From positions 310,001 through 374,000 of the forward strand of contig NZ_JAIQXE010000004.1 in NCBI RefSeq assembly GCF_020076305.1: a stretch of 64,000 nt of DNA, read 5' to 3'. The number at the start of each line of letters is the position of its first letter. Position 1 is the stretch's first letter. The position numbers and the translations under genes are program-made. The notes under the pieces were generated by a model that was given only the letters and a program-made list of their open reading frames with translations, was not told the origin of the DNA and did no database searches. This DNA is from Flavihumibacter profundi (GTDB lineage: Bacteria; Bacteroidota; Bacteroidia; Chitinophagales; Chitinophagaceae). Shown here one piece after another: positions 1 to 64,000 of this stretch.

Positions 1-1438
1 CCGGCAAACCAGTAACCGTATTTGTTATATTTCCCGTAACAATATGACCTGTATATTCGGGAATAAATTCAAACATGGATTTCTTTTGCTGAAGAATATC
101 TTCCCAGCGGAACCTGCGCCAGCCAAGGGTCAGCATGAGGTTATCTATTGCTTCTCCTGTGCCAACGCCATTACTATTAAAATAAAATCCGGGAGATTCT
201 ATTTTTCCTTCCAGGTCAGAACTTAACCACAGATAATTGTTTATATCAATATCACTTATTCCCTGCAGGGAATCAATTAGATAAACTGCCATGGACATAT
301 TGGCCAGAACCGGTTTCCCATCATTGCCAACAGATGAAATATCTACTTTTATTTTTTTTCGTAAATCATAGCCCGGCGCATCTAAAGTCGCACCTGCCTG
401 AAAAATTTGCTGAGGGTATTTAAAATATAACCGCTCGCATACGGGCCTTCTTTTCTCATCGAAAACCGTTAAATGATTAATACCATCCCCCAATTTGTTT
501 TTATTGATCAAAAATATCGCAGCGCCATCCTGAATTCTGCCGCTTAACGACAACTTTACAATACTCCGGGTGTGCGCAAACAGGTATACTCCGGATGATA
601 AGGAATTTCCGGATGGTTGCTGAACTGTAATTTTAATTTGGTTACTATCCGCTTCTTCGAGGTGCATGACATAGCCATTATTAAAGGCTGCCGGCAATTC
701 CTGCACAATTTTCTTTCCATTTGAAAATGTCAAAACAGCTTTATAAGTCTGGCCCATTTCAGGTGTCAGCATAAAATTGCCGATACCGAATTTTAGCGGT
801 TCACATTTTACAATAGTATCGGCTTTATTATTAAGGATAACGCCCTCACATTGTGCACCCTTGCCAGCCTGGTCTACTACCCTAAAAGCAATTTTGCTCT
901 GGATACCATTAACAAGATTGCCCCCTTCAGGAAAGAATTTTACATCAAAGCTATCTTTTTGCACAGGCGGTTCATCAACATATATTTTTTGGGAATTAAC
1001 AATTGTAACTGGTTTTTCAAAGAAATAATCAGCTCCAAAGTTTTTCATCCAATTAGTGTAGGCACGTAGCTTATAATTGCCCGAAATCAAAGAGAAAGGC
1101 AAATACAAAGAACCGTTACCAAAACCTTCTGATATTGATATTTTAGCCTGCAATACAGGCTTGTTTTTAGTATCAAGTACTTCTACATAGGCCACTTTAC
1201 TTATTCCAAGCGGAGCATGAAAAAAGGCATCTACAGCATATATTTTAAACCAGCAAATTTCCCCGGCCAGGTAAAATTCCTTGTCAGTATGCAAATAAAT
1301 CTTTTCCTGTAACTGATTTTGCCGGTATGCGTCAAACTGACTTTGCAATGAATCCTGCATAGTTGTTTGTGCAAGCATATGCATTACAAATAAATTTGTA
1401 AAAATAAATACAGAAAACATTTTGGCAGCGTAGGTCAT
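1..1438 (-). CDS. MG2/plug-type surface protein, 3' end outside window
   Basis: Reading the minus strand from an ATG at 1438 gives an open frame with no stop down to position 1, so the C-terminus lies beyond the left edge. The protein starts with a hydrophobic export signal (AAKMFSVFIFTNLFVMHMLAQ region). It then has a segment KIYLHTDKEFYLAGE, the usual opening of the alpha-2-macroglobulin-like MG2 domain in Bacteroidota surface proteins. Near the left edge it has the phrase LMLTLGWRRFRW, which is typical of these large MG2 proteins that go on to a TonB-plug-like domain. It begins 15 bases after the DUF4249 gene, so it probably closes the operon TonB receptor, DUF4249, MG2 protein. It resembles the protein at 33924-36419. 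The envelope location is well supported; the ligand is unknown. Confidence 0.8.
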   Translation of the reverse strand, partial: MTYAAKMFSVFIFTNLFVMHMLAQTTMQDSLQSQFDAYRQNQLQEKIYLHTDKEFYLAGEICWFKIYAVDAFFHAPLGISKVAYVEVLDTKNKPVLQAKISISEGFGNGSLYLPFSLISGNYKLRAYTNWMKNFGADYFFEKPVTIVNSQKIYVDEPPVQKDSFDVKFFPEGGNLVNGIQSKIAFRVVDQAGKGAQCEGVILNNKADTIVKCEPLKFGIGNFMLTPEMGQTYKAVLTFSNGKKIVQELPAAFNNGYVMHLEEADSNQIKITVQQPSGNSLSSGVYLFAHTRSIVKLSLSGRIQDGAAIFLINKNKLGDGINHLTVFDEKRRPVCERLYFKYPQQIFQAGATLDAPGYDLRKKIKVDISSVGNDGKPVLANMSMAVYLIDSLQGISDIDINNYLWLSSDLEGKIESPGFYFNSNGVGTGEAIDNLMLTLGWRRFRWEDILQQKKSMFEFIPEYTGHIVTGNITNTVTGLP

Positions 1439-1453
1439 AAATAATTTTTATAC

Positions 1454-2653
1454 TTACCTGGGCCAGAAAGATGGCCTGGTAGTGGTACCACCATTCATTG
1501 TACAATCCACACACTTCGGATCAGCCGCCATAAAGGTTACAATCCCGGTTGGACAGGGGCCATTTACACAGGGAGGTACACTAGTAGGAATTAACCCTAT
1601 TCCACTTGCTTTGATTGCTGCACTTGTATTATCAAGAGTATCCTGTTTGCAAAATGGCTCTTCATAATTCCAATCGGGTACTTCTTTATTACTTATAAAG
1701 ATCCTCTTTTCCTGGAAAGGGCAAATAGTGACATATCCAATAACCAGCTCGCTGGAATTGCTGACACAATGGATATTACCAATAAGCTCAGAAGGCTGTG
1801 CATCAAAAACAGATCCTGTTTTCTCTGTATTTTTTTTCATTCTTTCCAGGAATTCGTAACCCTCCTTGCTCCAGCTGTATTGTTTTACATTAATGCTATA
1901 CAAAACACTCAATTTATCAGAACCAGGTGGAATAAATACAATTGGGTGGTGAACTACATCTTTACTAAGTTTAGCTGTAGAAGCGATTAAGATGCCGGAA
2001 GATGGATTGTTTTGCCAGCAATAATATAAACTGGAATCATATAAACCCGTGTTGTAAGGAAACCGGAAAACAACATTATATTCATTTTCCCCCGATGGCA
2101 GGGTTGTTATTTCATATTTTAACGTTGACCCCAAAACTGAATGATACTCCCAGGTTTCTGAATATTCCCACTGGTAGTAACGGGTACTATCCTGTGGGTC
2201 ATGTGTGTCAACATATAACTGCGCCCCATTCATCTGGGCGCCGCTGTTTTCCCTTTTCCAGTTGATGCTGTCAATAGGGGGATTATTTTTTACGGCGGTG
2301 TAATCCGAAAGGTATTCTTTATCTTCTCTTGTTTTTATTCTTAGCCGGTATTTTATGTTGCCGTCTAAATTCAGGCCGGAAATTGTGTACCGGCCTTCAG
2401 GTAATCCCGTAAGTATATGTAAACTATTATCTTCACCCTCTATCATTACCTGCGCACCAGATTCAAATTGAATATTCCTGTTATCCAACTTAGTGGTTCG
2501 GCTTAATGTTATGTTAGTAGCACCCGGACCGCTGTTAATGGCTCCTTCAACTACCAGGTAGCCAGTTTCCGGGGAAATTACCGGCGATTCATATTTTTCC
2601 TTACAGCCTTCCACTGCCAGTAAAACAAATGCGCAAAAAAATAAATTTCTCAT
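1454..2653 (-). CDS. DUF4249 domain lipoprotein
   Basis: A 399-residue protein with a short hydrophobic leader ending in VEGC, a lipobox-like site that suggests a lipid-anchored outer-membrane protein. The following stretch (YLVVEGAINSGPGATNITLSR) has the look of DUF4249 proteins, which in Bacteroidota are encoded directly after TonB-dependent receptors and are thought to act as their surface partners, somewhat as SusD does for SusC. The C-terminal 70 residues carry several cysteines (CVNGPCP, CVDCTM) that may form disulfides. The gene starts 9 bases after the receptor stop, so the two are surely co-transcribed. The substrate is not known. The family call is by overall pattern and context. 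Confidence 0.78.
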   Translation of the reverse strand: MRNLFFCAFVLLAVEGCKEKYESPVISPETGYLVVEGAINSGPGATNITLSRTTKLDNRNIQFESGAQVMIEGEDNSLHILTGLPEGRYTISGLNLDGNIKYRLRIKTREDKEYLSDYTAVKNNPPIDSINWKRENSGAQMNGAQLYVDTHDPQDSTRYYQWEYSETWEYHSVLGSTLKYEITTLPSGENEYNVVFRFPYNTGLYDSSLYYCWQNNPSSGILIASTAKLSKDVVHHPIVFIPPGSDKLSVLYSINVKQYSWSKEGYEFLERMKKNTEKTGSVFDAQPSELIGNIHCVSNSSELVIGYVTICPFQEKRIFISNKEVPDWNYEEPFCKQDTLDNTSAAIKASGIGLIPTSVPPCVNGPCPTGIVTFMAADPKCVDCTMNGGTTTRPSFWPR

Positions 2654-2662
2654 GCTATTGTA

Positions 2663-5443
2663 TTAAAACCTGATATTAAAATTGACGTATGGTATGGCAT
2701 TCCCAAATATGGAAAGTTTATACCCATTAATGTTCCCGTTTTCAGAAACATAGTAAACAGAATAAGCATTCTTCCTTCCTGTCAAATTATATACGCCTAT
2801 CGTCCATGAATTATGTGTTTTTTGATACAATTTATGATTGCCTTCAATGTTCATCGAAAAATCGGTACGGAAATAATCCGGTATCCGATACGCATTCCTG
2901 TCTGCATATAAAGTGCGATAAGAACCTCCAAAATAAAATACCCCCATCGGGAGTGTAATCGGCCGGCCAGTGCTGTATGTGGCATTAAGGGAAATACTAA
3001 ACCGATGGCTGAAACGGTAATTGCCGATTAGTGTTATATCGTGTGGTTTATCATAATTTGATGGATACCACATCCCGTTATTGATGGTTTCCCCGGCTAA
3101 GGGATCATCCATTTTTAAAAACACTCTCGACCAGGTATAACTGATCCATCCATTTAATTTGCCTGATAATTTCTTAACAAGAACCTCCACGCCATATGCT
3201 TTCCCCCTGGTACCAAAAACATCTGTTTCAATATGATGGTTCATCACCAATTCAGCACCGCTTTTATAATCCAGGTAGTTATACATATTTTTATAGTATA
3301 CTTCAACCGATGTTTCGATAGTATTGGATTTGAAATTCTTATAAATACCTAATGAGATTTGATTACCATGTTGCGGTTTTATATTGGCATCGCTTAATTT
3401 CCATATATCAGTAGGTGCCATGGCTGCCGTATTGGACAGTGAATGAATATACTGCTGCTGTGTATTATATCCTGCCTTGATTGAAAAACTATCATTAAAA
3501 GCATACCTCAATGAAACCCTGTATTCCGGCGCACCATAGGTTTTAATTATTTCACCTTTTGGATAGGAAACCGTACTTATCATATTACTTTCTGTCCTGG
3601 GCAACCCCGGTGCATAGGTATTTACAGTTTGTGGTCCCAGGTAATTGAATAAACTATACCTTAATCCTCCATCAAGAGCAAAGGACCTGGTTATACTATA
3701 ATGGTCACTGACGTATACTCCGCTTTCTAATGCCTGCTCAGCGGGAATTTCGTCTGGCACTAATAATGAACTTTTCCCTATTGGCAGATAAGAACCGGGA
3801 TGCAGTTTATAATAAATTGAATTTATTCCGAAGTCGATGGTATGTTTATTGCTGAAGTAATAATTAAAATGTGCCTTAAGGTAAGCCTGGTTAATATCAA
3901 AGCCCAGTTCATTAGCGGTTTCCGGCACTTTTTTACTTGATATATTATAGGCATAATTGTCATATCCAACTGAAATGACGCTATTCAGTTTATTATTAAA
4001 AATATGCTTCAGCTTCACAGAAACGTTCTTATTTCCGTATCCATAAAGTGTATCACTGTTCAGATTAAACCGGTCATTACTTATATAACCACTTAAGTAG
4101 AGGGTATTTTTCTTGTTAAACTCATGTGTAATACTAAGGTTTACATCATAAAAGGAGGCCTTACTGTTTTTATATTGATCCGGCAACAGGTTTAACAGCC
4201 AGTTCGCATAAGTTGTACGTCCTCCTATTATAAATGAAGATTTGTCTTTTACCAAAGGGCCTTCTATATTCAGCCTGCTCGTCAGTAACCCAAGACCTGC
4301 AGAACCAGTAAATTTTTTATTATTCCCTTCCCTGCTGTTGACCGCCAGTACCGAAGATAACCGACCGCCATAACGTGCAGGAATGCTGCTTTTAAATAAT
4401 TCAACATCCTTAACCACTTCAGGATTAAATGCTGAAAACATCCCAAAGAAATGTGAGGGATTATAAATAGTTCCTTCATTAAATAAAATCAGGTTCTGGT
4501 CTGCGGAACCGCCCCTTACATTTAATCCCGTACTCGCCTCGCCAACTGTTTTTACTCCAGGCAGTGTCGTTACAGCCCTTAAAATATCAGCTTCACCAAA
4601 TACTACAGGCACTTGCTTAATGGCTTTAATATCCATTTTAAGGAGACCCATCTGCGTGCTTTTTACATTGCTTCTCTTTTCCGCAGAAATAACAACACCC
4701 TTTAGCGACATTACTGTTCCCTGCAAATCAATATTCATCTTCCCATCACTATATATTGCAATTTGACGCCTTGTATCTTTCATGCCTATACTCTGTATAT
4801 TCAATATATGACGGCCCTTTGGCAACGAAAGGGAATAGTATCCATATTGGTCTGTTGTAATACCTATTTTCGGTTTTTCAATATATACTGATGCCCCTGC
4901 GATTGCTTCGCCTGTTTTTGCATCCCTTACATAACCGGCAATGGTTACAACTGTTTGCGTATTATTTACAGATTTATCGCCAACAACATAAAGCTTGTTT
5001 TCTAGTCCGGCTATTTGTCCGGGACCCATTTCTTCTTTTCCTGTAGTGTCAATTATACCTGGTTGCTGAGGTTTATTTTTATCCTTCCGGCCTGTAATAA
5101 AAAAATCGCGGGGAAGCACCAGATTAAGCGCCTGTCCCTTAGTAATAAAAATATGCCCCTGATCATCTATCGCATATTTTAAATCTGTCCCGGCAAATGC
5201 CTGGTCCAATACTTTTCTTAATGGCTGGTGGTTTGCGGTAATATTTATGATAACACTGTCAAGTTGTGCAGTATCGAAATAAAAATGAAATCCGGTTTGC
5301 TTTTCCAACTGGCTGATAAATTCCCTGGCAGGTATATTTTTAAATTCAGCAGTAACAGGAAACGAAGTATCCGATTGGCCAAAAGACTTCAGGCAAAATA
5401 AAATACCCAAAAAAATAAATACAAATATTTTGCGCTGATTCAT
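2663..5443 (-). CDS. TonB-dependent outer-membrane receptor with STN domain
   Basis: A 926-residue receptor. A signal peptide (IFLGILFCLKSFGQ) is followed by a secretin/TonB N-terminal (STN) domain at about residues 30-105, a carboxypeptidase-regulatory-like beta sandwich at about 165-245 (GYVRDAKTGEAIAGASVYI), a plug at about 265-380 (ADILRAVTTLPGVKT and LNVRGGSADQNLILFNEG) and a beta barrel ending in VNFNIRF. The barrel imports a ligand using TonB energy. An STN domain usually means signalling to a FecR-type anti-sigma factor, but no sigma or FecR gene lies next to it here. It heads the operon with DUF4249 and the MG2 protein. The ligand cannot be read from sequence. Confidence 0.9.
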   Translation of the reverse strand: MNQRKIFVFIFLGILFCLKSFGQSDTSFPVTAEFKNIPAREFISQLEKQTGFHFYFDTAQLDSVIINITANHQPLRKVLDQAFAGTDLKYAIDDQGHIFITKGQALNLVLPRDFFITGRKDKNKPQQPGIIDTTGKEEMGPGQIAGLENKLYVVGDKSVNNTQTVVTIAGYVRDAKTGEAIAGASVYIEKPKIGITTDQYGYYSLSLPKGRHILNIQSIGMKDTRRQIAIYSDGKMNIDLQGTVMSLKGVVISAEKRSNVKSTQMGLLKMDIKAIKQVPVVFGEADILRAVTTLPGVKTVGEASTGLNVRGGSADQNLILFNEGTIYNPSHFFGMFSAFNPEVVKDVELFKSSIPARYGGRLSSVLAVNSREGNNKKFTGSAGLGLLTSRLNIEGPLVKDKSSFIIGGRTTYANWLLNLLPDQYKNSKASFYDVNLSITHEFNKKNTLYLSGYISNDRFNLNSDTLYGYGNKNVSVKLKHIFNNKLNSVISVGYDNYAYNISSKKVPETANELGFDINQAYLKAHFNYYFSNKHTIDFGINSIYYKLHPGSYLPIGKSSLLVPDEIPAEQALESGVYVSDHYSITRSFALDGGLRYSLFNYLGPQTVNTYAPGLPRTESNMISTVSYPKGEIIKTYGAPEYRVSLRYAFNDSFSIKAGYNTQQQYIHSLSNTAAMAPTDIWKLSDANIKPQHGNQISLGIYKNFKSNTIETSVEVYYKNMYNYLDYKSGAELVMNHHIETDVFGTRGKAYGVEVLVKKLSGKLNGWISYTWSRVFLKMDDPLAGETINNGMWYPSNYDKPHDITLIGNYRFSHRFSISLNATYSTGRPITLPMGVFYFGGSYRTLYADRNAYRIPDYFRTDFSMNIEGNHKLYQKTHNSWTIGVYNLTGRKNAYSVYYVSENGNINGYKLSIFGNAIPYVNFNIRF

Positions 5444-5482
5444 GTATTAATATTCATGCATTGGGGATATAGTTAATCTGTT

Positions 5483-6232
5483 CTATTTTGATGGCTGGTC
5501 ATAATAGGCAGACACTTTTACAATCAGGCTTTCCTTATCATCACTAAAACTTAAACCATTGCTTTTAATATAGTCCCGGATTTCCTTTTTCTTTTCTTTA
5601 TAAATATCCAGCAAATCATTTTTCCTGTTAACCAGGTAATATTTGCCATCTTTTTTTATATAGAAATACTGCTTCACTTTTATATATCGAAGTATCCCTT
5701 CGTCTGAAGTGATTTCCGTAAATATGGATTTCACTTCCTGCTTAAATACGCTCACATTGCCCTTATACAAAACATTGTAAAATCCTTCTGAACTTAAAAT
5801 CGGACTGTCCAGGCTGTCTTTAACTATGCGAATGAAGTCCCTGTCAGACAACCTAAACCGGGATATTCTTTCACTGGACAATTGTATCCTTTGAATACCA
5901 TTCTGGATTATAAGTACATCAGCCACCTCATCATAAAGCATTTGTACATCAGGGTAATAAACATTATCATACACAATTGAACCGCCACTTAATACATCAG
6001 TATAAAAAAAAGGATGGCCTTCTTTAAATGTAAAAGGGTATCCCAAAAACTGACGTCCGTTAAACAGCCTGGATTGTTCGCCGATGGATTGTTGAAAAAA
6101 TACTATTGTATTATTAATAGCTTTCTGGTAAAAAACACTGTCACCTGCTGATAACTGCGCATTTACAAGCTGGGCAAAAATGAAAAATGAAGTAATGAGT
6201 AATAATAATCTACTCATAACAAGTCTTTTCAT
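5483..6232 (-). CDS. Secreted protein of unknown function
   Basis: A 249-residue protein with a clear signal peptide (LLLLITSFFIFAQLVNAQ). The mature part is rich in beta-strand-like and charged stretches (FYTDVLSGGSIVYDNVYYPDVQ; KVKQYFYIKKDGKYYLVNRKN). I do not recognise a named domain. It ends 39 bases upstream of the TonB receptor and reads the same way, so it may be the first gene of that operon. A periplasmic or surface role is inferred from the signal peptide only. Confidence 0.75.
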   Translation of the reverse strand: MKRLVMSRLLLLITSFFIFAQLVNAQLSAGDSVFYQKAINNTIVFFQQSIGEQSRLFNGRQFLGYPFTFKEGHPFFYTDVLSGGSIVYDNVYYPDVQMLYDEVADVLIIQNGIQRIQLSSERISRFRLSDRDFIRIVKDSLDSPILSSEGFYNVLYKGNVSVFKQEVKSIFTEITSDEGILRYIKVKQYFYIKKDGKYYLVNRKNDLLDIYKEKKKEIRDYIKSNGLSFSDDKESLIVKVSAYYDQPSK

Positions 6233-6324
6233 GCAGTAGTTTTTAATTGCCTTATTTCCCCTCTGGTGTAAATATCCTGGCTGAGTTCCTTATGGAAATA
6301 TAATTCATTAAAACCAGCTTTTTA

Positions 6325-7449
6325 CTATAACAATAACTTAATGAAGCACCTTCTCCTTTTATGGCTTTCCGTTTCATAATACTTCCACAAAGCCTGGATC
6401 TGGTGGTTGGTTTCAAGTTCAGGGCTAGCTTCGGCGAAGTGTACACCATTTTTTATGTATGAAAGATTGATTTCATTCATTATAATTGCATTCACTCCTT
6501 TATTTTGTAAATCAGGTCTCACGGCAACCAGGTACAAATCTGCTAAAGTGTTCTTTTTAAGGGCCAGCAACAAATACAAAAATCCTAATGGGAAAAGTTT
6601 TCCATTTGCTTTTTGCAAAGCCCTGGACAGCGAGGGCATTGTGATCCCAAAGGCAGCCAGCTTTCCTTCCCTGTCTTTTACAATGGTTACATAATCTGGC
6701 CTTATAAAAGAAAAGTATTGGTTTGTGTAGTACTTAATTTGCTTTTCAGTCAATTCAACAACTCCATGGAGATTAGCATAAGCCTGGTTGATCAGTTGGA
6801 AAACCTCTGTAGCATAAGGCCGTATCTCCTTTGCCTTATTCACTTTAACTACACTGAGGCCTAATCTCTCTGTTACTATTTTAGCCATCTGCCTGATTTT
6901 ATCAGGGACTTCTCCAGGCACTTTGATCCTGAATTCTAGCCAATCCACTTCTTTTTTATACCCTAAATCCTGGAGATACGCTGGATAATAAGGGTAATTG
7001 TATATTGTAGCAAGCATGCCTAACTGGTCGAAACCTTCAATAAGCATTCCTGCGCGATCCATATCTGTAAAACCCATCGGGCCCTGGATTGCGTCCAGAT
7101 TCCTGGCTTTACCCCAGTTCTCTACCTCTGTTAACAAGGCGGAAGCTATTTTTTTGTCTTCTTCAAAATCCAGCCACCCAAAACGGATATAGTTTTTTTC
7201 CCATTTCCTGATGGAGGCATGATTTATAATACCGGCAATCCTCCCAACTACTTTTTTATTCTTTAAGGCAAGCCAATACCTTGCCTCACAGTATTCGAAA
7301 GCAGGATTTTTTTCTTTGCTTAAAGTGGCATATTCATCAAACTGTAACGGAGGCACAAAACAACTGTTGCCTTTATACAGCTGGTAAGGGAATTTTATAA
7401 AAGCCTTCAATTCCTTTTTAGTCGTTACCTCTTTTATTTGAATGTCCAT
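6325..7449 (-). CDS. GNAT-superfamily-like acyltransferase
   Basis: A 374-residue cytoplasmic protein without a signal peptide. The N-terminal half (KFPYQLYKGNSCFVPPL, then EARYWLALKNKKVVGRIAGI) and the C-terminal half (LADLYLVAVRPDLQNKGVNA) resemble the duplicated GNAT-like proteins common in Bacteroidota. The second half has the acetyl-CoA loop context VRPDLQNKGVN, a degenerate Q/RxxGxG/A motif. No substrate is known for this group. It is separated from the next gene downstream by about 90 bases. The fold call is fairly sure; the enzymatic role is not. Confidence 0.72.
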   Translation of the reverse strand: MDIQIKEVTTKKELKAFIKFPYQLYKGNSCFVPPLQFDEYATLSKEKNPAFEYCEARYWLALKNKKVVGRIAGIINHASIRKWEKNYIRFGWLDFEEDKKIASALLTEVENWGKARNLDAIQGPMGFTDMDRAGMLIEGFDQLGMLATIYNYPYYPAYLQDLGYKKEVDWLEFRIKVPGEVPDKIRQMAKIVTERLGLSVVKVNKAKEIRPYATEVFQLINQAYANLHGVVELTEKQIKYYTNQYFSFIRPDYVTIVKDREGKLAAFGITMPSLSRALQKANGKLFPLGFLYLLLALKKNTLADLYLVAVRPDLQNKGVNAIIMNEINLSYIKNGVHFAEASPELETNHQIQALWKYYETESHKRRRCFIKLLL

Positions 7450-7488
7450 GATATTTACTGCATGCGATGTGGGGTTTGGTGCTGCAAT

Positions 7489-9375
7489 TTACCTGGGTCC
7501 AACTAAGAATTTCCTGGTTACAACAATGTTCTCTTTACGTATTTGTAGAATATACAAACCTTGGTGCAGGTCAGATACATTCAACCTGAACTGGTTCTGG
7601 CCGCTAATGGCACTCACTTTTTTCATGGTTAATTCCCGCCCGGTAAGGTCAATCACCCGAAGTTCAACATCACCGGATTTATCAGCCGGATAATTAATAA
7701 CCATGGTTTGGTTTACAGGATTTGGATAAATGGAAAAGCCTGTTAAGGTTGTATTATTCATCCAGGCCAATTCTTCCGTTGGACTGGGTGAATTCGGGTT
7801 GCTGGCATGTGCTGGAACAGCACCCGCTCCTGCATTAATCGGAATATATTCGAAATTGATCAATGCCAGTCCATTGGAATTTGTAAGAACAGGCACTGCA
7901 GTATTGTCGTGCCCCCTGTAACTTATACTAACCGGGTTAGTTGTTGTTCCCGCAACACGGGTGAAATTCACTAAAACATTATTTCCACTAAGAGATACTG
8001 AACTTATAGAATAATTTCCGCCATCTAACCTGAACAAACTACTGAGATCACCGTTGATCGTAAAAACCGAGGACTGGTTTTTCAGGGTCAAACTTACCTG
8101 GCTGGCAATACCAGGGGAACTGACTGCAGAAAAGGCAGCTGATTGCGGTTCAGGTGATTCAATACTGGCTGGAAATGAATTATCCCGGTATAAATCCCGG
8201 AGAATTAAGGGACTCATCCAGTCACCAATATTTTTATATCCGTTTACAAACTTGTAATGGCAATAATTGATATCATCACCATCAAATAACTGGATTGTAT
8301 TTGCCACACTCAGGGTTTGGATTTCATTTGATTCCTTATCCAGTTGCCTTTGCGCCTCCTGAATCTTCAGGCAGCTGTCAGCACTTGACATGCCGCATCC
8401 ATACCTAATCTGGATAATATAAAACTTCGATAAACCTGGGTAATCGGCTTTCCAATCTCTGACCAACTCTTTGAAAGCAGCCTTATATTGCTCAGTGGTA
8501 AGCTGGATACTGCTAAGGGAGCCCAATACATCAGATTCCCCCTGGTACCAAATTACCCCGCGGATATTTCTTTGCAACCCGGCTTCCCGGATCCTGTTTA
8601 AAAGCCTGCCATAATTTGTATTAGGATCAACATGATCAGCATCATTCCTTGAGAAATAAGATATTGGTGCTCCAAGCGCAGCGCCATTAAAAATTGCTAT
8701 CGGTATTTTTCTTGCTCCAGCAATATTTGAAGCCATCCGCATACCCCACTGGCCAAGGCTTCCGTCAACATCTGGCCAGGAGTTACCCATACCAATAAAC
8801 CAGGCTTTTGTATATGAACTGGTCGGACTTGCACTTCCGTAAACCCGTACAAAATTACGGTAGGGAGAATTTGCCGGGTCGTCGGCATCATTTTCTGCGG
8901 TTAAAGTATACCGCGCATTAGCAGCTGCATTTGACTGTCCCTGGATAATATAGGCATCTCCTGCAACTATATTATCAGCGGACGCGATCAATATCTCTTT
9001 GTCCTTTCCTTTATCATTTTTAACACCAACTAGACTGAATGAATAACTGGCCAGTTCTGCTATAATTTCATTATTAAACTCATACACCCCATACCCATGC
9101 TCGTTATGCTTAAACTTAATTGTTGTTGTTCTTTGGAGAACATTGTTGCGGTACTGTTTTAGCCTGATTTCCGGATAACCCAAAGATCTCTTTAGCATTC
9201 CTGAAATGTGCACATGCGCCCTGTTGGTGACAATATTCCTCGGATACAACTGGTACTCTTTCGGAAAATCAATTACCTGGGCAAGAACCGGTATAGTTGA
9301 TAGGGTTAAGCATAAGAAAAGTGAAAAGCACCTGATAAAAAGATGATTAGTACGTAGATAAGTCTTCATAGCCAT
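7489..9375 (-). CDS. T9SS-exported sialate O-acetylesterase-like SGNH esterase
   Basis: A carbohydrate esterase with a signal peptide (SLFLCLTLSTIPVLAQ), a SASA/SGNH-type catalytic region with the serine block IIQGQSNAAANARY and the partner block GVIWYQGESDV, then a beta-sandwich spacer and a C-terminal type IX sorting domain (FSIYPNPVNQTMVINYP ... GLYILQIRK). It should remove acetyl groups from sugars at the cell surface or outside. The frame opens with a TTG at 9384, but the ATG at 9375 (or 9369) fits the signal peptide better, so I chose 9375. It is divergent from the sugar operon that starts at 9655, with about 280 bases between, so the two may share a control region. Its sorting domain shows that the host has a type IX system. 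Confidence 0.86.
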   Translation of the reverse strand: MAMKTYLRTNHLFIRCFSLFLCLTLSTIPVLAQVIDFPKEYQLYPRNIVTNRAHVHISGMLKRSLGYPEIRLKQYRNNVLQRTTTIKFKHNEHGYGVYEFNNEIIAELASYSFSLVGVKNDKGKDKEILIASADNIVAGDAYIIQGQSNAAANARYTLTAENDADDPANSPYRNFVRVYGSASPTSSYTKAWFIGMGNSWPDVDGSLGQWGMRMASNIAGARKIPIAIFNGAALGAPISYFSRNDADHVDPNTNYGRLLNRIREAGLQRNIRGVIWYQGESDVLGSLSSIQLTTEQYKAAFKELVRDWKADYPGLSKFYIIQIRYGCGMSSADSCLKIQEAQRQLDKESNEIQTLSVANTIQLFDGDDINYCHYKFVNGYKNIGDWMSPLILRDLYRDNSFPASIESPEPQSAAFSAVSSPGIASQVSLTLKNQSSVFTINGDLSSLFRLDGGNYSISSVSLSGNNVLVNFTRVAGTTTNPVSISYRGHDNTAVPVLTNSNGLALINFEYIPINAGAGAVPAHASNPNSPSPTEELAWMNNTTLTGFSIYPNPVNQTMVINYPADKSGDVELRVIDLTGRELTMKKVSAISGQNQFRLNVSDLHQGLYILQIRKENIVVTRKFLVGPR

Positions 9376-9654
9376 ATGTTTCAATAGTTAAGGAAAAATG
9401 ACAGTAATTGATACTGGCTTAACAAGGAACGACCAGGGTGCTCAGAAGGATATGAATATGTTGCGTCTGTTTCAGGAGTAGATATGTTGGGCAAGTTACC
9501 TATTCGACTTCATATTTAAAAGGAACCTCCTTTTTCTTTTACATAAATTGTACTATAATACCGATTATTCCTGTTTTTTTACCCGAAAATCCAATATCAC
9601 AAGAGAGAGTCAATGGTCGGTTTTTAATCCAATTACATTTTTTATATTCAGCCA

Positions 9655-10578
9655 ATGGACCAGAACAGACGCCGGTTTCTTATAGACACTTCCCTTACTG
9701 CAGTTTCCTGCATGATAATGCCTGCTTTAATAGTACCTCGTCCCGAAAAGCCAAAAAAGATCCGCATCCTGGTATGGGATGAAAGGTCCGATGCCCAGAA
9801 AGAAGCGTACGATAATTTTATAGGGAATTATATCGCTGACCAACTTAAAAGTCAACCGGAATTTTCAGTAAGCTCCGCGGGGTTGGATGATCCAGAGCAG
9901 GGTCTTGCTGAAAGCACACTTGATCAAACCGACCTGTTGATCTGGTGGGGACATGTAAGACAGGATGAGATCACCCCGGAAAAAGGCCGAAGTATTATAG
10001 AACGAATAAAATCAGGCACATTATCCCTCATAGCCCTGCATTCAGCTCACTGGTCTACACCCTTCGTACAGGCCATGTATGAGATTACCAAACGGGATGT
10101 ACTAAAGGATCAGCCTGTTAAGGAATCCGATCTCAGTTTTATAGCCCCGCCCAAACAATTCACAGTTCCGAAATACGATTCCCGGGTAACACCTTATACT
10201 ATAGAACGCAAGTTCCCCGACGGGCATAAAAAAATTGAAGTGCACCTTCCATTTTGTTGTTTCCCGGCGTATCGGAATGACGGGAAGCCAAGTACCGTCA
10301 AAGTCCTGCGAACCGAACACCCTATCATGAAAGGCCTTCCTGAAAGTTTCGTGCTGCCGCAAACCGAAATGTATGATGAGCCCTTTCATATACCCGCGCC
10401 TGACCAGGTTTTGTTTGAGGAGTACTGGGCCACCGGGGAATGGTTCCGTTCCGGCATGCTATGGAAACTGGGCAAAGGGAATATCTTTTATTTCCGGCCC
10501 GGCCATGAAACCTTCCCCCTATATAAGGAAAAAAATGTGATGCAAATATTAATGAATGCAGCTAAATGGATGGCGTAA
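9655..10578 (+). CDS. ThuA-like protein with twin-arginine-type leader
   Basis: A 307-residue ThuA-like (class I glutamine amidotransferase-like fold) protein. The N-terminus MDQNRRRFLIDTSLTAVS looks like a Tat signal. The core has KIRILVWDERSDAQ, DLLIWWGHVRQDEI and LIALHSAHWSTPF, as in trehalose-utilisation ThuA relatives. The C-terminal part WKLGKGNIFYFRPGHETFP is also typical. Such proteins occur in periplasmic sugar-processing clusters of Bacteroidota and Planctomycetes; their exact reaction is unsettled. It is the first gene of the operon to 19535, and its stop overlaps the next start (TAATG). Confidence 0.85.
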   Translation: MDQNRRRFLIDTSLTAVSCMIMPALIVPRPEKPKKIRILVWDERSDAQKEAYDNFIGNYIADQLKSQPEFSVSSAGLDDPEQGLAESTLDQTDLLIWWGHVRQDEITPEKGRSIIERIKSGTLSLIALHSAHWSTPFVQAMYEITKRDVLKDQPVKESDLSFIAPPKQFTVPKYDSRVTPYTIERKFPDGHKKIEVHLPFCCFPAYRNDGKPSTVKVLRTEHPIMKGLPESFVLPQTEMYDEPFHIPAPDQVLFEEYWATGEWFRSGMLWKLGKGNIFYFRPGHETFPLYKEKNVMQILMNAAKWMA

Positions 10579-13394
10579 TGAAATTAACCAGATTCCTGCT
10601 TTTGCCTGCCCTAATACTGGTTCTTTGTTTCCGGAGTGCCATTTCTAATGATCCTCCCGACATAGATCATGCAGCTGTCATTAAAAGTTTAAACAAGACT
10701 ACGCTCGAAAAAGGCAAACAGATTTATGAGAGATCCTGCATTGCCTGCCACGGCGCGAAGGGATCATCTTCTTATCCCCAGGCAAGATCGTTCAGCAGGG
10801 ATGTTTTGCGTTTTGGCAATAAGCCATACGACATGTGGCGAACGGTGAGCAATGGCGCCGGGCTGATGGCCCCGCAAACCTGGCTTTCACCAGCAGAAAG
10901 ATATTATGTAATACAGTATATCCGGGAAGCTTTTATGAAGAAGTCTAACCCGGGTCAGTATTTCGAAATTTCGGATGAGTACCTGGCTGGCTTGCCAAAG
11001 TCCCAAAGATCTGCCGGCCAGGAATTGGCCACAACAAAAATGGAAGCTTTGAAAGGCTCCCAGAAATATGGACAGGAATGGTTCCGGAACCATAAAAGCA
11101 ATTATGGCACTGCCATTCACTCCCAATTAAAAGACCATACTACCGCAGCGCTTACCGTACTGCTCGATAATAATGTAAACCTGAGTTATAACCTGCTCCG
11201 GATGTGCACTACAGCAGCCTGGCAGGGGGAATTGAACCTGGCCACTACAAAATATAAAAACTATCGCGGAGAAGGACAACCGATTATCCAGGGCAAGGAA
11301 TTTGAAGGCCTTGGTCTTTGGCAATGGACTTACGGTGACCAAATAGATAGCCTCCAAAAATCAACGGGTAAAAGAGCACCCTTACCCGAAGAATTTCTCG
11401 ACTACCACGGGCATTATGCCTACAACAAAAACGTAGTACTCTCCTATGCCATTACCGGCAGGGATATACTTGAATTACCACAGGCGCTAAAAATTGATGG
11501 TAAAATTATTTTATCGCAGACTTTATATGTATCACCAGGGCAATCGGAACAAAAAATCCAGATTGGCTTCCTGCCAAATGGAAAGCAGGGCAATACAAAT
11601 GGCATCCAGGCTATAATTAATCCAAAAACCAACCATTTTATAGCCGCAGGATTTATTTCATCGAATAAAGAAATACGATGCGAAGTGGATAACCGGAAAA
11701 GGATCGTCCTCACAATTCCTGCAAGCAGTGAATCTATCAGTGTGCAGGTCTTAAGAACAGCAGGAACCGACCATAAAGACCTCCTTTCATTTACGGATTA
11801 TGTAAAAAAACAAAGGGCAGGAAATGAACCGCCCGTTCTTCAAAAATTGACCAATGGCGGACCGGCACAGTGGACTAAAACCGTAAAAGCTGTTGGGGAA
11901 CTAAATGCCAACAGGGCGCACTTTGATCCAATTTACAGGGAAGATTCTGATAGAACTGCTCCTAAAAAACTTGTGCCTTTGCCTATCGATTATCCTTATA
12001 CGATAGACAATATCGGGCTACCGTTCGACAATGCTTACAACGCCTGGATCAGGCCTACCTGCTTAGGATTTAAAAGCAATGGCAGTTTAGTCATTGGTAC
12101 CTACACCGGCGATGTATGGATAGCCAATGGCATTGACAACACACTTAAAAATATCAGCTGGCAAAGAATAGCAGCGGGACTTTTCGAATGCATGGGACTT
12201 AAAATAGTTAATGATAAAATTTATGTAACTACCCGGAACGGGATCGTATTGCTCCATGACCTTAACGGTGACGGGGAAACAGATTTTTATGAGAATTTCC
12301 ATGGCGACCATGACGTTTCCTCATTTTTCCATGCCTTTAATTTTAGCCTGGAAACCGACAGCCAGGGGAATTTTTATTATGCAAAGCCCGGCGAATACAC
12401 TGACAATAAAGACCCGGGCAATCTCATTAAAGTTTCCCCCGATGGGAAAAAATGGGAAAGCATCGCCACCGGTTTTCGGGTGAACAATGGTGTTACCATC
12501 ACACCGGATGACAGGATATTTGTTAGTGATAACCAGGGCAACTGGGAACCGGCCAATAAAATAAACCTAATAGAAAAAGGCGCGTATTATGGATATGTTC
12601 CCAATCTTACTGGCGGCAACGAATGGAGCCCCGATGGCAGGAAATTTACAAAAGACGAAGTTACAGATGATGTGATCAGTCCGGATATCGTAAAAGTGCC
12701 GGATTCCTTTCACCAACCCGTCATCTGGTTGCCACAGGAATTTGATAACTCGCCCGGTGGTGGTGTGTGGAGCGATAAAAGCTGGGGACCACTGGGGAAC
12801 CAATTCATTCATACGAGCTATGGAACAGGCTGGATATATTATTTCCTTACACAAAAGGTTGATGATATTACACAGGGTGCGATGGTAGCCCTTCCCTTTC
12901 AATTGGACGCAGGCATTCAACGCGCGGCAGTGAACCCTGTCGATAAACAGGTATACGTTACCGGGCTAACGGGTTGGGATGATGCCCAGGCGCTCAAATA
13001 CGGCGTACTCAGCAGGGTCAGGTATAAAGGGGGTGAAGGCCATTTAATTAAAGATGCACAGGTTGTGCATGGTGGAATCAAATTGACCTTTAATTTCAGG
13101 CTGGATGGAACAGATGCCAAAAACCTTTCTAACTATGCAATTTCCCAGTGGAATTATAAATGGACCAGCAGGTATGGTTCAGCCCATTACTCCATCCGGC
13201 AACCTGGTACAGAAGGTGAGGATAAACTTCCCGTTAAGGAAGCAACAATTTGCGATGATGGGAAATCAGTGTTGCTGGCTATACCCGATATAGGACCAGC
13301 ACAAACAGTGCGGCTGAGATTTGAAGTGAAGGGAGAAGACCAGGTAAAAGTGAAAGATTATGTTTACTTAACAATTCATAAAATACCACAATAA
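10578..13394 (+). CDS. Periplasmic c-type cytochrome with DUF6797-like and propeller regions
   Basis: Starting at the ATG at 10578, which overlaps the ThuA stop as TAATG, gives a clean signal peptide (TRFLLLPALILVLCFRSAIS); an ATG four codons earlier would spoil it. A single haem site CIACH lies at about residues 54-58, with a likely distal Met in GAGLMAPQTW. A middle region looks like DUF6797. The second half resembles a beta-propeller sugar dehydrogenase or sorbosone-dehydrogenase-like domain (VNNGVTITPDDRIFVSDNQG; DLNGDGETDFYENF). The fusion would pass electrons from an oxidised sugar or polyol to the cytochrome domain in the periplasm. It lies between two ThuA genes. Haem binding is sure from the motif; the oxidised substrate is inference. 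Confidence 0.83.
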   Translation: MKLTRFLLLPALILVLCFRSAISNDPPDIDHAAVIKSLNKTTLEKGKQIYERSCIACHGAKGSSSYPQARSFSRDVLRFGNKPYDMWRTVSNGAGLMAPQTWLSPAERYYVIQYIREAFMKKSNPGQYFEISDEYLAGLPKSQRSAGQELATTKMEALKGSQKYGQEWFRNHKSNYGTAIHSQLKDHTTAALTVLLDNNVNLSYNLLRMCTTAAWQGELNLATTKYKNYRGEGQPIIQGKEFEGLGLWQWTYGDQIDSLQKSTGKRAPLPEEFLDYHGHYAYNKNVVLSYAITGRDILELPQALKIDGKIILSQTLYVSPGQSEQKIQIGFLPNGKQGNTNGIQAIINPKTNHFIAAGFISSNKEIRCEVDNRKRIVLTIPASSESISVQVLRTAGTDHKDLLSFTDYVKKQRAGNEPPVLQKLTNGGPAQWTKTVKAVGELNANRAHFDPIYREDSDRTAPKKLVPLPIDYPYTIDNIGLPFDNAYNAWIRPTCLGFKSNGSLVIGTYTGDVWIANGIDNTLKNISWQRIAAGLFECMGLKIVNDKIYVTTRNGIVLLHDLNGDGETDFYENFHGDHDVSSFFHAFNFSLETDSQGNFYYAKPGEYTDNKDPGNLIKVSPDGKKWESIATGFRVNNGVTITPDDRIFVSDNQGNWEPANKINLIEKGAYYGYVPNLTGGNEWSPDGRKFTKDEVTDDVISPDIVKVPDSFHQPVIWLPQEFDNSPGGGVWSDKSWGPLGNQFIHTSYGTGWIYYFLTQKVDDITQGAMVALPFQLDAGIQRAAVNPVDKQVYVTGLTGWDDAQALKYGVLSRVRYKGGEGHLIKDAQVVHGGIKLTFNFRLDGTDAKNLSNYAISQWNYKWTSRYGSAHYSIRQPGTEGEDKLPVKEATICDDGKSVLLAIPDIGPAQTVRLRFEVKGEDQVKVKDYVYLTIHKIPQ

Positions 13395-13397
13395 TAT

Positions 13398-14417
13398 ATG
13401 ATGCAAGGAATGATCCGCACAGTAAGCCTAATGATATTGCTGACCTACAGCTTGTTATCCTGCGCCCAGGAGAAAAAACAATGGGTGACTTATTCAGGAT
13501 ATGACGGTCCGGGTAAAGGAAAGAACATCGTCTTCGTGAGTGGCGATGAAGAATACCGTTCCGAAGAAGCCTTACCTATGCTTGCACAGATCCTCGCCGT
13601 TCGGTATGGATTCAGCTGTACGGTATTGTTTTCAACAGACCCGAAAACCGGTGAGATCGATGCACGTTACCAGACCAATATAACCGGTCTGGAACATTTG
13701 CAAAAAGCAGACCTGCTCGTAATGCTTACCAGGTTCCGCGAACTGCCCGATGCACAAATGAAATATATTGATGAATATGTAAAAGCAGGAAAGCCGGTGA
13801 TAGGACTTCGTACGGCTACGCATCCGTTTAATTATACAAGGGATACAGCCAGCATGTTTGCGAAATATAGTTTTAATTCCGAGACCCCTGGCTGGGAAGG
13901 CGGCTTTGGCAAAATAGTGCTTGGCGAAACCTGGATCAACCATCATGGCATTCATGGAAAAGAAGGCGACCGTGGACTGATTAATGGCATAGAACAGGAT
14001 GCCAAAAACCCGATCCTTAATGGCGTTAATGATATCTGGACACCAACCGATGTCTATAGCATCAAACAACTTACAGGGGCAACCATCCTTGTATACGGAC
14101 AATCGACCAACGGCATGACACCAACCGCCCCGGTCAATTTGAAAAAATCGGTGATGCCGGTAGCCTGGACCAGGAACTACAAGGTGCCTGGTGGCCAGGA
14201 AGGAAAGGCCTTTGCAACAACTATGGGTGCTGCAGTTGATTTATTAAATGAAGACCTGAGAAGGTTACTGGTGAACGCCTGTTTCTGGGGCGTTGGTCTG
14301 GAAAAACAAATTCCGGAAAAGGCCAATGTCAATTTCATAAAGGAATACAAACCCACTATGTTTGGTTTTGACAACTTTAAGAAAGGCAGCTTCCCGTCCA
14401 AATATGAACTGAAATGA
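13398..14417 (+). CDS. ThuA-like lipoprotein
   Basis: A second ThuA-like protein, 339 residues, with a lipoprotein leader (MILLTYSLLSC). The body shows KNIVFVSGDEEYRSEEALP, ADLLVMLTRFRELP and KPVIGLRTATHPFNY, matching the ThuA fold and order seen in the first copy though the two are quite different. Genes of this kind travel with cytochrome-propeller proteins in sugar-degrading loci. It starts 3 bases after the cytochrome gene and overlaps the next gene by 4 bases (ATGA), so coupled translation is likely. Its catalytic role is unknown. Confidence 0.85.
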   Translation: MMQGMIRTVSLMILLTYSLLSCAQEKKQWVTYSGYDGPGKGKNIVFVSGDEEYRSEEALPMLAQILAVRYGFSCTVLFSTDPKTGEIDARYQTNITGLEHLQKADLLVMLTRFRELPDAQMKYIDEYVKAGKPVIGLRTATHPFNYTRDTASMFAKYSFNSETPGWEGGFGKIVLGETWINHHGIHGKEGDRGLINGIEQDAKNPILNGVNDIWTPTDVYSIKQLTGATILVYGQSTNGMTPTAPVNLKKSVMPVAWTRNYKVPGGQEGKAFATTMGAAVDLLNEDLRRLLVNACFWGVGLEKQIPEKANVNFIKEYKPTMFGFDNFKKGSFPSKYELK

Positions 14418-17212
14418 GGAAACGAAAAGCTTTATTTGCTGTATGTGCAATATTATTTTCAACCATTGAAGGATCAGCGCAATTTAAACCCGACAGGAAT
14501 AGGGAAATTGCCATTTACAGTCCATCCAATATTATCAGGGCATCCCTTTATATTAATGATCGCGGCAGCCTGGCATACAAGGTAGAAAGAAATGGGGAAA
14601 CTGTCGTTGAACCATCTTCGTTAGGCATTACTGTTGACCAAATTAAATTGGGTGACGGTGTTGAACTAGCTGGTCCCTCTTTTACCCTTGTTGATGAAAA
14701 ATATCCTATGAAAGGGGTGCATGAACTTGCGGTCAATCACTACCGGTCGGCCATCATCCCAGTTAAGCATACTAAAACCGGCACTCTTTACCAGCTTGAA
14801 ATAAGGGCCTTTGATAATGGACTGGCTTATCGTTATATCCTTCCCAAAAAAGGCACTTCAATTGTGGGTGGTGAAGCAAGTTCCTGGAAAATACCTGCCG
14901 GTTCTACCACATGGTTACAGGAAAACGTATTTTATTATGAAGGATTATATTATGCATCTCCCCTGTCAAAACTCGGCAGTAAAAGATTAGGGCCGCCTTT
15001 AACCTATCAGACTGCCGGCAGTGTATATGTATGCATTACAGAAGCAGCCTTGTACAACTACAGTGGTATGTCCCTGCAATCAGATAACACGGGCATGCTC
15101 CATGCTGCTTTCGTCAATGACCGGAAAGGCTGGAAAATACAGGATACTATTGTTTCCCCCTGGCGTGTAGCTATCATCAGTAAAGATCTTAACGGACTTG
15201 TGAATGCAGATATTATTCAAAACCTGAATCCTTCGCCGGATAGTATCTTTCAACAGGCAGACTGGATAAAACCAGGCCGGGCAGTATGGTCCTATTTCGA
15301 GCATGAAAATGTAACTACCATGGACCTCGAAAGAAAATATATTGATAAAGCGGCTATGCTTGGTTTCGAATATAATATGGTGGATGCCGGCTGGGAATCA
15401 AGCTGGCCACATTGCATGGACTCACTTAAAGCATTAGTGGATTACGCACAAAAAAAACAAGTCGGTATTTGGGTCTGGAAATCCTATTCATCTTTAAAAG
15501 AGCCGTCATTCCGGCGAAACTTTTTTACATCCCTTCACAAAATCGGTGTATCGGGAGTAAAAATTGATTTTATTGATAAGGAAGGAATAGACCAGGTGAA
15601 GTTTTATGAAAACACACTAAAAGATGCCGCTATCGCCCATTTGATGATTGACTTCCACGGGGCGGATAAACCCACAGGGCTTAACCGCACTTACCCGAAT
15701 GAATTAACCCGGGAAGCCATCTACGGACAGGAATGGACAACATTTAATCCACAGGGCCCGGTCCATAACGTTATCACACCATTCACCCGTTTTTTAGCGG
15801 GACCTGCCGATGCTACCCCTGGTGTATTTGATAGTAAAAAAGCCTATGGTACTTCCAGGGCACACCAGGTGGCCTTACAGGTTATTTTTAATTCCGTATT
15901 AACCTGCTGGCCGTCTGACCCTGATAAATATTTATCAAGCCCTGCATTACCACTCATAAAATCCATACCCACTATCTGGGACGAAACCATTGTGCTTCCA
16001 TCAAGCCGTATAGGGGAAATGGCAGCATTTGCAAGACGGAAAGGCAAGGATTGGTTTATAGGCATCGCCAATGCAGGCGATGAAAAACGGATAATGTTAC
16101 CACTACATTTTTTAGGTACCGGTAAATTTAAATCTTACATAATACAGGATGACCTCACCAATCCAGACCAGCTTTTCAATAGTCGATCTGTCTATACATC
16201 TGAAGATTCATTACTCGTTGTAATGAGGCCATCCGGTGGATTTGCAGCCTCATTTAAATTTACAGAAACAGAAGAACCAGGTTTATCCATCCTTCCGCAA
16301 GGCGGTTATTTATACGCCCCAACATTGGTATCGATGAAAACCAATGCAAATTGTGAAATACGATACACTATAGATGGAAGTGAGCCCTCCGCAAACTCAA
16401 CCTTATATTCCAGGCCATTTACAGTAGCAGCTCCCGCCATTATAAAGGCTTGCGCATTCTTCAACAGCAAACGGGTTGAAGCCACCGGTGTTGCGCAGTT
16501 TCTTTTTGCACCCGCTCCCCTGCTCTCTTCACCGGGAGGCATTTTCATCGGCGAAAAATTGCTACGTTTTTCCACTGGAATGCAAAATGGCGTTATCCAT
16601 TATACACTCGATGGTAGCGAACCAACAATCGCCTCTCCGGTTTACAAGGATTCCTTATTGCTCCGAAATACCACAGTTTTAAAAGCCAAAACATTTTTCC
16701 CATCAGGTATTGGAAGCAATACAGCAATTGCAAACTTTATAAAAGAAGATCCATCTCCCTTTGTAACAGGCACCAAATTGGTACCCGGATTACACGCTTC
16801 CTATTATGAAGGGAAATGGACAATGATGCCCGATTTCAAGAAGCTGGCACCTCAGCAAAGCATAGTTGTAGCTATACCAGACCTTAAACTTTTAAAAACG
16901 CGGAAGGAATATTATGGGATTCAATTCTCCGGTTTCATAGATATACCAGTTACCGGTGTTTATACTTTCTATGTTGTCTCTGATGATGGTTCACAAATTT
17001 ATATCGATGACCAGAAACTGGTTGATAATGACAGCTGCCACGGCGACCTTGAAAAGTCGGGGGAAAAAGCCCTTGCTGCTGGCCTTCACAGGTTTACCGT
17101 TAATTATTTCCAAAACGGATCCGGACAAACATTGCTGGTGTATATAAAGGGGCCCGGGATGGAGAAAAAAATCATTCCAGCTTCCCTGTTCAAAATAAAA
17201 CAGGATGAATAA
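14414..17212 (+). CDS. GH97 alpha-glycosidase with tandem chitobiase-C-like domains and PA14
   Basis: A 932-residue exported glycosidase. After the signal peptide come the GH97 N-terminal sandwich (about 25-270), the catalytic barrel (about 275-560; MVDAGWESSWPH, GVSGVKIDFIDKEG, MIDFHGADKPTG, NELTREAIYGQEW) and a GH97 C-terminal domain. These are followed by two CHB_HEX_C-like repeats (EIRYTIDGSEPSANS and VIHYTLDGSEPTIAS) and a PA14 domain at about 790-930 (FYVVSDDGSQIYIDD). The Asp in VKIDFID sits where retaining GH97 alpha-galactosidases carry their nucleophile, so a retaining mechanism is more likely than the inverting SusB type. The added domains probably bind carbohydrate. Substrate assignment is tentative. 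Confidence 0.88.
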   Translation: MRKRKALFAVCAILFSTIEGSAQFKPDRNREIAIYSPSNIIRASLYINDRGSLAYKVERNGETVVEPSSLGITVDQIKLGDGVELAGPSFTLVDEKYPMKGVHELAVNHYRSAIIPVKHTKTGTLYQLEIRAFDNGLAYRYILPKKGTSIVGGEASSWKIPAGSTTWLQENVFYYEGLYYASPLSKLGSKRLGPPLTYQTAGSVYVCITEAALYNYSGMSLQSDNTGMLHAAFVNDRKGWKIQDTIVSPWRVAIISKDLNGLVNADIIQNLNPSPDSIFQQADWIKPGRAVWSYFEHENVTTMDLERKYIDKAAMLGFEYNMVDAGWESSWPHCMDSLKALVDYAQKKQVGIWVWKSYSSLKEPSFRRNFFTSLHKIGVSGVKIDFIDKEGIDQVKFYENTLKDAAIAHLMIDFHGADKPTGLNRTYPNELTREAIYGQEWTTFNPQGPVHNVITPFTRFLAGPADATPGVFDSKKAYGTSRAHQVALQVIFNSVLTCWPSDPDKYLSSPALPLIKSIPTIWDETIVLPSSRIGEMAAFARRKGKDWFIGIANAGDEKRIMLPLHFLGTGKFKSYIIQDDLTNPDQLFNSRSVYTSEDSLLVVMRPSGGFAASFKFTETEEPGLSILPQGGYLYAPTLVSMKTNANCEIRYTIDGSEPSANSTLYSRPFTVAAPAIIKACAFFNSKRVEATGVAQFLFAPAPLLSSPGGIFIGEKLLRFSTGMQNGVIHYTLDGSEPTIASPVYKDSLLLRNTTVLKAKTFFPSGIGSNTAIANFIKEDPSPFVTGTKLVPGLHASYYEGKWTMMPDFKKLAPQQSIVVAIPDLKLLKTRKEYYGIQFSGFIDIPVTGVYTFYVVSDDGSQIYIDDQKLVDNDSCHGDLEKSGEKALAAGLHRFTVNYFQNGSGQTLLVYIKGPGMEKKIIPASLFKIKQDE

Positions 17213-17240
17213 AATACTTTAACGCTTATAATAAATTGAC

Positions 17241-19535
17241 ATGAAGAATGATTTCGTTTTGCTATGCTTATTTACCTGTATGCTCGGCGCCTGCACACAA
17301 AAACCCAAAGAGCAAAAACAGGAAGTTGATTATGTAAATACTTTAATCGGGACACCATATGCGGGTTTCGCAGCCGAGATCCACGGCGGTGGCACTTTAC
17401 CCGCTGTTGGCCTGCCATATGCCATGACGAATTTCATGCCGCAATCCTGCGAAAATAATATGGGCCATAATGCCTACAAGTATGAGGATAGTACAATCAT
17501 GGGATTCCTGGCCTCGCACCAACCAACAGTATGGATGGGTGATTACGGCTATGTTTCGGTTATGCCCCAAATTGGTGAACTTAAACTTTTACCAAAGGAC
17601 CGGGCCCTTTCATATAAACACGAAGATGAAATCGCCCGTCCTCATTATTATTCGGTAGTACTCAATGCCGGTGACCAGCAAAAAATAAAAGGCGAGATCG
17701 CTGCAGCTTCAAGGGCTGCCATATTCCAATTCACATTCCCGGCTGCAGAAAAAGCGCGCTTTGTGATCCAGGGCATCAACCTGAATCCCGAATTGACAGA
17801 CCCTTCCAATGAATATGAAGACAGGATTAAAAAATTAAAAGGGTATGTAAAAATTGACACCCAGAAGAATGAGATAACCGGGTATAACCCCGATCGCCAG
17901 TCTGCCCAGATCGGTCCCGACCTGCCCAACTTCAAAGGCTACTTTGTTATCCAGTGTGATAAAAAAATAACCTCATTCGGCACATGGGATAATGCCACCA
18001 ACTCCCCCGCTTCAACGGAACAATATGGTACCCGCATGGGCGCATATATCAATTTCAAAACAACCGCAGGTGAGAAAGTAAAGGTTCGCATCGGCACTTC
18101 ATTTATCAGCCCTGAACAGGCCCGTGAGAACCTGCAAAAAGAAGTACCGGATTGGGACTTTGACAAACTAGTGACCAGCACCCGTACTGCCTGGCAAAAT
18201 GAATTGACCCGCATCAAACCCGAGGGCGTTTCTGAAGACCAGAAAGCTATTTTTTATACAGCCTTGTTCCATACGATGCAGTTTCCCCGGGAGATGTCTG
18301 AATACGGGAAATATTACAGCGCATTTGATGACAAGGTGCATACAGGCGATTCTTATACTGACTTCTCCTTGTGGGATACATACCGCGCCCTGCATCCGCT
18401 ATTAATATTTACACAGCCCGATCGTGTAAATGGTATGATCAATGCGATGCTGCAGATGTATAAGGAAGGAGGACGGTTACCCATGTGGCCAAATCCTGCT
18501 GAGACCAATATTATGATCAGCACACATGCGGACGCTGTCATCGCAGATGCTTACCTGAAAGGATTTACCGGTTTTGATACTACACTGGCTTATGAAGCTT
18601 TATTAAAAGATGCCATGGTGCCGCCAGACAATGACACAATTCTTCCATATGGTGACCGCGATAAGTGGACGGGCTACGAAGCGCGTGCCGGCCTCACCCG
18701 TTTCAATTCGATGGGATATATCCCTTTTGGGAAAACGGCTGAATCAGTTTCAAGGACGCTGGAATATTCTTCGGATAATTATTCCGTGGCCCAGATGGCG
18801 AAGAAAATGGGCAAGACGGAAGATTTCAACCGCTTAATGGCATGGAGCAGGAATTACAAAAACCTCTATGATAATAAATCGGGGTTCTTTATTCCAAAAC
18901 TTATCGATGGCAGCTTCCTGGAATACAACCCGAAAAAAGAACTGGGCCGCCAGGATGGCTTTACAGAAGGTGACCAGTGGACTTATCTTTTTGGTGCTAT
19001 ACAAGACATACCGGGCATGATTGAACTAATGGGTGGAAATGAAAAATTTGCCGCCAAACTGGATGAGAATTTTTCGGGTGGCCATTACCGACATGACAAT
19101 GAGCCGGGTCACCATTATGCGTATTTATATGATTACTGTGGGCAACCCTGGAAGACACAGGAATTAATCAGGAAACATACAACGATCAATTACCTGAACA
19201 AGCCTTTGGGTATTAATGGTAACGAAGATTGCGGGCAGATGGCGGCCTGGTATATTTTTGGTGTCATGGGTTTTTATCCGGTAACGCCTGCTTCCGGCAT
19301 CTATGCCATTGGTGCACCGCAGTTCCCTAAACTGACCATCAACTATAAGGTCGGCACGGAACCTAAATCATTGGAGATTGTGGCGAATAACCTGTCTGAA
19401 AAAAACCTGTATGTGCAAAGCGTGAAACTGGATGGCAAGACAATTGAACATCCTTTTATTTCGCATAGCGATATTATAAAGGGTACTAAACTGGTTTTTG
19501 AAATGGGTCCCCAGCCTAATAAGGAATGGAAATAG
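17241..19535 (+). CDS. GH92 alpha-1,2-mannosidase-type lipoprotein
   Basis: A 764-residue GH92 enzyme that opens with a lipobox (LFTCMLGAC) and the family's first block VDYVNTLIGTPYAGF. Other GH92 hallmarks are FLASHQPTVWMGDYG, TDFSLWDTYRALHPL, NEPGHHYAYLYDYCGQPWKT and NGNEDCGQMAAWYIFGVMGF. The family uses calcium and releases alpha-linked mannose by inversion, often from N-glycans or yeast mannan. It is the last gene of the plus-strand operon, so the operon targets alpha-linked sugars. The lipid anchor places it in the outer membrane or periplasm. Family certain, linkage inferred. Confidence 0.93.
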   Translation: MKNDFVLLCLFTCMLGACTQKPKEQKQEVDYVNTLIGTPYAGFAAEIHGGGTLPAVGLPYAMTNFMPQSCENNMGHNAYKYEDSTIMGFLASHQPTVWMGDYGYVSVMPQIGELKLLPKDRALSYKHEDEIARPHYYSVVLNAGDQQKIKGEIAAASRAAIFQFTFPAAEKARFVIQGINLNPELTDPSNEYEDRIKKLKGYVKIDTQKNEITGYNPDRQSAQIGPDLPNFKGYFVIQCDKKITSFGTWDNATNSPASTEQYGTRMGAYINFKTTAGEKVKVRIGTSFISPEQARENLQKEVPDWDFDKLVTSTRTAWQNELTRIKPEGVSEDQKAIFYTALFHTMQFPREMSEYGKYYSAFDDKVHTGDSYTDFSLWDTYRALHPLLIFTQPDRVNGMINAMLQMYKEGGRLPMWPNPAETNIMISTHADAVIADAYLKGFTGFDTTLAYEALLKDAMVPPDNDTILPYGDRDKWTGYEARAGLTRFNSMGYIPFGKTAESVSRTLEYSSDNYSVAQMAKKMGKTEDFNRLMAWSRNYKNLYDNKSGFFIPKLIDGSFLEYNPKKELGRQDGFTEGDQWTYLFGAIQDIPGMIELMGGNEKFAAKLDENFSGGHYRHDNEPGHHYAYLYDYCGQPWKTQELIRKHTTINYLNKPLGINGNEDCGQMAAWYIFGVMGFYPVTPASGIYAIGAPQFPKLTINYKVGTEPKSLEIVANNLSEKNLYVQSVKLDGKTIEHPFISHSDIIKGTKLVFEMGPQPNKEWK

Positions 19536-19545
19536 TGTTTACCCG

Positions 19546-20169
19546 CTATTTTTGGGCAAGGATATTTTTCAATTCTTCGAAGGTTGCCATGGGAGCCTTT
19601 GTAGCAAAAAGATTTAAGACCCAGGCTGGTACTGAACCACCTGGGTCTGCTTCCAATAAGTACTCAATATGGATCATTTTATCTGACAGGGTGGTGACGT
19701 TCCAAACCCCTTTGGATCTTGCCACCCTGACCAGTTTTTCCACTGATGGCTGGTAATCATTAATGCTCTCGGAAGTGACCTTTAAATTATGCCTGAGGGA
19801 ATCATGTACAACGGAAATATTAGCGTATAAATAACGGTTGGTAACCGGCCATGGGGCAGACACTTCCAGGTAATATATAAACTGGTTTCGGTTAATTTGC
19901 TTTACCATTTCCGAATTTTTGGTAGCATAGGCCCATCGGGGGTATTTCTCAAAATCTACCAAAAGGGCCCTGACCGCTCCAATGGTCCCCTGCAAATCCG
20001 CTTCCACCCTTATATCCTTAAAGCTGGAATTCAGGGAATTACGGGTATATACTTTTATACCTTCCTTCTCTTTTTTAAGTTCCCAGCTATCCTGGGCCTG
20101 GATGCAGTTATGGAAAGGAAACACGAATAATAGCAATAGTAAAGATTTCACCAGGCTTTTAAAATGCAT
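19546..20169 (-). CDS. START-domain protein, exported
   Basis: A 207-residue protein with a signal peptide (LLLLLFVFPFHNCIQAQ) and a START-like lipid-binding domain (WELKKEKEGIKVYTRN, then DFEKYPRWAYATKNSEMV and GVWNVTTLSDKMIHIEY). START domains hold a hydrophobic ligand in a helix-grip pocket, so it may carry a lipid or sterol-like compound in the periplasm. It is convergent with the GH92 gene, 10 bases apart, and otherwise stands alone. Ligand unknown. Confidence 0.82.
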   Translation of the reverse strand: MHFKSLVKSLLLLLFVFPFHNCIQAQDSWELKKEKEGIKVYTRNSLNSSFKDIRVEADLQGTIGAVRALLVDFEKYPRWAYATKNSEMVKQINRNQFIYYLEVSAPWPVTNRYLYANISVVHDSLRHNLKVTSESINDYQPSVEKLVRVARSKGVWNVTTLSDKMIHIEYLLEADPGGSVPAWVLNLFATKAPMATFEELKNILAQK

Positions 20170-20464
20170 TTTTCAAATTAGTGCTTACATGCCTGATTAA
20201 GGTTATCAGCATACAATTTTACCAATAGTTAACTTTAATTAATATATTAAGGAAATAATATATACAAATGCAAACATTGGCATTCAGATAATCTGGCATA
20301 AACCAGATAATTTCTTTATGTACAACGATTTAGTGACCGTATAACAATTGATTTACAATAAAAATTCTTACTTTCCGCTATTTAGGTATTATACTATTGT
20401 TATTTTACGTTTTAAAAAATTGAAGCATTTCCAAATATTGAACTTTCTTTAATTAACAGTTTGC
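20170..20464. other. Intergenic region between divergent genes
   Basis: About 295 bases, very AT-rich, between the divergent START-protein gene and the PhyH gene. It must hold both promoters, but I could not place a convincing Bacteroidota -33/-7 pair. No RNA gene or repeat seen. Confidence 0.4.
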
Positions 20465-21280
20465 ATGAGTAAAATTGAAGACCCGAAATTTGTGCTTGGT
20501 GACCAGCTCACGGCTGAGCAGGTGAGTTTTTTTAACACCAATGGCTTCATCATTTTCCGGGATTTTATCTCGCCTGAAAAAGTACGGCTATTTATTAACG
20601 AAACCGAAAGGATTGAAAAGGAATGGCTTGCTGAAAACAGGGAAAAAGTGAATGGTGTTCCGCTCAAATTCGGAGTAGACGACAAGGGAAATAAAATGAT
20701 TCAACGGCTTTGTTTTCTTTCGCTTTACAGTGAACCCCTCCGTGAATTATTGAATGACCCGAAACTGCAGTTAGTTACACAGTTTTTATCCCCGTATGAG
20801 GGACGTATTGCAGAAGATGAAAAAGATGGACTGGTCCTGAATCATTATATCAATTCACCTAAAAGCACATTTACCCAAATGGGCTGGCATACAGACAGCC
20901 CGCGGGATTTGTTCCTTGGACAGAAAATAATGCCGATGCTGAATGTTGGCATTCACCTGAACGACTGCCCTTTTGAGAATGGCGGCCTTAGGCTATTGCC
21001 GGGAACGCATACCCAGGGTATTTTCAGGTTGCTGTTTCGCAAAAAATATTTTGTAGACCATACCCCTGACCCAAAGGAAGTTGGATTTGATGTTTTTGCA
21101 GGGGATTTAACTGTGCATGATGGCAGGTTATGGCACAGGGCACAGAGCTCACCCCTTACCGGCGAAAAAAGCCGCCGAAGGGTAATGTATGTACCTGTAA
21201 TAACCGGCAAGTATATACCCAAACATGAAAACAGCAAAACACCATTTTACCATCGCTTAGCATCCCGCATCCAGAATTAA
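20465..21280 (+). CDS. Phytanoyl-CoA dioxygenase (PhyH) family Fe(II)/2-oxoglutarate oxygenase
   Basis: A 271-residue non-haem iron oxygenase. The facial triad is visible as the HTD of MGWHTDSPRDLF and a distal His in TVHDGRLWHRAQSS, with a following basic stretch GEKSRRRVMYVP that would hold 2-oxoglutarate. The N-terminal block QVSFFNTNGFIIFRDFISP is standard for PhyH. It hydroxylates an unknown small molecule in the cytoplasm. An SDR gene starts 27 bases downstream, which suggests a hydroxylate-then-oxidise or reduce pair. Not part of the large cluster further on. Confidence 0.85.
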   Translation: MSKIEDPKFVLGDQLTAEQVSFFNTNGFIIFRDFISPEKVRLFINETERIEKEWLAENREKVNGVPLKFGVDDKGNKMIQRLCFLSLYSEPLRELLNDPKLQLVTQFLSPYEGRIAEDEKDGLVLNHYINSPKSTFTQMGWHTDSPRDLFLGQKIMPMLNVGIHLNDCPFENGGLRLLPGTHTQGIFRLLFRKKYFVDHTPDPKEVGFDVFAGDLTVHDGRLWHRAQSSPLTGEKSRRRVMYVPVITGKYIPKHENSKTPFYHRLASRIQN

Positions 21281-21307
21281 AATCCTTCCTTAAACCGGAT
21301 TAACTTT

Positions 21308-22084
21308 ATGGCTTACGCAGTTATAACAGGTGCAAGTAAAGGAATCGGGAAATGCATCGCCGTTGAATTAGCTTCCCGGGGATATGACCTTTTATTGATT
21401 GCCCGTTCTGAAGCCGAACTCAAGGCTGTTAGCCAGGAACTGGAATCAAGGTTCAACGTAAAAGCACCCTTTTTAATGCTTGATCTGTCGCAGCCGGGCA
21501 GTGCAAAAAAAATCTTTGACAAGTGTTATTCGGAGGCATTGCCAGTTTCCATTTTAGTAAACAATGCAGGTTATGGCCTGGCAGGCTCTTTTATGAGTTA
21601 TGAAGCCGGGGATCACCTGGCTATGATGAAAGTTAATATTGATGTGCCTGTTGAACTCACACACCTCTTCCTTGATACCTTAAAAAAATCACCACAATCC
21701 TATATTCTCAATATTGCCAGTTCAGCTGCTTACCAGGCTGTTCCAGGTCTTAGTGTTTACGCGGCAAGTAAAGCTTTTCTTTTGAGCTTTACCAGGGCCT
21801 TGAGGCAGGAATTGAAAAGCAGCAATGTATCTGTCACCTGCATTTGCCCTGGTACCACGGATACTAATTTTAACGACAGGGCAAATCTTAACGATAAGGC
21901 CAGGCAAATGGCCAAGAGGGTAACCATGACTTCAGAAAAGGTAGCAAAAATCGCGGTCTCCGGCATGTTTTCAGGGAAAGCTGAAGTGATACCAGGATTT
22001 ATCAATAAGCTGGGCGCTGTGCTGGTTAAAATATTACCCAATGAGATGGTAGAAAAAACAGCGATGAAAATTTATGGGCCGTGA
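21308..22084 (+). CDS. Short-chain dehydrogenase/reductase
   Basis: A 258-residue classical SDR. It has the nucleotide site VITGASKGIG, the NNAG motif in LVNNAGYGLAG, the catalytic Ser in LNIASSAAYQ and the YxxxK pair in SVYAASKAFLL. The overall look resembles the DltE/YqjQ group of broad specificity. It follows the PhyH gene closely and its 3' end overlaps the convergent glycosidase-like gene by 13 bases. Substrate unknown. Confidence 0.9.
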   Translation: MAYAVITGASKGIGKCIAVELASRGYDLLLIARSEAELKAVSQELESRFNVKAPFLMLDLSQPGSAKKIFDKCYSEALPVSILVNNAGYGLAGSFMSYEAGDHLAMMKVNIDVPVELTHLFLDTLKKSPQSYILNIASSAAYQAVPGLSVYAASKAFLLSFTRALRQELKSSNVSVTCICPGTTDTNFNDRANLNDKARQMAKRVTMTSEKVAKIAVSGMFSGKAEVIPGFINKLGAVLVKILPNEMVEKTAMKIYGP

Positions 22085-23427
22085 AATTTTATTGCTGATT
22101 TGAATACAGCATACGGGCAACTAACCGTTGTCAGGTAAACCGGGTTTTGGCTGTAATCATTTGGGTAAAAACATTCATAAGGGGCGCCATAGTTTTTTCC
22201 CTTCCTGTAATCATTTTTCTGAAGATCGTCAATATATTCCTTTGCCAGTTTTTGTGCTGATGGAAAGTCAGCTTTTGCTATCGCAAAACAAACCCAACCG
22301 GTGGGTGTACCCCAATAAGCCCCATTTTGGTAAGTATTCTTATCAACTGAAGTCAGTTCCCAGGCAGTGGAATTATTATAGTCATCACTGGTTAAGATAT
22401 GCCTGATATTGCCATGGTAAGATAAAGTGCCATTTTTATAGGCATCAGCCAGGAACCGGCAGGTCTTTTTTTGTACATCCCCTTCCAAAACATTTAAGTA
22501 CACAGCCAGCGCCGTTGCCCATACATCGGGTTGCCTGCTTTTCCCGGTCGATGCAAGCAGCATTCCCCGCTGATCTGAAAACAAGCCTGGTATAGCCTTT
22601 TTTATCTTTGCCGCAATTTCCCTGTACATCGCTGCCTTACCCTTATTTTGCATCATTTCAAAAAGTACAGCCAATTCTTTTGCAGCACGAAATTTAAGGA
22701 TGGAAGAAAAACATAAATCACCTGTTATCGCAATTGCATCCCTGAATCCAAAATCGACTCCCCTGAATTCTTGAGTGGCATAAACGATGTGATTGTCCTG
22801 CCGGGAAGGCGGCACTTTAAACGCCGTTTCGAGCCTGTCTATTAAGCGCATGCCATTAATATCCTGTAACAGGATTTTAGAATCTGCGCTTGTCTTAACA
22901 TAGAAATACGCCATATGAATAAAAAAAAACTGGTCATCATAAGGGGGAGTCATTCCATATTGCTTATTTCCCTGCTCCGCATAATCATATGTTCCAGGGA
23001 AATAAATTGGCTGGCTGTCATCAATCCTGATATGATCAGCAATTGCGCCCAATGGCACCATGCTCCCGTTCCGGGTAACCCAGGTCTGGTCACACTGGGT
23101 AACTGCTGCCAGGCGAAGCATATGCTTCTGCTCCATAACGGAAACCATTTCGCTTTCCAGTGACATTGCATAATCGCGGATCCAGAAAGATGGATAACAA
23201 TCCCTCCCACCCGGCCTGATAAGAATTCCGCCCGTATTATTGGGTCCAAAATCCTTTGAGATGATTTGTCCGGGGTAAATCCTGGAACTTTCTAAGACCG
23301 CCTTCGTTAATGCCTTGAGATAGCTTAAATCAGCTTCTTTAACCAGCCCGGTTTCCTGGGCATGTAATCCGGAAGTAAAAAATAGCAGCGCGATTATAGT
23401 ATGGTGGAACGATTTCATATTGTACAT
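22072..23427 (-). CDS. Exported (alpha/alpha)6-barrel glycosidase-like protein
   Basis: A 451-residue protein with a signal peptide (TIIALLFFTSGLHAQ; an ATG at 23418 would serve equally well). The body is helical with blocks CYPSFWIRDYAMSLESEM, YDDQFFFIHMAYFYVK, QPDVWATALAVYLNVLEG and NGAYWGTPTGWVCFA, the sort of pattern seen in six-hairpin glycosidases such as amylo-alpha-1,6-glucosidase or GH125-like enzymes. I cannot name the family. It shares 13 bases at its 3' end with the SDR gene on the other strand. It is probably periplasmic and acts on an oligosaccharide. Confidence 0.72.
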   Translation of the reverse strand: MYNMKSFHHTIIALLFFTSGLHAQETGLVKEADLSYLKALTKAVLESSRIYPGQIISKDFGPNNTGGILIRPGGRDCYPSFWIRDYAMSLESEMVSVMEQKHMLRLAAVTQCDQTWVTRNGSMVPLGAIADHIRIDDSQPIYFPGTYDYAEQGNKQYGMTPPYDDQFFFIHMAYFYVKTSADSKILLQDINGMRLIDRLETAFKVPPSRQDNHIVYATQEFRGVDFGFRDAIAITGDLCFSSILKFRAAKELAVLFEMMQNKGKAAMYREIAAKIKKAIPGLFSDQRGMLLASTGKSRQPDVWATALAVYLNVLEGDVQKKTCRFLADAYKNGTLSYHGNIRHILTSDDYNNSTAWELTSVDKNTYQNGAYWGTPTGWVCFAIAKADFPSAQKLAKEYIDDLQKNDYRKGKNYGAPYECFYPNDYSQNPVYLTTVSCPYAVFKSAIKFHGP

Positions 23428-23615
23428 CTTACCTCATTACGGGAAGGCCAAGGCCAAATTAACCCAAAAAACAGGATCAAAAAAGGCCGGCAATGCCTGA
23501 TAAATATCATAAATAATCATGATACGTGTCAGGTGTAAAAATCCCGGTAGTTCTACCTTTAAGCACCAAATGCAGTTTATAAGGTAAAAATCATAAACAG
23601 TAATAAAAATTCACC

Positions 23616-24689
23616 ATGAAATCAATAGAAACAAAATTCAGGTATGCGCTTACGGGCTTCCTCCTTTTCCTCAGTGTGTTTGCAATTGCCCAATCCAAGG
23701 AACTACCAAGGGTAATCATTCTAGCAACAGGCGGAACAATAGCCGGAGCAGGCGTATCGGCCGAAAGGGCTGGTTATACCGCTGGTAAAATACCAATTGA
23801 AGACCTTATTGGTACCATCCCTGCAGTAAAAAAAATTGCAAACATTACCGGTGAGCAGGTTGCATCAGTTGGCAGCCAGGACATGACCATTGAAATCTGG
23901 AAAAAACTGGCCATCCGTATAAATGAAATTTTTGCGAAGAATGAAGCTGATGCAATTGTGATTACACATGGTACAGATACCCAGGAGGAAACAGCTTACT
24001 TTCTCGACCTGGTTGTTCCTTCCGAAAGACCGGTTGTACTTACCGGCTCTATGCGACCGTCAACAGCCATCAGTGCAGATGGTCCCAAAAACCTTTATGA
24101 TGCAATTACCGTAGCTGTTAATCCTAATACTAAAGGCAGGGGCGTTTTAGTAAGCTTTAATGAAGGGATATACGATGCGAGGGAAGTAATGAAGATGAGT
24201 ACAACAAAAACAAATGCTTTTGGATCTCCAAATACCGGCCCTGTTGGCCAGGCCTATGATGGCAGGGTTGAATATTATTTAAGGTCTGAACGGGAAATAA
24301 ACCCTAAAAAACCAGTTGTAATAACAGCCGATACCAAATTCCCCAGGGTGGATATTGTTTACATGTATGCAGATGCACCAGCTGACCAGATTGATATGCT
24401 GATTGGTAAAAAAGTTGACGGCATCGTCATTGCAGGTGTTGGAAATGGCAACTTCAATAAAGCTTACATGGAAGCTGTAAAGCGTGCTGTTAAAGCTGGC
24501 ATAATCGTTTGCCGCGCAAGCCGTGCGCCGTCCGGCAGGGTTGTGCTTCATGATGAAATCAATGATGATGAACTGGGCACTATTGTTTCAGATGACCTTA
24601 CTCCCCAGAAAGCCAGGATACTATTAATGCTTGGCCTGACAAAGACAAAAGATAAAAAACAACTTCAGGAACTCTTCTTCAAATATTAA
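23616..24689 (+). CDS. ansB: Type II (exported) L-asparaginase
   Basis: A 357-residue asparaginase with a signal peptide (YALTGFLLFLSVFAIAQ). It hydrolyses asparagine to aspartate and ammonia. The first catalytic threonine is in ILATGGTIAGAG (about residue 38) and the second in ITHGTDTQEET (about 120), followed by VVLTGSMRPSTAISADGP. The export signal and length match periplasmic type II enzymes such as E. coli AnsB. It is the first of four plus-strand genes to 29045 and is followed by an aspartase that also has a signal peptide, so its product is handed on outside the cytoplasm. Confidence 0.93.
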   Translation: MKSIETKFRYALTGFLLFLSVFAIAQSKELPRVIILATGGTIAGAGVSAERAGYTAGKIPIEDLIGTIPAVKKIANITGEQVASVGSQDMTIEIWKKLAIRINEIFAKNEADAIVITHGTDTQEETAYFLDLVVPSERPVVLTGSMRPSTAISADGPKNLYDAITVAVNPNTKGRGVLVSFNEGIYDAREVMKMSTTKTNAFGSPNTGPVGQAYDGRVEYYLRSEREINPKKPVVITADTKFPRVDIVYMYADAPADQIDMLIGKKVDGIVIAGVGNGNFNKAYMEAVKRAVKAGIIVCRASRAPSGRVVLHDEINDDELGTIVSDDLTPQKARILLMLGLTKTKDKKQLQELFFKY

Positions 24690-24793
24690 TCTTACCTGGA
24701 ATTATTTGTTGTATTCGGCAGTCATCAGGTCAAATGAACATTGACAGTTATTATCAAACTGCATTTCGATGCATTCGAAAAAAATAAAGCAAA

Positions 24794-26254
24794 ATGAACA
24801 ACTCAAAACTTATTTCAGGATTGGCATTAATCATGCTCATAAGCGTCAATATCGCAGATGCACAAACCCGTACTGAAAAAGACCTGTTGGGGGAAAAGCA
24901 AATACCGGCAGATGCCTATTACGGGGTGCAAACACTCAGGGCCCTGGAAAATTTCCAGGTCAGCGGTGTAAAAACAAATTTTTATCCCGACTATGTAAGG
25001 GCTTATGCAATGGTGAAACTGGCAGCTGCCCGTGCCAATACAGATGTTGGCCGGATGAAGAAGGAAAAACTTGTAGCCATTGAGAAAGCCTGCCAGGCTG
25101 TGATCGATGGAAAATACCACGACCAGTTCCTGACAGACCTTTACCAGGGTGGTGCCGGAACATCAGCTAATATGAATGCCAATGAAGTGCTGGCTAATAT
25201 TGCCCTCGAAATGAGCGGCCATAAAAAAGGAGAATACCAATACATCGAACCCCATGATGATTTGAACATGGGCCAGTCCACCAATGATGTGTATCCTACC
25301 GCCATTCACGTTGCCCTGCTGTTACATAATGATAAGGTAGTCAAGGAAGCAAAGTTGCTCTCCCAGTCTTTTCATAAAAAAGGGGAAGAATTTAAAAACT
25401 TGCTGAAGATGGGCCGCACTGAAGGCCAGGATGCTGTTCCTATGACACTTGGACAGGAGTTTCATGCTTTTGGCAACCAGTTGGATGCTGCCATTGAAGG
25501 CCTCGTTAAATCTGAAGCTTATTTATATGAAATAAATATGGGTGCAACAGCTATTGGTACAGGATTAACAGCAAGTCCCGGTTATGCTGAGAAATGCGCA
25601 GCCCACCTGGCTAAAATAACAGGGAAACCTTTGGTGTTGCCGAAGGACCTGATTGCCGCTACAAGTGCCATGATGGGATTTGTGATGTATTCCTCCGCCA
25701 TAAAAAACTTTGCTGTTACCATGTCTAAAATCAGCAGTGATTTAATCTTCCTTGCATCAGGACCACGTACCGGTATTTTTGAAATTAATTTACCGCCACT
25801 CCAACCCGGTTCTTCCATTATGCCTGGTAAAGTAAACCCGGTAATGGCTGAGTTGATGAATGAAGTATGTTATAAAGCTATGGGCAACGACCTGACGGTT
25901 AGTTTTGGATCAAGGGATGGCCTGCTCCAATTGAATGCCTATGAGCCCGTGGTTGCTGTAGCCATCTTTGAATCACAGGCATTATTTTTTAAGGCAATGC
26001 CCTTGTTCAGGAAAAATTGTATCGACGGCATTACTGCTAATGAAAAAGTCCTCAAAAACAATATAGAGCGCAGTGTGGGTATTGTAACCGCTTTAAACCC
26101 CGTATTGGGCTATGAAAAAACAACAGAACTGGCAAAAGAAGCACTGCAAACAGGAAAAGGAATCCTGGAGCTGATCCGTGAAAAGAAATTATTAACTGAA
26201 GACGAGATTAAAAAGTTGCTGGATCCGGCAACCATGACAGGACAGAAACAATAA
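24794..26254 (+). CDS. aspA: Aspartate ammonia-lyase with signal peptide
   Basis: A 486-residue aspartase: RTEKDLLGEKQIPADAYYG at the start of the mature chain and the superfamily signature GSSIMPGKVNPVMAE at about residue 340, holding the catalytic serine loop. It splits aspartate into fumarate and ammonia. Unlike the usual cytoplasmic AspA, it begins with a leader (KLISGLALIMLISVNIADAQ) that reads as a signal peptide. With the exported asparaginase just upstream, it would work in the periplasm. The enzyme is well conserved in its active-site motifs. Export is inferred from the leader and context. Confidence 0.93.
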   Translation: MNNSKLISGLALIMLISVNIADAQTRTEKDLLGEKQIPADAYYGVQTLRALENFQVSGVKTNFYPDYVRAYAMVKLAAARANTDVGRMKKEKLVAIEKACQAVIDGKYHDQFLTDLYQGGAGTSANMNANEVLANIALEMSGHKKGEYQYIEPHDDLNMGQSTNDVYPTAIHVALLLHNDKVVKEAKLLSQSFHKKGEEFKNLLKMGRTEGQDAVPMTLGQEFHAFGNQLDAAIEGLVKSEAYLYEINMGATAIGTGLTASPGYAEKCAAHLAKITGKPLVLPKDLIAATSAMMGFVMYSSAIKNFAVTMSKISSDLIFLASGPRTGIFEINLPPLQPGSSIMPGKVNPVMAELMNEVCYKAMGNDLTVSFGSRDGLLQLNAYEPVVAVAIFESQALFFKAMPLFRKNCIDGITANEKVLKNNIERSVGIVTALNPVLGYEKTTELAKEALQTGKGILELIREKKLLTEDEIKKLLDPATMTGQKQ

Positions 26255-26299
26255 ACCACAAATTATATTGATACTAACCCAATATAATTTAATGTATAA

Positions 26300-27613
26300 A
26301 TGATGAATGTCAAATTTCCAGCACGTGTAATAATATTGCACGTGCTGGTAGTTTTAGCACCTCTGATATTACCAGATCAGTCTTATGGCCAGGATACAAC
26401 CAAAACTGTTCCGGATGGCACTGAAGGAGATGTTCACGAAATCCGTGGAGTGGATTCCATTACGGGAAAAGAGGAAAAACTGCCCATGAACGAATTTGAA
26501 AATTCATATTCAACCTTTAAGGTTGGCCTCATTTTCAAACAAGACTTTGTTAATTATATCCAGGATGACGTTTTCAAACAGCAGATGGATACAGCCGGAT
26601 TTCAACTGGGGCCAACTTTCAAAGTGCGTGATTTCAGGGTACTTGCCAGTGGCCTGCTTAAAACCAAAAGAACTATCGCCTGGAAGTTAGCTTACATGTA
26701 TGATGGCGATAACGAAAAATGGACAATACGAGAAACCGGGGTCATCATAGGTGTGCCTGAATTATTTGGGCATATTTTTATTGGCCGCACAAAGGAAGGA
26801 TATTCAATGGTTAAGGTAATGAGTGCTTCCTCAGCATGGACAATGGAAAAACAGATGGCATTGGATCCTATACCAATCATCGCTGATGGTATAAAATGGT
26901 TTGGCTCCTTGCCAAAATCGAGGATATTCTGGAATCTGGGCTATTTCAACGATTTAATTTCCAGGGGCGAGCCATTTTCTACCTTCTCGTGGCAATATGT
27001 AGCACGGGTAGGTTGGATGCCCTTTTATAACAAAGAAAAAAATAAACTGATGCATATAGCCGCCAATCTCCGTTATGCTAAACCCTTGGACGGGCAAATG
27101 ACGATAAAATCGCGGCCTGAATCAAACCCGACTCCCCAACTTATTAACACCGGTACATTTCAAACTGATAAATCAAGTCATGTGGGGGCTGAAATTTACA
27201 TTAGTACTGGCCGCCTTATGCTGGGTTCAGAAGTAATGTGGCATAATTTCTATTCAAAATCAGCTGAAAACCATCAATATTTTGGCGGGGATGTAATGAT
27301 AACCTATTCTTTCACGGGTGGGATTCGTCCTTATAATACCAGGATAAGTCTCTATGGATTTATGCCTGTGAAAAAATCCGTTTTTAAAGGAGGATGGGGT
27401 GAATGGGAAGGCGTGCTCCATTTTTCCACCTTTAATTTGAATGACAGGTCTATCAGGGGAGGCCAGTTTTGGAGGATAACACCAATGGTTAACTGGTCTC
27501 TTTCAAAAGTTGTGCGAATGGAGTTTGTTTATGGTTATGGTGTTCTGGACAGGTATAATCTGAAAGGAGGCGTCCAATTCTTCCAAAGCCGTATCCAGTT
27601 TACAATAATGTAG
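26300..27613 (+). CDS. Outer-membrane porin, OprO/OprP-like
   Basis: A 437-residue barrel protein with a leader (VIILHVLVVLAPLILPDQSYGQ) and a run of alternating polar/hydrophobic strands ending in QFFQSRIQFTIM. The layout resembles phosphate-selective porin (OprO/P) relatives in Bacteroidota, which are anion-selective. It lies between the exported aspartase and a carboxylate transporter, so it may let amino acids or dicarboxylates through the outer membrane. Substrate assignment is inference. Confidence 0.78.
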   Translation: MMNVKFPARVIILHVLVVLAPLILPDQSYGQDTTKTVPDGTEGDVHEIRGVDSITGKEEKLPMNEFENSYSTFKVGLIFKQDFVNYIQDDVFKQQMDTAGFQLGPTFKVRDFRVLASGLLKTKRTIAWKLAYMYDGDNEKWTIRETGVIIGVPELFGHIFIGRTKEGYSMVKVMSASSAWTMEKQMALDPIPIIADGIKWFGSLPKSRIFWNLGYFNDLISRGEPFSTFSWQYVARVGWMPFYNKEKNKLMHIAANLRYAKPLDGQMTIKSRPESNPTPQLINTGTFQTDKSSHVGAEIYISTGRLMLGSEVMWHNFYSKSAENHQYFGGDVMITYSFTGGIRPYNTRISLYGFMPVKKSVFKGGWGEWEGVLHFSTFNLNDRSIRGGQFWRITPMVNWSLSKVVRMEFVYGYGVLDRYNLKGGVQFFQSRIQFTIM

Positions 27614-27656
27614 TTATTGTTTGAATAATGATAACTCTAACTTAATTTATATTACC

Positions 27657-29045
27657 ATGGCTGCTAATCTAAAAACCATTGCAGGCAGGAATAAACCTAT
27701 ACTCTATTTCCTGCTTTCATTTATTGCTGCTTTAGTATTAACCTTATTACTAAAGGAACCTTCCTTTACGACTACACAGCTATATGTCCTCTTCCTTTTA
27801 TTCTTTGCCATGGGTCTCTGGTTTACAGAAGCTGTCCCGCCATTTGCGGTGAGTATTTTCATTATTGCTTACCTTGTTTTTATGCTTGGGAATAAAAACC
27901 TCAATGCATCACCTGAAAATATTGAAAAGTATGTCACTACTTTTTCGAGCAGCGTTATCTGGTTAATGCTGGGCGGCTTTTTCCTGGCTTCGGCAATGAC
28001 GAAAACCAAACTGGATGAAGCCTTATTTAAGTTTACACTGAAAATTTCCGGAACAAATCCAAGGAACCTGCTTATCGGGTTAATGTCAACAACGATGATA
28101 GCTTCCATGCTGATGTCGAATACTGCATCAACGGCAATGGTCATCACATCAATCATGCCCCTTTTGAATTCACTAGGGAATAAATCGGGCCTGGCGAAAG
28201 CCTTATTATTGGGTGTACCTGTTGCAGCAACTACCGGTGGCATGGGTACCATTATTGGAAGCCCGCCAAACCTTATCGCTACGGGCGCACTGGAAAATAT
28301 CGGAATCAACGTTTCATTTCTTGACTGGATGATTTATGGGCTACCTGTTTCCCTTGTTCTCACAGCAATCAGTTGCTTCGTGCTGATCCGGATTTTTATA
28401 AAAGACAAAAAACCGATTTCACTCGATTTCCTGCAAAACCGGCAAACTGAAAGGTCAAAAGAAGAAAACAAACAGCGGCTGATTGTTTTAATTATCCTTA
28501 GCGTGACAATATTATTGTGGCTGACGACCTCATTACATGGAATAAAAGTCGGGGCTGTATCTGCTGTACCACTTGTATTCCTTACCCTTACCGGTGTTTT
28601 AAAAAGCAAGGATGTTCAAGGTCTTCCATGGGATACATTATTACTGGTAGCCGGGGGATTGTCGCTTGGGATGGCCCTGCAGAGTTCAGGTTTACTGGAG
28701 CACTACGCACAAAAAATGCGGAACCTGGAAGTTCACTATATCATCCTTTTTTTTATACTGGCTTACATGACTATGGTATTCTCCAATGTTATGAGCCATA
28801 CAGCAACAAGTACTGTCCTGATTCCCCTCGGGATTGCAATCCTTACCGGATTTGAGACGCAGATTGCAATTATCATCGGGCTTGCTGCTTCTTCTGCCTT
28901 GTTCCTACCGGTCTCTTCGCCTCCTAATGCCATTGCGTACAGTACAGGGTTCCTGAAGATTTCGGATTTCAGGATCGGGGGTATTGTAGTTGGACTTCTT
29001 GGCCCTTTACTCGCGGTATTATGGATGCTGCTTATGGTACGTTAA
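27657..29045 (+). CDS. DASS-family dicarboxylate:sodium symporter
   Basis: About 462 residues with a dozen membrane segments. The two inverted halves each have the DASS signature: MSNTASTAM in the first and MSHTATSTV in the second, plus the hairpin loops GSPPNLIATG and SSPPNAIAYSTG. This SLC13 family takes up succinate, fumarate, malate and similar acids with sodium. The frame can be opened at a TTG at 27621, but the ATG at 27657 (MAANLKTIAG) is preferred. As the last gene after asparaginase, aspartase and porin, it probably imports the fumarate made in the periplasm. Its 3' end overlaps the convergent glgX gene by 14 bases. Confidence 0.9.
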   Translation: MAANLKTIAGRNKPILYFLLSFIAALVLTLLLKEPSFTTTQLYVLFLLFFAMGLWFTEAVPPFAVSIFIIAYLVFMLGNKNLNASPENIEKYVTTFSSSVIWLMLGGFFLASAMTKTKLDEALFKFTLKISGTNPRNLLIGLMSTTMIASMLMSNTASTAMVITSIMPLLNSLGNKSGLAKALLLGVPVAATTGGMGTIIGSPPNLIATGALENIGINVSFLDWMIYGLPVSLVLTAISCFVLIRIFIKDKKPISLDFLQNRQTERSKEENKQRLIVLIILSVTILLWLTTSLHGIKVGAVSAVPLVFLTLTGVLKSKDVQGLPWDTLLLVAGGLSLGMALQSSGLLEHYAQKMRNLEVHYIILFFILAYMTMVFSNVMSHTATSTVLIPLGIAILTGFETQIAIIIGLAASSALFLPVSSPPNAIAYSTGFLKISDFRIGGIVVGLLGPLLAVLWMLLMVR

Positions 29046-31119
29046 CCAGCACAACGATCGTATGTGCCGGCACATGGTATTCCCGTGATTCAACAGGGGA
29101 TGCCTGGTTCCAGAGGCAGATGTCATTGGGTGATTCCAGTGAGGTATCGATCCATCGCCTCCAGTGCTTATCCGCATCCAACACCGGTAATTCAAAAACA
29201 AGAGACTCATTAAACGCATTGACAAGGTAATGCGTTTTTGTTTCCCCACTCATAGATCCCACAGTGAAGGAAATTGTATGGGAATTATCTGACCAGTCGG
29301 GTTGGTTTAAACGGACACCATGCCACCTGATTTCAGCAGACTTTAAAAGCTGGTTCAGGCTCATGCTGAATGGGAGAAGGGCCATATCCCTTTGCAAACG
29401 GGACTGAATCAAAAACTTCACAAAGCGAAAGATATCTCCATGCTTTTGCGCCAGGTTCCAGTCAAACCAGCTGGTCTCATTATCCTGGCAATACGCATTG
29501 TTATTCCCATGCTGGGTCCTGCGCACTTCATCCCCCATGCCGATCATAGGAGCACCAATAGAAAGCAGGGTAATGGCAAAAAAATTCCTGATCTGCCTCT
29601 TTCGCAATGCAGAAATGGCTGGATCATCCGTCTCTCCTTCCACCCCACAATTCCAGCTTAGGTTTTCATTATTCCCATCCCTGTTTCCTTCCTTATTTTG
29701 CTCATTGTGTTTCTGGTTATAGGTAACAAGGTCATTCAGTGTAAACCCATCATGGCAGGTTACGAAATTGATGCTTTGTTCAGGTTCCCTTTCCTCGTGA
29801 CCGTACATATCCGGACTTCCTATCAGCCTCGTAACCATATGGGATAAAGTTCCTTCGTCTCCCCTCAGGAACCTGCGCACATCGTCCCTGAATTTTCCAT
29901 TCCATTCTTTCCAGCTGTCACCAATAAAAATCCCAACCTGGTATAAACCTGCTGCATCCCAGGCTTCTGCAATGAGTTTGACACCTGCAAGGACCGGGTC
30001 CGATTCGATATCCCAGAGAATAGGTGCATTTTGTAAGGGTTCCCCGTTCTCATCCCGCGACAGGATAGAAGCCAGGTCGAAGCGGAATCCATCAACATGC
30101 ATTTCTGTTACCCAAAAATGAAGGCTGTCAAGGATCATCCTTCTCACAATAGACTGGTTTGCATTTATCGTATTTCCGCATCCGGAAAAATTCAAATATG
30201 AGCAGTCGTCCTTTTCCAGGAGGTAATACACTGAATTGTCTATTCCGCGGTAACTAAATGTCGGCCCGCTATTTCCACCTTCTGCTGTATGATTGTACAC
30301 AACATCAAGTATTACTTCAATGCCGGCGGCATGGAGTGCTTTCACCATATCCCGGAATTCATTGAGCACGTCCTGGGGGTTGCCGGAAGAACTGTATCCC
30401 TGGTGAGGTGCAAAAAAGGAAATGGGACTGTATCCCCAATAGTTGACCAGGCCTTCGGGTGCGTCCTGGGCATCAAATTGAAATACAGGCAGCAACTCCA
30501 CTGCATTAATACCAAGATCAACCAGGTAGGGGATCTTTTCCACTAGTCCGGCGAATGTTCCTCTTTTGGATTCCCCGACATTTGCACTGGGGTGCCGGGT
30601 GAAGCCTCCCACATGCAATTCATAAATAACGGTTTGCGAAAATGGCTGCCGCAAATGTTTGTCTCCTTCCCAATCATAGCCGGAATAATCCACTACCACA
30701 CTTTTCAGGGATGGGCAATTTACCTTACCAGGACCTGCCAAAGCCACACGATTATAGCCCCTGGGTACAGCTACGGCTTTTGCATAAGGATCTAAAAGGA
30801 TCTTGCCCGGATCATACCATTGGCCTTTGGACGGCTCATGGGGGCCACGGATACGGTATCCATAGAGTTGACCTGGCTTCACGCCTTTGACAAAAATGTG
30901 CCAGTAATGATAAGTTCGGTTATTGGTACTGTTTAGTGAAATTTCCCTGCTGGGATTCAGGTCTTCCTGGTGATCAAAAAATAGCAGGTCCACTGCGGTG
31001 CCATTCCTGCAAAAAATGGAAAAATTAACGCCGCCAGGGTATACGGTTGAACCAAGAGGATAAGATTCTCCCCTTGCATCGGGCTGGTCGTAACGTCCAT
31101 TGGATTCTTTCCTTAACAC
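29032..31119 (-). CDS. glgX: Glycogen debranching enzyme GlgX
   Basis: A 695-residue isoamylase-type GH13 enzyme. An N-terminal CBM48 region (YPLGSTVYPGGVNFSIFC) is followed by the four GH13 blocks: DVVYNHT, DGFRFDLAS (nucleophile Asp), AEAWD (acid Glu) and VTCHDGFTLNDL. It removes alpha-1,6 branches from limit dextrins left by phosphorylase. The start is a GTG at 31119, 10 bases after the phosphorylase stop, so the two form an operon. No glycogen synthase or branching enzyme lies nearby. Confidence 0.93.
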   Translation of the reverse strand: MLRKESNGRYDQPDARGESYPLGSTVYPGGVNFSIFCRNGTAVDLLFFDHQEDLNPSREISLNSTNNRTYHYWHIFVKGVKPGQLYGYRIRGPHEPSKGQWYDPGKILLDPYAKAVAVPRGYNRVALAGPGKVNCPSLKSVVVDYSGYDWEGDKHLRQPFSQTVIYELHVGGFTRHPSANVGESKRGTFAGLVEKIPYLVDLGINAVELLPVFQFDAQDAPEGLVNYWGYSPISFFAPHQGYSSSGNPQDVLNEFRDMVKALHAAGIEVILDVVYNHTAEGGNSGPTFSYRGIDNSVYYLLEKDDCSYLNFSGCGNTINANQSIVRRMILDSLHFWVTEMHVDGFRFDLASILSRDENGEPLQNAPILWDIESDPVLAGVKLIAEAWDAAGLYQVGIFIGDSWKEWNGKFRDDVRRFLRGDEGTLSHMVTRLIGSPDMYGHEEREPEQSINFVTCHDGFTLNDLVTYNQKHNEQNKEGNRDGNNENLSWNCGVEGETDDPAISALRKRQIRNFFAITLLSIGAPMIGMGDEVRRTQHGNNNAYCQDNETSWFDWNLAQKHGDIFRFVKFLIQSRLQRDMALLPFSMSLNQLLKSAEIRWHGVRLNQPDWSDNSHTISFTVGSMSGETKTHYLVNAFNESLVFELPVLDADKHWRRWIDTSLESPNDICLWNQASPVESREYHVPAHTIVVLVNVP

Positions 31120-31129
31120 GGTTGTTTAT

Positions 31130-33583
31130 TTAATAACTGGGTTTCACATTCCAGATCTTATTGCAATATTCACGGATAGAACGGTCGGAAGAGAATTTTC
31201 CCATCCGGGCAACATTGAGGATCGACATTCTCGTCCAATGGGAACGATCCAGGAAAGCATTGGAAATATTTTGCTGGCAATCGGCATAGGAATGGAAATC
31301 CTGCAAGACAAAGTAAGGATCATTACCGAGCAGGGAATCAACCAGGGGTTTGAACAGGTGTTTATCGCCCCTTGAAAATTCCCCTGATTGGAGGCGATCG
31401 ATAATTTCCCTCAGGTCTTCATCGTTTTGATAAAGGTCAAATGGGCGGTAACCGGTTTTGCGCAAAGCCTGGATATCCTCGACGGTTAACCCGAATAAGA
31501 AAAAGTTTTCCTTTCCGGCAGCATCCATGATTTCAATATTTGCTCCGTCCATGGTCCCGATGGTCAAGGCTCCATTCATTGAGAATTTCATATTGCCCGT
31601 TCCTGAAGCTTCCTTTCCCGCTGTAGATATCTGTTCTGAAAGATCTGCCGACCTGTATACCCATTCGCTGCTTTTTACATTAAAATCAGGAAAGAAAATC
31701 ACTTTCAACCTGCCGTCCACATCCCCATCATTGTTTACAACTTCCCCCACTGAATGGATCAGCTTAATGATCAGCTTGGCCATATGGTATCCGGGAGCTG
31801 CTTTACCTCCGAAAATGAAGGTCCTTGGCACGATGTCCAGACCGGGATTTTTCTTGATCCTGTTATAAAGATGGATGATATGAAAAACATTCAGGTGCTG
31901 CCGCTTGTATTCATGGATTCTTTTGACCATCACATCAAACATGGAAGCAGGATCGATCCGAACACCCGACATCCTGCTGACCTGGATGGAAAGTTCATTC
32001 TTATAGGTGCGTTTGGTTTCCTGCCATTTTTGTTGAAATGCAGGATCATCCGCCAGTGGCTCAAGTTTAATTATTTCATCTTCCATGTGGGTAAGCCAAC
32101 CTTCACCTATCTTATCACTGATCAAGGATGATAGACCAGGGCTATACAGTTTCAGCCACCTGCGTGGCGTAACACCATTGGTAATGCCAATAAATTTTTC
32201 CGGGGTCATGTTGTAAAAATCGCGCATCACATCCTTTTTCAGCAAGTCGGCGTGCAAGTCAGATACCCCATTCACCATATGACTGCCCACACAGGCAAGA
32301 TGTGCCATCCTTACATACTTTTCGCCTTCTTCATCGATGATCGAAAGGCTCCTGGCAATATGGTCATCACCCGGATACAGGCTTTTCACTTCAGCAAGGG
32401 ACCGGCTATTGATCTCATATATAATTTCCAGGTGCCTTGGCAATAAAGAAGCAAACAGGCTGAGTGGCCATTTTTCCAGGGCTTCCGGAAGCAGGGTATG
32501 ATTGGTATAGGCAAAGGTATTTTTGGTAATACGCCAGGCCCTGTCCCAGTCAACCTGCTTTTCATCTATTAAGATCCGCATGAGTTCCGCCACGGCAATG
32601 GAAGGATGGGTATCGTTTAATTGTAATGCCATGGAATCAGGTAACTGATCAATGGGAAGTCCCCGCAATTCGTGCAGGCGCAGGACATCCTGGATGGAGC
32701 AGGAAACAAAAAAATATTGCTGGGAAAGCCTCAGCCTTCTCCCTGCCAGCGGCTCATCGTTTGGATACAGGACTTTCCCGATGTTCTCAGAATACACTTT
32801 TTCATCTACCGCTTTCGAATAGTCGCCGCGGTTGAATGCTTCGAAATCGAAAGACTCAATGGCTTCCGATTTCCACAATCGAAGGAAGTTTACTTTATTG
32901 TTTTGGTAACCGGGCACTGGTGTATCATAAGCCACCCCTTTTACTTCAATTTCGGGTATCCACCTGGCAGAATACAATCCCATTTCATCAGTATAGTGTT
33001 CTGTGTGCCCGCCAATTTTTACAGTGAAACTGAGTTCAGTCCGGGCAATTTCCCAGGGATTACCAAACCTCAGCCATTTATCGGTGACTTCAAACTGCCA
33101 GCCATCCCTGATCTGTTGTTCAAACAGCCCGAATTCATACCTGATACCATATCCGATGGCCGGGACCTTCAGCGTTGTCAGCGAGTCAATAAAGCAGGCT
33201 GCAAGTCTTCCTAGCCCGCCATTTCCCAATCCCGGTTCTTCCTCAATATCCATCAATTGCCTCAGGTCAAGCCCCAGCCGCTGCGTAGCTTCCTTCACTT
33301 CATCATAAATCCCAAGGTTGATCAGGGCATTTCCCAAATGGGGTCCCACCAGGAATTCAGCAGAAAGATAACCAACCAGTTTAACCTCCTTATCCATCAG
33401 GCCATGAAGGGTATCGATCCAGTTTTTCATCAACCTGTTCCTGACCGTATAGGCCACAGCCATATACCAGTCATTGGTCGTTGCCAGGTCCCTGGATTTA
33501 CCCTGGATGGAATACAGGTTCTCCAGGATATCCTTTTCCAACTGGGCCACCTGGTTGACAATAATTGCCGGTTCTGTTATCAT
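31130..33583 (-). CDS. glgP: Glycogen/starch phosphorylase
   Basis: An 817-residue GT35 phosphorylase. The pyridoxal phosphate block EASGTGNMKFSMNGA carries the lysine that binds the cofactor, and the phosphate-site blocks YFFVSCSIQDVLR and LQLNDTHPSIAVAELMR are canonical. It releases glucose 1-phosphate from alpha-1,4-glucan ends in the cytoplasm. The length is normal for bacterial enzymes. It is the first gene of a two-gene operon with glgX. Confidence 0.95.
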   Translation of the reverse strand: MITEPAIIVNQVAQLEKDILENLYSIQGKSRDLATTNDWYMAVAYTVRNRLMKNWIDTLHGLMDKEVKLVGYLSAEFLVGPHLGNALINLGIYDEVKEATQRLGLDLRQLMDIEEEPGLGNGGLGRLAACFIDSLTTLKVPAIGYGIRYEFGLFEQQIRDGWQFEVTDKWLRFGNPWEIARTELSFTVKIGGHTEHYTDEMGLYSARWIPEIEVKGVAYDTPVPGYQNNKVNFLRLWKSEAIESFDFEAFNRGDYSKAVDEKVYSENIGKVLYPNDEPLAGRRLRLSQQYFFVSCSIQDVLRLHELRGLPIDQLPDSMALQLNDTHPSIAVAELMRILIDEKQVDWDRAWRITKNTFAYTNHTLLPEALEKWPLSLFASLLPRHLEIIYEINSRSLAEVKSLYPGDDHIARSLSIIDEEGEKYVRMAHLACVGSHMVNGVSDLHADLLKKDVMRDFYNMTPEKFIGITNGVTPRRWLKLYSPGLSSLISDKIGEGWLTHMEDEIIKLEPLADDPAFQQKWQETKRTYKNELSIQVSRMSGVRIDPASMFDVMVKRIHEYKRQHLNVFHIIHLYNRIKKNPGLDIVPRTFIFGGKAAPGYHMAKLIIKLIHSVGEVVNNDGDVDGRLKVIFFPDFNVKSSEWVYRSADLSEQISTAGKEASGTGNMKFSMNGALTIGTMDGANIEIMDAAGKENFFLFGLTVEDIQALRKTGYRPFDLYQNDEDLREIIDRLQSGEFSRGDKHLFKPLVDSLLGNDPYFVLQDFHSYADCQQNISNAFLDRSHWTRMSILNVARMGKFSSDRSIREYCNKIWNVKPSY

Positions 33584-33923
33584 GTGAAGAGGCTTTTAAA
33601 GATGCTGATTATATCAAATGCCGAAAGACATTATTGTCAAAAGGTACAGCCAGGATTGATCATTCGAACTGATGGAAATCACAAGCCGGTATAATTCAGT
33701 TCATGTAGGAGCAGGATTTTAGTCAGCCGGTTTAAAAGATTTTACTTCCGGGTTCCAAACAAGGGCTGGTCTTTGGTAGCTGGTCTAATATTTCCTTAAC
33801 TAAAGTATGAAAAATGCCCGTTTAAGTTTTCTTAAAACCGGCAACTGCCTGTCAGTGCTTCAGCATTCCAGGAAATTACGGCAACAGAACCCAAAAATTA
33901 ATGAGTACATTGTAATAAGTGAT
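33584..33923. other. Intergenic region upstream of divergent genes
   Basis: About 340 bases between glgP and the MG2/plug gene. An open frame covers part of it (from 33807), but the ATG at 33924 with a proper signal peptide is the better start, so I treat this as leader and promoter DNA. No clear motif, hairpin or RNA gene seen. Confidence 0.4.
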
Positions 33924-36419
33924 ATGAAAAGTCTTCAAAATGTCCTGTCTGCAGTTCTGTTATTAATAAGCTCCTGGGCCATGGCCCAAAATACACGCAG
34001 TTCCCTGGTTGCCAAAGTAGCAGATGAATTTATGGGCAGTATAAGAAAGTCGGATAAAGAGCAAATATTTGTCCAGACTGATAAGTCTTTCTATACTACC
34101 GGGGAAGATATCTGGCTGAAAGCTTTTTGTATAGGCGCAATTTCCAATAAACCGTTTCAAGAAAGCCAATCATTATTCGCAGACCTGGTAAATGACCATG
34201 ACAGTGTTATCAGCCAGATCATGCTGAATAATAGTTCGGGTAACCTGAATGGCCGCATAAGCATCCCTGTTACACTTCCTGAGGGTTATTATTGGCTAAG
34301 GGCATATACTGAGAGACAAGCGCAGGAGGACCAGCAGTCCATTTATGTCCAGTCACTGTATTTTTTTAACGCTTCCCAAAAAAAATCAAATCCTCCAGGT
34401 TCAATAAAAGGAAAAGTGATTGTCCAGCCTTCCGATACCGGTGTTGGCAGAATTAAGGTAAATATATATCCGGAAGGCGGTGTTGTTATTGCTGGTTCTA
34501 CAACACTATTCACCATTACAGCCACTGACAACCAGGGAAAGCCTGTTGATGTCAGCGGGTACATCTCAAATTCAGCAAATGGCGTGGTAGCGAAATACAG
34601 AACCGGGGAATATGGTTTGGGCACTTTTAGTTTTTATGCCAGGTCGCCAATGCAATATAGCGCCCACACCAATTATGGTGCTGGCAAGGAATTGCTCACC
34701 CCATTACCCAAACCAGATTTATCAGGTTACCAGCTATCTGTCACCAGCCAAACCAGCGACTCCGTTTTTTGCCTGGTATCGCTTGGGGATTCAATCTATA
34801 AGAAGTACAAGCTTTCTTTTGTATTGGCTTTGCAACGCGACAGCCTGTGCTATGCAGCAGCGGGTGAAGACATGTACAAGTTTGCAATTCCTGTAAAAAA
34901 ACTGCCCGCGGGAAAAATCAACCTCCTGCTCTTTAACGATGAACATAAAATAGTCAGTCAACGGGATATTTACATCGGTAAGCCCAACACTAAATTGACA
35001 ATTACCCCTGACAGGCCAGCCTATTCACCCAGGCAGAAAGTAATCCTGGACATAGGCAATTACGACACATCAGGTAAAAAGGATCCGGCCATTTATTCCG
35101 TTGCCGCAACCAGGAAAAATATGGCAGTAAACAATAACAGCACAATCGCTTTCAACAGGATCAGGAACGGAGGCATTGAATTCCCAAACAACCGGATCGC
35201 AGATTCAGCAATTAATACAAATTCATTCAGGCTCTGGGATACAGTAATGCTCGCCCAAACTGGTCATTACCTTGGCTGGGAGAAGAAAAAAGACAGCAGT
35301 ACAACCAGCGTGTCTTCTGCAGAAATGAATAACAAATGGAAAATAATAAGCGGAAGGATAGTCAGCAAGGGCCAGAAGGGTAAAAAAAGACAAATCACGT
35401 TATTTTACAACAGCGGAAGAAACAATATAGAAACCGAGGTAATTGAAGAGAATGGTCAATTCAAATTTAATTTACCTGACCTGTTTATTGACAGTACACT
35501 ACTGAACTTACAGGTAAGTACAACAAATGGCATTTCATCAGAAGATTCAATAATAATCGATACCCTTCATTTCCCAAAATTCAGTACTCCCCTTGCCCTG
35601 AAAGAAAGGTTACCGGAATCGGCTATACTAAAAATGGATAGCATAATAACGGCCCGGTTTTCAGGGTCAGAATGGCTCAAGCCTGTTACAGTAACTGCAA
35701 GGGATAAGGAACAGGTCACTTATAATGCATCCAAAATCATTAGCCCTTTCTCACGAATTATACCTGGTGATAAACTTGGCCAAAGCCAGAATGCAATTGA
35801 GACTGCGCTATTAAAAACGCCCGGTGTAACAGTTGTGGACCAAAGGATTAAGATAATGGGCGGTGGTATACAAAGTAAAACCAGTAAAGCTGCCGGACCA
35901 TTACTTTTCCTTGACGGTATTCCGGTGAATGTAAATAACAAAGCAAATGATGAATCGTCAAATTCAATAAATCTTGATTCGGGTAAGGATCCTTTGCTCA
36001 TATACCTTGAATCAATTAACCCAAGATTCATTGATTTTATAGAAGTCATTGAAGGTAGTGATGCTGCAATATTTGGGCTAGGCACAGATGGCGGAGTAAT
36101 TTATGTACATACATTAAGCACTTTCAGGGAGGAATTAAAACAAAATGAGAAAGGGCATAAATCATTTTATGCCCGTGGGTATTCCATTGCCCCGGTATTT
36201 CTCATTCCGGATTACGATAAAATTGAAATAAAGCAATCGTCTTACCCTGATAGAAGAACAACTGTTTATTGGAATGGAAATATTGAAACAGGTAACCACC
36301 AACAGGTGACTGTCCGGTTTTTTACCGCCGATGACCCTACTGATTACCTGGTTTCTGTTATAATGCTAACAAATACAGGCGATATCCAATTGGCTAACTG
36401 TACAATAACCTGCAAATAA
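33924..36419 (+). CDS. MG2-domain surface protein with barrel-less TonB-plug domain
   Basis: About 831 residues from the ATG at 33924, which gives a signal peptide (SLQNVLSAVLLLISSWAMAQ). Next comes an MG2-like block KEQIFVQTDKSFYTTGEDI, several beta-sandwich domains, and in the last third a segment with plug-like features (ALLKTPGVTVVDQRIKIMG, LLFLDGIPVNVN, IEVIEGSDAAIFG). The chain ends about 110 residues later, so there is no barrel. It resembles the truncated protein at 1-1438. Such proteins may partner with a receptor barrel encoded elsewhere. Function unknown. Confidence 0.82.
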   Translation: MKSLQNVLSAVLLLISSWAMAQNTRSSLVAKVADEFMGSIRKSDKEQIFVQTDKSFYTTGEDIWLKAFCIGAISNKPFQESQSLFADLVNDHDSVISQIMLNNSSGNLNGRISIPVTLPEGYYWLRAYTERQAQEDQQSIYVQSLYFFNASQKKSNPPGSIKGKVIVQPSDTGVGRIKVNIYPEGGVVIAGSTTLFTITATDNQGKPVDVSGYISNSANGVVAKYRTGEYGLGTFSFYARSPMQYSAHTNYGAGKELLTPLPKPDLSGYQLSVTSQTSDSVFCLVSLGDSIYKKYKLSFVLALQRDSLCYAAAGEDMYKFAIPVKKLPAGKINLLLFNDEHKIVSQRDIYIGKPNTKLTITPDRPAYSPRQKVILDIGNYDTSGKKDPAIYSVAATRKNMAVNNNSTIAFNRIRNGGIEFPNNRIADSAINTNSFRLWDTVMLAQTGHYLGWEKKKDSSTTSVSSAEMNNKWKIISGRIVSKGQKGKKRQITLFYNSGRNNIETEVIEENGQFKFNLPDLFIDSTLLNLQVSTTNGISSEDSIIIDTLHFPKFSTPLALKERLPESAILKMDSIITARFSGSEWLKPVTVTARDKEQVTYNASKIISPFSRIIPGDKLGQSQNAIETALLKTPGVTVVDQRIKIMGGGIQSKTSKAAGPLLFLDGIPVNVNNKANDESSNSINLDSGKDPLLIYLESINPRFIDFIEVIEGSDAAIFGLGTDGGVIYVHTLSTFREELKQNEKGHKSFYARGYSIAPVFLIPDYDKIEIKQSSYPDRRTTVYWNGNIETGNHQQVTVRFFTADDPTDYLVSVIMLTNTGDIQLANCTITCK

Positions 36420-36426
36420 ATTCACT

Positions 36427-37212
36427 TTAAAACCTGTACCCGATATGAAGGGCATAACGTAATCCAACGGACCAGAGACTGGATACACCGCTGCCGCTGA
36501 CTTCCTTATTACCTGTCAAATCCTTTAAAAGAGGGTATTTTTCCTTAAGGGCATCCAGTATGGCCTGTTGTTTTTCATTAAGGTCTCCCGTTGTGCCATT
36601 CAGTTGTATATTCCATTTATAGCTGGTTATTGAGGGTCCCAGCAGGACACAGTCAATAACAAACCTGTTTTTTATAACGAATTGATAACCCAGTTCACCG
36701 CCGATATTTAACATATCAAGCTTAGTATTTAGTGAAACGTCGGCATTGGTTGCCGTGTCCTTGCCGGATTTCTGGTTATTGAAGTGGTAATAACTCATAA
36801 AAGGGGCCAGGTAAACACCACGGGGGGCATTAAATTTATTTTCCTTGTTCAGATAAAAGCGATAATCTGCCCCAAATGTATACCCGCTTTTTTTCTTGTT
36901 CTCGTCAAAATTAAGGGAAGTATTGGCTATAATAGATGGCATTGGGAACTGGATGGGACCACCCCATGCAGTAATGCTTCTTTTATGGGATAATACCCTT
37001 TCATAGTTTAACTGGAAACCATTGCGATATAGGATGTAGCTGGTCAGGTTGATTTTCAGGGTATTTAAATGCTCTTTCTGTGGTTTAACCGAAACCGAAT
37101 CTTTCACCTGGGCTTGTGCATTTGCAAAGAACACCAATGCAATAAATAAGGCTACATAAGTCTTTACGTATTTCTGCAGGCATCCATAAATTTGGCAGAC
37201 AGAATATTTCAT
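36427..37212 (-). CDS. Outer-membrane beta-barrel protein, DUF3575-like
   Basis: A 261-residue protein with a leader (VALFIALVFFANAQAQ) and strand-rich body (LKINLTSYILYRNGFQLNYER, GYTFGADYRFYLNKENK, LWSVGLRYALHIGYRF). The final aromatic residue and strand pattern fit a small outer-membrane barrel, perhaps DUF3575-like. It is convergent with the MG2/plug gene. No role can be given. Confidence 0.72.
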   Translation of the reverse strand: MKYSVCQIYGCLQKYVKTYVALFIALVFFANAQAQVKDSVSVKPQKEHLNTLKINLTSYILYRNGFQLNYERVLSHKRSITAWGGPIQFPMPSIIANTSLNFDENKKKSGYTFGADYRFYLNKENKFNAPRGVYLAPFMSYYHFNNQKSGKDTATNADVSLNTKLDMLNIGGELGYQFVIKNRFVIDCVLLGPSITSYKWNIQLNGTTGDLNEKQQAILDALKEKYPLLKDLTGNKEVSGSGVSSLWSVGLRYALHIGYRF

Positions 37213-37523
37213 AACTAATCTTTTAAATATTAATTGGTCACTCAGATTACTTTTAGCAACCTTATTCGTTTATTAAATTTCTCAATTCTTAAGTAAATTT
37301 AACGCCTTGCTTAAATATTTACAGGTGAGTTTAATCATGTGCATGGGTGATTTTTTTTAGGTCACGGAAACATTAGTAAACCCTTATTCAGCATCATGGA
37401 AAGCACAATAGAGGCTTGTTTCGGGGGTTTATTAGGGTTTTAACGGTTTTTACCCCTCAATCCCGGCTTTTTTTCGCATTCATGTCCCCGGAACCTGTAT
37501 TTTTATACTCTAATCCGAACTGG
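37213..37523. other. Intergenic region between divergent envelope genes
   Basis: About 311 AT-rich bases between two divergent envelope-protein genes. A frame extends upstream to 37416, but the signal peptide begins at 37524. Both promoters should lie here; none is clear enough to mark. Confidence 0.35.
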
Positions 37524-38075
37524 ATGCGTATATTATTATTGATCTTTGTACTGGTCTCTTCCATTTCGTTGAGGGCGCAAACGCAATTAGCCCCCGGCGT
37601 TATGAACTATACGCAAAGGGATGCACTTTCCCATTTCAATTCATTCAGTGACAGCAATACTGTAAACAGGAAATGGTCACTGTATAAATATGGTGGTATT
37701 TCTACCGGCTATAGTTTTTTTAATGGGGGCAATGCCTCAATTGTATCTGCTCCTATAGGCATACAATTAAACCGCCGGTTAAATAATAACCTATACGCTT
37801 TCGCAGGTATTTCTGCAGCGCCTGCTTATTACAATTTCAACCGTTCCTTTATAAATTCGGATATCTATAAAAATAATCCAGCCGCCAGCCGGTTAAGTAA
37901 CAATGGTTTTGGTATGTATTCAAGATTCGAGGCGGGCCTGATGTATATCAACGATGAAAAGACTTTTTCAATATCGGGCAGTATCGGCATAAACAGAAGC
38001 AGCTATTCCCCGTATCCATCTTACAACCAGGCTAATTTACAAAAGCAGCAGCCTTTGAGTGGATCAAGGCAATAG
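37524..38075 (+). CDS. Small outer-membrane protein of unknown function
   Basis: About 183 residues from the ATG at 37524, chosen because it gives a clean signal peptide (RILLLIFVLVSSISLRAQ); the longer frame from 37416 would bury it. The body has barrel-like strands and many Asn/Ser/Tyr residues (GGISTGYSFFNGGNASIVS, LNRRLNNNLYAFAGISAAP). It resembles small Bacteroidota surface barrels often next to secreted cell-surface proteins. Function unknown. Confidence 0.65.
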   Translation: MRILLLIFVLVSSISLRAQTQLAPGVMNYTQRDALSHFNSFSDSNTVNRKWSLYKYGGISTGYSFFNGGNASIVSAPIGIQLNRRLNNNLYAFAGISAAPAYYNFNRSFINSDIYKNNPAASRLSNNGFGMYSRFEAGLMYINDEKTFSISGSIGINRSSYSPYPSYNQANLQKQQPLSGSRQ

Positions 38076-38138
38076 GCGTGCATACCATTAGAAACATCCA
38101 GAATATATTCCGAATATTTATTGGAGTTTTGGGTTATT

Positions 38139-38672
38139 ATGATATTTATACAGCTTACCGGATTATCCGGATCAGGTAAATCGACAATTGCACATGCAGT
38201 TAAAGTATTATTACAGGAAAGGGGCCATGCTGTTGAGGTAATTGACGGTGATATCTACAGGAAAAAATTATGTCCTGACCTGGGATTTTCGAAAGAAGAC
38301 AGAAATGAAAATATACGCAGGCTTGGTTTTGTTGCTAACCGGCTTGCTGCAAATGGGGTGATTTCAATCCTCGCTGCCATTAATCCTTATGAAGAAATAC
38401 GTAAAGAACTCCTGAATTATGGCAACCATGTAAAAACAGTATGGATCAATTGTGATATTAAAACATTAATGGAACGGGATACCAAACAGCTTTACAAAAA
38501 AGCATTTTTGCCAGAAGGGCATCCTGATAAAATTTATAATCTTACCGGTATTAATGACCCGTTTGAAACGCCCATCGAACCAGACCTGGTTATTGATACG
38601 CATAAGAATAGCGAATCTGCCTCTATTGATATGCTTTTTAATTTTATTATTCAAACTGTTTATGCCTCATAA
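38139..38672 (+). CDS. cysC: APS-kinase-like P-loop kinase
   Basis: About 177 residues from the ATG at 38139 (a TTG at 38121 is less likely). It has the P-loop GLSGSGKST at residues 8-16, the substrate block VIDGDIYRKKLCPDLGFS and the following EDRNENIRRLGF, all as in adenylylsulfate kinases that make PAPS. One difference matters: the usual ISP(F/Y)R segment reads INPYEEIR, so Ser is Asn and the first Arg is Glu. The substrate could therefore be something other than APS. It is convergent with the Sfp-type gene, overlapping it by 6 bases, and no ATP sulfurylase lies nearby. Confidence 0.78.
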   Translation: MIFIQLTGLSGSGKSTIAHAVKVLLQERGHAVEVIDGDIYRKKLCPDLGFSKEDRNENIRRLGFVANRLAANGVISILAAINPYEEIRKELLNYGNHVKTVWINCDIKTLMERDTKQLYKKAFLPEGHPDKIYNLTGINDPFETPIEPDLVIDTHKNSESASIDMLFNFIIQTVYAS

Positions 38673-39416
38673 GGTATAATGCCAAAAGGAAAGGTCCCAA
38701 TCAGTTCCCTCAACTGCAATTGCTGCGGCATAACCACAACCGGGGAACAGATCCTGCCCATACCAACGCAAACTTTCAATTTTATCACTGTGCAATATAA
38801 TTGGCGACAAAACACTGCCGCTTATTAAAGAGACATCGCACTGTTCCATTGGAAATGAAATCCCCTCGCCTATGGCCTTGATAAATGCTTCTTTTCTTGT
38901 CCAGTATTGAAAGAATAGCTCGGTCCGCCTATCTATATGCATCCTAAAAAGCGAACTGATCTCACCCTGTGAGTAGAACCTCCGGGCAATCTGATCGACA
39001 GCAGCATCATCGCGTATACGCTCGATATCAATGCCAATGTTACGGTCGCGGGTAACAGCGTAAAGGGCGAATCCGTCGGAATGCGACAGGTTAAAATGGA
39101 GGGTACCGCAACCAGGGTAAGTTGCAAGTGCTGGTTTACCCTGAGAGGAATATTCAAAAACAAGTTCATTTGGTTTTTTCCCCAGATATCGGCCAAGGAT
39201 CTGCCGCAGTATCCCTCGGGCCACGATGAACCGCTTTTGATCTCTTTCGAAGCGAAAACGCTTGGCTCTTGCCAATTCGTCTTTTGAAAGAAAGCCCAAC
39301 AGGTTTTCATACTGAAGCGCGGTTAAATCAAGCCAGGCACGCCAGACATGAACCTCATTTGAAGAGATCAATTCCCCTGGAATTGCCGGACGCCATTGTA
39401 ACTCCTCATTATCCAT
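38667..39416 (-). CDS. Sfp-type 4'-phosphopantetheinyl transferase
   Basis: A 249-residue Sfp-type enzyme. The magnesium-binding block NIGIDIERIRDDAAV and the C-terminal block YWTRKEAFIKAIGEG are both present, and the spacing fits the pseudo-dimer fold. It moves phosphopantetheine from CoA to the serine of carrier domains. Being the last gene of the cluster, it very probably activates the three carrier domains encoded upstream: the two ACPs of the PKS and the PCP of the NRPS. Its presence supports the view that the cluster is self-contained. Confidence 0.93.
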   Translation of the reverse strand: MDNEELQWRPAIPGELISSNEVHVWRAWLDLTALQYENLLGFLSKDELARAKRFRFERDQKRFIVARGILRQILGRYLGKKPNELVFEYSSQGKPALATYPGCGTLHFNLSHSDGFALYAVTRDRNIGIDIERIRDDAAVDQIARRFYSQGEISSLFRMHIDRRTELFFQYWTRKEAFIKAIGEGISFPMEQCDVSLISGSVLSPIILHSDKIESLRWYGQDLFPGCGYAAAIAVEGTDWDLSFWHYTL

Positions 39417-39437
39417 ATTTTATGAAATCAATCTTCT

Positions 39438-40778
39438 TTATTTTCTACGATGAATGGTCATCTTCAGGCCATACCTTGGGCGCAGGTTAATGCGTTGCAA
39501 TAGCTCAACCGGATGATCCGGGACCATTTTTATACGCCACGATTGTGCAATGGCAGCAAGCACAAGTATCCCTTGCATCCAGGCAAATGGTTCACCTATA
39601 CATGAGCGTGGCCCCCTGCTAAACGGGAAATACTCATATTTTGCATGTAGGCCATTTGAATGTTTATCCCATGCATGGGGGTTAAATTTCTCCGGGTCCG
39701 GATGGAACCGGGCATCATGGTGTATCAAATAAGGACTCATGAGAATGATAGTGCCTCCTGGGATAATATAATTATCAATAGGAAAATCCTCCACAGCCTG
39801 GCGGGGAATAAGGTACGATGGAGGAAAGATGCGCATGGATTCCCCCAACACCATTCTTGTATACTTTAGTTGAGCAATATCATCCGCAGTTGGTAAGCGG
39901 TTATCTAATACACGATCAAGTTCTTCATGCAATTCGGATTCCGCTTCCGGATTTTGTGAAAGAAGATACCAGGTCCAGGTGAGCGCTGTTGACGTTGTAT
40001 CGAATGCCGTAAGAAAAAGTGTCATGGCTTCATCCCGCACCTGTTGATCGCTCATCCCGCCTCCATTGTTTTCATCCTGCGTACGGAGTAATAATGAGAC
40101 CAGGTCTCCATTGTCCATTTTGTTGCCCCGGCGTTCATCAACCATCCTATTGATTGTATTATCAAGTCGTGCTTTAGCCTTCAGGAATCTGCGTGTGTCC
40201 GGGATAGGCAGTTTGAGCAACCATTCCGAAAAAGGTAAAGCGATTCTTCCAGCCAGGCTCGATGCTGCTTCCAGCGCCTGGTCAATTTCCGGTGCTTCTT
40301 TTTCTATATCTGCATTGAATAAGGCCTTTCCTGCGATTGCTATGCTCATCTTCGTCATTTCTTCCTTTATCTCAACCTCCATACCATCTTCCCACCCATT
40401 CATCAGTCGCGTAGCATATTCCGTTACTGCAGGTGCATACGATTCGATCATATTGCGACGAAACGCAGGCTGAATGATACGGGAGTGGCGCTTATGGAAT
40501 TCACCCTCACTGGTCAGAAGACCCTCACCTAATAGTTCCTTTGCCATTTCCATAGGCCGGCCCTTTACAAAATTTTGATGTTTTACCGAAAGTACTTCTT
40601 TGATAAAATCCGGGTGATTCAAAAGGACAATTCTAAGCGGGCCAATTTTGAAATGGACGATATCACCGTATTCTTTCGCAATGTTTCTCAGGAAACCAAT
40701 ACTGTCCTTTCGGAAACTAAATAAATGACCTAAAAGAAATTTAGGTTTTGGTCCTGGCGGGAGTTTATATCTATTCAT
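39438..40778 (-). CDS. Cytochrome P450
   Basis: A 446-residue soluble P450. The haem-binding loop FPFSRGPRSCIGEPFAW places the ligand at Cys393; the I-helix reads TAFDTTSTALTW with the acid-alcohol pair; the K-helix has ESMR. It looks closer to the CYP102/CYP4-like fatty-acid type than to the small actinobacterial tailoring type. It probably hydroxylates or epoxidises the lipid part of the product. It lies 21 bases after the fused thiolase gene. Redox partners are not encoded nearby. Confidence 0.93.
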   Translation of the reverse strand: MNRYKLPPGPKPKFLLGHLFSFRKDSIGFLRNIAKEYGDIVHFKIGPLRIVLLNHPDFIKEVLSVKHQNFVKGRPMEMAKELLGEGLLTSEGEFHKRHSRIIQPAFRRNMIESYAPAVTEYATRLMNGWEDGMEVEIKEEMTKMSIAIAGKALFNADIEKEAPEIDQALEAASSLAGRIALPFSEWLLKLPIPDTRRFLKAKARLDNTINRMVDERRGNKMDNGDLVSLLLRTQDENNGGGMSDQQVRDEAMTLFLTAFDTTSTALTWTWYLLSQNPEAESELHEELDRVLDNRLPTADDIAQLKYTRMVLGESMRIFPPSYLIPRQAVEDFPIDNYIIPGGTIILMSPYLIHHDARFHPDPEKFNPHAWDKHSNGLHAKYEYFPFSRGPRSCIGEPFAWMQGILVLAAIAQSWRIKMVPDHPVELLQRINLRPRYGLKMTIHRRK

Positions 40779-40799
40779 ACTATTAATACATCTATGGAA

Positions 40800-42818
40800 T
40801 TAAAAATGATAAATAGCGCAGCCAACCTGTATACCAGAACCAACAGCAATCATTAAACCAGTATCCCCGGGTTTGACAAGCTCCTGTTCATATGCATTCT
40901 CCAACGCATAGGAAATAGAAGAAGTAAAAAGGTCGGGGCCTTCCCCAGTGACGTCAACAAACCTTTCCCTGGGAATATTTAACGATTCGCTCAATCGAGT
41001 AATGAACCCAGATGAGATTTGGGGTGGAAAAATCTTATCTATATTGCTGAAATCAAGTCCTTCCATCTGCAACAACTCCTGCACAGCGGGTAAAATGCAG
41101 GCGATATACAATGCTTCGAGATTGGCGTCTTTCTCAACATGAAGATAGGGTTTGCTATCCCCGGGCGTATAATATGTTGTATATGCATTTAGCGATTCAG
41201 GATCATTTCTAAATAGAAAATGGGAAAAGCCTTTGTCACCCGATGGTTCCGAAACCAAGATGAGTGCCGATGCCGTTTCACCAACCCCCACCCGTTCATC
41301 AGTAAACGTATCAGTATTGTTTTCAATTTCCGCTGCAACTATCATGGCTGTCTTGCAGTTCTCGGCTGCAATCATTTGTTGCGCTACATAACAGGCATTC
41401 AGGAAACCGATGGAACCATTAAATATATCAAAGGCAAGCGTTTTATTATCGTCCTGATCTGTGGTAGTTGCATTCATGTCCAACTCACCCGCCAGAAATG
41501 CGGCATATGCAGGTTCCAGAAGATATTCGCTGCGATAAACGCCTGTATAAATTAACAGACCGATTTCCTTGCAAGCGCAGGAGGATTTCCTGAGGCAATT
41601 TGTTGCAGCGCGGGTAAGCAATTCCAGTGAATGCTTTTTCCCGGTCTTCTCTGCCGGAACCGTCCCAACACTTTCAATTCGAATTTTAGGAACAATAGGA
41701 TTTGTAGCAGGGCTCAAACGGTTTATAGGTGATGCTTTTTGCTTAGGGTATGGCTCTGATCCCATTTGGCGCAAGCGGTCAGGCAAATCATCAAAAACGT
41801 ACAGCGCTGTGCCAATGGTTAGACCGGAGGCGGTAATACTAAACACTATTTTATCCCCTGAATGAATATTGTTTTGGCGTATATTATCTGTTAAGGCAAT
41901 GATATGCGCCGTCGAAGCTGTATTGCCGCGTTGTTCCAGGTTGTTGATAGTGTTGCCATCGTGGCAAATTCTGTTTTTCAGTAAACGGTTGATCTCGCCG
42001 CATGCACTATTCAGGGTCATGGCCGAGGTCTGGTGCATGATCAAATGCTGAAAACTTTCGGGCGGCCATACGGCCTTTTGCAGCACACTCATTGCATGTT
42101 TCGCACCGGATTTGATGCCTACGTCCGTCAGCTTTACCGAATCTGTGTACATAATCATTCCATCTTGTTCCGATGTTTTGGCGATACAGTATTGACTGTA
42201 ACGACCGAAAGTTTGAAGGTCAAATTCCTGAAAACCGGTATGGGGATCATGTGCAGCTTCCAGGATCAGCGCGGCTCCTGCATCTCCAAGGGTCAAACAG
42301 GCAAGCCGCGTATCCATAAAACTTTCGATCTCATTTTGTGCAGATTTAGTTAAGTGGGTAATGTATTCGCCGCTGACCACCATACCGCGGCGGATGGCCC
42401 CCGTTTTAATTAAAGCGTTAACGATATATATGCCGGTAAACATGCCGGCGCAGGCATTGGTTATATCAAAGGTGAGGGCATGGGTAAAACCGAAGTACTG
42501 CCTTAGCTTGATTGAAGTATTTGGTTCAAAAGAAATCAAACCCGGGCCATCATATCTAGAGATGTTACAGCAAATCATGATATCAATATCCGTTGGACTA
42601 TATTTTGATTTTGCCAGACAGTCGGCAATTGCATTCTTTGCTAAATCAATGGAAAATTCATCCTGTCCCGCCATTCGCCTGGTTTTAATGCCGGTAATCT
42701 TTTCCAACGGAAAATGAAACTTATTTTTACAGCCCATCAGTACTTCGCCGGTTGAAAATGATTGTGGTGGAAGATATATCCCGATGCTCTCTATGATGGC
42801 GTTCTGTTTGTGATTCAT
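40800..42818 (-). CDS. Tandem KASIII/thiolase fusion, OleA-like pseudo-heterodimer
   Basis: A 672-residue protein made of two KASIII/thiolase-fold halves (about 1-345 and 375-672). The first has a full Cys-His-Asn set: C123 in DITNACAGMF, H262 in IMHQTSAMTLN and N299 in RGNTAST. The second aligns well but has S469 for Cys (DIFNGSIGF), P599 for His and Pro/Asp near 628 for Asn, so it cannot hold an acyl group. Both keep a Glu-Pro motif about 25-35 residues before that point: E98 in ISFEPNTS and E435 in LLEPAYAAF. In OleA the equivalent Glu reaches into the partner's pocket and acts as base. The protein thus looks like a catalytic and a helper OleA subunit joined in one chain. It follows the NRPS, so it may release the chain by head-to-head condensation. 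The substrate is inference. Confidence 0.85.
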   Translation of the reverse strand: MNHKQNAIIESIGIYLPPQSFSTGEVLMGCKNKFHFPLEKITGIKTRRMAGQDEFSIDLAKNAIADCLAKSKYSPTDIDIMICCNISRYDGPGLISFEPNTSIKLRQYFGFTHALTFDITNACAGMFTGIYIVNALIKTGAIRRGMVVSGEYITHLTKSAQNEIESFMDTRLACLTLGDAGAALILEAAHDPHTGFQEFDLQTFGRYSQYCIAKTSEQDGMIMYTDSVKLTDVGIKSGAKHAMSVLQKAVWPPESFQHLIMHQTSAMTLNSACGEINRLLKNRICHDGNTINNLEQRGNTASTAHIIALTDNIRQNNIHSGDKIVFSITASGLTIGTALYVFDDLPDRLRQMGSEPYPKQKASPINRLSPATNPIVPKIRIESVGTVPAEKTGKKHSLELLTRAATNCLRKSSCACKEIGLLIYTGVYRSEYLLEPAYAAFLAGELDMNATTTDQDDNKTLAFDIFNGSIGFLNACYVAQQMIAAENCKTAMIVAAEIENNTDTFTDERVGVGETASALILVSEPSGDKGFSHFLFRNDPESLNAYTTYYTPGDSKPYLHVEKDANLEALYIACILPAVQELLQMEGLDFSNIDKIFPPQISSGFITRLSESLNIPRERFVDVTGEGPDLFTSSISYALENAYEQELVKPGDTGLMIAVGSGIQVGCAIYHF

Positions 42819-42864
42819 ATTTCCCTGAGTTTGACTTTAATTAATAAAGAGTCATTTACGAAAA

Positions 42865-45800
42865 TCATTGCATCCAGGTTCCTTTGAATTGTCCGGCCAA
42901 CCCGGCGATGGTCTGATACTCAAAAATGGTCTCAGCACTGAGCCGAAACCCGGCTATGTTTGCATTGGCCACGATCTGAAGACTCTGAATCGAAGCCCCG
43001 CCGAGTTCAAAAAAATTATCATGGATCCCAACTTGTTCCACACCAAGCACGTCTTGCCAAATGCCGGCCAAAATTCGCTCCACCTCATTTCGTGGCGCAA
43101 CATATCCTGCGAGTGGTCGTACATCCTCAGGCACCGGCAAAGACTTGCGGTCAATTTTGCCATTGGGTGTCAGAGGTAAGCCATTAAGTCGTATGAAGGC
43201 AGCAGGTGTCATATAGCCAGGCAATTTTTTTTTGACGAAGTCCTGCAATTCGCCAACATCAGGCGATTTGTCATCCTTGGGGACAAAGTATGCCACCAAT
43301 CGTGTGTCGCCGGAGATTTCTTTCCTGGTAATCACTATAGCTTCATGCACAGAAGGATGTTGCATCAACACGGATGCAATCTCACCCAATTCAATACGGT
43401 GGCCATGGATCTTCACCTGATCATCTATCCGTCCAAGAATTTCGATTAAATAATCCGGCAAATAACGGGCCCGATCACCGGTTTTATACAATTGCGCGCC
43501 AGGTTTGGAACTGAAACAATCAGGTATAAATTTCTCATTGGTCAATTGAATTTGATTAAGATAGCCTCGCGCCAAACCTTCACCGCCGATATACAACTCT
43601 CCAACTACTCCAATGGGTGCGGGTTGCAGATAACGATCCAATATATAAAGTTGTGTGTTCCCAATAGGTTGCCCAATAGTAATTGGTGCATCCCCTTTCT
43701 GTATTTGGGTTATCGAAGACCATACAGTCGTCTCGGTGGGGCCATACATATTCCACAAGCTACCAACACAATCCAAAAGCTGATCCGCTAATTTTCTTGT
43801 TAATACGTCGCCGCCGCAAAGCGCTTTCAAGTCCGGTTTGCCTGCCCAACCCGACTCGATCAGTATTTGCCAGGCAGCAGGTGTTGCCTGCATCATATTA
43901 ACATTATAATCATCGATCGCCTGGCCCATCTTGTAAGGGTTAGTGATCATCTCTTTACTTGCCACTACTACAGTTGCTCCAACTATTAAAGGAAGGAAGA
44001 GTTCCAGTGCCGCAATATCAAATGAGATGGAGGTCACTGATAACAACAGGTCATCCTTATTGATTCCTGGCCGCATGCGCATCGACCAAAGGAAGTTTAC
44101 CAGTGCGGCATGATGCACCATGACCCCTTTTGGCTGTCCAGTCGAACCCGAGGTATAAATGATATAGGCAAGATTTTCTGGGGTGACATTGGTTTGGGGA
44201 TTTGGGGAAGCACTTTCTATTGAAAGTTTATCATCATTCAGATTGACAACATGTACTTTGTGTTTTCCCGGTAGCCCGGGATCAACATTTGCCAGCAACA
44301 CCAGCACATTGGCATCGTTCAGAATGAATTGCACTCGCTCTGGTGGAAAGGAAGTATGAATCGGCACATAAGTTCCGCCTGCTTTGAGTACAGCCAGCAG
44401 CGCTTCAACTATTCCTAAGGATCTTTCCATGAATATGCCAACCCGAATGTCAGGGCCAACACCCAATCCCACCAGATGATTAGCCAAAACGTTTGCCCGT
44501 TGGTTAAGCTCGCGATAGGTTAACGAATTATGGTCGTGAATAACCGCAATGGCGTCTGGTGTCTGCTCTACCTGTTCTTCAAAAAGCTGATGTAAACATT
44601 TTTCGCGGGGAAAATCTAGTTGAGTCTGGTTCAGCCCGTAAACAAGGCGGTGTAGTTCATTCTTGTCCACTAGTTGCAATCTGGAGATAGGGCAATCAGG
44701 TTGGGCTATAACTTCCTCCAGGAGCATTTGAAAAGAGCGGAACATTCTGGCAACCGTAGCCGGTGTAAACAGATCGCGATTATATTCAACTGTACCACGG
44801 CATTTTCCTTCAGACTTAGACATCATCAATGTCAGATCAAATTGGGATACACCGCGATCGATTTCCAGGGGAGTTATGGCAAGGCCTGGAATTTCCAATT
44901 TTGGCATAGGAGAATTTTGCAGGTTAAAGACCACCTGGAAAATTGGTGTACGGCTAAGATCACGCTTCGGCTTCAACTCTTCGACGAGTTTCTCAAAAGG
45001 CAGGTCCTGGTGGTTGTAAGCCTCCAATGAAACGTCACGAACACGCCTGAGCAATTCACGAAAACCAGGATCACCGGAAAGGTTTGTGCGCAAAGCGAGT
45101 GTATTGATAAAAACACCGATCAATTGCTCAAGCTCCGGCATGTTACGATTAGCGATAGGTGTACCTACTATGATGTCATCCTGTCCACTATAACGGTGGA
45201 GCATAATATTAAACGCTGTCAGCAAGGTCATGAACAAAGTCGCATCTTCCTGCCGGCTAAGTTTTTCAAGGTCTTCTGTTAAATCCGCGGAGAGCTCGAA
45301 ACGATATGTTCCGCCCGTGAAAGTTTGCCTTGCGCATCGTTGTTGATCTGTTGGTAATTCCAGAACAGGAAGCTCTCCTCCCAACTTTTTTTTCCAATAG
45401 AGCATCGATGGTTGCAGCGTTTCTATTCTTTTATCATCAGTTTGCCAATGCGCGAAGTCGGCATACTGGATAGGAAGTTCAGGTAGTTGAAGGGGCTTAC
45501 CAATAGTGTTGTTTTGATAGAACTTCATCAGCTCACGCAGGAACACTCCCAAAGACCAACCATCCGCAATGGTATGATGGACAACAACGAGTAACAATTT
45601 TTTCTCATTGCTTAATAAGAAAAGTTTGAGGCGTATCATCGGAGATTTTGCCAGGTTGAATGGCTGTAACACTTCTTTTTCCGCAAGCCGCCGTGCTTCG
45701 GCCAATTGTTCGATATCGTTGAATGTCTGCAAATCGACAATTGGAACCGTGATCTTAATATCAGCCAAAACTTCGGGAGTTGGTAGTCCCAGCCCAAATG

Positions 45801-46077
45801 AAAAACCTGTCCTAAGGGCATCATGCCTTGCAATGATCTGATTGGCACTTTGTTCCAATCCTGCAAGATCAAGTTTGCCATTGAGTTCAAGAAAGATCGA
45901 AAGATTATTAACCGCGGTGCCTGGCTCGAGCAATTCAAGAAACAACTGGCGCTGTTGAGGAAAAGAAAGTGGGCTCGGAATACCTAAAGGACGCCGGGGA
46001 ATGCATGGCGCATCATCGGCTGCCTGCCCCTGCAGCCATTTTTCCAATAATGCTCGTTTTGCCGGTGAGAGATCCAT
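42865..46077 (-). CDS. NRPS module C-A-PCP, predicted glycine
   Basis: About 1070 residues from the ATG at 46077 (MDLSPAKRALLEKWL), 10 bases after the PKS stop; the GTG at 46128 would only add an unlikely leader. The C domain (about 30-460) has HHTIADGWS, the A domain (about 495-900) has IIYTSGSTGQPKG, MYGPTETTVW and YKTGDRARYL, and the PCP (about 990-1065) has FFELGGASIQSL with Ser1029. The A-domain specificity residues read by hand are D-I-L-Q-L-G-M-V-W, which is the glycine type. There is no thioesterase, reductase or terminal C domain, so release must come from another protein. The C domain would join the acyl chain made by the PKS to glycine. Confidence 0.93.
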   Translation of the reverse strand: MDLSPAKRALLEKWLQGQAADDAPCIPRRPLGIPSPLSFPQQRQLFLELLEPGTAVNNLSIFLELNGKLDLAGLEQSANQIIARHDALRTGFSFGLGLPTPEVLADIKITVPIVDLQTFNDIEQLAEARRLAEKEVLQPFNLAKSPMIRLKLFLLSNEKKLLLVVVHHTIADGWSLGVFLRELMKFYQNNTIGKPLQLPELPIQYADFAHWQTDDKRIETLQPSMLYWKKKLGGELPVLELPTDQQRCARQTFTGGTYRFELSADLTEDLEKLSRQEDATLFMTLLTAFNIMLHRYSGQDDIIVGTPIANRNMPELEQLIGVFINTLALRTNLSGDPGFRELLRRVRDVSLEAYNHQDLPFEKLVEELKPKRDLSRTPIFQVVFNLQNSPMPKLEIPGLAITPLEIDRGVSQFDLTLMMSKSEGKCRGTVEYNRDLFTPATVARMFRSFQMLLEEVIAQPDCPISRLQLVDKNELHRLVYGLNQTQLDFPREKCLHQLFEEQVEQTPDAIAVIHDHNSLTYRELNQRANVLANHLVGLGVGPDIRVGIFMERSLGIVEALLAVLKAGGTYVPIHTSFPPERVQFILNDANVLVLLANVDPGLPGKHKVHVVNLNDDKLSIESASPNPQTNVTPENLAYIIYTSGSTGQPKGVMVHHAALVNFLWSMRMRPGINKDDLLLSVTSISFDIAALELFLPLIVGATVVVASKEMITNPYKMGQAIDDYNVNMMQATPAAWQILIESGWAGKPDLKALCGGDVLTRKLADQLLDCVGSLWNMYGPTETTVWSSITQIQKGDAPITIGQPIGNTQLYILDRYLQPAPIGVVGELYIGGEGLARGYLNQIQLTNEKFIPDCFSSKPGAQLYKTGDRARYLPDYLIEILGRIDDQVKIHGHRIELGEIASVLMQHPSVHEAIVITRKEISGDTRLVAYFVPKDDKSPDVGELQDFVKKKLPGYMTPAAFIRLNGLPLTPNGKIDRKSLPVPEDVRPLAGYVAPRNEVERILAGIWQDVLGVEQVGIHDNFFELGGASIQSLQIVANANIAGFRLSAETIFEYQTIAGLAGQFKGTWMQ

Positions 46078-46087
46078 CTTCTTTAAA

Positions 46088-49000
46088 TTAGGTGTTATTT
46101 GCAAGTAGTCGCTGGGCTTCCTCCTCACTCATTTCTTCTATCTTGCTCAATATTTCCGCCTCTAACATTTCCGCCAGTCGTTCAATTGTGAAAGCCTTGA
46201 AGGCGTCTTGCGGGTTGATACGTATTCCAAAATTTTTCTGGGCCAATGATAAGATTTGTGCGGCGAGCACTGAGTCTCCGCCCAATTCAAAAAAGGAGTC
46301 ATGAACGCCGACCCGATCGATATGCAAAGTGTGCCGCCATAACTCTGCGAGTTTGCGCTCAATTTCACTCCGGGGTGCAACATACTTCTGGCGTAATTTA
46401 GGTCGCGCATACAGACGGGCAACATGGGTATCGTTGCCGCCAACTTCGGCAAAGAACGGCATAACTGCAGCTGTCGGATACAACTCCAGTAAATTACTCA
46501 ACTCAAAAGGCAGCACAATAATCTGGGGAGTTGGTTCCGCAAGCAGTTGTTCCAGGATTTCCAAACCCTGATCAATTTTTATCACCTTGATAAGATGTTG
46601 CGTTGAAGCGTTTTGTTCTTTAAGTCTGTCGGTCGCTTCCGCAGCCAATCCAACTTCAGCCCAGGGGCCCCAGTTGATGCTGATTGCCGGAAGTCCCATA
46701 TTGCGACGATAATAAGCCATTGCATCAAGGAAAGAACTTGCAGCCGCATAATTCCCCTGGCCCGGAGATCCGAGCACTGAGACAACTGACGAAAAGAGAA
46801 CGAAGAAATCCAAAGGGACGTTTACAGTTGCCTGGTGAAGGTTCCACGTGCCATTCACCTTTGGAGCCATGACATTTTTCATCCGTACCGTATCAAGATT
46901 GAGGAGGGAACCATCATCCAACACACCTGCTGCATGGACTACTCCCCGCAGCATTGGCATATTTTGTTCGATGTCCTTAAACACCTGTTCCACCTGATCC
47001 GCATCGCTTACATCTGCTTGTGCAATTACAACTTCAATCCCTTCATCCCGCATCTGTTCCACTATACACATCGCCTCCGGAGATGGCTCACTCCTACCCA
47101 ATAGAACCAGGTGCCGGGCTCCCCGTCCTGCCATCCATTTTGCAGTTGCGAGCCCCAGTCCTCCCAGGCCACCCGTAATCAGGTACGTACTATCTGCCCG
47201 CAATGAAACAGCCGGAGAGCTGGACGAAGTTGAGTGCGTGAATGGCAAAAGCCGAAGCACAAAGCGAATACCCGCACGAAAGGCGATTTGATCTTCATGA
47301 TCATCTAATGAAATTTGTTTTAAAAGTAAAGGAACAGCCTCATCATTGGACTGGTGACGATCAAGATCAATTCGAATACAATTGAGTTCGGGAAACTCGA
47401 AGCTTATCACCTTCCCAAGACCCCATAACGCGGATTGTTCGACTGCGATCGGCTCACCGGATTTAACGGATTGCGTGCCTCTTGTCACTAACCATAAACG
47501 CGGTAATCCGGCAAGACGCCTGGCCAAAGCCTGCACGATCAGTAATACGCTGTTACAGCCGAGCATTTGCATCATATCCTTAGTCTCTAAAACATCCGAA
47601 GATGGCTTAGGTATTGAAAGACTCCATAAATGTATAACGCCGTACAATGGTGAGGGTGTTTCTTGTAGGTGTTTCTCTATTATTTCAAGGAATGCTCCTT
47701 CATCAGCATTATCAAGGTTTTTGATCACCTCATTGCAGAGCAACAGGTGACAGCTATCACCAATTATTTCCAGCTGTTTAGCCAATGCTTCGCCTAAACC
47801 TTCATCGTCTGCAAAAATCAACCACTGCCTTTTTTCCGGCAAAGTACCCGACGTAGTCCCTGGCTGCTCCTGGACCTGCCAGCGTAATTGATACAACCAG
47901 GTATCTTGCCTGGAAAGGAGATGGCATTTACGCCTACCGGTAAGCTGCAGCCGAAATCCGATGAGTTCGGCAACGATTTGATTGTTTTCATCGTACAACC
48001 TGATGTCTGCATGAATGACGTCAGTACCTGATGCAGGTTCAGATTGCAGGGATACATGACTCCATATAAGCTTATCAGGTCGCGAGAAGAACCGGATGCA
48101 CTTGCATCCGGTTGGGATGTAAAGACTCTGGTCAGCAGAAGCACTTTGTGTCGCAGCCAGAACCTGCAGGCAGGCGTCTAATAGTGCAGGGTGTATTTGA
48201 TAATCACCTATATCATATTGTAATGATTCGGGTAACCTGATACGAGCTATGGCCTCGTTATTTTTACACCATGCGTATTCGATGGCCCGAAAACTTGGTC
48301 CATATTGAATGCCGCGTTCTCTTAACTTTTGGTAAAACTCTTCTCCGGAAAAATTCGCTGTGCTTAGTTGACGGATCACATCGGGTGGTGTCCCAAAGGT
48401 TGCTACCAAACCAACGGCTGTCTGATGCTTTTTTAAAGTAACAGAAGCATGTAGCACCCAATTTTCTCCAGGGCCGGTTCGACTATAAACGCTAAACAAG
48501 AAGCTGCCTTCTTTACCAGGAGACAATAGCGCCTGAATCGATCTGGGTTTTCCGTTTTGTAAAATCATTCTCTCTTTGAAAACAAAATCAGAAAGCTCAT
48601 GTGAATTATTTAGACCTGTTTCCTGGGCAGATTGTAACGCCATTTCAATATATGCTGTAGCAGGAAGCAGGATCTCATCATCGATCCGATGATCTTCCAG
48701 GAACCTCAGAACCCTATTATCGATCTCTGTTTGCCATATAAAAGTAGAAGGTGAATTTGCCAGGTTCATTCGGTCACCCATCAACGGATGGGAATTCCTG
48801 CCTTCCTCCTTGGCCCGATGCCAGGGGTTTTTCGAACTTGCTGGCTTTGCATCAATCCAATAACGTTGCCGCTGCCATGGAATCGAAGGAAGATGGACAT
48901 ATTTCCCGCCGGATGGATAAAACTTGTCCCAGGCAATCGAAAATCCTTCGGTATAAAGTGCGCCTAAAGATCCAAGCAGGGCTTCACGCTCAGGTTCTTC

Positions 49001-51778
49001 CCGGCGTAATGAAGGAAGCAACCTGACATTCGGGTAACGGAACTGCAATGATTGTTCTATGGCACCAATCAGAATGGGATGGGGACCTATCTCAATAAAA
49101 GTGGTATGCCCACTATTTAGCAATTGCCCGATCGTATCTGAAAATAGTACAGGTTTTCTGAGATTATCCATCCAATAGTCAGCATCGAAAGTGAGGTCGT
49201 TCCCGAGGGCACCCGTCACCGTCGAATAGATGGAAATCCTTGCAGATTGAGGATGCAATCCGTCCAATGCCTGGAGCAATTCGGAACGCAAATCATCCAT
49301 TTGCGGACTGTGGGATGCAACATCAACATTTACCAATTTGCAAAAGAGATTTTGGTGCTGTAAGGAAACCATGATTTCTTTCACCGCTTCAGGATCACCG
49401 GATAACACGGTTGATGTAGGACTGTTGATCACAGCGATGGCAATATCATTGCCGTATCCCTTTAGCCATTCTTTGGCCTGGTCCGGCGATAACTCAGTCA
49501 CTAACATACTGCCGCGACCGCGGGACTGCTTCAGGATCTGACTGCGAAGGCATATTACCCGTGTTGCGTCTTCCAGGCTTAATACGCCGGCAATATGTGC
49601 AGCGGCCACCTCACCCATACTGTGTCCTACTACCGCATCCGGTTTTATACCCCATGACTGCCATAGCGTGGCAAGAGCAACCTGAATGGCAAATAGCACT
49701 GGTTGAACTACATCGATTTCTTCGAGTCGTGATTCCGATCGTTCTGCGCGAAGTACGTCTATCAAAGACCACGTAACATGTGCCTGAAAAGCATGATCGA
49801 TTCGTTCTATGGTTTTATAAAAAACCGGTTCCTGTTTTAGCAGTTCGCGGCCCATACCATACCACTGCCCACCCTGTCCCGGAAAAACGAATACAAGCTT
49901 GAGTTGACGACCTGGAACCACGCTACCCAGAAAAATACCGGGGTCTTGCTCTCCCCTTAAGAAAGCCGCAAGGCTGGTGCACAATTCCTTCCTGGAATTA
50001 CCAATTGCCGCCAAACGGCAATCATACTGACTACGTCTTAAACCTGCTGCATAACATATGTCCTTTGTTGAGACAGAAGAATCAGCGGCAAGTAATTCCT
50101 GGAAAGTACGGGCGAGGGATTGCAGCGTTTCAAAGCTATTGGCTGACAGCGGGAGCAGGTGGCAACCGGAAGCAGTTGAATCAATCTGTTCACTATCTTT
50201 TTCATCTTTCTTATTTTGGCCTGCTTCACGCACTACGACATGTACGTTGGTTCCCCCAAAACCAAATGAGCTCACCCCTGCTATCGCTGGGCCGGAGCCC
50301 GAAGGCCATGAAGTCAACTCGTTTTGAACCCGAAGATGAAGTTCATCAAAAGGAATATGTTGATTGGGGGATTGATAATGAAGGCTGGGAAAAATCGTTC
50401 GATGTTTGAGGGACAAAATAACCTTTATTAAGCCAGCAATTCCGGCCGCAGCTTCCAGGTGTCCGATGTTGGTTTTTAAGGAGCCAATTTCACAAAGTCC
50501 ATTTGTACGATTTACACCAAACACAGCACCGAGGGCTTTCGCCTCCATCGAATCACCTAACAGTGTTCCTGTGCCATGGGTTTCTACATATTGAACGCTT
50601 AACGGAGAAACTCCTGCAGACTGGTATGCCTCAAGCAACAATGCTTCCTGTGCTTCCCTACTTGGGGCCATCAATCCATTCGTACGGCCATCCTGATTCA
50701 TGGCGCTACCTAAAATCAAACCATAGACAGGATCCCCGTCAGCCAAGGCAGATGAAAGCGGTTTAAGTACAATCACACCGCCACCTTCACCACGAACATA
50801 ACCATTCGCACGGGCGTCGAATGCTTTGCATCGGCCGTCTGGAGCCAATACACCGGCTTTGGTAAAAGCGATCGAGTGCGCGGGCGACAAAATTATATTT
50901 ACGCCACCCGCAAGTGCCATTCCGCACTCACCACTCCTTAGGCTTTGGCAAGCCAAATGAACCGCGGCCAGGGAGGAAGAACAAGCCGTATCAATGGCCA
51001 TACTAGGTCCATGGAAATCGAAAAAATAAGAAATGCGGTTAGCCGCAATAGATAGAGCATTTCCAGTGCCTGAATGGCTGGTAATCAGGGAAGGATCACC
51101 AAATTGAAGCTGACTGTATTCGTTTATGGAAATGCCTATGAATACACCTGTTTTAGTGCCAGCGAGATTGGCTTGAATCTGACCTGCGTCATCAAGGGCT
51201 TCATAGGATAACTCCAACAGCAATCGTTGTTGCGGATCCATGTATTCAGCTTCCATTGGCGAAATGCCAAAAAAGAAAGGATCGAACTGATCAATGCTGT
51301 CAAGAAATCCTCCCCAATATGAAATTGCTTTGCCAGGAACTGCTGGATCGGGATGATAAAACGCATCCTTTTGCCATCGATCACCCGGAACCTCGGAGAT
51401 CGCATCGGTACCGGTGCGGAGTAATTGCCAAAAAGATTCGGGATCATTTGCTCCTGGAAACCTGCATCCTATACCAATGACAGCAATCGGTTCTGCAGCA
51501 GTATCCGGAAATGAATTAGAGGGTAAGGCGGGCGACTTGTTTTCTGCAGGCACACCCAGATAACGGGAGAGCATCTCTATGCTGGGGTACTCATAAGCCA
51601 GGGTGGGCGAAAGACGGCGGCCAAGCAACTCTTCCAGGTCGCCTGAAAGCGTTACAGCATCGCGTGAGGATAGCCCATAGTTCGCAAAAGGATCATGAAT
51701 ATCAATTGTATCCGGAGCAATATGCAACAGCTCCGCGACGTGAGTAATCAACCAATCTTGAATTTCTCTTGTGTTCAA
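46088..51778 (-). CDS. Type I PKS, ACP-KS-AT-DH-KR-ACP
   Basis: An 1896-residue PKS. An N-terminal ACP (Ser38 in NYGLSSRDAV) should receive the acyl chain from the FAAL. KS: C266 in DTACSSSLA, H401 and H440. AT: S720 in GHSMGEVAAAH and VASHS around H823, a motif closer to methylmalonyl than malonyl types. DH: H1030 in EDHRIDDEILLP and D1201 in HPALLDACLQ; the usual Gly of HxxxGxxxxP is Asp. KR: GGLGGLGLAT, S1664, Y1677 and an LDD motif (B-type). A second ACP has Ser1836. There is no ER, so one round should give an alpha,beta-unsaturated chain. The start is TTG; no ATG exists before the upstream stop, and TTG gives the proper ACP start. The NRPS follows at once. Confidence 0.94.
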   Translation of the reverse strand: MNTREIQDWLITHVAELLHIAPDTIDIHDPFANYGLSSRDAVTLSGDLEELLGRRLSPTLAYEYPSIEMLSRYLGVPAENKSPALPSNSFPDTAAEPIAVIGIGCRFPGANDPESFWQLLRTGTDAISEVPGDRWQKDAFYHPDPAVPGKAISYWGGFLDSIDQFDPFFFGISPMEAEYMDPQQRLLLELSYEALDDAGQIQANLAGTKTGVFIGISINEYSQLQFGDPSLITSHSGTGNALSIAANRISYFFDFHGPSMAIDTACSSSLAAVHLACQSLRSGECGMALAGGVNIILSPAHSIAFTKAGVLAPDGRCKAFDARANGYVRGEGGGVIVLKPLSSALADGDPVYGLILGSAMNQDGRTNGLMAPSREAQEALLLEAYQSAGVSPLSVQYVETHGTGTLLGDSMEAKALGAVFGVNRTNGLCEIGSLKTNIGHLEAAAGIAGLIKVILSLKHRTIFPSLHYQSPNQHIPFDELHLRVQNELTSWPSGSGPAIAGVSSFGFGGTNVHVVVREAGQNKKDEKDSEQIDSTASGCHLLPLSANSFETLQSLARTFQELLAADSSVSTKDICYAAGLRRSQYDCRLAAIGNSRKELCTSLAAFLRGEQDPGIFLGSVVPGRQLKLVFVFPGQGGQWYGMGRELLKQEPVFYKTIERIDHAFQAHVTWSLIDVLRAERSESRLEEIDVVQPVLFAIQVALATLWQSWGIKPDAVVGHSMGEVAAAHIAGVLSLEDATRVICLRSQILKQSRGRGSMLVTELSPDQAKEWLKGYGNDIAIAVINSPTSTVLSGDPEAVKEIMVSLQHQNLFCKLVNVDVASHSPQMDDLRSELLQALDGLHPQSARISIYSTVTGALGNDLTFDADYWMDNLRKPVLFSDTIGQLLNSGHTTFIEIGPHPILIGAIEQSLQFRYPNVRLLPSLRREEPEREALLGSLGALYTEGFSIAWDKFYPSGGKYVHLPSIPWQRQRYWIDAKPASSKNPWHRAKEEGRNSHPLMGDRMNLANSPSTFIWQTEIDNRVLRFLEDHRIDDEILLPATAYIEMALQSAQETGLNNSHELSDFVFKERMILQNGKPRSIQALLSPGKEGSFLFSVYSRTGPGENWVLHASVTLKKHQTAVGLVATFGTPPDVIRQLSTANFSGEEFYQKLRERGIQYGPSFRAIEYAWCKNNEAIARIRLPESLQYDIGDYQIHPALLDACLQVLAATQSASADQSLYIPTGCKCIRFFSRPDKLIWSHVSLQSEPASGTDVIHADIRLYDENNQIVAELIGFRLQLTGRRKCHLLSRQDTWLYQLRWQVQEQPGTTSGTLPEKRQWLIFADDEGLGEALAKQLEIIGDSCHLLLCNEVIKNLDNADEGAFLEIIEKHLQETPSPLYGVIHLWSLSIPKPSSDVLETKDMMQMLGCNSVLLIVQALARRLAGLPRLWLVTRGTQSVKSGEPIAVEQSALWGLGKVISFEFPELNCIRIDLDRHQSNDEAVPLLLKQISLDDHEDQIAFRAGIRFVLRLLPFTHSTSSSSPAVSLRADSTYLITGGLGGLGLATAKWMAGRGARHLVLLGRSEPSPEAMCIVEQMRDEGIEVVIAQADVSDADQVEQVFKDIEQNMPMLRGVVHAAGVLDDGSLLNLDTVRMKNVMAPKVNGTWNLHQATVNVPLDFFVLFSSVVSVLGSPGQGNYAAASSFLDAMAYYRRNMGLPAISINWGPWAEVGLAAEATDRLKEQNASTQHLIKVIKIDQGLEILEQLLAEPTPQIIVLPFELSNLLELYPTAAVMPFFAEVGGNDTHVARLYARPKLRQKYVAPRSEIERKLAELWRHTLHIDRVGVHDSFFELGGDSVLAAQILSLAQKNFGIRINPQDAFKAFTIERLAEMLEAEILSKIEEMSEEEAQRLLANNT

Positions 51779-51793
51779 TATATCGTCAGTTAA

Positions 51794-51836
51794 CAGGAAG
51801 AAAAAAGTTACTTAACAAATTACCTTTTTCTTCCTG
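51794..51836. repeat. Perfect 12-bp inverted repeat between LLM and PKS genes
   Basis: CAGGAAGAAAAA at 51794-51805 is exactly mirrored by TTTTTCTTCCTG at 51825-51836, with a 19-base loop. It lies in the 94-base gap before the PKS TTG start. In the transcript it would form a stem whose end is 15 bases from that start. There is no U-run after it, so it is not a standard intrinsic terminator. It might set the PKS level by hiding the weak start, by attenuation or by mRNA processing. The repeat is certain; the role is inference. Confidence 0.75.
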
Positions 51837-51872
51837 ATCTCAATAGATCCTGGTTTCTTTTTATTTTGTATG

Positions 51873-53180
51873 CTACTTCTTTGAACGCTTTCCACCCACC
51901 TGCATCTGCCAGAATGCAGTCATACCCGGACGCCGATCGGGAGCGCCTTGTGGATTTTCGGTACTCATTTGATTCCACAATAGTGGATAAGCCTCAATTG
52001 GCGGCACGTCTTTCATGTTCTCAAGTTGCTGAATATGACGCTGCGCCTCATCAATGAATGGCGACAAGATATCGCGCTTCACTTGTTCCCGTTTTGCCTC
52101 CCTGTCTTTAAATTGCGGCAGGACTTCTTTCGCAAAAAGTTCCATGGACGCACAAATATGCTCATGACGATAGTTTCCGCTTTGTTGTAAAAGAATCAAT
52201 TGGTCTACACCGGCTGCTTCTAAAGCGGAAAAATTCTCAATCAGTAGCTTCGGGCTTCCTATCCCTCCCATGCCGGCTTTCTTTCGTTCGCGTTCCATTC
52301 TTTCAATAACAGATACCGGTCTCTGTTTAAATTCATTCCACAAATTGGTATGGCCAGGAACGTGGGTGCCGTCGCGCCAATAATGACCTAATCCGAATGC
52401 AAAAAACTGGGCTCCTTCCTGGCCTCGACTGATCGCCGTTTCATTATCCTGATCACACATAAACCCTGTGAGCATAGCCACATTCGGATTCACTGCTTGT
52501 CCAATAGGTGTGCACTTGCTTTTGAAAGATTCATAATACTCATCAACCCAAAATTTCGCTTCTTCTGCGTTTACAAAAGCGAACGTTAGCGCTCCCATAC
52601 CCAGATGGGCAGCCAGTTTTACACTGTCCCGGTTCGAACAAGCAGCCCAAATTGGAGGATGAGGTTTCTGCAAAGGTTTCGGGACCACGTTCCTGTGGGG
52701 CATAGAAAAGTATTTTCCCTCGAAACCGGGATAAGGATTCATGCACATCATTTTTACGGTCTCCTCTACAGCCTCAGCCCACATGGCACGTTTGTCAACA
52801 AAGTCAACGCCAAACCCTTCAAGTTCCATGCGTGACCCCGACTCGCCGGTGCCCCACTCCACGCGTCCACCACTTAGGATATCGAGTGTAGCAAGCCGTT
52901 CCGCAATTCGGGCCGGATGATTAAACTTAGGAGACATCGCAACAATTCCATGTCCGAGGCGGATGTTTTTGGTCCTTTGACTACAAGCTGCCAGGAAGAC
53001 TTCGGGGGCAGAGGAATGACAATACTCTTCAAGAAAGTGATGTTCTTGTGCCCAGACAAAGTCAATGCCTAGACGATCCGCTAACTCTACCTGTTCCAGG
53101 GCTTCCTGAAAAATTCTTGATTCATCCCCTTGATGCCAGGGACGGGGCAATTGCAGATCGATAAATATGCCGAATTTCAT
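51873..53180 (-). CDS. Luciferase-like (LLM) flavin-dependent monooxygenase
   Basis: A 435-residue LLM-class protein. It has the barrel start MKFGIFIDLQLPRPWHQGD, the FVWAQEHHFLEEY block, RLGHGIVAMSPKFNHPARI and LDILSGGRVEWGTGESGS, as in bacterial luciferase alpha-like monooxygenases that use reduced flavin. Members within PKS/NRPS clusters hydroxylate or oxidise carrier-bound chains. The C-terminal tail of about 60 residues is charged and extra to the core. It overlaps the FAAL stop by 4 bases (ATGA), so translation is coupled. The site of oxidation is unknown. Confidence 0.9.
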   Translation of the reverse strand: MKFGIFIDLQLPRPWHQGDESRIFQEALEQVELADRLGIDFVWAQEHHFLEEYCHSSAPEVFLAACSQRTKNIRLGHGIVAMSPKFNHPARIAERLATLDILSGGRVEWGTGESGSRMELEGFGVDFVDKRAMWAEAVEETVKMMCMNPYPGFEGKYFSMPHRNVVPKPLQKPHPPIWAACSNRDSVKLAAHLGMGALTFAFVNAEEAKFWVDEYYESFKSKCTPIGQAVNPNVAMLTGFMCDQDNETAISRGQEGAQFFAFGLGHYWRDGTHVPGHTNLWNEFKQRPVSVIERMERERKKAGMGGIGSPKLLIENFSALEAAGVDQLILLQQSGNYRHEHICASMELFAKEVLPQFKDREAKREQVKRDILSPFIDEAQRHIQQLENMKDVPPIEAYPLLWNQMSTENPQGAPDRRPGMTAFWQMQVGGKRSKK

Positions 53181-54901
53181 GTTAATATGATTTCGTTCAA
53201 GGTTCCAGCTAAGTAGTTTGTTTTACAGAGATAGTGTTTTATTTTACCACTGGCAGTTTTTGGTATGCCACCAGGTCTGGTAAGTCTGATATCATCGACA
53301 TGAAGATCATGATGCACCGCGACAGCTTTGCGGATGGCCATTATGATTTCTTCTGCTTTCACATCAGGATTCTGCTCAATCTCAGCAATGATGATGATTC
53401 GCTCACCTTCAGAATTATTAATCGAAAAAGCAGCAGATCCTGCCTGCCGGATAGCTGGATGGGAACTTTCTACCGTTCTTTCTATGTCATTGGGATAGTG
53501 GTTATTGCCATCAGAAATAATGAGGTCCTTGAGACGTCCGGTAATAAATAACTCCCCTTCATGCAAAAACCCAAGATCCCCGGTACGCAGGAAAGGCCCT
53601 TCCCCGCTGTTAGACAACCGCGCACCAAAAGTCAACTCAGTTTCGGAAGGCTTATTCCAATAACCATGCGCGACACTGGGTCCACTTACCCAGATTTCTC
53701 CGACCTGATCCGCAGGGCATAGTGTCAGCGTTCCTGTATCAACAATCCTTATCTTCTGATCGGACCCGTTTTGCCCACAACTTACCAGTGTCCGGGTATC
53801 CTCCCTCCTGGTCGGAGAAATTATTACCTGATTTTGTTCAAGCCCCGAACTCATCAGATTTTGGATCACTGGTGACCTGCCTTTTGGTCCTCCCATAACC
53901 ATTAATGTTGCCTCAGCCAAGCCGTAACAAGGCAAAAAGGCCTCGCGGCGAAAACCACAAGGGGCAAAGTAATCTGCAAACTGATCCAATGATTTGTGAT
54001 AAACCTGTTCAGCACCATTAAATGCAACTTCCCAACAGCTGAGATCAAGTAGTTCTCTTTGTTCGGGTTTGATCTTCTTCATACATAAATCGTATGCAAA
54101 ATTAGGTCCCCCACTTGTTGTGGCACGGAAACGGGAGATTGCTTGTAGCCAGCGATATGGACGTTGCAAAAACATCATATGCGGGATCAATGTGGCCGGG
54201 TATCCCGTGTAGAGCGGTTGCAAAATTCCCCCCACGAGCCCCATATCATGATAGGGTGGCAACCAAATGACAGCGTGACTTTCACTTGATTGTCCAAAAT
54301 ACTTCTCAATAAGGCCCAGGTTATGGAGCAGATTGCTGTGACTTACCATTACACCTTTTGGTGTGGTCGTTGAACCGGATGTGTATTGGAGAAATGCAAT
54401 ATCGTTCCCTTCAATTTCAGGCTTTTGCCATTTCTCAGCCCAGTTATCTATTTCATTGTTGTCCGTTACCAGCAGCTTCATGTTACCAAACCCGGCCTTA
54501 ACCGCTTTTTGAGAATTTATCACATCAAAGAGCGCTGAATTTAATAGAACTACAGCCGGTGCGGCATCGTCAACTATACCGAGAATTATTGGAAGCATTC
54601 TCTCCATACGGGCAGGATGAGGGGGATAAGCCGGAATAGCGATGATTTTAGCATAGAGACAACCAAAATAAGCAGCAACAAAATCCAGCCCTGGTGCAAA
54701 TAGCAAAAGCGCCCGATCTCCAGCCCTGGTGGAAGACTGTAGCAAAGCTCCGATTGAACGAGCACGTCGATCCAGATCTTCATAAGTCAATACAACTTCA
54801 TCATATTCTCCATCTGCCAGGTATCGATAGGCCAGCCTGTTTGGCTGATTATTTGCGCGCAAACGCAAGATATCAACCAGTGAAGTTGGCAGATGAGTCA
54901 T
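53177..54901 (-). CDS. Fatty acyl-AMP ligase (FAAL)
   Basis: About 574 residues from the ATG at 54901 (MTHLPTSLVDILRLRANNQP); the frame also opens at a GTG at 54925, but the ATG fits the family start. Motifs are FLQYTSGSTTTPKGVMVSH, WLPPYHDMGLVGGILQPLY, GGPNFAYDLC and LPCYGLAEATLMVMGG, all diagnostic of FAAL rather than CoA ligase, along with the FAAL-type insertion after it. FAALs activate a free fatty acid as acyl-AMP and pass it to an ACP, not to CoA. The natural acceptor is the N-terminal ACP of the PKS. It is separated from the upstream membrane-protein gene by about 190 AT-rich bases, where an internal promoter could lie. Confidence 0.94.
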   Translation of the reverse strand: MTHLPTSLVDILRLRANNQPNRLAYRYLADGEYDEVVLTYEDLDRRARSIGALLQSSTRAGDRALLLFAPGLDFVAAYFGCLYAKIIAIPAYPPHPARMERMLPIILGIVDDAAPAVVLLNSALFDVINSQKAVKAGFGNMKLLVTDNNEIDNWAEKWQKPEIEGNDIAFLQYTSGSTTTPKGVMVSHSNLLHNLGLIEKYFGQSSESHAVIWLPPYHDMGLVGGILQPLYTGYPATLIPHMMFLQRPYRWLQAISRFRATTSGGPNFAYDLCMKKIKPEQRELLDLSCWEVAFNGAEQVYHKSLDQFADYFAPCGFRREAFLPCYGLAEATLMVMGGPKGRSPVIQNLMSSGLEQNQVIISPTRREDTRTLVSCGQNGSDQKIRIVDTGTLTLCPADQVGEIWVSGPSVAHGYWNKPSETELTFGARLSNSGEGPFLRTGDLGFLHEGELFITGRLKDLIISDGNNHYPNDIERTVESSHPAIRQAGSAAFSINNSEGERIIIIAEIEQNPDVKAEEIIMAIRKAVAVHHDLHVDDIRLTRPGGIPKTASGKIKHYLCKTNYLAGTLNEIILT

Positions 54902-55095
54902 ATAAAGGCATTTTAATTGAATCACTTAATAATGAAAAAATAAAACACACCAGCTACACACATAATCGTAAGTGGTGATTCACTTGAGCAGTATACCACG
55001 GAAGCCCACTAATAAATGGATTGCAGTTCTTTATTTAATATAATAAATATATTTTGATTTTGCTTTCCGGGAAAGATATAGAAGGCAAAAAAAAC

Positions 55096-55752
55096 TTAAG
55101 TCAGTGAAGATTTATTAACGGATTTCTTGTTGGAATTGATAACCAAAATAATCAGCAAGCTCAAAATAGCTGCAAAAAAACACCAAACAGAAATTAAATA
55201 GTCCGTGAAAAATATATAAGTAAGGATCAACGAAGCCATCATAGCTCCTGCCAGCAACTTCGTATGGCGTAAAGTGGAAAGAAACGGAGTAACAGCTATG
55301 GTTACAAAATTCAGGGGGCGCATTATATTAAGATATGGGAAATCGCGGTAATAGCGGATATGATGGTGCTCCGCAACGGCTGAAATATCATGCGTAATGA
55401 GGCAATAAAACATATATAAAGACGAAGCCCCTCCTAATAATAAAAAGTAGAACAAAATTTTTTTCCGGCGTTTATCTGTTTCCATCAACCACATAATAAG
55501 TGGAACCCAAATTGGCCAGATGGGTTGAGAAATGAATGAGTAGCCATAAAGTGCCGGCTTATAAAAGGAAGCGAAATCCGGATATTTTAAGGATAGCCAC
55601 AAAAAGCCTTCAGCGATTTGATGAAAACTAAAAACAATGGGTGTACAAGCAAAAGCCAACATCCCTGGAGATTCCGTACGTTTGATAGCATATAAACCCG
55701 GACCTAAAAGGCCAGCTCCCACCGCAAAACTTGCACCTGCTGAGAAACACAT
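55096..55752 (-). CDS. DUF6629-like membrane protein
   Basis: A membrane protein of about 218 residues with six or seven hydrophobic segments. I chose the ATG at 55752 since members of this group begin with MCFSA-type sequence, here MCFSAGASFAVGAGLLGP; the frame extends to an ATG at 55827 (25 more residues). FSFHQIAEGFLWLSL and AEHHHIRYYRDFPYLN are other distinctive blocks, the latter with three adjacent histidines. The function of the family is unknown. It lies between oleD and the FAAL gene, in the same direction, so a role in handling or exporting a lipid product is possible but unproved. Confidence 0.75.
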   Translation of the reverse strand: MCFSAGASFAVGAGLLGPGLYAIKRTESPGMLAFACTPIVFSFHQIAEGFLWLSLKYPDFASFYKPALYGYSFISQPIWPIWVPLIMWLMETDKRRKKILFYFLLLGGASSLYMFYCLITHDISAVAEHHHIRYYRDFPYLNIMRPLNFVTIAVTPFLSTLRHTKLLAGAMMASLILTYIFFTDYLISVWCFFAAILSLLIILVINSNKKSVNKSSLT

Positions 55753-55893
55753 AAGTAGCGTTTTAATTAACCCAGCTTGATAATTCTTCAGGTAATCATC
55801 GGCATCATTTCTTTGAATAAGAATCATCGAAGCAAAAAATAATTTTTACCTCTCTTTGAAGCTACGATTTTTATACATCCCGATCCAAAAGAT

Positions 55894-56895
55894 TCATCGA
55901 TTAGAAGCCCTTGAAACCCACGCCCGCAAGCGCTCCATTCCTTGTTCTAAAGAAACCACCACTTCGTACCCGAAATCCTGCCTTGCGGCAGAAATATCGT
56001 ACCAATGTGAAGTGGAAAGTTGTTGGGCGAGAAAAAGTGTGATTGCCGGTTCAGCAGAAATCCCGAAAATCCGGTAGGCAGTTTCTAAAAACCGGCCTGC
56101 AAAGCGGGCGATTCTTGGGGACAAGTGCTTGGTAACCGGAGGGATTCCGCCGGAGGCCAGTAATTGATTGATCAGTTCTGCAATGGGTATAGGGGCGCCC
56201 TGGGAGATGAAATAGGTTTTCCCTTCTACCGGTGCCGGGTCCCGGAGCAGTTGGTCAAATGCCTGCAGATGGGCTTTGGCTGCATTGTCGATATAAATGC
56301 AGTCCACCAGGTTCTGGGAGCTGCCTAGAATTCGGAGTTTGCCTGCTTGAGACTTTTTAAATAAGCGGGGAAGAAAATGGCGGTCTTCCGGTCCCCAAAT
56401 CAGGTGCGGGCGCAGGGAAACAGTTTTCAGGAAAGGGTCATTAGCGGCTATGACTAGTTTTTCCGCCATAGCCTTGGTTTTGGGATACCATGCGTCATAT
56501 TTTGGGGGATAGGGAAGGCTTTCGTTATGACCTTCCGAATCTTTGCCGTCATAAACCACGCTGGGCGAACTGGTGAAGATGAGGTTGCGGATAGCCAATT
56601 CGCGGCAGGCCTTCAGTACGTTTTCCGTACCTGTGACATTGGCCAGGTAAAAATCTTTGTATTTGCCCCAGATACCCGTTTTGGCTGCAACATGAAAAAC
56701 CGCTTCGCAGCCCATCATTGCCTGTTTCAACACAGCATATTCCGAGATATGACCCTGGAAATGCGTCACCCCCATTTGATCCAGCTCTGGGTAATTTCCC
56801 CGGGAAAAGGTTACCACTTCATGCCCCTTGGCGCACAATTGACGTACAATTGCGAGACCCAAAAATCCGCCGCCGCCGGTTACAAACAGTTTCAT
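55894..56895 (-). CDS. oleD: OleD-like NADPH-dependent beta-keto acid reductase
   Basis: A 333-residue extended SDR of the 3beta-HSD type. The nucleotide site is KLFVTGGGGFLGLAIVRQL, followed by FHVAAKTGIWGKYKDFY, FTSSPSVVYDGKD and the catalytic YPKTKAMAEKL. These features and its place directly after oleC match OleD, which reduces the 2-alkyl-3-keto acid made by OleA to the 3-hydroxy acid. It overlaps oleC by 4 bases (ATGA). The substrate could differ here if the condensing partner is an assembly-line intermediate. Confidence 0.9.
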   Translation of the reverse strand: MKLFVTGGGGFLGLAIVRQLCAKGHEVVTFSRGNYPELDQMGVTHFQGHISEYAVLKQAMMGCEAVFHVAAKTGIWGKYKDFYLANVTGTENVLKACRELAIRNLIFTSSPSVVYDGKDSEGHNESLPYPPKYDAWYPKTKAMAEKLVIAANDPFLKTVSLRPHLIWGPEDRHFLPRLFKKSQAGKLRILGSSQNLVDCIYIDNAAKAHLQAFDQLLRDPAPVEGKTYFISQGAPIPIAELINQLLASGGIPPVTKHLSPRIARFAGRFLETAYRIFGISAEPAITLFLAQQLSTSHWYDISAARQDFGYEVVVSLEQGMERLRAWVSRASNR

Positions 56896-58538
56896 GCCAA
56901 TTCATTTTTTGCCCAAACCGCCAGTTTTTCACGGATGATCTTGGCGTTATGCCGAAAGTCCACCGGAAAACCAGGATGAAAGAGCAGGGTTTTGATAGCT
57001 CCGGTCAGGGGATGCTCAGCAGCCCAGGCCAACAGTTCCGCCTTGAGTTTTGCCTGGTCGATCGGGTTACCACTTTTTTCGGGTTCCACACATAATACCG
57101 CTTTGCCATTTACCCCCACCAATGCCGTTCGGAAAACATCCGGATGCTTATTAAAAATATGCTCACACTGAGTGGAATATAGTTCCTGTTCTCCCGCTTT
57201 CACCCGATGGGCCTTTCGCCCGCAAAACCAGAGGTTTCCTTCATCATCAAAATAGCCAAGGTCGCCCATGCGGTGTCGAACCTGGTCGCCATCCCGTATC
57301 TTAGCCAGTTTTGTGGCAGTTTCCCGGTTAAAATAGCTAGTGGTGACATTACACCCCTTTACCACTATCTCCCCGATCTCACCAGGAGCCACTTTGAGGT
57401 CTTCGGACCAATTGGGAATCTCTTCGTCGCTGATGCGGATGATGGCGATTTCCATGCCCTTCACCGCTTTGCCAATACAAACCCCGAATCCGTTTCCGGT
57501 TTTCTCCTGCGTTTCCTGAAGAATCTGGTGACTCCCCACCTTGGCCACCGGCATGGATTCCGTAGCTCCGTAAGGCGTAAAAATCTGGATTCCAGGTGCC
57601 AGCATAGAAGAAAAACGCACCAAAGCTTTAGTGGAAGCAGGCGCCCCGGCAGAAATCACCCTTTTGAGACTTGGGAGTTTGACCCCATTCGCCTCCCCAA
57701 ATCGCCCCACCTTATCAATAAGAGCCGGCGAACCAAACATATTGGTAATGCCAAACTGTTTTATCGGGCCGATGATGTTTTGGGGATTGACTGAAGCAGG
57801 TTTTGTGGGGTCCATGTCGGGAATAATGCTGCTCATGCCCAATGCCGGATTAAACAGGGCAAAAGGCGGGAAAGTGGGCATATCGATCTCTCCCGGCGAA
57901 AATTCAAAGGAATCACGGATCATCTCCAGTTGTGCCCTGAAATTGCCATGAGAATATACAACCCCCTTAGGCAGGCCGGTAGAGCCACTGGTGAAAATGA
58001 TAGCCGCCAAATCGTGCGGCCCTGCATCAAAAAACGGTCCCGGACCTTCAGACCGGTCAAAATTCCGGATATTCTGCATTTTTTTTCCGCCCCAGAACAG
58101 CCGTGGGCCGAGGGTGACGGTTTTACGAATCGTTTTTTTGCCCCAACCAAGGAGTACCCGTGCCGCATGGGCTTTGCTGATTCCGATAAACCCCATCGGT
58201 TCGGTTTCCGTAATGCACTCCTTCATGTTTTTAATACCTATTCCCGGATCAATAAATACAGGAACGACGCCGGTTTGAAGCATAGAAAAACCAAGGATAA
58301 AAAAGTCGAAGCCCGGAGGCACCATCACCACCACCCGGTCACCTCGCTTAAATCCGGCAGCAAGCAGCCCCCGCCCTACGCAGGCGGTTTCAAAGGCGAG
58401 TTCTTTGAAAGTGATTTTTTGATAGCGGGTGATGCCGTTTTTGTCAAGGCTGTTCTTTTCCGGAAATGCAATGGCAAGTGCATCTGGCTGGGAAGCAGCC
58501 TTTTCAATGAGGGCAGAAGCAATGTTAAATGGTTTCAT
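56892..58538 (-). CDS. oleC: OleC-like beta-lactone synthetase
   Basis: A 548-residue ANL-superfamily enzyme. The ATP loop IIFTSGSTGLPKGVVYSHGNF, the block FTPYGATESMPVAKVG and the late block LWFCGRKAHRVKAG are those of OleC, which adenylates a 3-hydroxy acid and closes it to a beta-lactone. It is unlike the FAAL in the same cluster and lacks the FAAL insertion. It sits between oleB and oleD with 4-base overlaps at both ends, the arrangement known from long-chain olefin clusters. If OleB is slow or specific, the lactone itself could accumulate. Confidence 0.92.
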   Translation of the reverse strand: MKPFNIASALIEKAASQPDALAIAFPEKNSLDKNGITRYQKITFKELAFETACVGRGLLAAGFKRGDRVVVMVPPGFDFFILGFSMLQTGVVPVFIDPGIGIKNMKECITETEPMGFIGISKAHAARVLLGWGKKTIRKTVTLGPRLFWGGKKMQNIRNFDRSEGPGPFFDAGPHDLAAIIFTSGSTGLPKGVVYSHGNFRAQLEMIRDSFEFSPGEIDMPTFPPFALFNPALGMSSIIPDMDPTKPASVNPQNIIGPIKQFGITNMFGSPALIDKVGRFGEANGVKLPSLKRVISAGAPASTKALVRFSSMLAPGIQIFTPYGATESMPVAKVGSHQILQETQEKTGNGFGVCIGKAVKGMEIAIIRISDEEIPNWSEDLKVAPGEIGEIVVKGCNVTTSYFNRETATKLAKIRDGDQVRHRMGDLGYFDDEGNLWFCGRKAHRVKAGEQELYSTQCEHIFNKHPDVFRTALVGVNGKAVLCVEPEKSGNPIDQAKLKAELLAWAAEHPLTGAIKTLLFHPGFPVDFRHNAKIIREKLAVWAKNELA

Positions 58539-59419
58539 GGGTTTCTTAAAAAAAAGTCTAGCACCAGTTTGCCGACAGCTTCCTGCTGGTCTTCCAAAAT
58601 ATAATGGCCGGAGTCTTCGAATCTGTGAACCCTGGCCTCAGGCAGGTATTGCATCCAGGCCTCAAGGAAATGCCGGTCAAAAACATAGTCTTTCATGCCC
58701 CAGGCAATAAGGGTCGGGGTATTGCGGAATTGGCCCAGGCACTGCTGCATTTCAGTAACAATCCTGTATCCCGGATCACCTGGTTTAAGGGGAATGTCCT
58801 GCACAAAGCGAAGCGTGGCAATCCTGTTTTTCCATGAGTTGTAAGGAGCAGTCAGGCCATTTCTGACGGCTTTCGACAGCCTGATCCTTTTTACTCCTTC
58901 AATTGTAGCGATCCCGGCGAAGGCATTAAATGCCCGCACCAGGAATGCGCCTACCCATGTGCGAAACAACAACAGGCCAAACGGAAAACTTTTGCCCTGG
59001 GGCAGATGAAAAGCCGTAGTATTCAGGATCACGATCTTTTTGATCGAATACGGATGCCGGTGTGCATATGCCATTCCAATTATACCCCCCCAATCATGTA
59101 CAACAAGGTGGATGTTTTTGGTAATGGCTTTCTTTTCGAGAAATGTCTCAAGGTCGTTCAACCGTTGTTCAAGAGTATAGTTATAGGCTGCATCATCCGG
59201 TTTATCCGAATAGCCACAGCCAATATGGTCCGGAGCCAGGCAATGAAAATGCGGGGAGAGTTTTCGGATAAGTTCCCGGTAATAAAAAGACCAGGTTGGA
59301 TTGCCATGGAGCATGACAACAGGGTCACCTTTTCCTTCCTCCACATAGTGGTATTGGTGTCCACTGATGGTTTCAAAGTGGCTCTTAAAAGGATATAGTT
59401 CCGGGCTTACTCCTTTCAT
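58535..59419 (-). CDS. oleB: OleB-like beta-lactone decarboxylase (alpha/beta hydrolase)
   Basis: A 294-residue alpha/beta hydrolase close in look to haloalkane dehalogenases. The halide-type oxyanion block HGNPTWSFYYREL, nucleophile Asp109 in VVHDWGG, Asp244 in AWGMKDYVFD and His272 in DSGHYILED give a complete triad. In its place next to oleC and oleD it is better read as OleB, which opens the beta-lactone and drops CO2 to leave a cis alkene. It is the second gene of the operon and starts 16 bases after the diiron gene. A dehalogenase role is unlikely from context. Confidence 0.9.
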   Translation of the reverse strand: MKGVSPELYPFKSHFETISGHQYHYVEEGKGDPVVMLHGNPTWSFYYRELIRKLSPHFHCLAPDHIGCGYSDKPDDAAYNYTLEQRLNDLETFLEKKAITKNIHLVVHDWGGIIGMAYAHRHPYSIKKIVILNTTAFHLPQGKSFPFGLLLFRTWVGAFLVRAFNAFAGIATIEGVKRIRLSKAVRNGLTAPYNSWKNRIATLRFVQDIPLKPGDPGYRIVTEMQQCLGQFRNTPTLIAWGMKDYVFDRHFLEAWMQYLPEARVHRFEDSGHYILEDQQEAVGKLVLDFFLRNP

Positions 59420-59435
59420 ATTAGTTAGACTCTTT

Positions 59436-60896
59436 TCATTTACGACCTATGCCTATGATTTGAAGAAGTTCTTCCGGCTCAACATACACACTTATTCTGG
59501 CTAGCTGTTGACTCAGGCGAACGGTGATATGACGATACAGAATTTCGGATTCTACTCCAAACGCCCGGAACGCCTGAATCAGGTGGTGATCTTCAGTTTT
59601 ATCCCCATAGACAGCCTTCATCATCACCTTTAAAGCCACATTGTTTCGAACCCGTTCCAATCTATGACCTTTCCTGAAAAGTTCATTGTAAATTTCTACA
59701 CACAAATCCATATGTCTTTTTTCATCCTGCTCCGATATAGTTTTACAAATACTGCAGAACAAACTATCTGGCATGTATTCTTTTTTACCAAAGAACTCAA
59801 GGTAAGCAGCTCCTATTGCTTCAACAAGCACAGCCAGGAACATACCTGTGCCGGGCATAAACCGTGCAAGCCACATGTAGCGACCAGCACCTTTTATCAG
59901 GATAGCGGAAATAAATTCCCTGGCCTCTAACTTTTCTACCAAAAACCGCCGAAAGGTAGCCGAATGCTTTGCTTCATCCCTTATGAATGTTGTCATTGCT
60001 TCCTGGATCTCACGATGGCGTTTGTAATGGATGATGCCCATAGTTAAAGGAGCGATCGCACTTTGCTCCACTACCAGCGCGTGGTTGGCAATGTCTTTGA
60101 GTCCACGAAGTTGGCGTTTCAAAATCAGATCCTTCAACCGGGACAAATCCCTTTGATCGTCGGGTAAATTCTTAGACGCTAAAGTCCGGTGAACCAGTTC
60201 ATGTGTTTCTTCCAGGTCAAACAATACCTCGGGCTCAATTGAATTAAGCTCCTTACTGATCTTCGTTCTCAGTTTCTCCGATTCGTTTTTGTTGTGTGCA
60301 TCAAATTGTTTGAGATCACTTTGAACCTGATTTATGTTATTGGTCAGCCGGGATAACTGAAGGGACTGCGCCTCTCTCTCTGCATCAGTTTCCAAACGTT
60401 TAACCATTGCTCCTTCCTTAAAGAATCCCAGCCGTTGTTGTTCCTGTAAGTCCAAAAACTCACTATTAAGAATTTCAAACTGATCTTTCAACTTTGAAAC
60501 AGATAATTGGAGATGCTTCAGTGGTGATTGAATCTCTAAAGCCTTATGAATTGTTGTTCTATCATAGGGAACACATTCCCCGATATCTTTCAGGGCATCT
60601 TCTTCCAGGGGAAGTTGCTCTTGCCGGATCTGAACTATTTTGCGTGCTAAAGTCTCTTCAACCATAGGTAAAACCATAAAGAGGATTCTTGAAAAATCCT
60701 TCGGGTCAAGGTTTTCCAAATGTTCTTTCAGGTTATCCCGAACGCTCTGTTGCCAATCAAATTTGGTATCCTTGCTCCAATATTTTTCCTCACTATCCTT
60801 TGTATATTGTGTGAAGTCGCGTGTAGGAGTGATGTAGTAATCCGGTCGTCCTTTGATAACTTTTTTTTGGGGAGATATATTTCGATAATCTTTCAC
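59436..60896 (-). CDS. Ferritin-like diiron protein with long coiled coil
   Basis: A 486-residue protein whose C-terminal 220 residues form a ferritin-like bundle with a full set of diiron ligands: Glu277 (VVEQSA), Glu308/His311 (DEAKH), Glu359 (LVEAIG) and Glu392/His395 (DEKRH). The first 120 residues are helical and unknown; residues about 125-225 look like a coiled coil rich in Leu, Glu, Gln and Lys. It is the first gene of the cluster, starting with GTG, since the frame is closed just upstream. It probably activates O2 to oxidise or desaturate the product or a precursor, as in AurF-type or desaturase-type enzymes. Which reaction is unknown. Confidence 0.78.
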   Translation of the reverse strand: MKDYRNISPQKKVIKGRPDYYITPTRDFTQYTKDSEEKYWSKDTKFDWQQSVRDNLKEHLENLDPKDFSRILFMVLPMVEETLARKIVQIRQEQLPLEEDALKDIGECVPYDRTTIHKALEIQSPLKHLQLSVSKLKDQFEILNSEFLDLQEQQRLGFFKEGAMVKRLETDAEREAQSLQLSRLTNNINQVQSDLKQFDAHNKNESEKLRTKISKELNSIEPEVLFDLEETHELVHRTLASKNLPDDQRDLSRLKDLILKRQLRGLKDIANHALVVEQSAIAPLTMGIIHYKRHREIQEAMTTFIRDEAKHSATFRRFLVEKLEAREFISAILIKGAGRYMWLARFMPGTGMFLAVLVEAIGAAYLEFFGKKEYMPDSLFCSICKTISEQDEKRHMDLCVEIYNELFRKGHRLERVRNNVALKVMMKAVYGDKTEDHHLIQAFRAFGVESEILYRHITVRLSQQLARISVYVEPEELLQIIGIGRK

Positions 60897-61173
60897 TTTT
60901 TTGGTCGTGGATTATACAATAGCAGCACTAAAAGCCACCAAACTGTTAATGAATATACTCAATGTGCCATAAAAAAAAGCAGGAAAAAATAAAATAGCAT
61001 TATCCCTTTCGAAGGGCAGGGAAGGATTGATACTTTATTTTATCAACTCGTTGATTATTTAGTGATGGGAAGAAACCATTCAAAGTTTTTTGCTTGCTTT
61101 AAAATCAGGATCTGTTGCAGAAGGTATAAACAATACAATATAGATTAACTATAAACCTCCCTCCAACCAAGGC
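60897..61173. other. Upstream region of the biosynthetic cluster
   Basis: About 277 bases, AT-rich, upstream of the diiron gene and holding the end of the GC-rich gene. It should contain the main promoter of the 22-kb cluster, since all genes from 60896 to 38667 read leftward. A TATAAT-like hexamer is visible on the minus strand near 60910, without a good partner. The short palindrome CCCTT-TCG-AAGGG lies around 61004-61016. No regulator gene is next to it. Confidence 0.4.
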
Positions 61174-61947
61174 TCAGGTAATCGTTGTGTAATGAAAGAG
61201 CCCGAGATAGAACATCACCCAATAGGCGGGCGAGACCAGCAACGCCATCTCATACGCACTGTCGTACGCAAACCCGGCGGCCTGAAAGAAATGACTCGGC
61301 ATAGTGTACTCCCGTCGCTCATAGTCATAGATCTCCACCATCCTGACACCCAGGTTGTAGTTGATGACATAGAAGAGCATCACCAATAAGGAATAGGCGA
61401 TTACGTAGGTGAAGGCATGCGCCCGGTATGGCGCGTGTATCAAGAACAGCGCCGTCAGGCAGCCGGTGTTGATCAGGGCAAGGAGCATGACGGCCCCGGG
61501 TCGTGTCATTGCTCGCCGACTAACAAGTGGCTCCTCCCCAGGGCCGAGACGGCGCAAGTCACGTCGATCTGCCAGCCCCATGTAGAGTGATCCAAAGCCT
61601 ACCACAAGGGTCGAGCCGGCGATCCCAAACATGATCCTCCCCGCCAGGAATTGATCCGCGACGAAGAAGGCCGGAACGCAAATCGCTGGCCCATCGACCA
61701 AGGCTCGCAAGAGCAAGTCTGCCACCCGCGGCAACTTATAACCATACACATACACCACGCCCTTGCGGATGCCACTCAAGGCGAGGCCGGTCTCGATAAT
61801 CAAGATGAGTATGCTGCTGGAGCAGAAGATGACAAGGTAATCGGTGCCAAACTGCCAGATGAAAACCGCGGTGACAACGAGGTTTAGAAATAGCATTTTG
61901 AGATTGGTGTTGCCGTGTCCTCTCGTGTACTTTCGGACTGAGTACAT
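61174..61947 (-). CDS. Multi-pass membrane protein of unusual high GC
   Basis: A 257-residue protein with about seven hydrophobic segments (LVIFCSSSILILIIETGLAL, GSTLVVGFGSLYMGLADRR, YVIAYSLLVMLFYVINYNLG) and charged loops. I do not recognise a family. Its base composition stands out: the row 61501-61560 has 38 G/C of 60, while the row 62821-62880 in the neighbouring gene has 21 of 60. Codons such as GCC, CGC and CTC are far more common than around it. This points to transfer from a GC-rich source. It sits between the cluster and the sulfotransferase, in the same direction. Confidence 0.7.
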   Translation of the reverse strand: MYSVRKYTRGHGNTNLKMLFLNLVVTAVFIWQFGTDYLVIFCSSSILILIIETGLALSGIRKGVVYVYGYKLPRVADLLLRALVDGPAICVPAFFVADQFLAGRIMFGIAGSTLVVGFGSLYMGLADRRDLRRLGPGEEPLVSRRAMTRPGAVMLLALINTGCLTALFLIHAPYRAHAFTYVIAYSLLVMLFYVINYNLGVRMVEIYDYERREYTMPSHFFQAAGFAYDSAYEMALLVSPAYWVMFYLGLFHYTTIT

Positions 61948-62435
61948 AACGGGGTTGCTTGGTTAATTGATAAATAGAAATACTATTACTTTAAATAACC
62001 AGTTAAAAATCCAGCATCGAACCCAAACTTACTGTTCATATTCAAATGCCTGCTTTTAATTTTTGGATATATATTGAATTAGGTTTAAAGGAGTTCGTAA
62101 TCACAAGAAATCAAAGTCAATTTATAGCAATTCCATGTCCCCTATTTGTGCTCCGAGTTAACCAAACCCTTACCAGTTCAGCATCCCATCTGAAGTAACT
62201 TTAAAACATACTAGCACTGTTCGTCAAAACCGCTCATTAATGAATATTACGTTTTCGTATTCTAATTTAAACATAATTATGGCTTCAAAAAACAACGTTT
62301 TTTAATTGCGGACTTACACCTTTAACTGAACTTCAATATCCGTTGAAAAGTGGGCATCAATGTCATTTGAAGTCAAAACTTTTGGGGAGTGTCTATATAA
62401 TGTAGTTCTGTCTATTTCATTTAAGGCTTGTAAGT
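61948..62435. other. Intergenic region, 488 bases
   Basis: AT-rich DNA between the sulfotransferase stop and the start of the GC-rich membrane gene. The composition drops sharply at 61950, marking the edge of the GC-rich segment. A weak stem AAAAAAC/GTTTTTT lies at 62287-62303. No gene, tRNA or long repeat was found. Confidence 0.45.
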
Positions 62436-63530
62436 TTATAAAAACGGGTAATTCCAATGGTTAATAATGGGTTCCAATTTTTCTGTAACTACTTTCCTTT
62501 CTTCTGCAGGTATTTCATGTTTTAAGCGAACAAACCTTTCCTGACGCCCGACAAAGGATCTCATCTCATTTTCACAATAACCGAAATCATCAAGACGGAT
62601 CGTTTCATATATTTTTCGCATGCTTTCCAGCGGCTTTTGAATAAGTTCTTCATAGGGTATTTCAATCAATTGCCCCTCCGGTACCAGCTCCTTTTCCAGC
62701 AAGTATCGATGCATCATTTTAGCATAAGTGTCCAGGATAACCGAACTGTCGTCAACCTTCCTGGCTCCTCCCAATGCAAATATTTTCTGGGTCACTTTCC
62801 AGAATCGTTTATTGGAAACATAAACTTCATAAGGATTGCGATGAATAAAAATGAATTTTGCATCCGGGAAAAGCGAAAGCAAATGTTTTATTCTTGCAGT
62901 ATTGGGAGGACTTTTAAGAACTAACTGTTTGCTTTGATTGGCCAGTGAGATTTTTTTGAGCAGAAAAATATATTCCTTTTTCCATGCTTCAAATTCAGAC
63001 GCTGGAATGTTTTCGAACAACACGTATTTGTGGAAATATTCATTCATCATATTCGGGAAGAAATAGCCCCATTGTGCTCCCCTGGGGTTTATAGATGTTG
63101 TCATCGTTGCATCTTCTTCACCGGGAAACCGAAAGGATAAGGGTACCCTGTGAACAGAATCGCGGAGTTTAAAAACACGACAAATGAATTCAAATACCGG
63201 TCCAAGTATTTTTTCACTGCTCAGCATTATCTCTGGTAAAACCATTTGAAAATTCGAATGATATCCCAGGCGATCGTCTTTTGTCAATAACTGATGGAGG
63301 TAAGAAGTGCCACTGCGGTAAAAACCGAGAATAAAAACAGGATCCTTTGTTATTGTATGTTGACTGATCTTTTTATTCTGAGATACCAGTTCTATCCAGC
63401 GTAAGGGTTCAAATAGTATTGTTTTAATTAACCAGGGCAGTATATTTTTTAATCCCTTTGTTGAAACCCCTCCATTTTCAAATGTAATTTTCAGGAAAGT
63501 ATAAATTGGCAAAGGGAAAAGCCGTTTCAT
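62436..63530 (-). CDS. Sulfotransferase family protein
   Basis: A 364-residue protein with the 5'-phosphosulfate loop FILGFYRSGTSYLHQLL at about residue 70 and the 3'-phosphate block FIFIHRNPYEVYVSNKRFW at about 230, as in PAPS-dependent sulfotransferases of bacteria. It would move a sulfate group from PAPS to an alcohol or amine, often on a lipid or sugar. It is not in the main operon, but a kinase resembling the PAPS-forming enzyme lies at 38139. A hydroxylated product of the cluster could be its acceptor; this is inference. No signal peptide is seen. Confidence 0.85.
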   Translation of the reverse strand: MKRLFPLPIYTFLKITFENGGVSTKGLKNILPWLIKTILFEPLRWIELVSQNKKISQHTITKDPVFILGFYRSGTSYLHQLLTKDDRLGYHSNFQMVLPEIMLSSEKILGPVFEFICRVFKLRDSVHRVPLSFRFPGEEDATMTTSINPRGAQWGYFFPNMMNEYFHKYVLFENIPASEFEAWKKEYIFLLKKISLANQSKQLVLKSPPNTARIKHLLSLFPDAKFIFIHRNPYEVYVSNKRFWKVTQKIFALGGARKVDDSSVILDTYAKMMHRYLLEKELVPEGQLIEIPYEELIQKPLESMRKIYETIRLDDFGYCENEMRSFVGRQERFVRLKHEIPAEERKVVTEKLEPIINHWNYPFL

Positions 63531-63626
63531 GAAAACAGGTTTGAATTACCGCGATATAGTCCTATTGAAGGTATCGAAAAGTAGTTAAATGACCGATGCC
63601 ACCTTTGTTTTCCTGTTTTTTTATTT

Positions 63627-64000
63627 TTACCGCAACACTTTTTTTATCGCCTTCAGCAAAATCGCTTCCGTACCAGGGGAAACCCCAGATACAAGGTTAC
63701 TGGTTTCATAACCGCCCTGGGAATACGAAATTTTAGTACCGATATAACCAGGCCCGTATTCTTCATAAGCCGCAGTACAAACCTGTTCACCCGGTTTCAT
63801 AGCCTGGGCCGCTAACTGGTATTCGACAAAGCTTTCACCCGGAAGATTCAGCAACCATATTTTACCCAGGCGCAGCGAAGAAACATTTACTTTTTGTCCT
63901 GCTGCAGAACGTTCATACCATGCCAGTTTTTCCGCAGCCGCCATCTTTTCCGGGACAGAAGCCTTTTCATCAGATAAAGTAGCGCGCATATTTTTTTCAA
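63627..64000 (-). CDS. C-terminal part of a neutral ceramidase-like protein
   Basis: The frame on the minus strand has no stop from 63990 to the right edge, so only the last ~124 residues are seen and the N-terminus is outside; the ATG at 63989 is internal. The visible part has LGKIWLLNLPGESFVEYQL, YEEYGPGYIGTKISYSQGG and the end TSNLVSGVSPGTEAILL, which is the usual close of neutral/alkaline ceramidase-like proteins in Bacteroidota. These hydrolyse N-acyl sphingosine or similar amides. Since Bacteroidota make sphingolipids, a lipid-related role is reasonable. The catalytic part cannot be checked here. Confidence 0.7.
   Translation of the reverse strand, partial: EKNMRATLSDEKASVPEKMAAAEKLAWYERSAAGQKVNVSSLRLGKIWLLNLPGESFVEYQLAAQAMKPGEQVCTAAYEEYGPGYIGTKISYSQGGYETSNLVSGVSPGTEAILLKAIKKVLR

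What the first reader, a model, noticed from the sequence alone, without database searches (positions are those of the whole stretch)
38667..60896. Hybrid FAAL-PKS-NRPS cluster carrying a complete OleABCD set
Twelve same-strand genes combine a fatty acid loading system, one PKS module, one glycine NRPS module, an Sfp-type transferase and four proteins matching OleA (fused), OleB, OleC and OleD. OleABCD normally makes long-chain olefins from two acyl-CoAs and is not tied to an assembly line. Coupling by 4-base overlaps (OleB/OleC, OleC/OleD, FAAL/LLM) and very short gaps suggests one pathway. I know of no described system with this mix. The individual enzyme calls are firm; that they act together is inference.
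Basis: partly seen in the sequence, partly recalled or inferred. Interest (0 to 1): 0.92.

Follow-up and report, generated by a model that had tools for sequence, protein, structure and literature searches.

The report
Assembly line ending in olefin enzymes
A bacterium carries one gene set that seems to build a fatty-acid-plus-glycine chain and then, instead of cutting it loose with water, welds it head-to-head to a second fatty chain with enzymes best known from bacterial hydrocarbon production, which points to an unknown kind of sulfated lipid.

Summary
Confirmed: the twelve genes and overlaps are as described; a sulfotransferase (62436-63530) belongs too. In the window and 12 related Bacteroidota genomes, FAAL, LLM, PKS, NRPS, tandem OleA, P450 and sulfotransferase occur in 13 of 13, OleB/OleC in 12, in at least four gene orders. 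Of 394 other sampled Bacteroidota genomes, one has the tandem OleA and the same one has OleC, 17 kb away. The clue to mechanism: 33 of 52 tandem OleAs are the C-terminal part of an NRPS, mostly in Mycobacteriaceae and Planctomycetota, with no oleB/oleC in the held flanks. So the tandem OleA probably releases the chain by head-to-head Claisen condensation; its second half lacks the Cys nucleophile (52/52) but keeps OleA's trans-acting Glu (52/52), as in a fused heterodimer. OleD/C/B-like enzymes would then make a beta-lactone and a cis-alkene: an N-alk-2-enyl fatty amide, oxidised and sulfated. Product and direction are inference; by overall sequence and fold the tandem protein ranks nearer FabH than OleA.

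The parts
38667..39416 (-). 4'-phosphopantetheinyl transferase (Sfp/HetI type), activates the carrier domains
   Evidence: PF01648, PF22624; HetI model 218 bits, below its cut-off of 370; at 42% identity or more in 7 of 12 relatives, weaker copies of 37-42% in G010, G066 and G203; none seen in the held DNA of G064 and G065
39438..40778 (-). cytochrome P450, probable hydroxylase
   Evidence: PF00067 303 bits; motif FSRGPRSCIG; in 12 of 12 relatives
40800..42818 (-). tandem OleA-OleA' (fused KAS-III pseudo-heterodimer): half 1 with C123, H262, N299; half 2 without Cys but with Glu435-Pro436
   Evidence: AlphaFold2 pLDDT 90.1, pTM 0.93; Foldseek: FabH chains first, X. campestris OleA from rank 36
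42865..46128 (-). NRPS module C-A-PCP, predicted glycine, no thioesterase
   Evidence: PF00668, PF00501, PF13193, PF00550; code DILQCGMVW; the protein ends 47 residues from the start of the PCP motif ELGGAS
46088..51778 (-). type I PKS module ACP-KS-AT-DH-KR-ACP with KS, AT, DH and KR motifs present; TTG start assumed
   Evidence: in one frame with the NRPS in F. petaseus (L042)
51873..53180 (-). luciferase-like flavin monooxygenase (LLM), overlaps FAAL by 4 bases
   Evidence: PF00296 164 bits; 72-88% identity in 12 of 12 relatives
53177..54925 (-). fatty acyl-AMP ligase (FAAL), loads the fatty starter onto the first ACP
   Evidence: PF00501, PF23024; FAAL model PRK05850 451 bits, below its cut-off of 775; in 12 of 12 relatives
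55096..55827 (-). DUF6629 protein, optional part
   Evidence: PF20334; in 6 of 12 relatives
55894..56895 (-). OleD-like 2-alkyl-3-oxoalkanoate reductase
   Evidence: NF042423 414.5 bits and NF042422 400.7 bits (cut-offs 580); GGGGFLG and Y137-PKT-K141
56892..58538 (-). OleC-like beta-lactone synthetase
   Evidence: PRK09274 708 bits (cut-off 478); OleC models 636/624 bits (cut-offs 850/900)
58535..59419 (-). OleB-like beta-lactone decarboxylase (haloalkane dehalogenase fold)
   Evidence: PF00561; D109, D244, H272, N40, W110 in 12 of 12 aligned sequences
59436..60896 (-). putative ferritin-like di-iron oxygenase, no known family
   Evidence: no Pfam or NCBIfam match, only chance-level PDB matches; E277, E308xxH311, E359, E392xxH395 invariant in 4 rows; in 10 of 12 relatives; 9 of 25 genomes, all of the Bacteroidota type
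   Evidence: PF13469; in 12 of 12 relatives; a sulfotransferase also in the Gemmatimonadetes set

Best explanation
One biosynthetic pathway. FAAL activates a fatty acid and loads it on the PKS's first ACP; the PKS adds one unit and reduces/dehydrates it (2-enoyl chain); the NRPS couples it to glycine, giving an N-acyl-glycyl thioester on the PCP. There is no thioesterase domain. The tandem OleA-OleA' takes this chain from the PCP onto C123 and joins it, without decarboxylation, to the alpha-carbon of a second acyl thioester, the base being Glu435 of the catalytically dead second half: a fused heterodimeric condensing enzyme used as the release step. The product, a 4-amido-3-oxo-2-alkyl acid, is reduced (OleD-like), closed to a beta-lactone (OleC-like) and decarboxylated (OleB-like) to a cis-alkene: an N-(alk-2-enyl) fatty amide. 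LLM, P450 and the di-iron-like protein oxidise the lipid and the sulfotransferase sulfates a hydroxyl. Shown by sequence: domain anatomy, catalytic residues, fusion of tandem OleAs to NRPSs, co-conservation. Inferred: every reaction, the direction of the Claisen step, the second acyl partner, and the product.
For: Fusion: 33 of 52 tandem OleA proteins share a chain with an NRPS upstream of them (domain order by Pfam in L058, L063, L073); L073 is a single 2517-aa FAAL-ACP-C-A-PCP-OleA-OleA' protein. Residues: half-1 Cys, His, Asn 52/52, half-2 Glu 52/52, half-2 Cys 0/52; in two-gene loci the partner keeps Glu in 26/26 and has no Cys at that position in 26/26. Fold: confident two-domain model. 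Co-conservation. Distance matrices: tandem OleA against OleB, OleC, OleD, FAAL, P450, sulfotransferase and di-iron r 0.77-0.89, against LLM 0.70, 11-13 genomes each, at most 2 of 5000 permutations as high. The window's genome has no other OleA-like protein (next best 24% identity), so oleBCD has no other evident partner. Gemmatimonadetes MAG: tandem OleA, two PKS genes, a sulfotransferase and OleD-C-B within about 20 kb. A-domain codes differ between lines, which favours the aminoacyl chain as the part loaded on Cys. Precedents, passages seen: OleA with Pfa ACPs; MxnB joins two carrier-bound chains.
Against: No chemistry was tested. The tandem protein's best PDB matches are FabH, not OleA, by sequence and fold (OleA from rank 36); calling it OleA-type rests on the Glu-Pro signature, its relatives beside oleBCD, and the genome scan. 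Pontibacter (G061) keeps the line and tandem OleA but lacks oleBCD and the di-iron gene. Six tandem OleAs are neither NRPS-fused nor of the Bacteroidota cluster type; for Lentisphaeria (L057, L083) and Saprospiraceae (L077, L093) ones no assembly line was seen in the held, partly short, flanks. OleC/D score below equivalog cut-offs. Many two-gene partners have a Cys one residue after the expected place. The OleC and OleA trees disagree in places, e.g. Algoriphagus G062. The correlations were not corrected for species descent. The di-iron model failed (pLDDT 56).
Confidence: 0.6

Rival explanations
1. Same pathway, opposite direction: a fatty acyl group sits on C123 and the alpha-carbon of N-acyl-glycyl-PCP attacks it. 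The product is a 2-acylamido-3-oxo acid, then an alpha-amido-beta-lactone, and after OleB a (Z)-enamide, with glycine C1 lost as CO2.
For: The line in the window and in three Planctomycetota fusions (L063, L073, L088) has a glycine-like code, and glycine has two free alpha hydrogens.
Against: Other NRPS-OleA fusions have other codes (DPWHCGLID, DAAHCGEIT, DAYTTGAVC, DASTCAAIC), where this direction would need a quaternary carbon; fusion next to the PCP suits transfer to Cys.
Confidence: 0.15
2. The pathway stops at a beta-lactone or hydroxy acid: OleB acts as a hydrolase or self-protection enzyme, and the product is a lipstatin-like beta-lactone.
For: oleACD sets make beta-lactones (PMC7064751, passages); OleB is in a broad hydrolase family and scores below the family cut-offs shown.
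Against: OleB with Asp-His-Asp and N40/W110 is kept in 12 of 12 sequences and lies beside OleC in those loci; known beta-lactone producers named in that paper lack oleB.
Confidence: 0.15
3. Two neighbouring but separate pathways: a lipopeptide line and a hydrocarbon pathway in which the tandem OleA condenses ordinary acyl-CoAs for OleBCD.
For: Sub-blocks move as units; in Saprospiraceae MAG G060 the two blocks lie on different contigs; Lentisphaeria tandem OleAs show no line nearby.
Against: NRPS-OleA fusion in 33 of 52; joint presence and absence. I did not search for the line without a tandem OleA.
Confidence: 0.07

Closest known systems
OleABCD long-chain olefin pathway (Xanthomonas, Shewanella, Micrococcus)
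   Same: OleD-, OleC- and OleB-like enzymes with catalytic motifs in a tight operon; a thiolase with the OleA-type Glu-Pro signature
   Different: The OleA is a fused pair with one dead half; it sits with, and in other phyla is fused to, an NRPS; P450, LLM, di-iron-like and sulfotransferase genes are added
LstA/LstB (lipstatin) and NltA/NltB-type heterodimeric KAS-III
   Same: Two unequal OleA-type halves; in two-gene loci found here the partner keeps Glu-Pro and has no Cys at the nucleophile position (26 of 26)
   Different: Here one polypeptide, tied to a carrier protein rather than free acyl-CoAs (inferred), and OleB is present. That LstA/LstB is a heterodimer was seen in passages of PMC7064751; its details and NltA/NltB are recalled
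Pfa synthase-OleABCD linkage (Shewanella, Photobacterium; PMC6463001)
   Same: OleA is proposed to take acyl chains from ACPs of a PKS-like synthase, then OleBCD acts
   Different: No amino acid, no NRPS, no tandem OleA in the passages seen; two like chains joined
MxnB (myxopyronin; PMC5724707)
   Same: Stand-alone KAS-III-fold enzyme that condenses two carrier-bound chains
   Different: Makes an alpha-pyrone from beta-keto chains; no OleBCD
FAAL-PKS-NRPS lipopeptide lines
   Same: FAAL loading, one PKS module, one NRPS module, Sfp-type PPT
   Different: No thioesterase or reductase domain; release by tandem OleA (inferred)

Membership tests
OleABCD olefin pathway | OleA with Cys-His-Asn and a Glu-Pro base | tested here: met
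   half 1 C123, H262, N299 and E98; half 2 E435
OleABCD olefin pathway | homodimeric OleA, two active sites | tested here: not met
   half 2 has no Cys at the nucleophile position in 52 of 52
OleABCD olefin pathway | condensing enzyme nearer to OleA than to FabH by sequence or fold | tested here: not met
   FabH entries lead both lists; OleA entries follow
OleABCD olefin pathway | OleC and OleD reach curated equivalog cut-offs | tested here: not met
   OleC 636/624 vs 850/900; OleD 414/401 vs 580 bits; so filed as OleC/OleD-like
OleABCD olefin pathway | OleB Asp-His-Asp triad of the haloalkane dehalogenase fold | tested here: met
   D109, H272, D244 in 12 of 12; role of the residues recalled
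OleABCD olefin pathway | makes a cis-alkene and CO2 from a beta-lactone | not testable with these tools
   needs biochemistry
Heterodimeric KAS-III (LstA/LstB type) | two unequal OleA-type subunits | tested here: met
   both halves in one chain, like two-gene pairs; tandem and two-gene forms lie on opposite sides of a 100/100 branch. LstA/LstB themselves were not compared
Heterodimeric KAS-III (LstA/LstB type) | non-decarboxylative joining of two acyl thioesters | not testable with these tools
   inferred from the Glu-Pro signature
FAAL-PKS-NRPS lipopeptide line | FAAL, ACP, KS-AT, C-A-PCP in order | tested here: met
FAAL-PKS-NRPS lipopeptide line | terminal thioesterase or reductase domain | tested here: not met
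   NRPS ends just after the PCP; no such domain. The only alpha/beta hydrolase among the twelve genes is the OleB-like one, with an Asp nucleophile
Beta-lactone (oleACD) clusters | no oleB | tested here: not met
   OleB-like gene in 12 of 13 genomes
Ferritin-like di-iron oxygenases (59436-60896) | E...ExxH...E...ExxH ligand set on a four-helix bundle | tested here: inconclusive
   ligand pattern invariant in 4 rows; model of that part below pLDDT 50

The most novel reading that the evidence does not exclude
A previously undescribed way to end an assembly line: a fused OleA-OleA' heterodimer takes an aminoacyl chain off a PCP by head-to-head, non-decarboxylative Claisen condensation with a second acyl chain. 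It spread over at least Bacteroidota, Mycobacteriaceae, Planctomycetota and Acidobacteriota; Bacteroidota (and, with PKS genes only, a Gemmatimonadetes) combined it with oleBCD and a sulfotransferase, giving an unknown class of sulfated lipids in which an amino acid becomes an allylic amine (or enamide).
Probability: 0.5. Interest if true: 0.88.

Novelty: new variant of a known kind. Interest (0 to 1): 0.76.

Why it matters
If right, it adds a carbon-carbon bond-forming release step to the known ways assembly lines let go of their product, and a route from an amino acid to an allylic amide through a beta-lactone. It offers a function for gene sets that surveys may have passed over: the main OleA survey cut its 251 high-confidence sequences to those of 500 residues or less, leaving 234 (PMC7064751, methods passage), whereas the tandem form has about 670; whether tandem forms were among those cut is not said in what I saw. 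It also predicts unknown lipids in named strains such as Flavihumibacter stibioxidans YS-17, F. petaseus NBRC 106054, Ferruginibacter paludis CECT 8366 and Lewinella cohaerens DSM 23179, so it can be tested.

Tried and rejected
Structure of the di-iron-like protein: four-row alignment, pLDDT 56, the part with the putative ligands below 50; not used. PDB search with it: only chance-level hits. Distance Glu435-Cys123 in the OleA model: the tool gave no coordinates and none were in the script folder, so the trans-Glu claim rests on alignment, the E117-Pro statement in PMC7064751 and the confident model. X. campestris OleA was not aligned residue by residue; I looked for it with two more PDB searches, whose printed alignments were to FabH. 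Plasmid search with the tandem OleA: 13 records at 27.6-35.6% identity; the cluster was not seen on a plasmid. PDB searches for OleC (none at E 1e-50), P450, sulfotransferase and LLM added nothing decisive.

Dropped or incomplete rows: the genome scan kept the best 80 of 135 relatives. L051 (Cyclobacteriaceae YHN15) shows the line and tandem OleA, but its genome is not held and its flank ends before oleBCD could be seen, so it is not in the 13-genome table. Three other Bacteroidota tandem OleAs are outside that table too: G045/L091 (43%, NRPS-fused, 3.3-kb contig), L077 (44%) and L093 (35%), the last two with no line in the held flank. In the OleA tree 17 loci were left out by choice (15 mycobacterial near-duplicates, L103, L104) and L102 for want of a partner gene. 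NRPS and PKS were left out of the distance test after a script failed on non-overlapping pieces. In some searches only up to three candidates per genome were scored. OleB/OleC whole-genome counts cover 30 of the 31 handles given. Of 7 Mycobacteriaceae genomes in those calls, one had an OleC relative (36%) and two had distant OleB relatives (30 and 33%). Contig G060:C71 was read only to 20000 of 31709. The Gemmatimonadetes contig starts about 0.8 kb before the tandem OleA, so an NRPS upstream cannot be excluded.

Considered and rejected: that oleBCD belongs to an ordinary hydrocarbon pathway with its own OleA (none evident in the genome); that the sulfotransferase is a chance neighbour (12 of 12). 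A planctomycete (G078) does have a separate OleABCD-like set (L162) on another contig than its NRPS-OleA fusion, so the two can coexist apart.


Full report
What is there. The window is G000:C4:310001-374000 of a 4.87 Mb genome. In transcription order: 486-aa unknown, OleB-like, OleC-like, OleD-like, DUF6629, FAAL, LLM, PKS (ACP-KS-AT-DH-KR-ACP), NRPS (C-A-PCP), tandem OleA, P450, PPT. The NRPS ends just after its PCP, with no thioesterase domain. PKS, NRPS, OleD, OleC and P450 carry motifs that I know as their usual ones.

A sulfotransferase at 62436-63530 is in 12 of 12 relatives. Between it and the di-iron-like gene lies orf257 (61174-61947), 54.8% G+C inside flanks of about 33% and absent from all 12 relatives; it looks like an insertion and is not counted as part.

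Is the combination real? Among 59 close genomes, own included, the tandem OleA (43% identity or more) is in 4 and OleC (E 1e-100) in 3; all 3 with OleC have the tandem OleA, and the fourth, G045, has it fused to an NRPS. In a broad sample of 395 Bacteroidota genomes, own included, the tandem OleA and OleC are each in one other genome, the same one (G203), which holds the whole set apart from DUF6629 in one chromosome: PPT, P450, tandem OleA, di-iron, FAAL, LLM, PKS, NRPS, sulfotransferase, OleB, OleC, OleD. A scan of a collection of 84,980 species genomes found 135 relatives of the tandem OleA, of which the best 80 were kept.

The 13-genome table holds the window and 12 relatives whose wider regions I read: the closely related Bacteroidota tandem OleAs (52% identity or more) in held genomes (G010, G012, G059-G067) and G203. 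At 42% identity or more, FAAL, LLM, PKS, NRPS, tandem OleA, P450 and sulfotransferase are in 13 of 13; OleB and OleC in 12; OleD in 11 (G063's contig ends inside OleC); the di-iron gene in 11; DUF6629 in 7. I count at least four gene orders: all colinear (window); FAAL-to-NRPS block inverted (G010, G012, G062); oleBCD next to the tandem OleA side with the sulfotransferase beyond the NRPS (G059, G065); oleBCD beyond NRPS and sulfotransferase (G064, G067, G203, and G066 with the di-iron gene moved). In G060 oleBCD and the line are on different contigs, with no oleBCD in 5.4-47 kb of the line's 51-kb contig. In Pontibacter diazotrophicus (G061) OleC, a close OleB and the di-iron gene are absent although the rest is there. 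The window's proteins are nearer to Ferruginibacter paludis and MAG KLAP56 than to its congeners (OleC 88 and 88% against 73 and 68%), so the set has probably moved between genera, and mostly as a whole; the OleA and OleC trees do disagree in places.

The clue to mechanism. In 33 of 52 tandem OleA proteins (51 from the 80 loci, plus the window) the tandem OleA is the C-terminal part of an NRPS: 25 Mycobacteriaceae, 6 Planctomycetota, 1 Acidobacteriota, 1 Bacteroidota (G045/L091). Pfam gives C-A-PCP-KSIII order in L063 and L073; in L058 the same order is seen with no PCP hit at the threshold used. L058 has FAAL-ACP-KS-AT-KR-ACP upstream; L073 is a single FAAL-ACP-C-A-PCP-OleA-OleA' protein. In none of the 33 was an OleB or OleC match seen in the held flanks, some of which are short; five of the seven Planctomycetota and Acidobacteriota genomes checked have OleC elsewhere (G077, G078, G079, G080, G085). 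So the tandem OleA follows the assembly line more than it follows oleBCD. Six tandem OleAs (L057, L077, L079, L083, L092, L093) are neither fused nor of the Bacteroidota cluster type.

Residues. All 52 first halves have C123, H262, N299; all 52 second halves have the Glu of the Glu-Pro motif (E435) and none has Cys at the nucleophile position (S 13, A 31, G 6, P 1, D 1). In X. campestris OleA the Glu followed by Pro (E117) of one subunit is the base in the other subunit's active site (PMC7064751, passages). A dead half that keeps only this Glu is what a fused heterodimer needs. In 26 loci with two separate genes the partner likewise keeps Glu (26/26) and lacks Cys at that position (26/26), though many have a Cys one residue later. 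The AlphaFold2 model is confident (pLDDT 90.1, pTM 0.93). Foldseek ranks FabH entries first and X. campestris OleA from rank 36, and phmmer also puts FabH ahead of OleA, so fold and overall similarity do not by themselves make it an OleA; the Glu-Pro signature and context do. Tandem and two-gene forms lie on opposite sides of a 100/100 branch, and the 13 Bacteroidota rows form one group (100/100). The OleC proteins of 12 Bacteroidota sets form one group (100/100); the Gemmatimonadetes OleC falls outside, with only moderate support for its place, so that combination may have arisen separately.

An outside case. In Gemmatimonadetes MAG contig G081:C65 (28,840 bases, the contig of L079) the tandem OleA, two PKS genes, a short-chain dehydrogenase, a sulfotransferase and OleD-OleC-OleB lie within about 20 kb; no NRPS was seen in the part read.

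How it probably works. See the best explanation. For the direction of the Claisen step, the A-domain codes of the fused lines differ: DILQCGM(V/I)W in the window and three Planctomycetota, DPWHCGLID in most Mycobacteriaceae, DAAHCGEIT, DAYTTGAVC, DASTCAAIC and others elsewhere. If the amino acid's own alpha-carbon were the nucleophile, residues other than glycine would give quaternary centres; so I favour the aminoacyl chain as the part loaded on Cys. The reading of codes as amino acids is recalled.

What is known. MxnB joins two carrier-bound chains (PMC5724707, passages). LstA/LstB is a heterodimer that joins two acyl-CoAs (PMC7064751, passages). New here, as far as ten library searches show, are the fused heterodimer, its fusion to NRPSs, and its union with oleBCD and a sulfotransferase. 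The library lacks most subscription papers, so this is not proof of absence from print.

Noticed in passing
window 61174-61947: orf257, 54.8% G+C in flanks of about 33%, no Pfam match, absent from 12 related clusters, between sulfotransferase and di-iron-like genes: looks like a recent insertion.
   Followed up: partly
L049, L154 (Pontibacter diazotrophicus): Keeps FAAL-LLM-PKS-NRPS, tandem OleA, P450, PPT and sulfotransferase but has no OleC, no close OleB and no di-iron gene: a natural test of what the line makes alone.
   Followed up: yes
L073 4460-12013: Planctomycetaceae MAG with one 2517-aa FAAL-ACP-C-A-PCP-OleA-OleA' protein, a minimal complete line.
   Followed up: partly
L056-L087 (Mycolicibacter and relatives): FAAL-PKS and NRPS-OleA-OleA' megasynthases, in most loci followed by an OleD-like reductase (26-28% identity), no oleB/oleC match in the held flanks.
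   Followed up: partly
L079, L160 (Gemmatimonadetes MAG, one contig): Tandem OleA, two PKS genes, SDR, sulfotransferase and OleD-OleC-OleB within about 20 kb.
   Followed up: yes
L076 13.0 kb (Acidobacteriota): A sulfotransferase match (32%) lies about 1 kb downstream of this NRPS-OleA fusion too.
   Followed up: no
L057, L083 (Lentisphaeria), L077, L093 (Saprospiraceae): Tandem OleA with no assembly line in the held flank; L077 and L093 have GH3-family adenylating enzymes downstream.
   Followed up: no
window 14414-33583: GH97, GH92, alpha-amylase/CBM48 and carbohydrate phosphorylase genes: an ordinary polysaccharide region beside the cluster.
   Followed up: no
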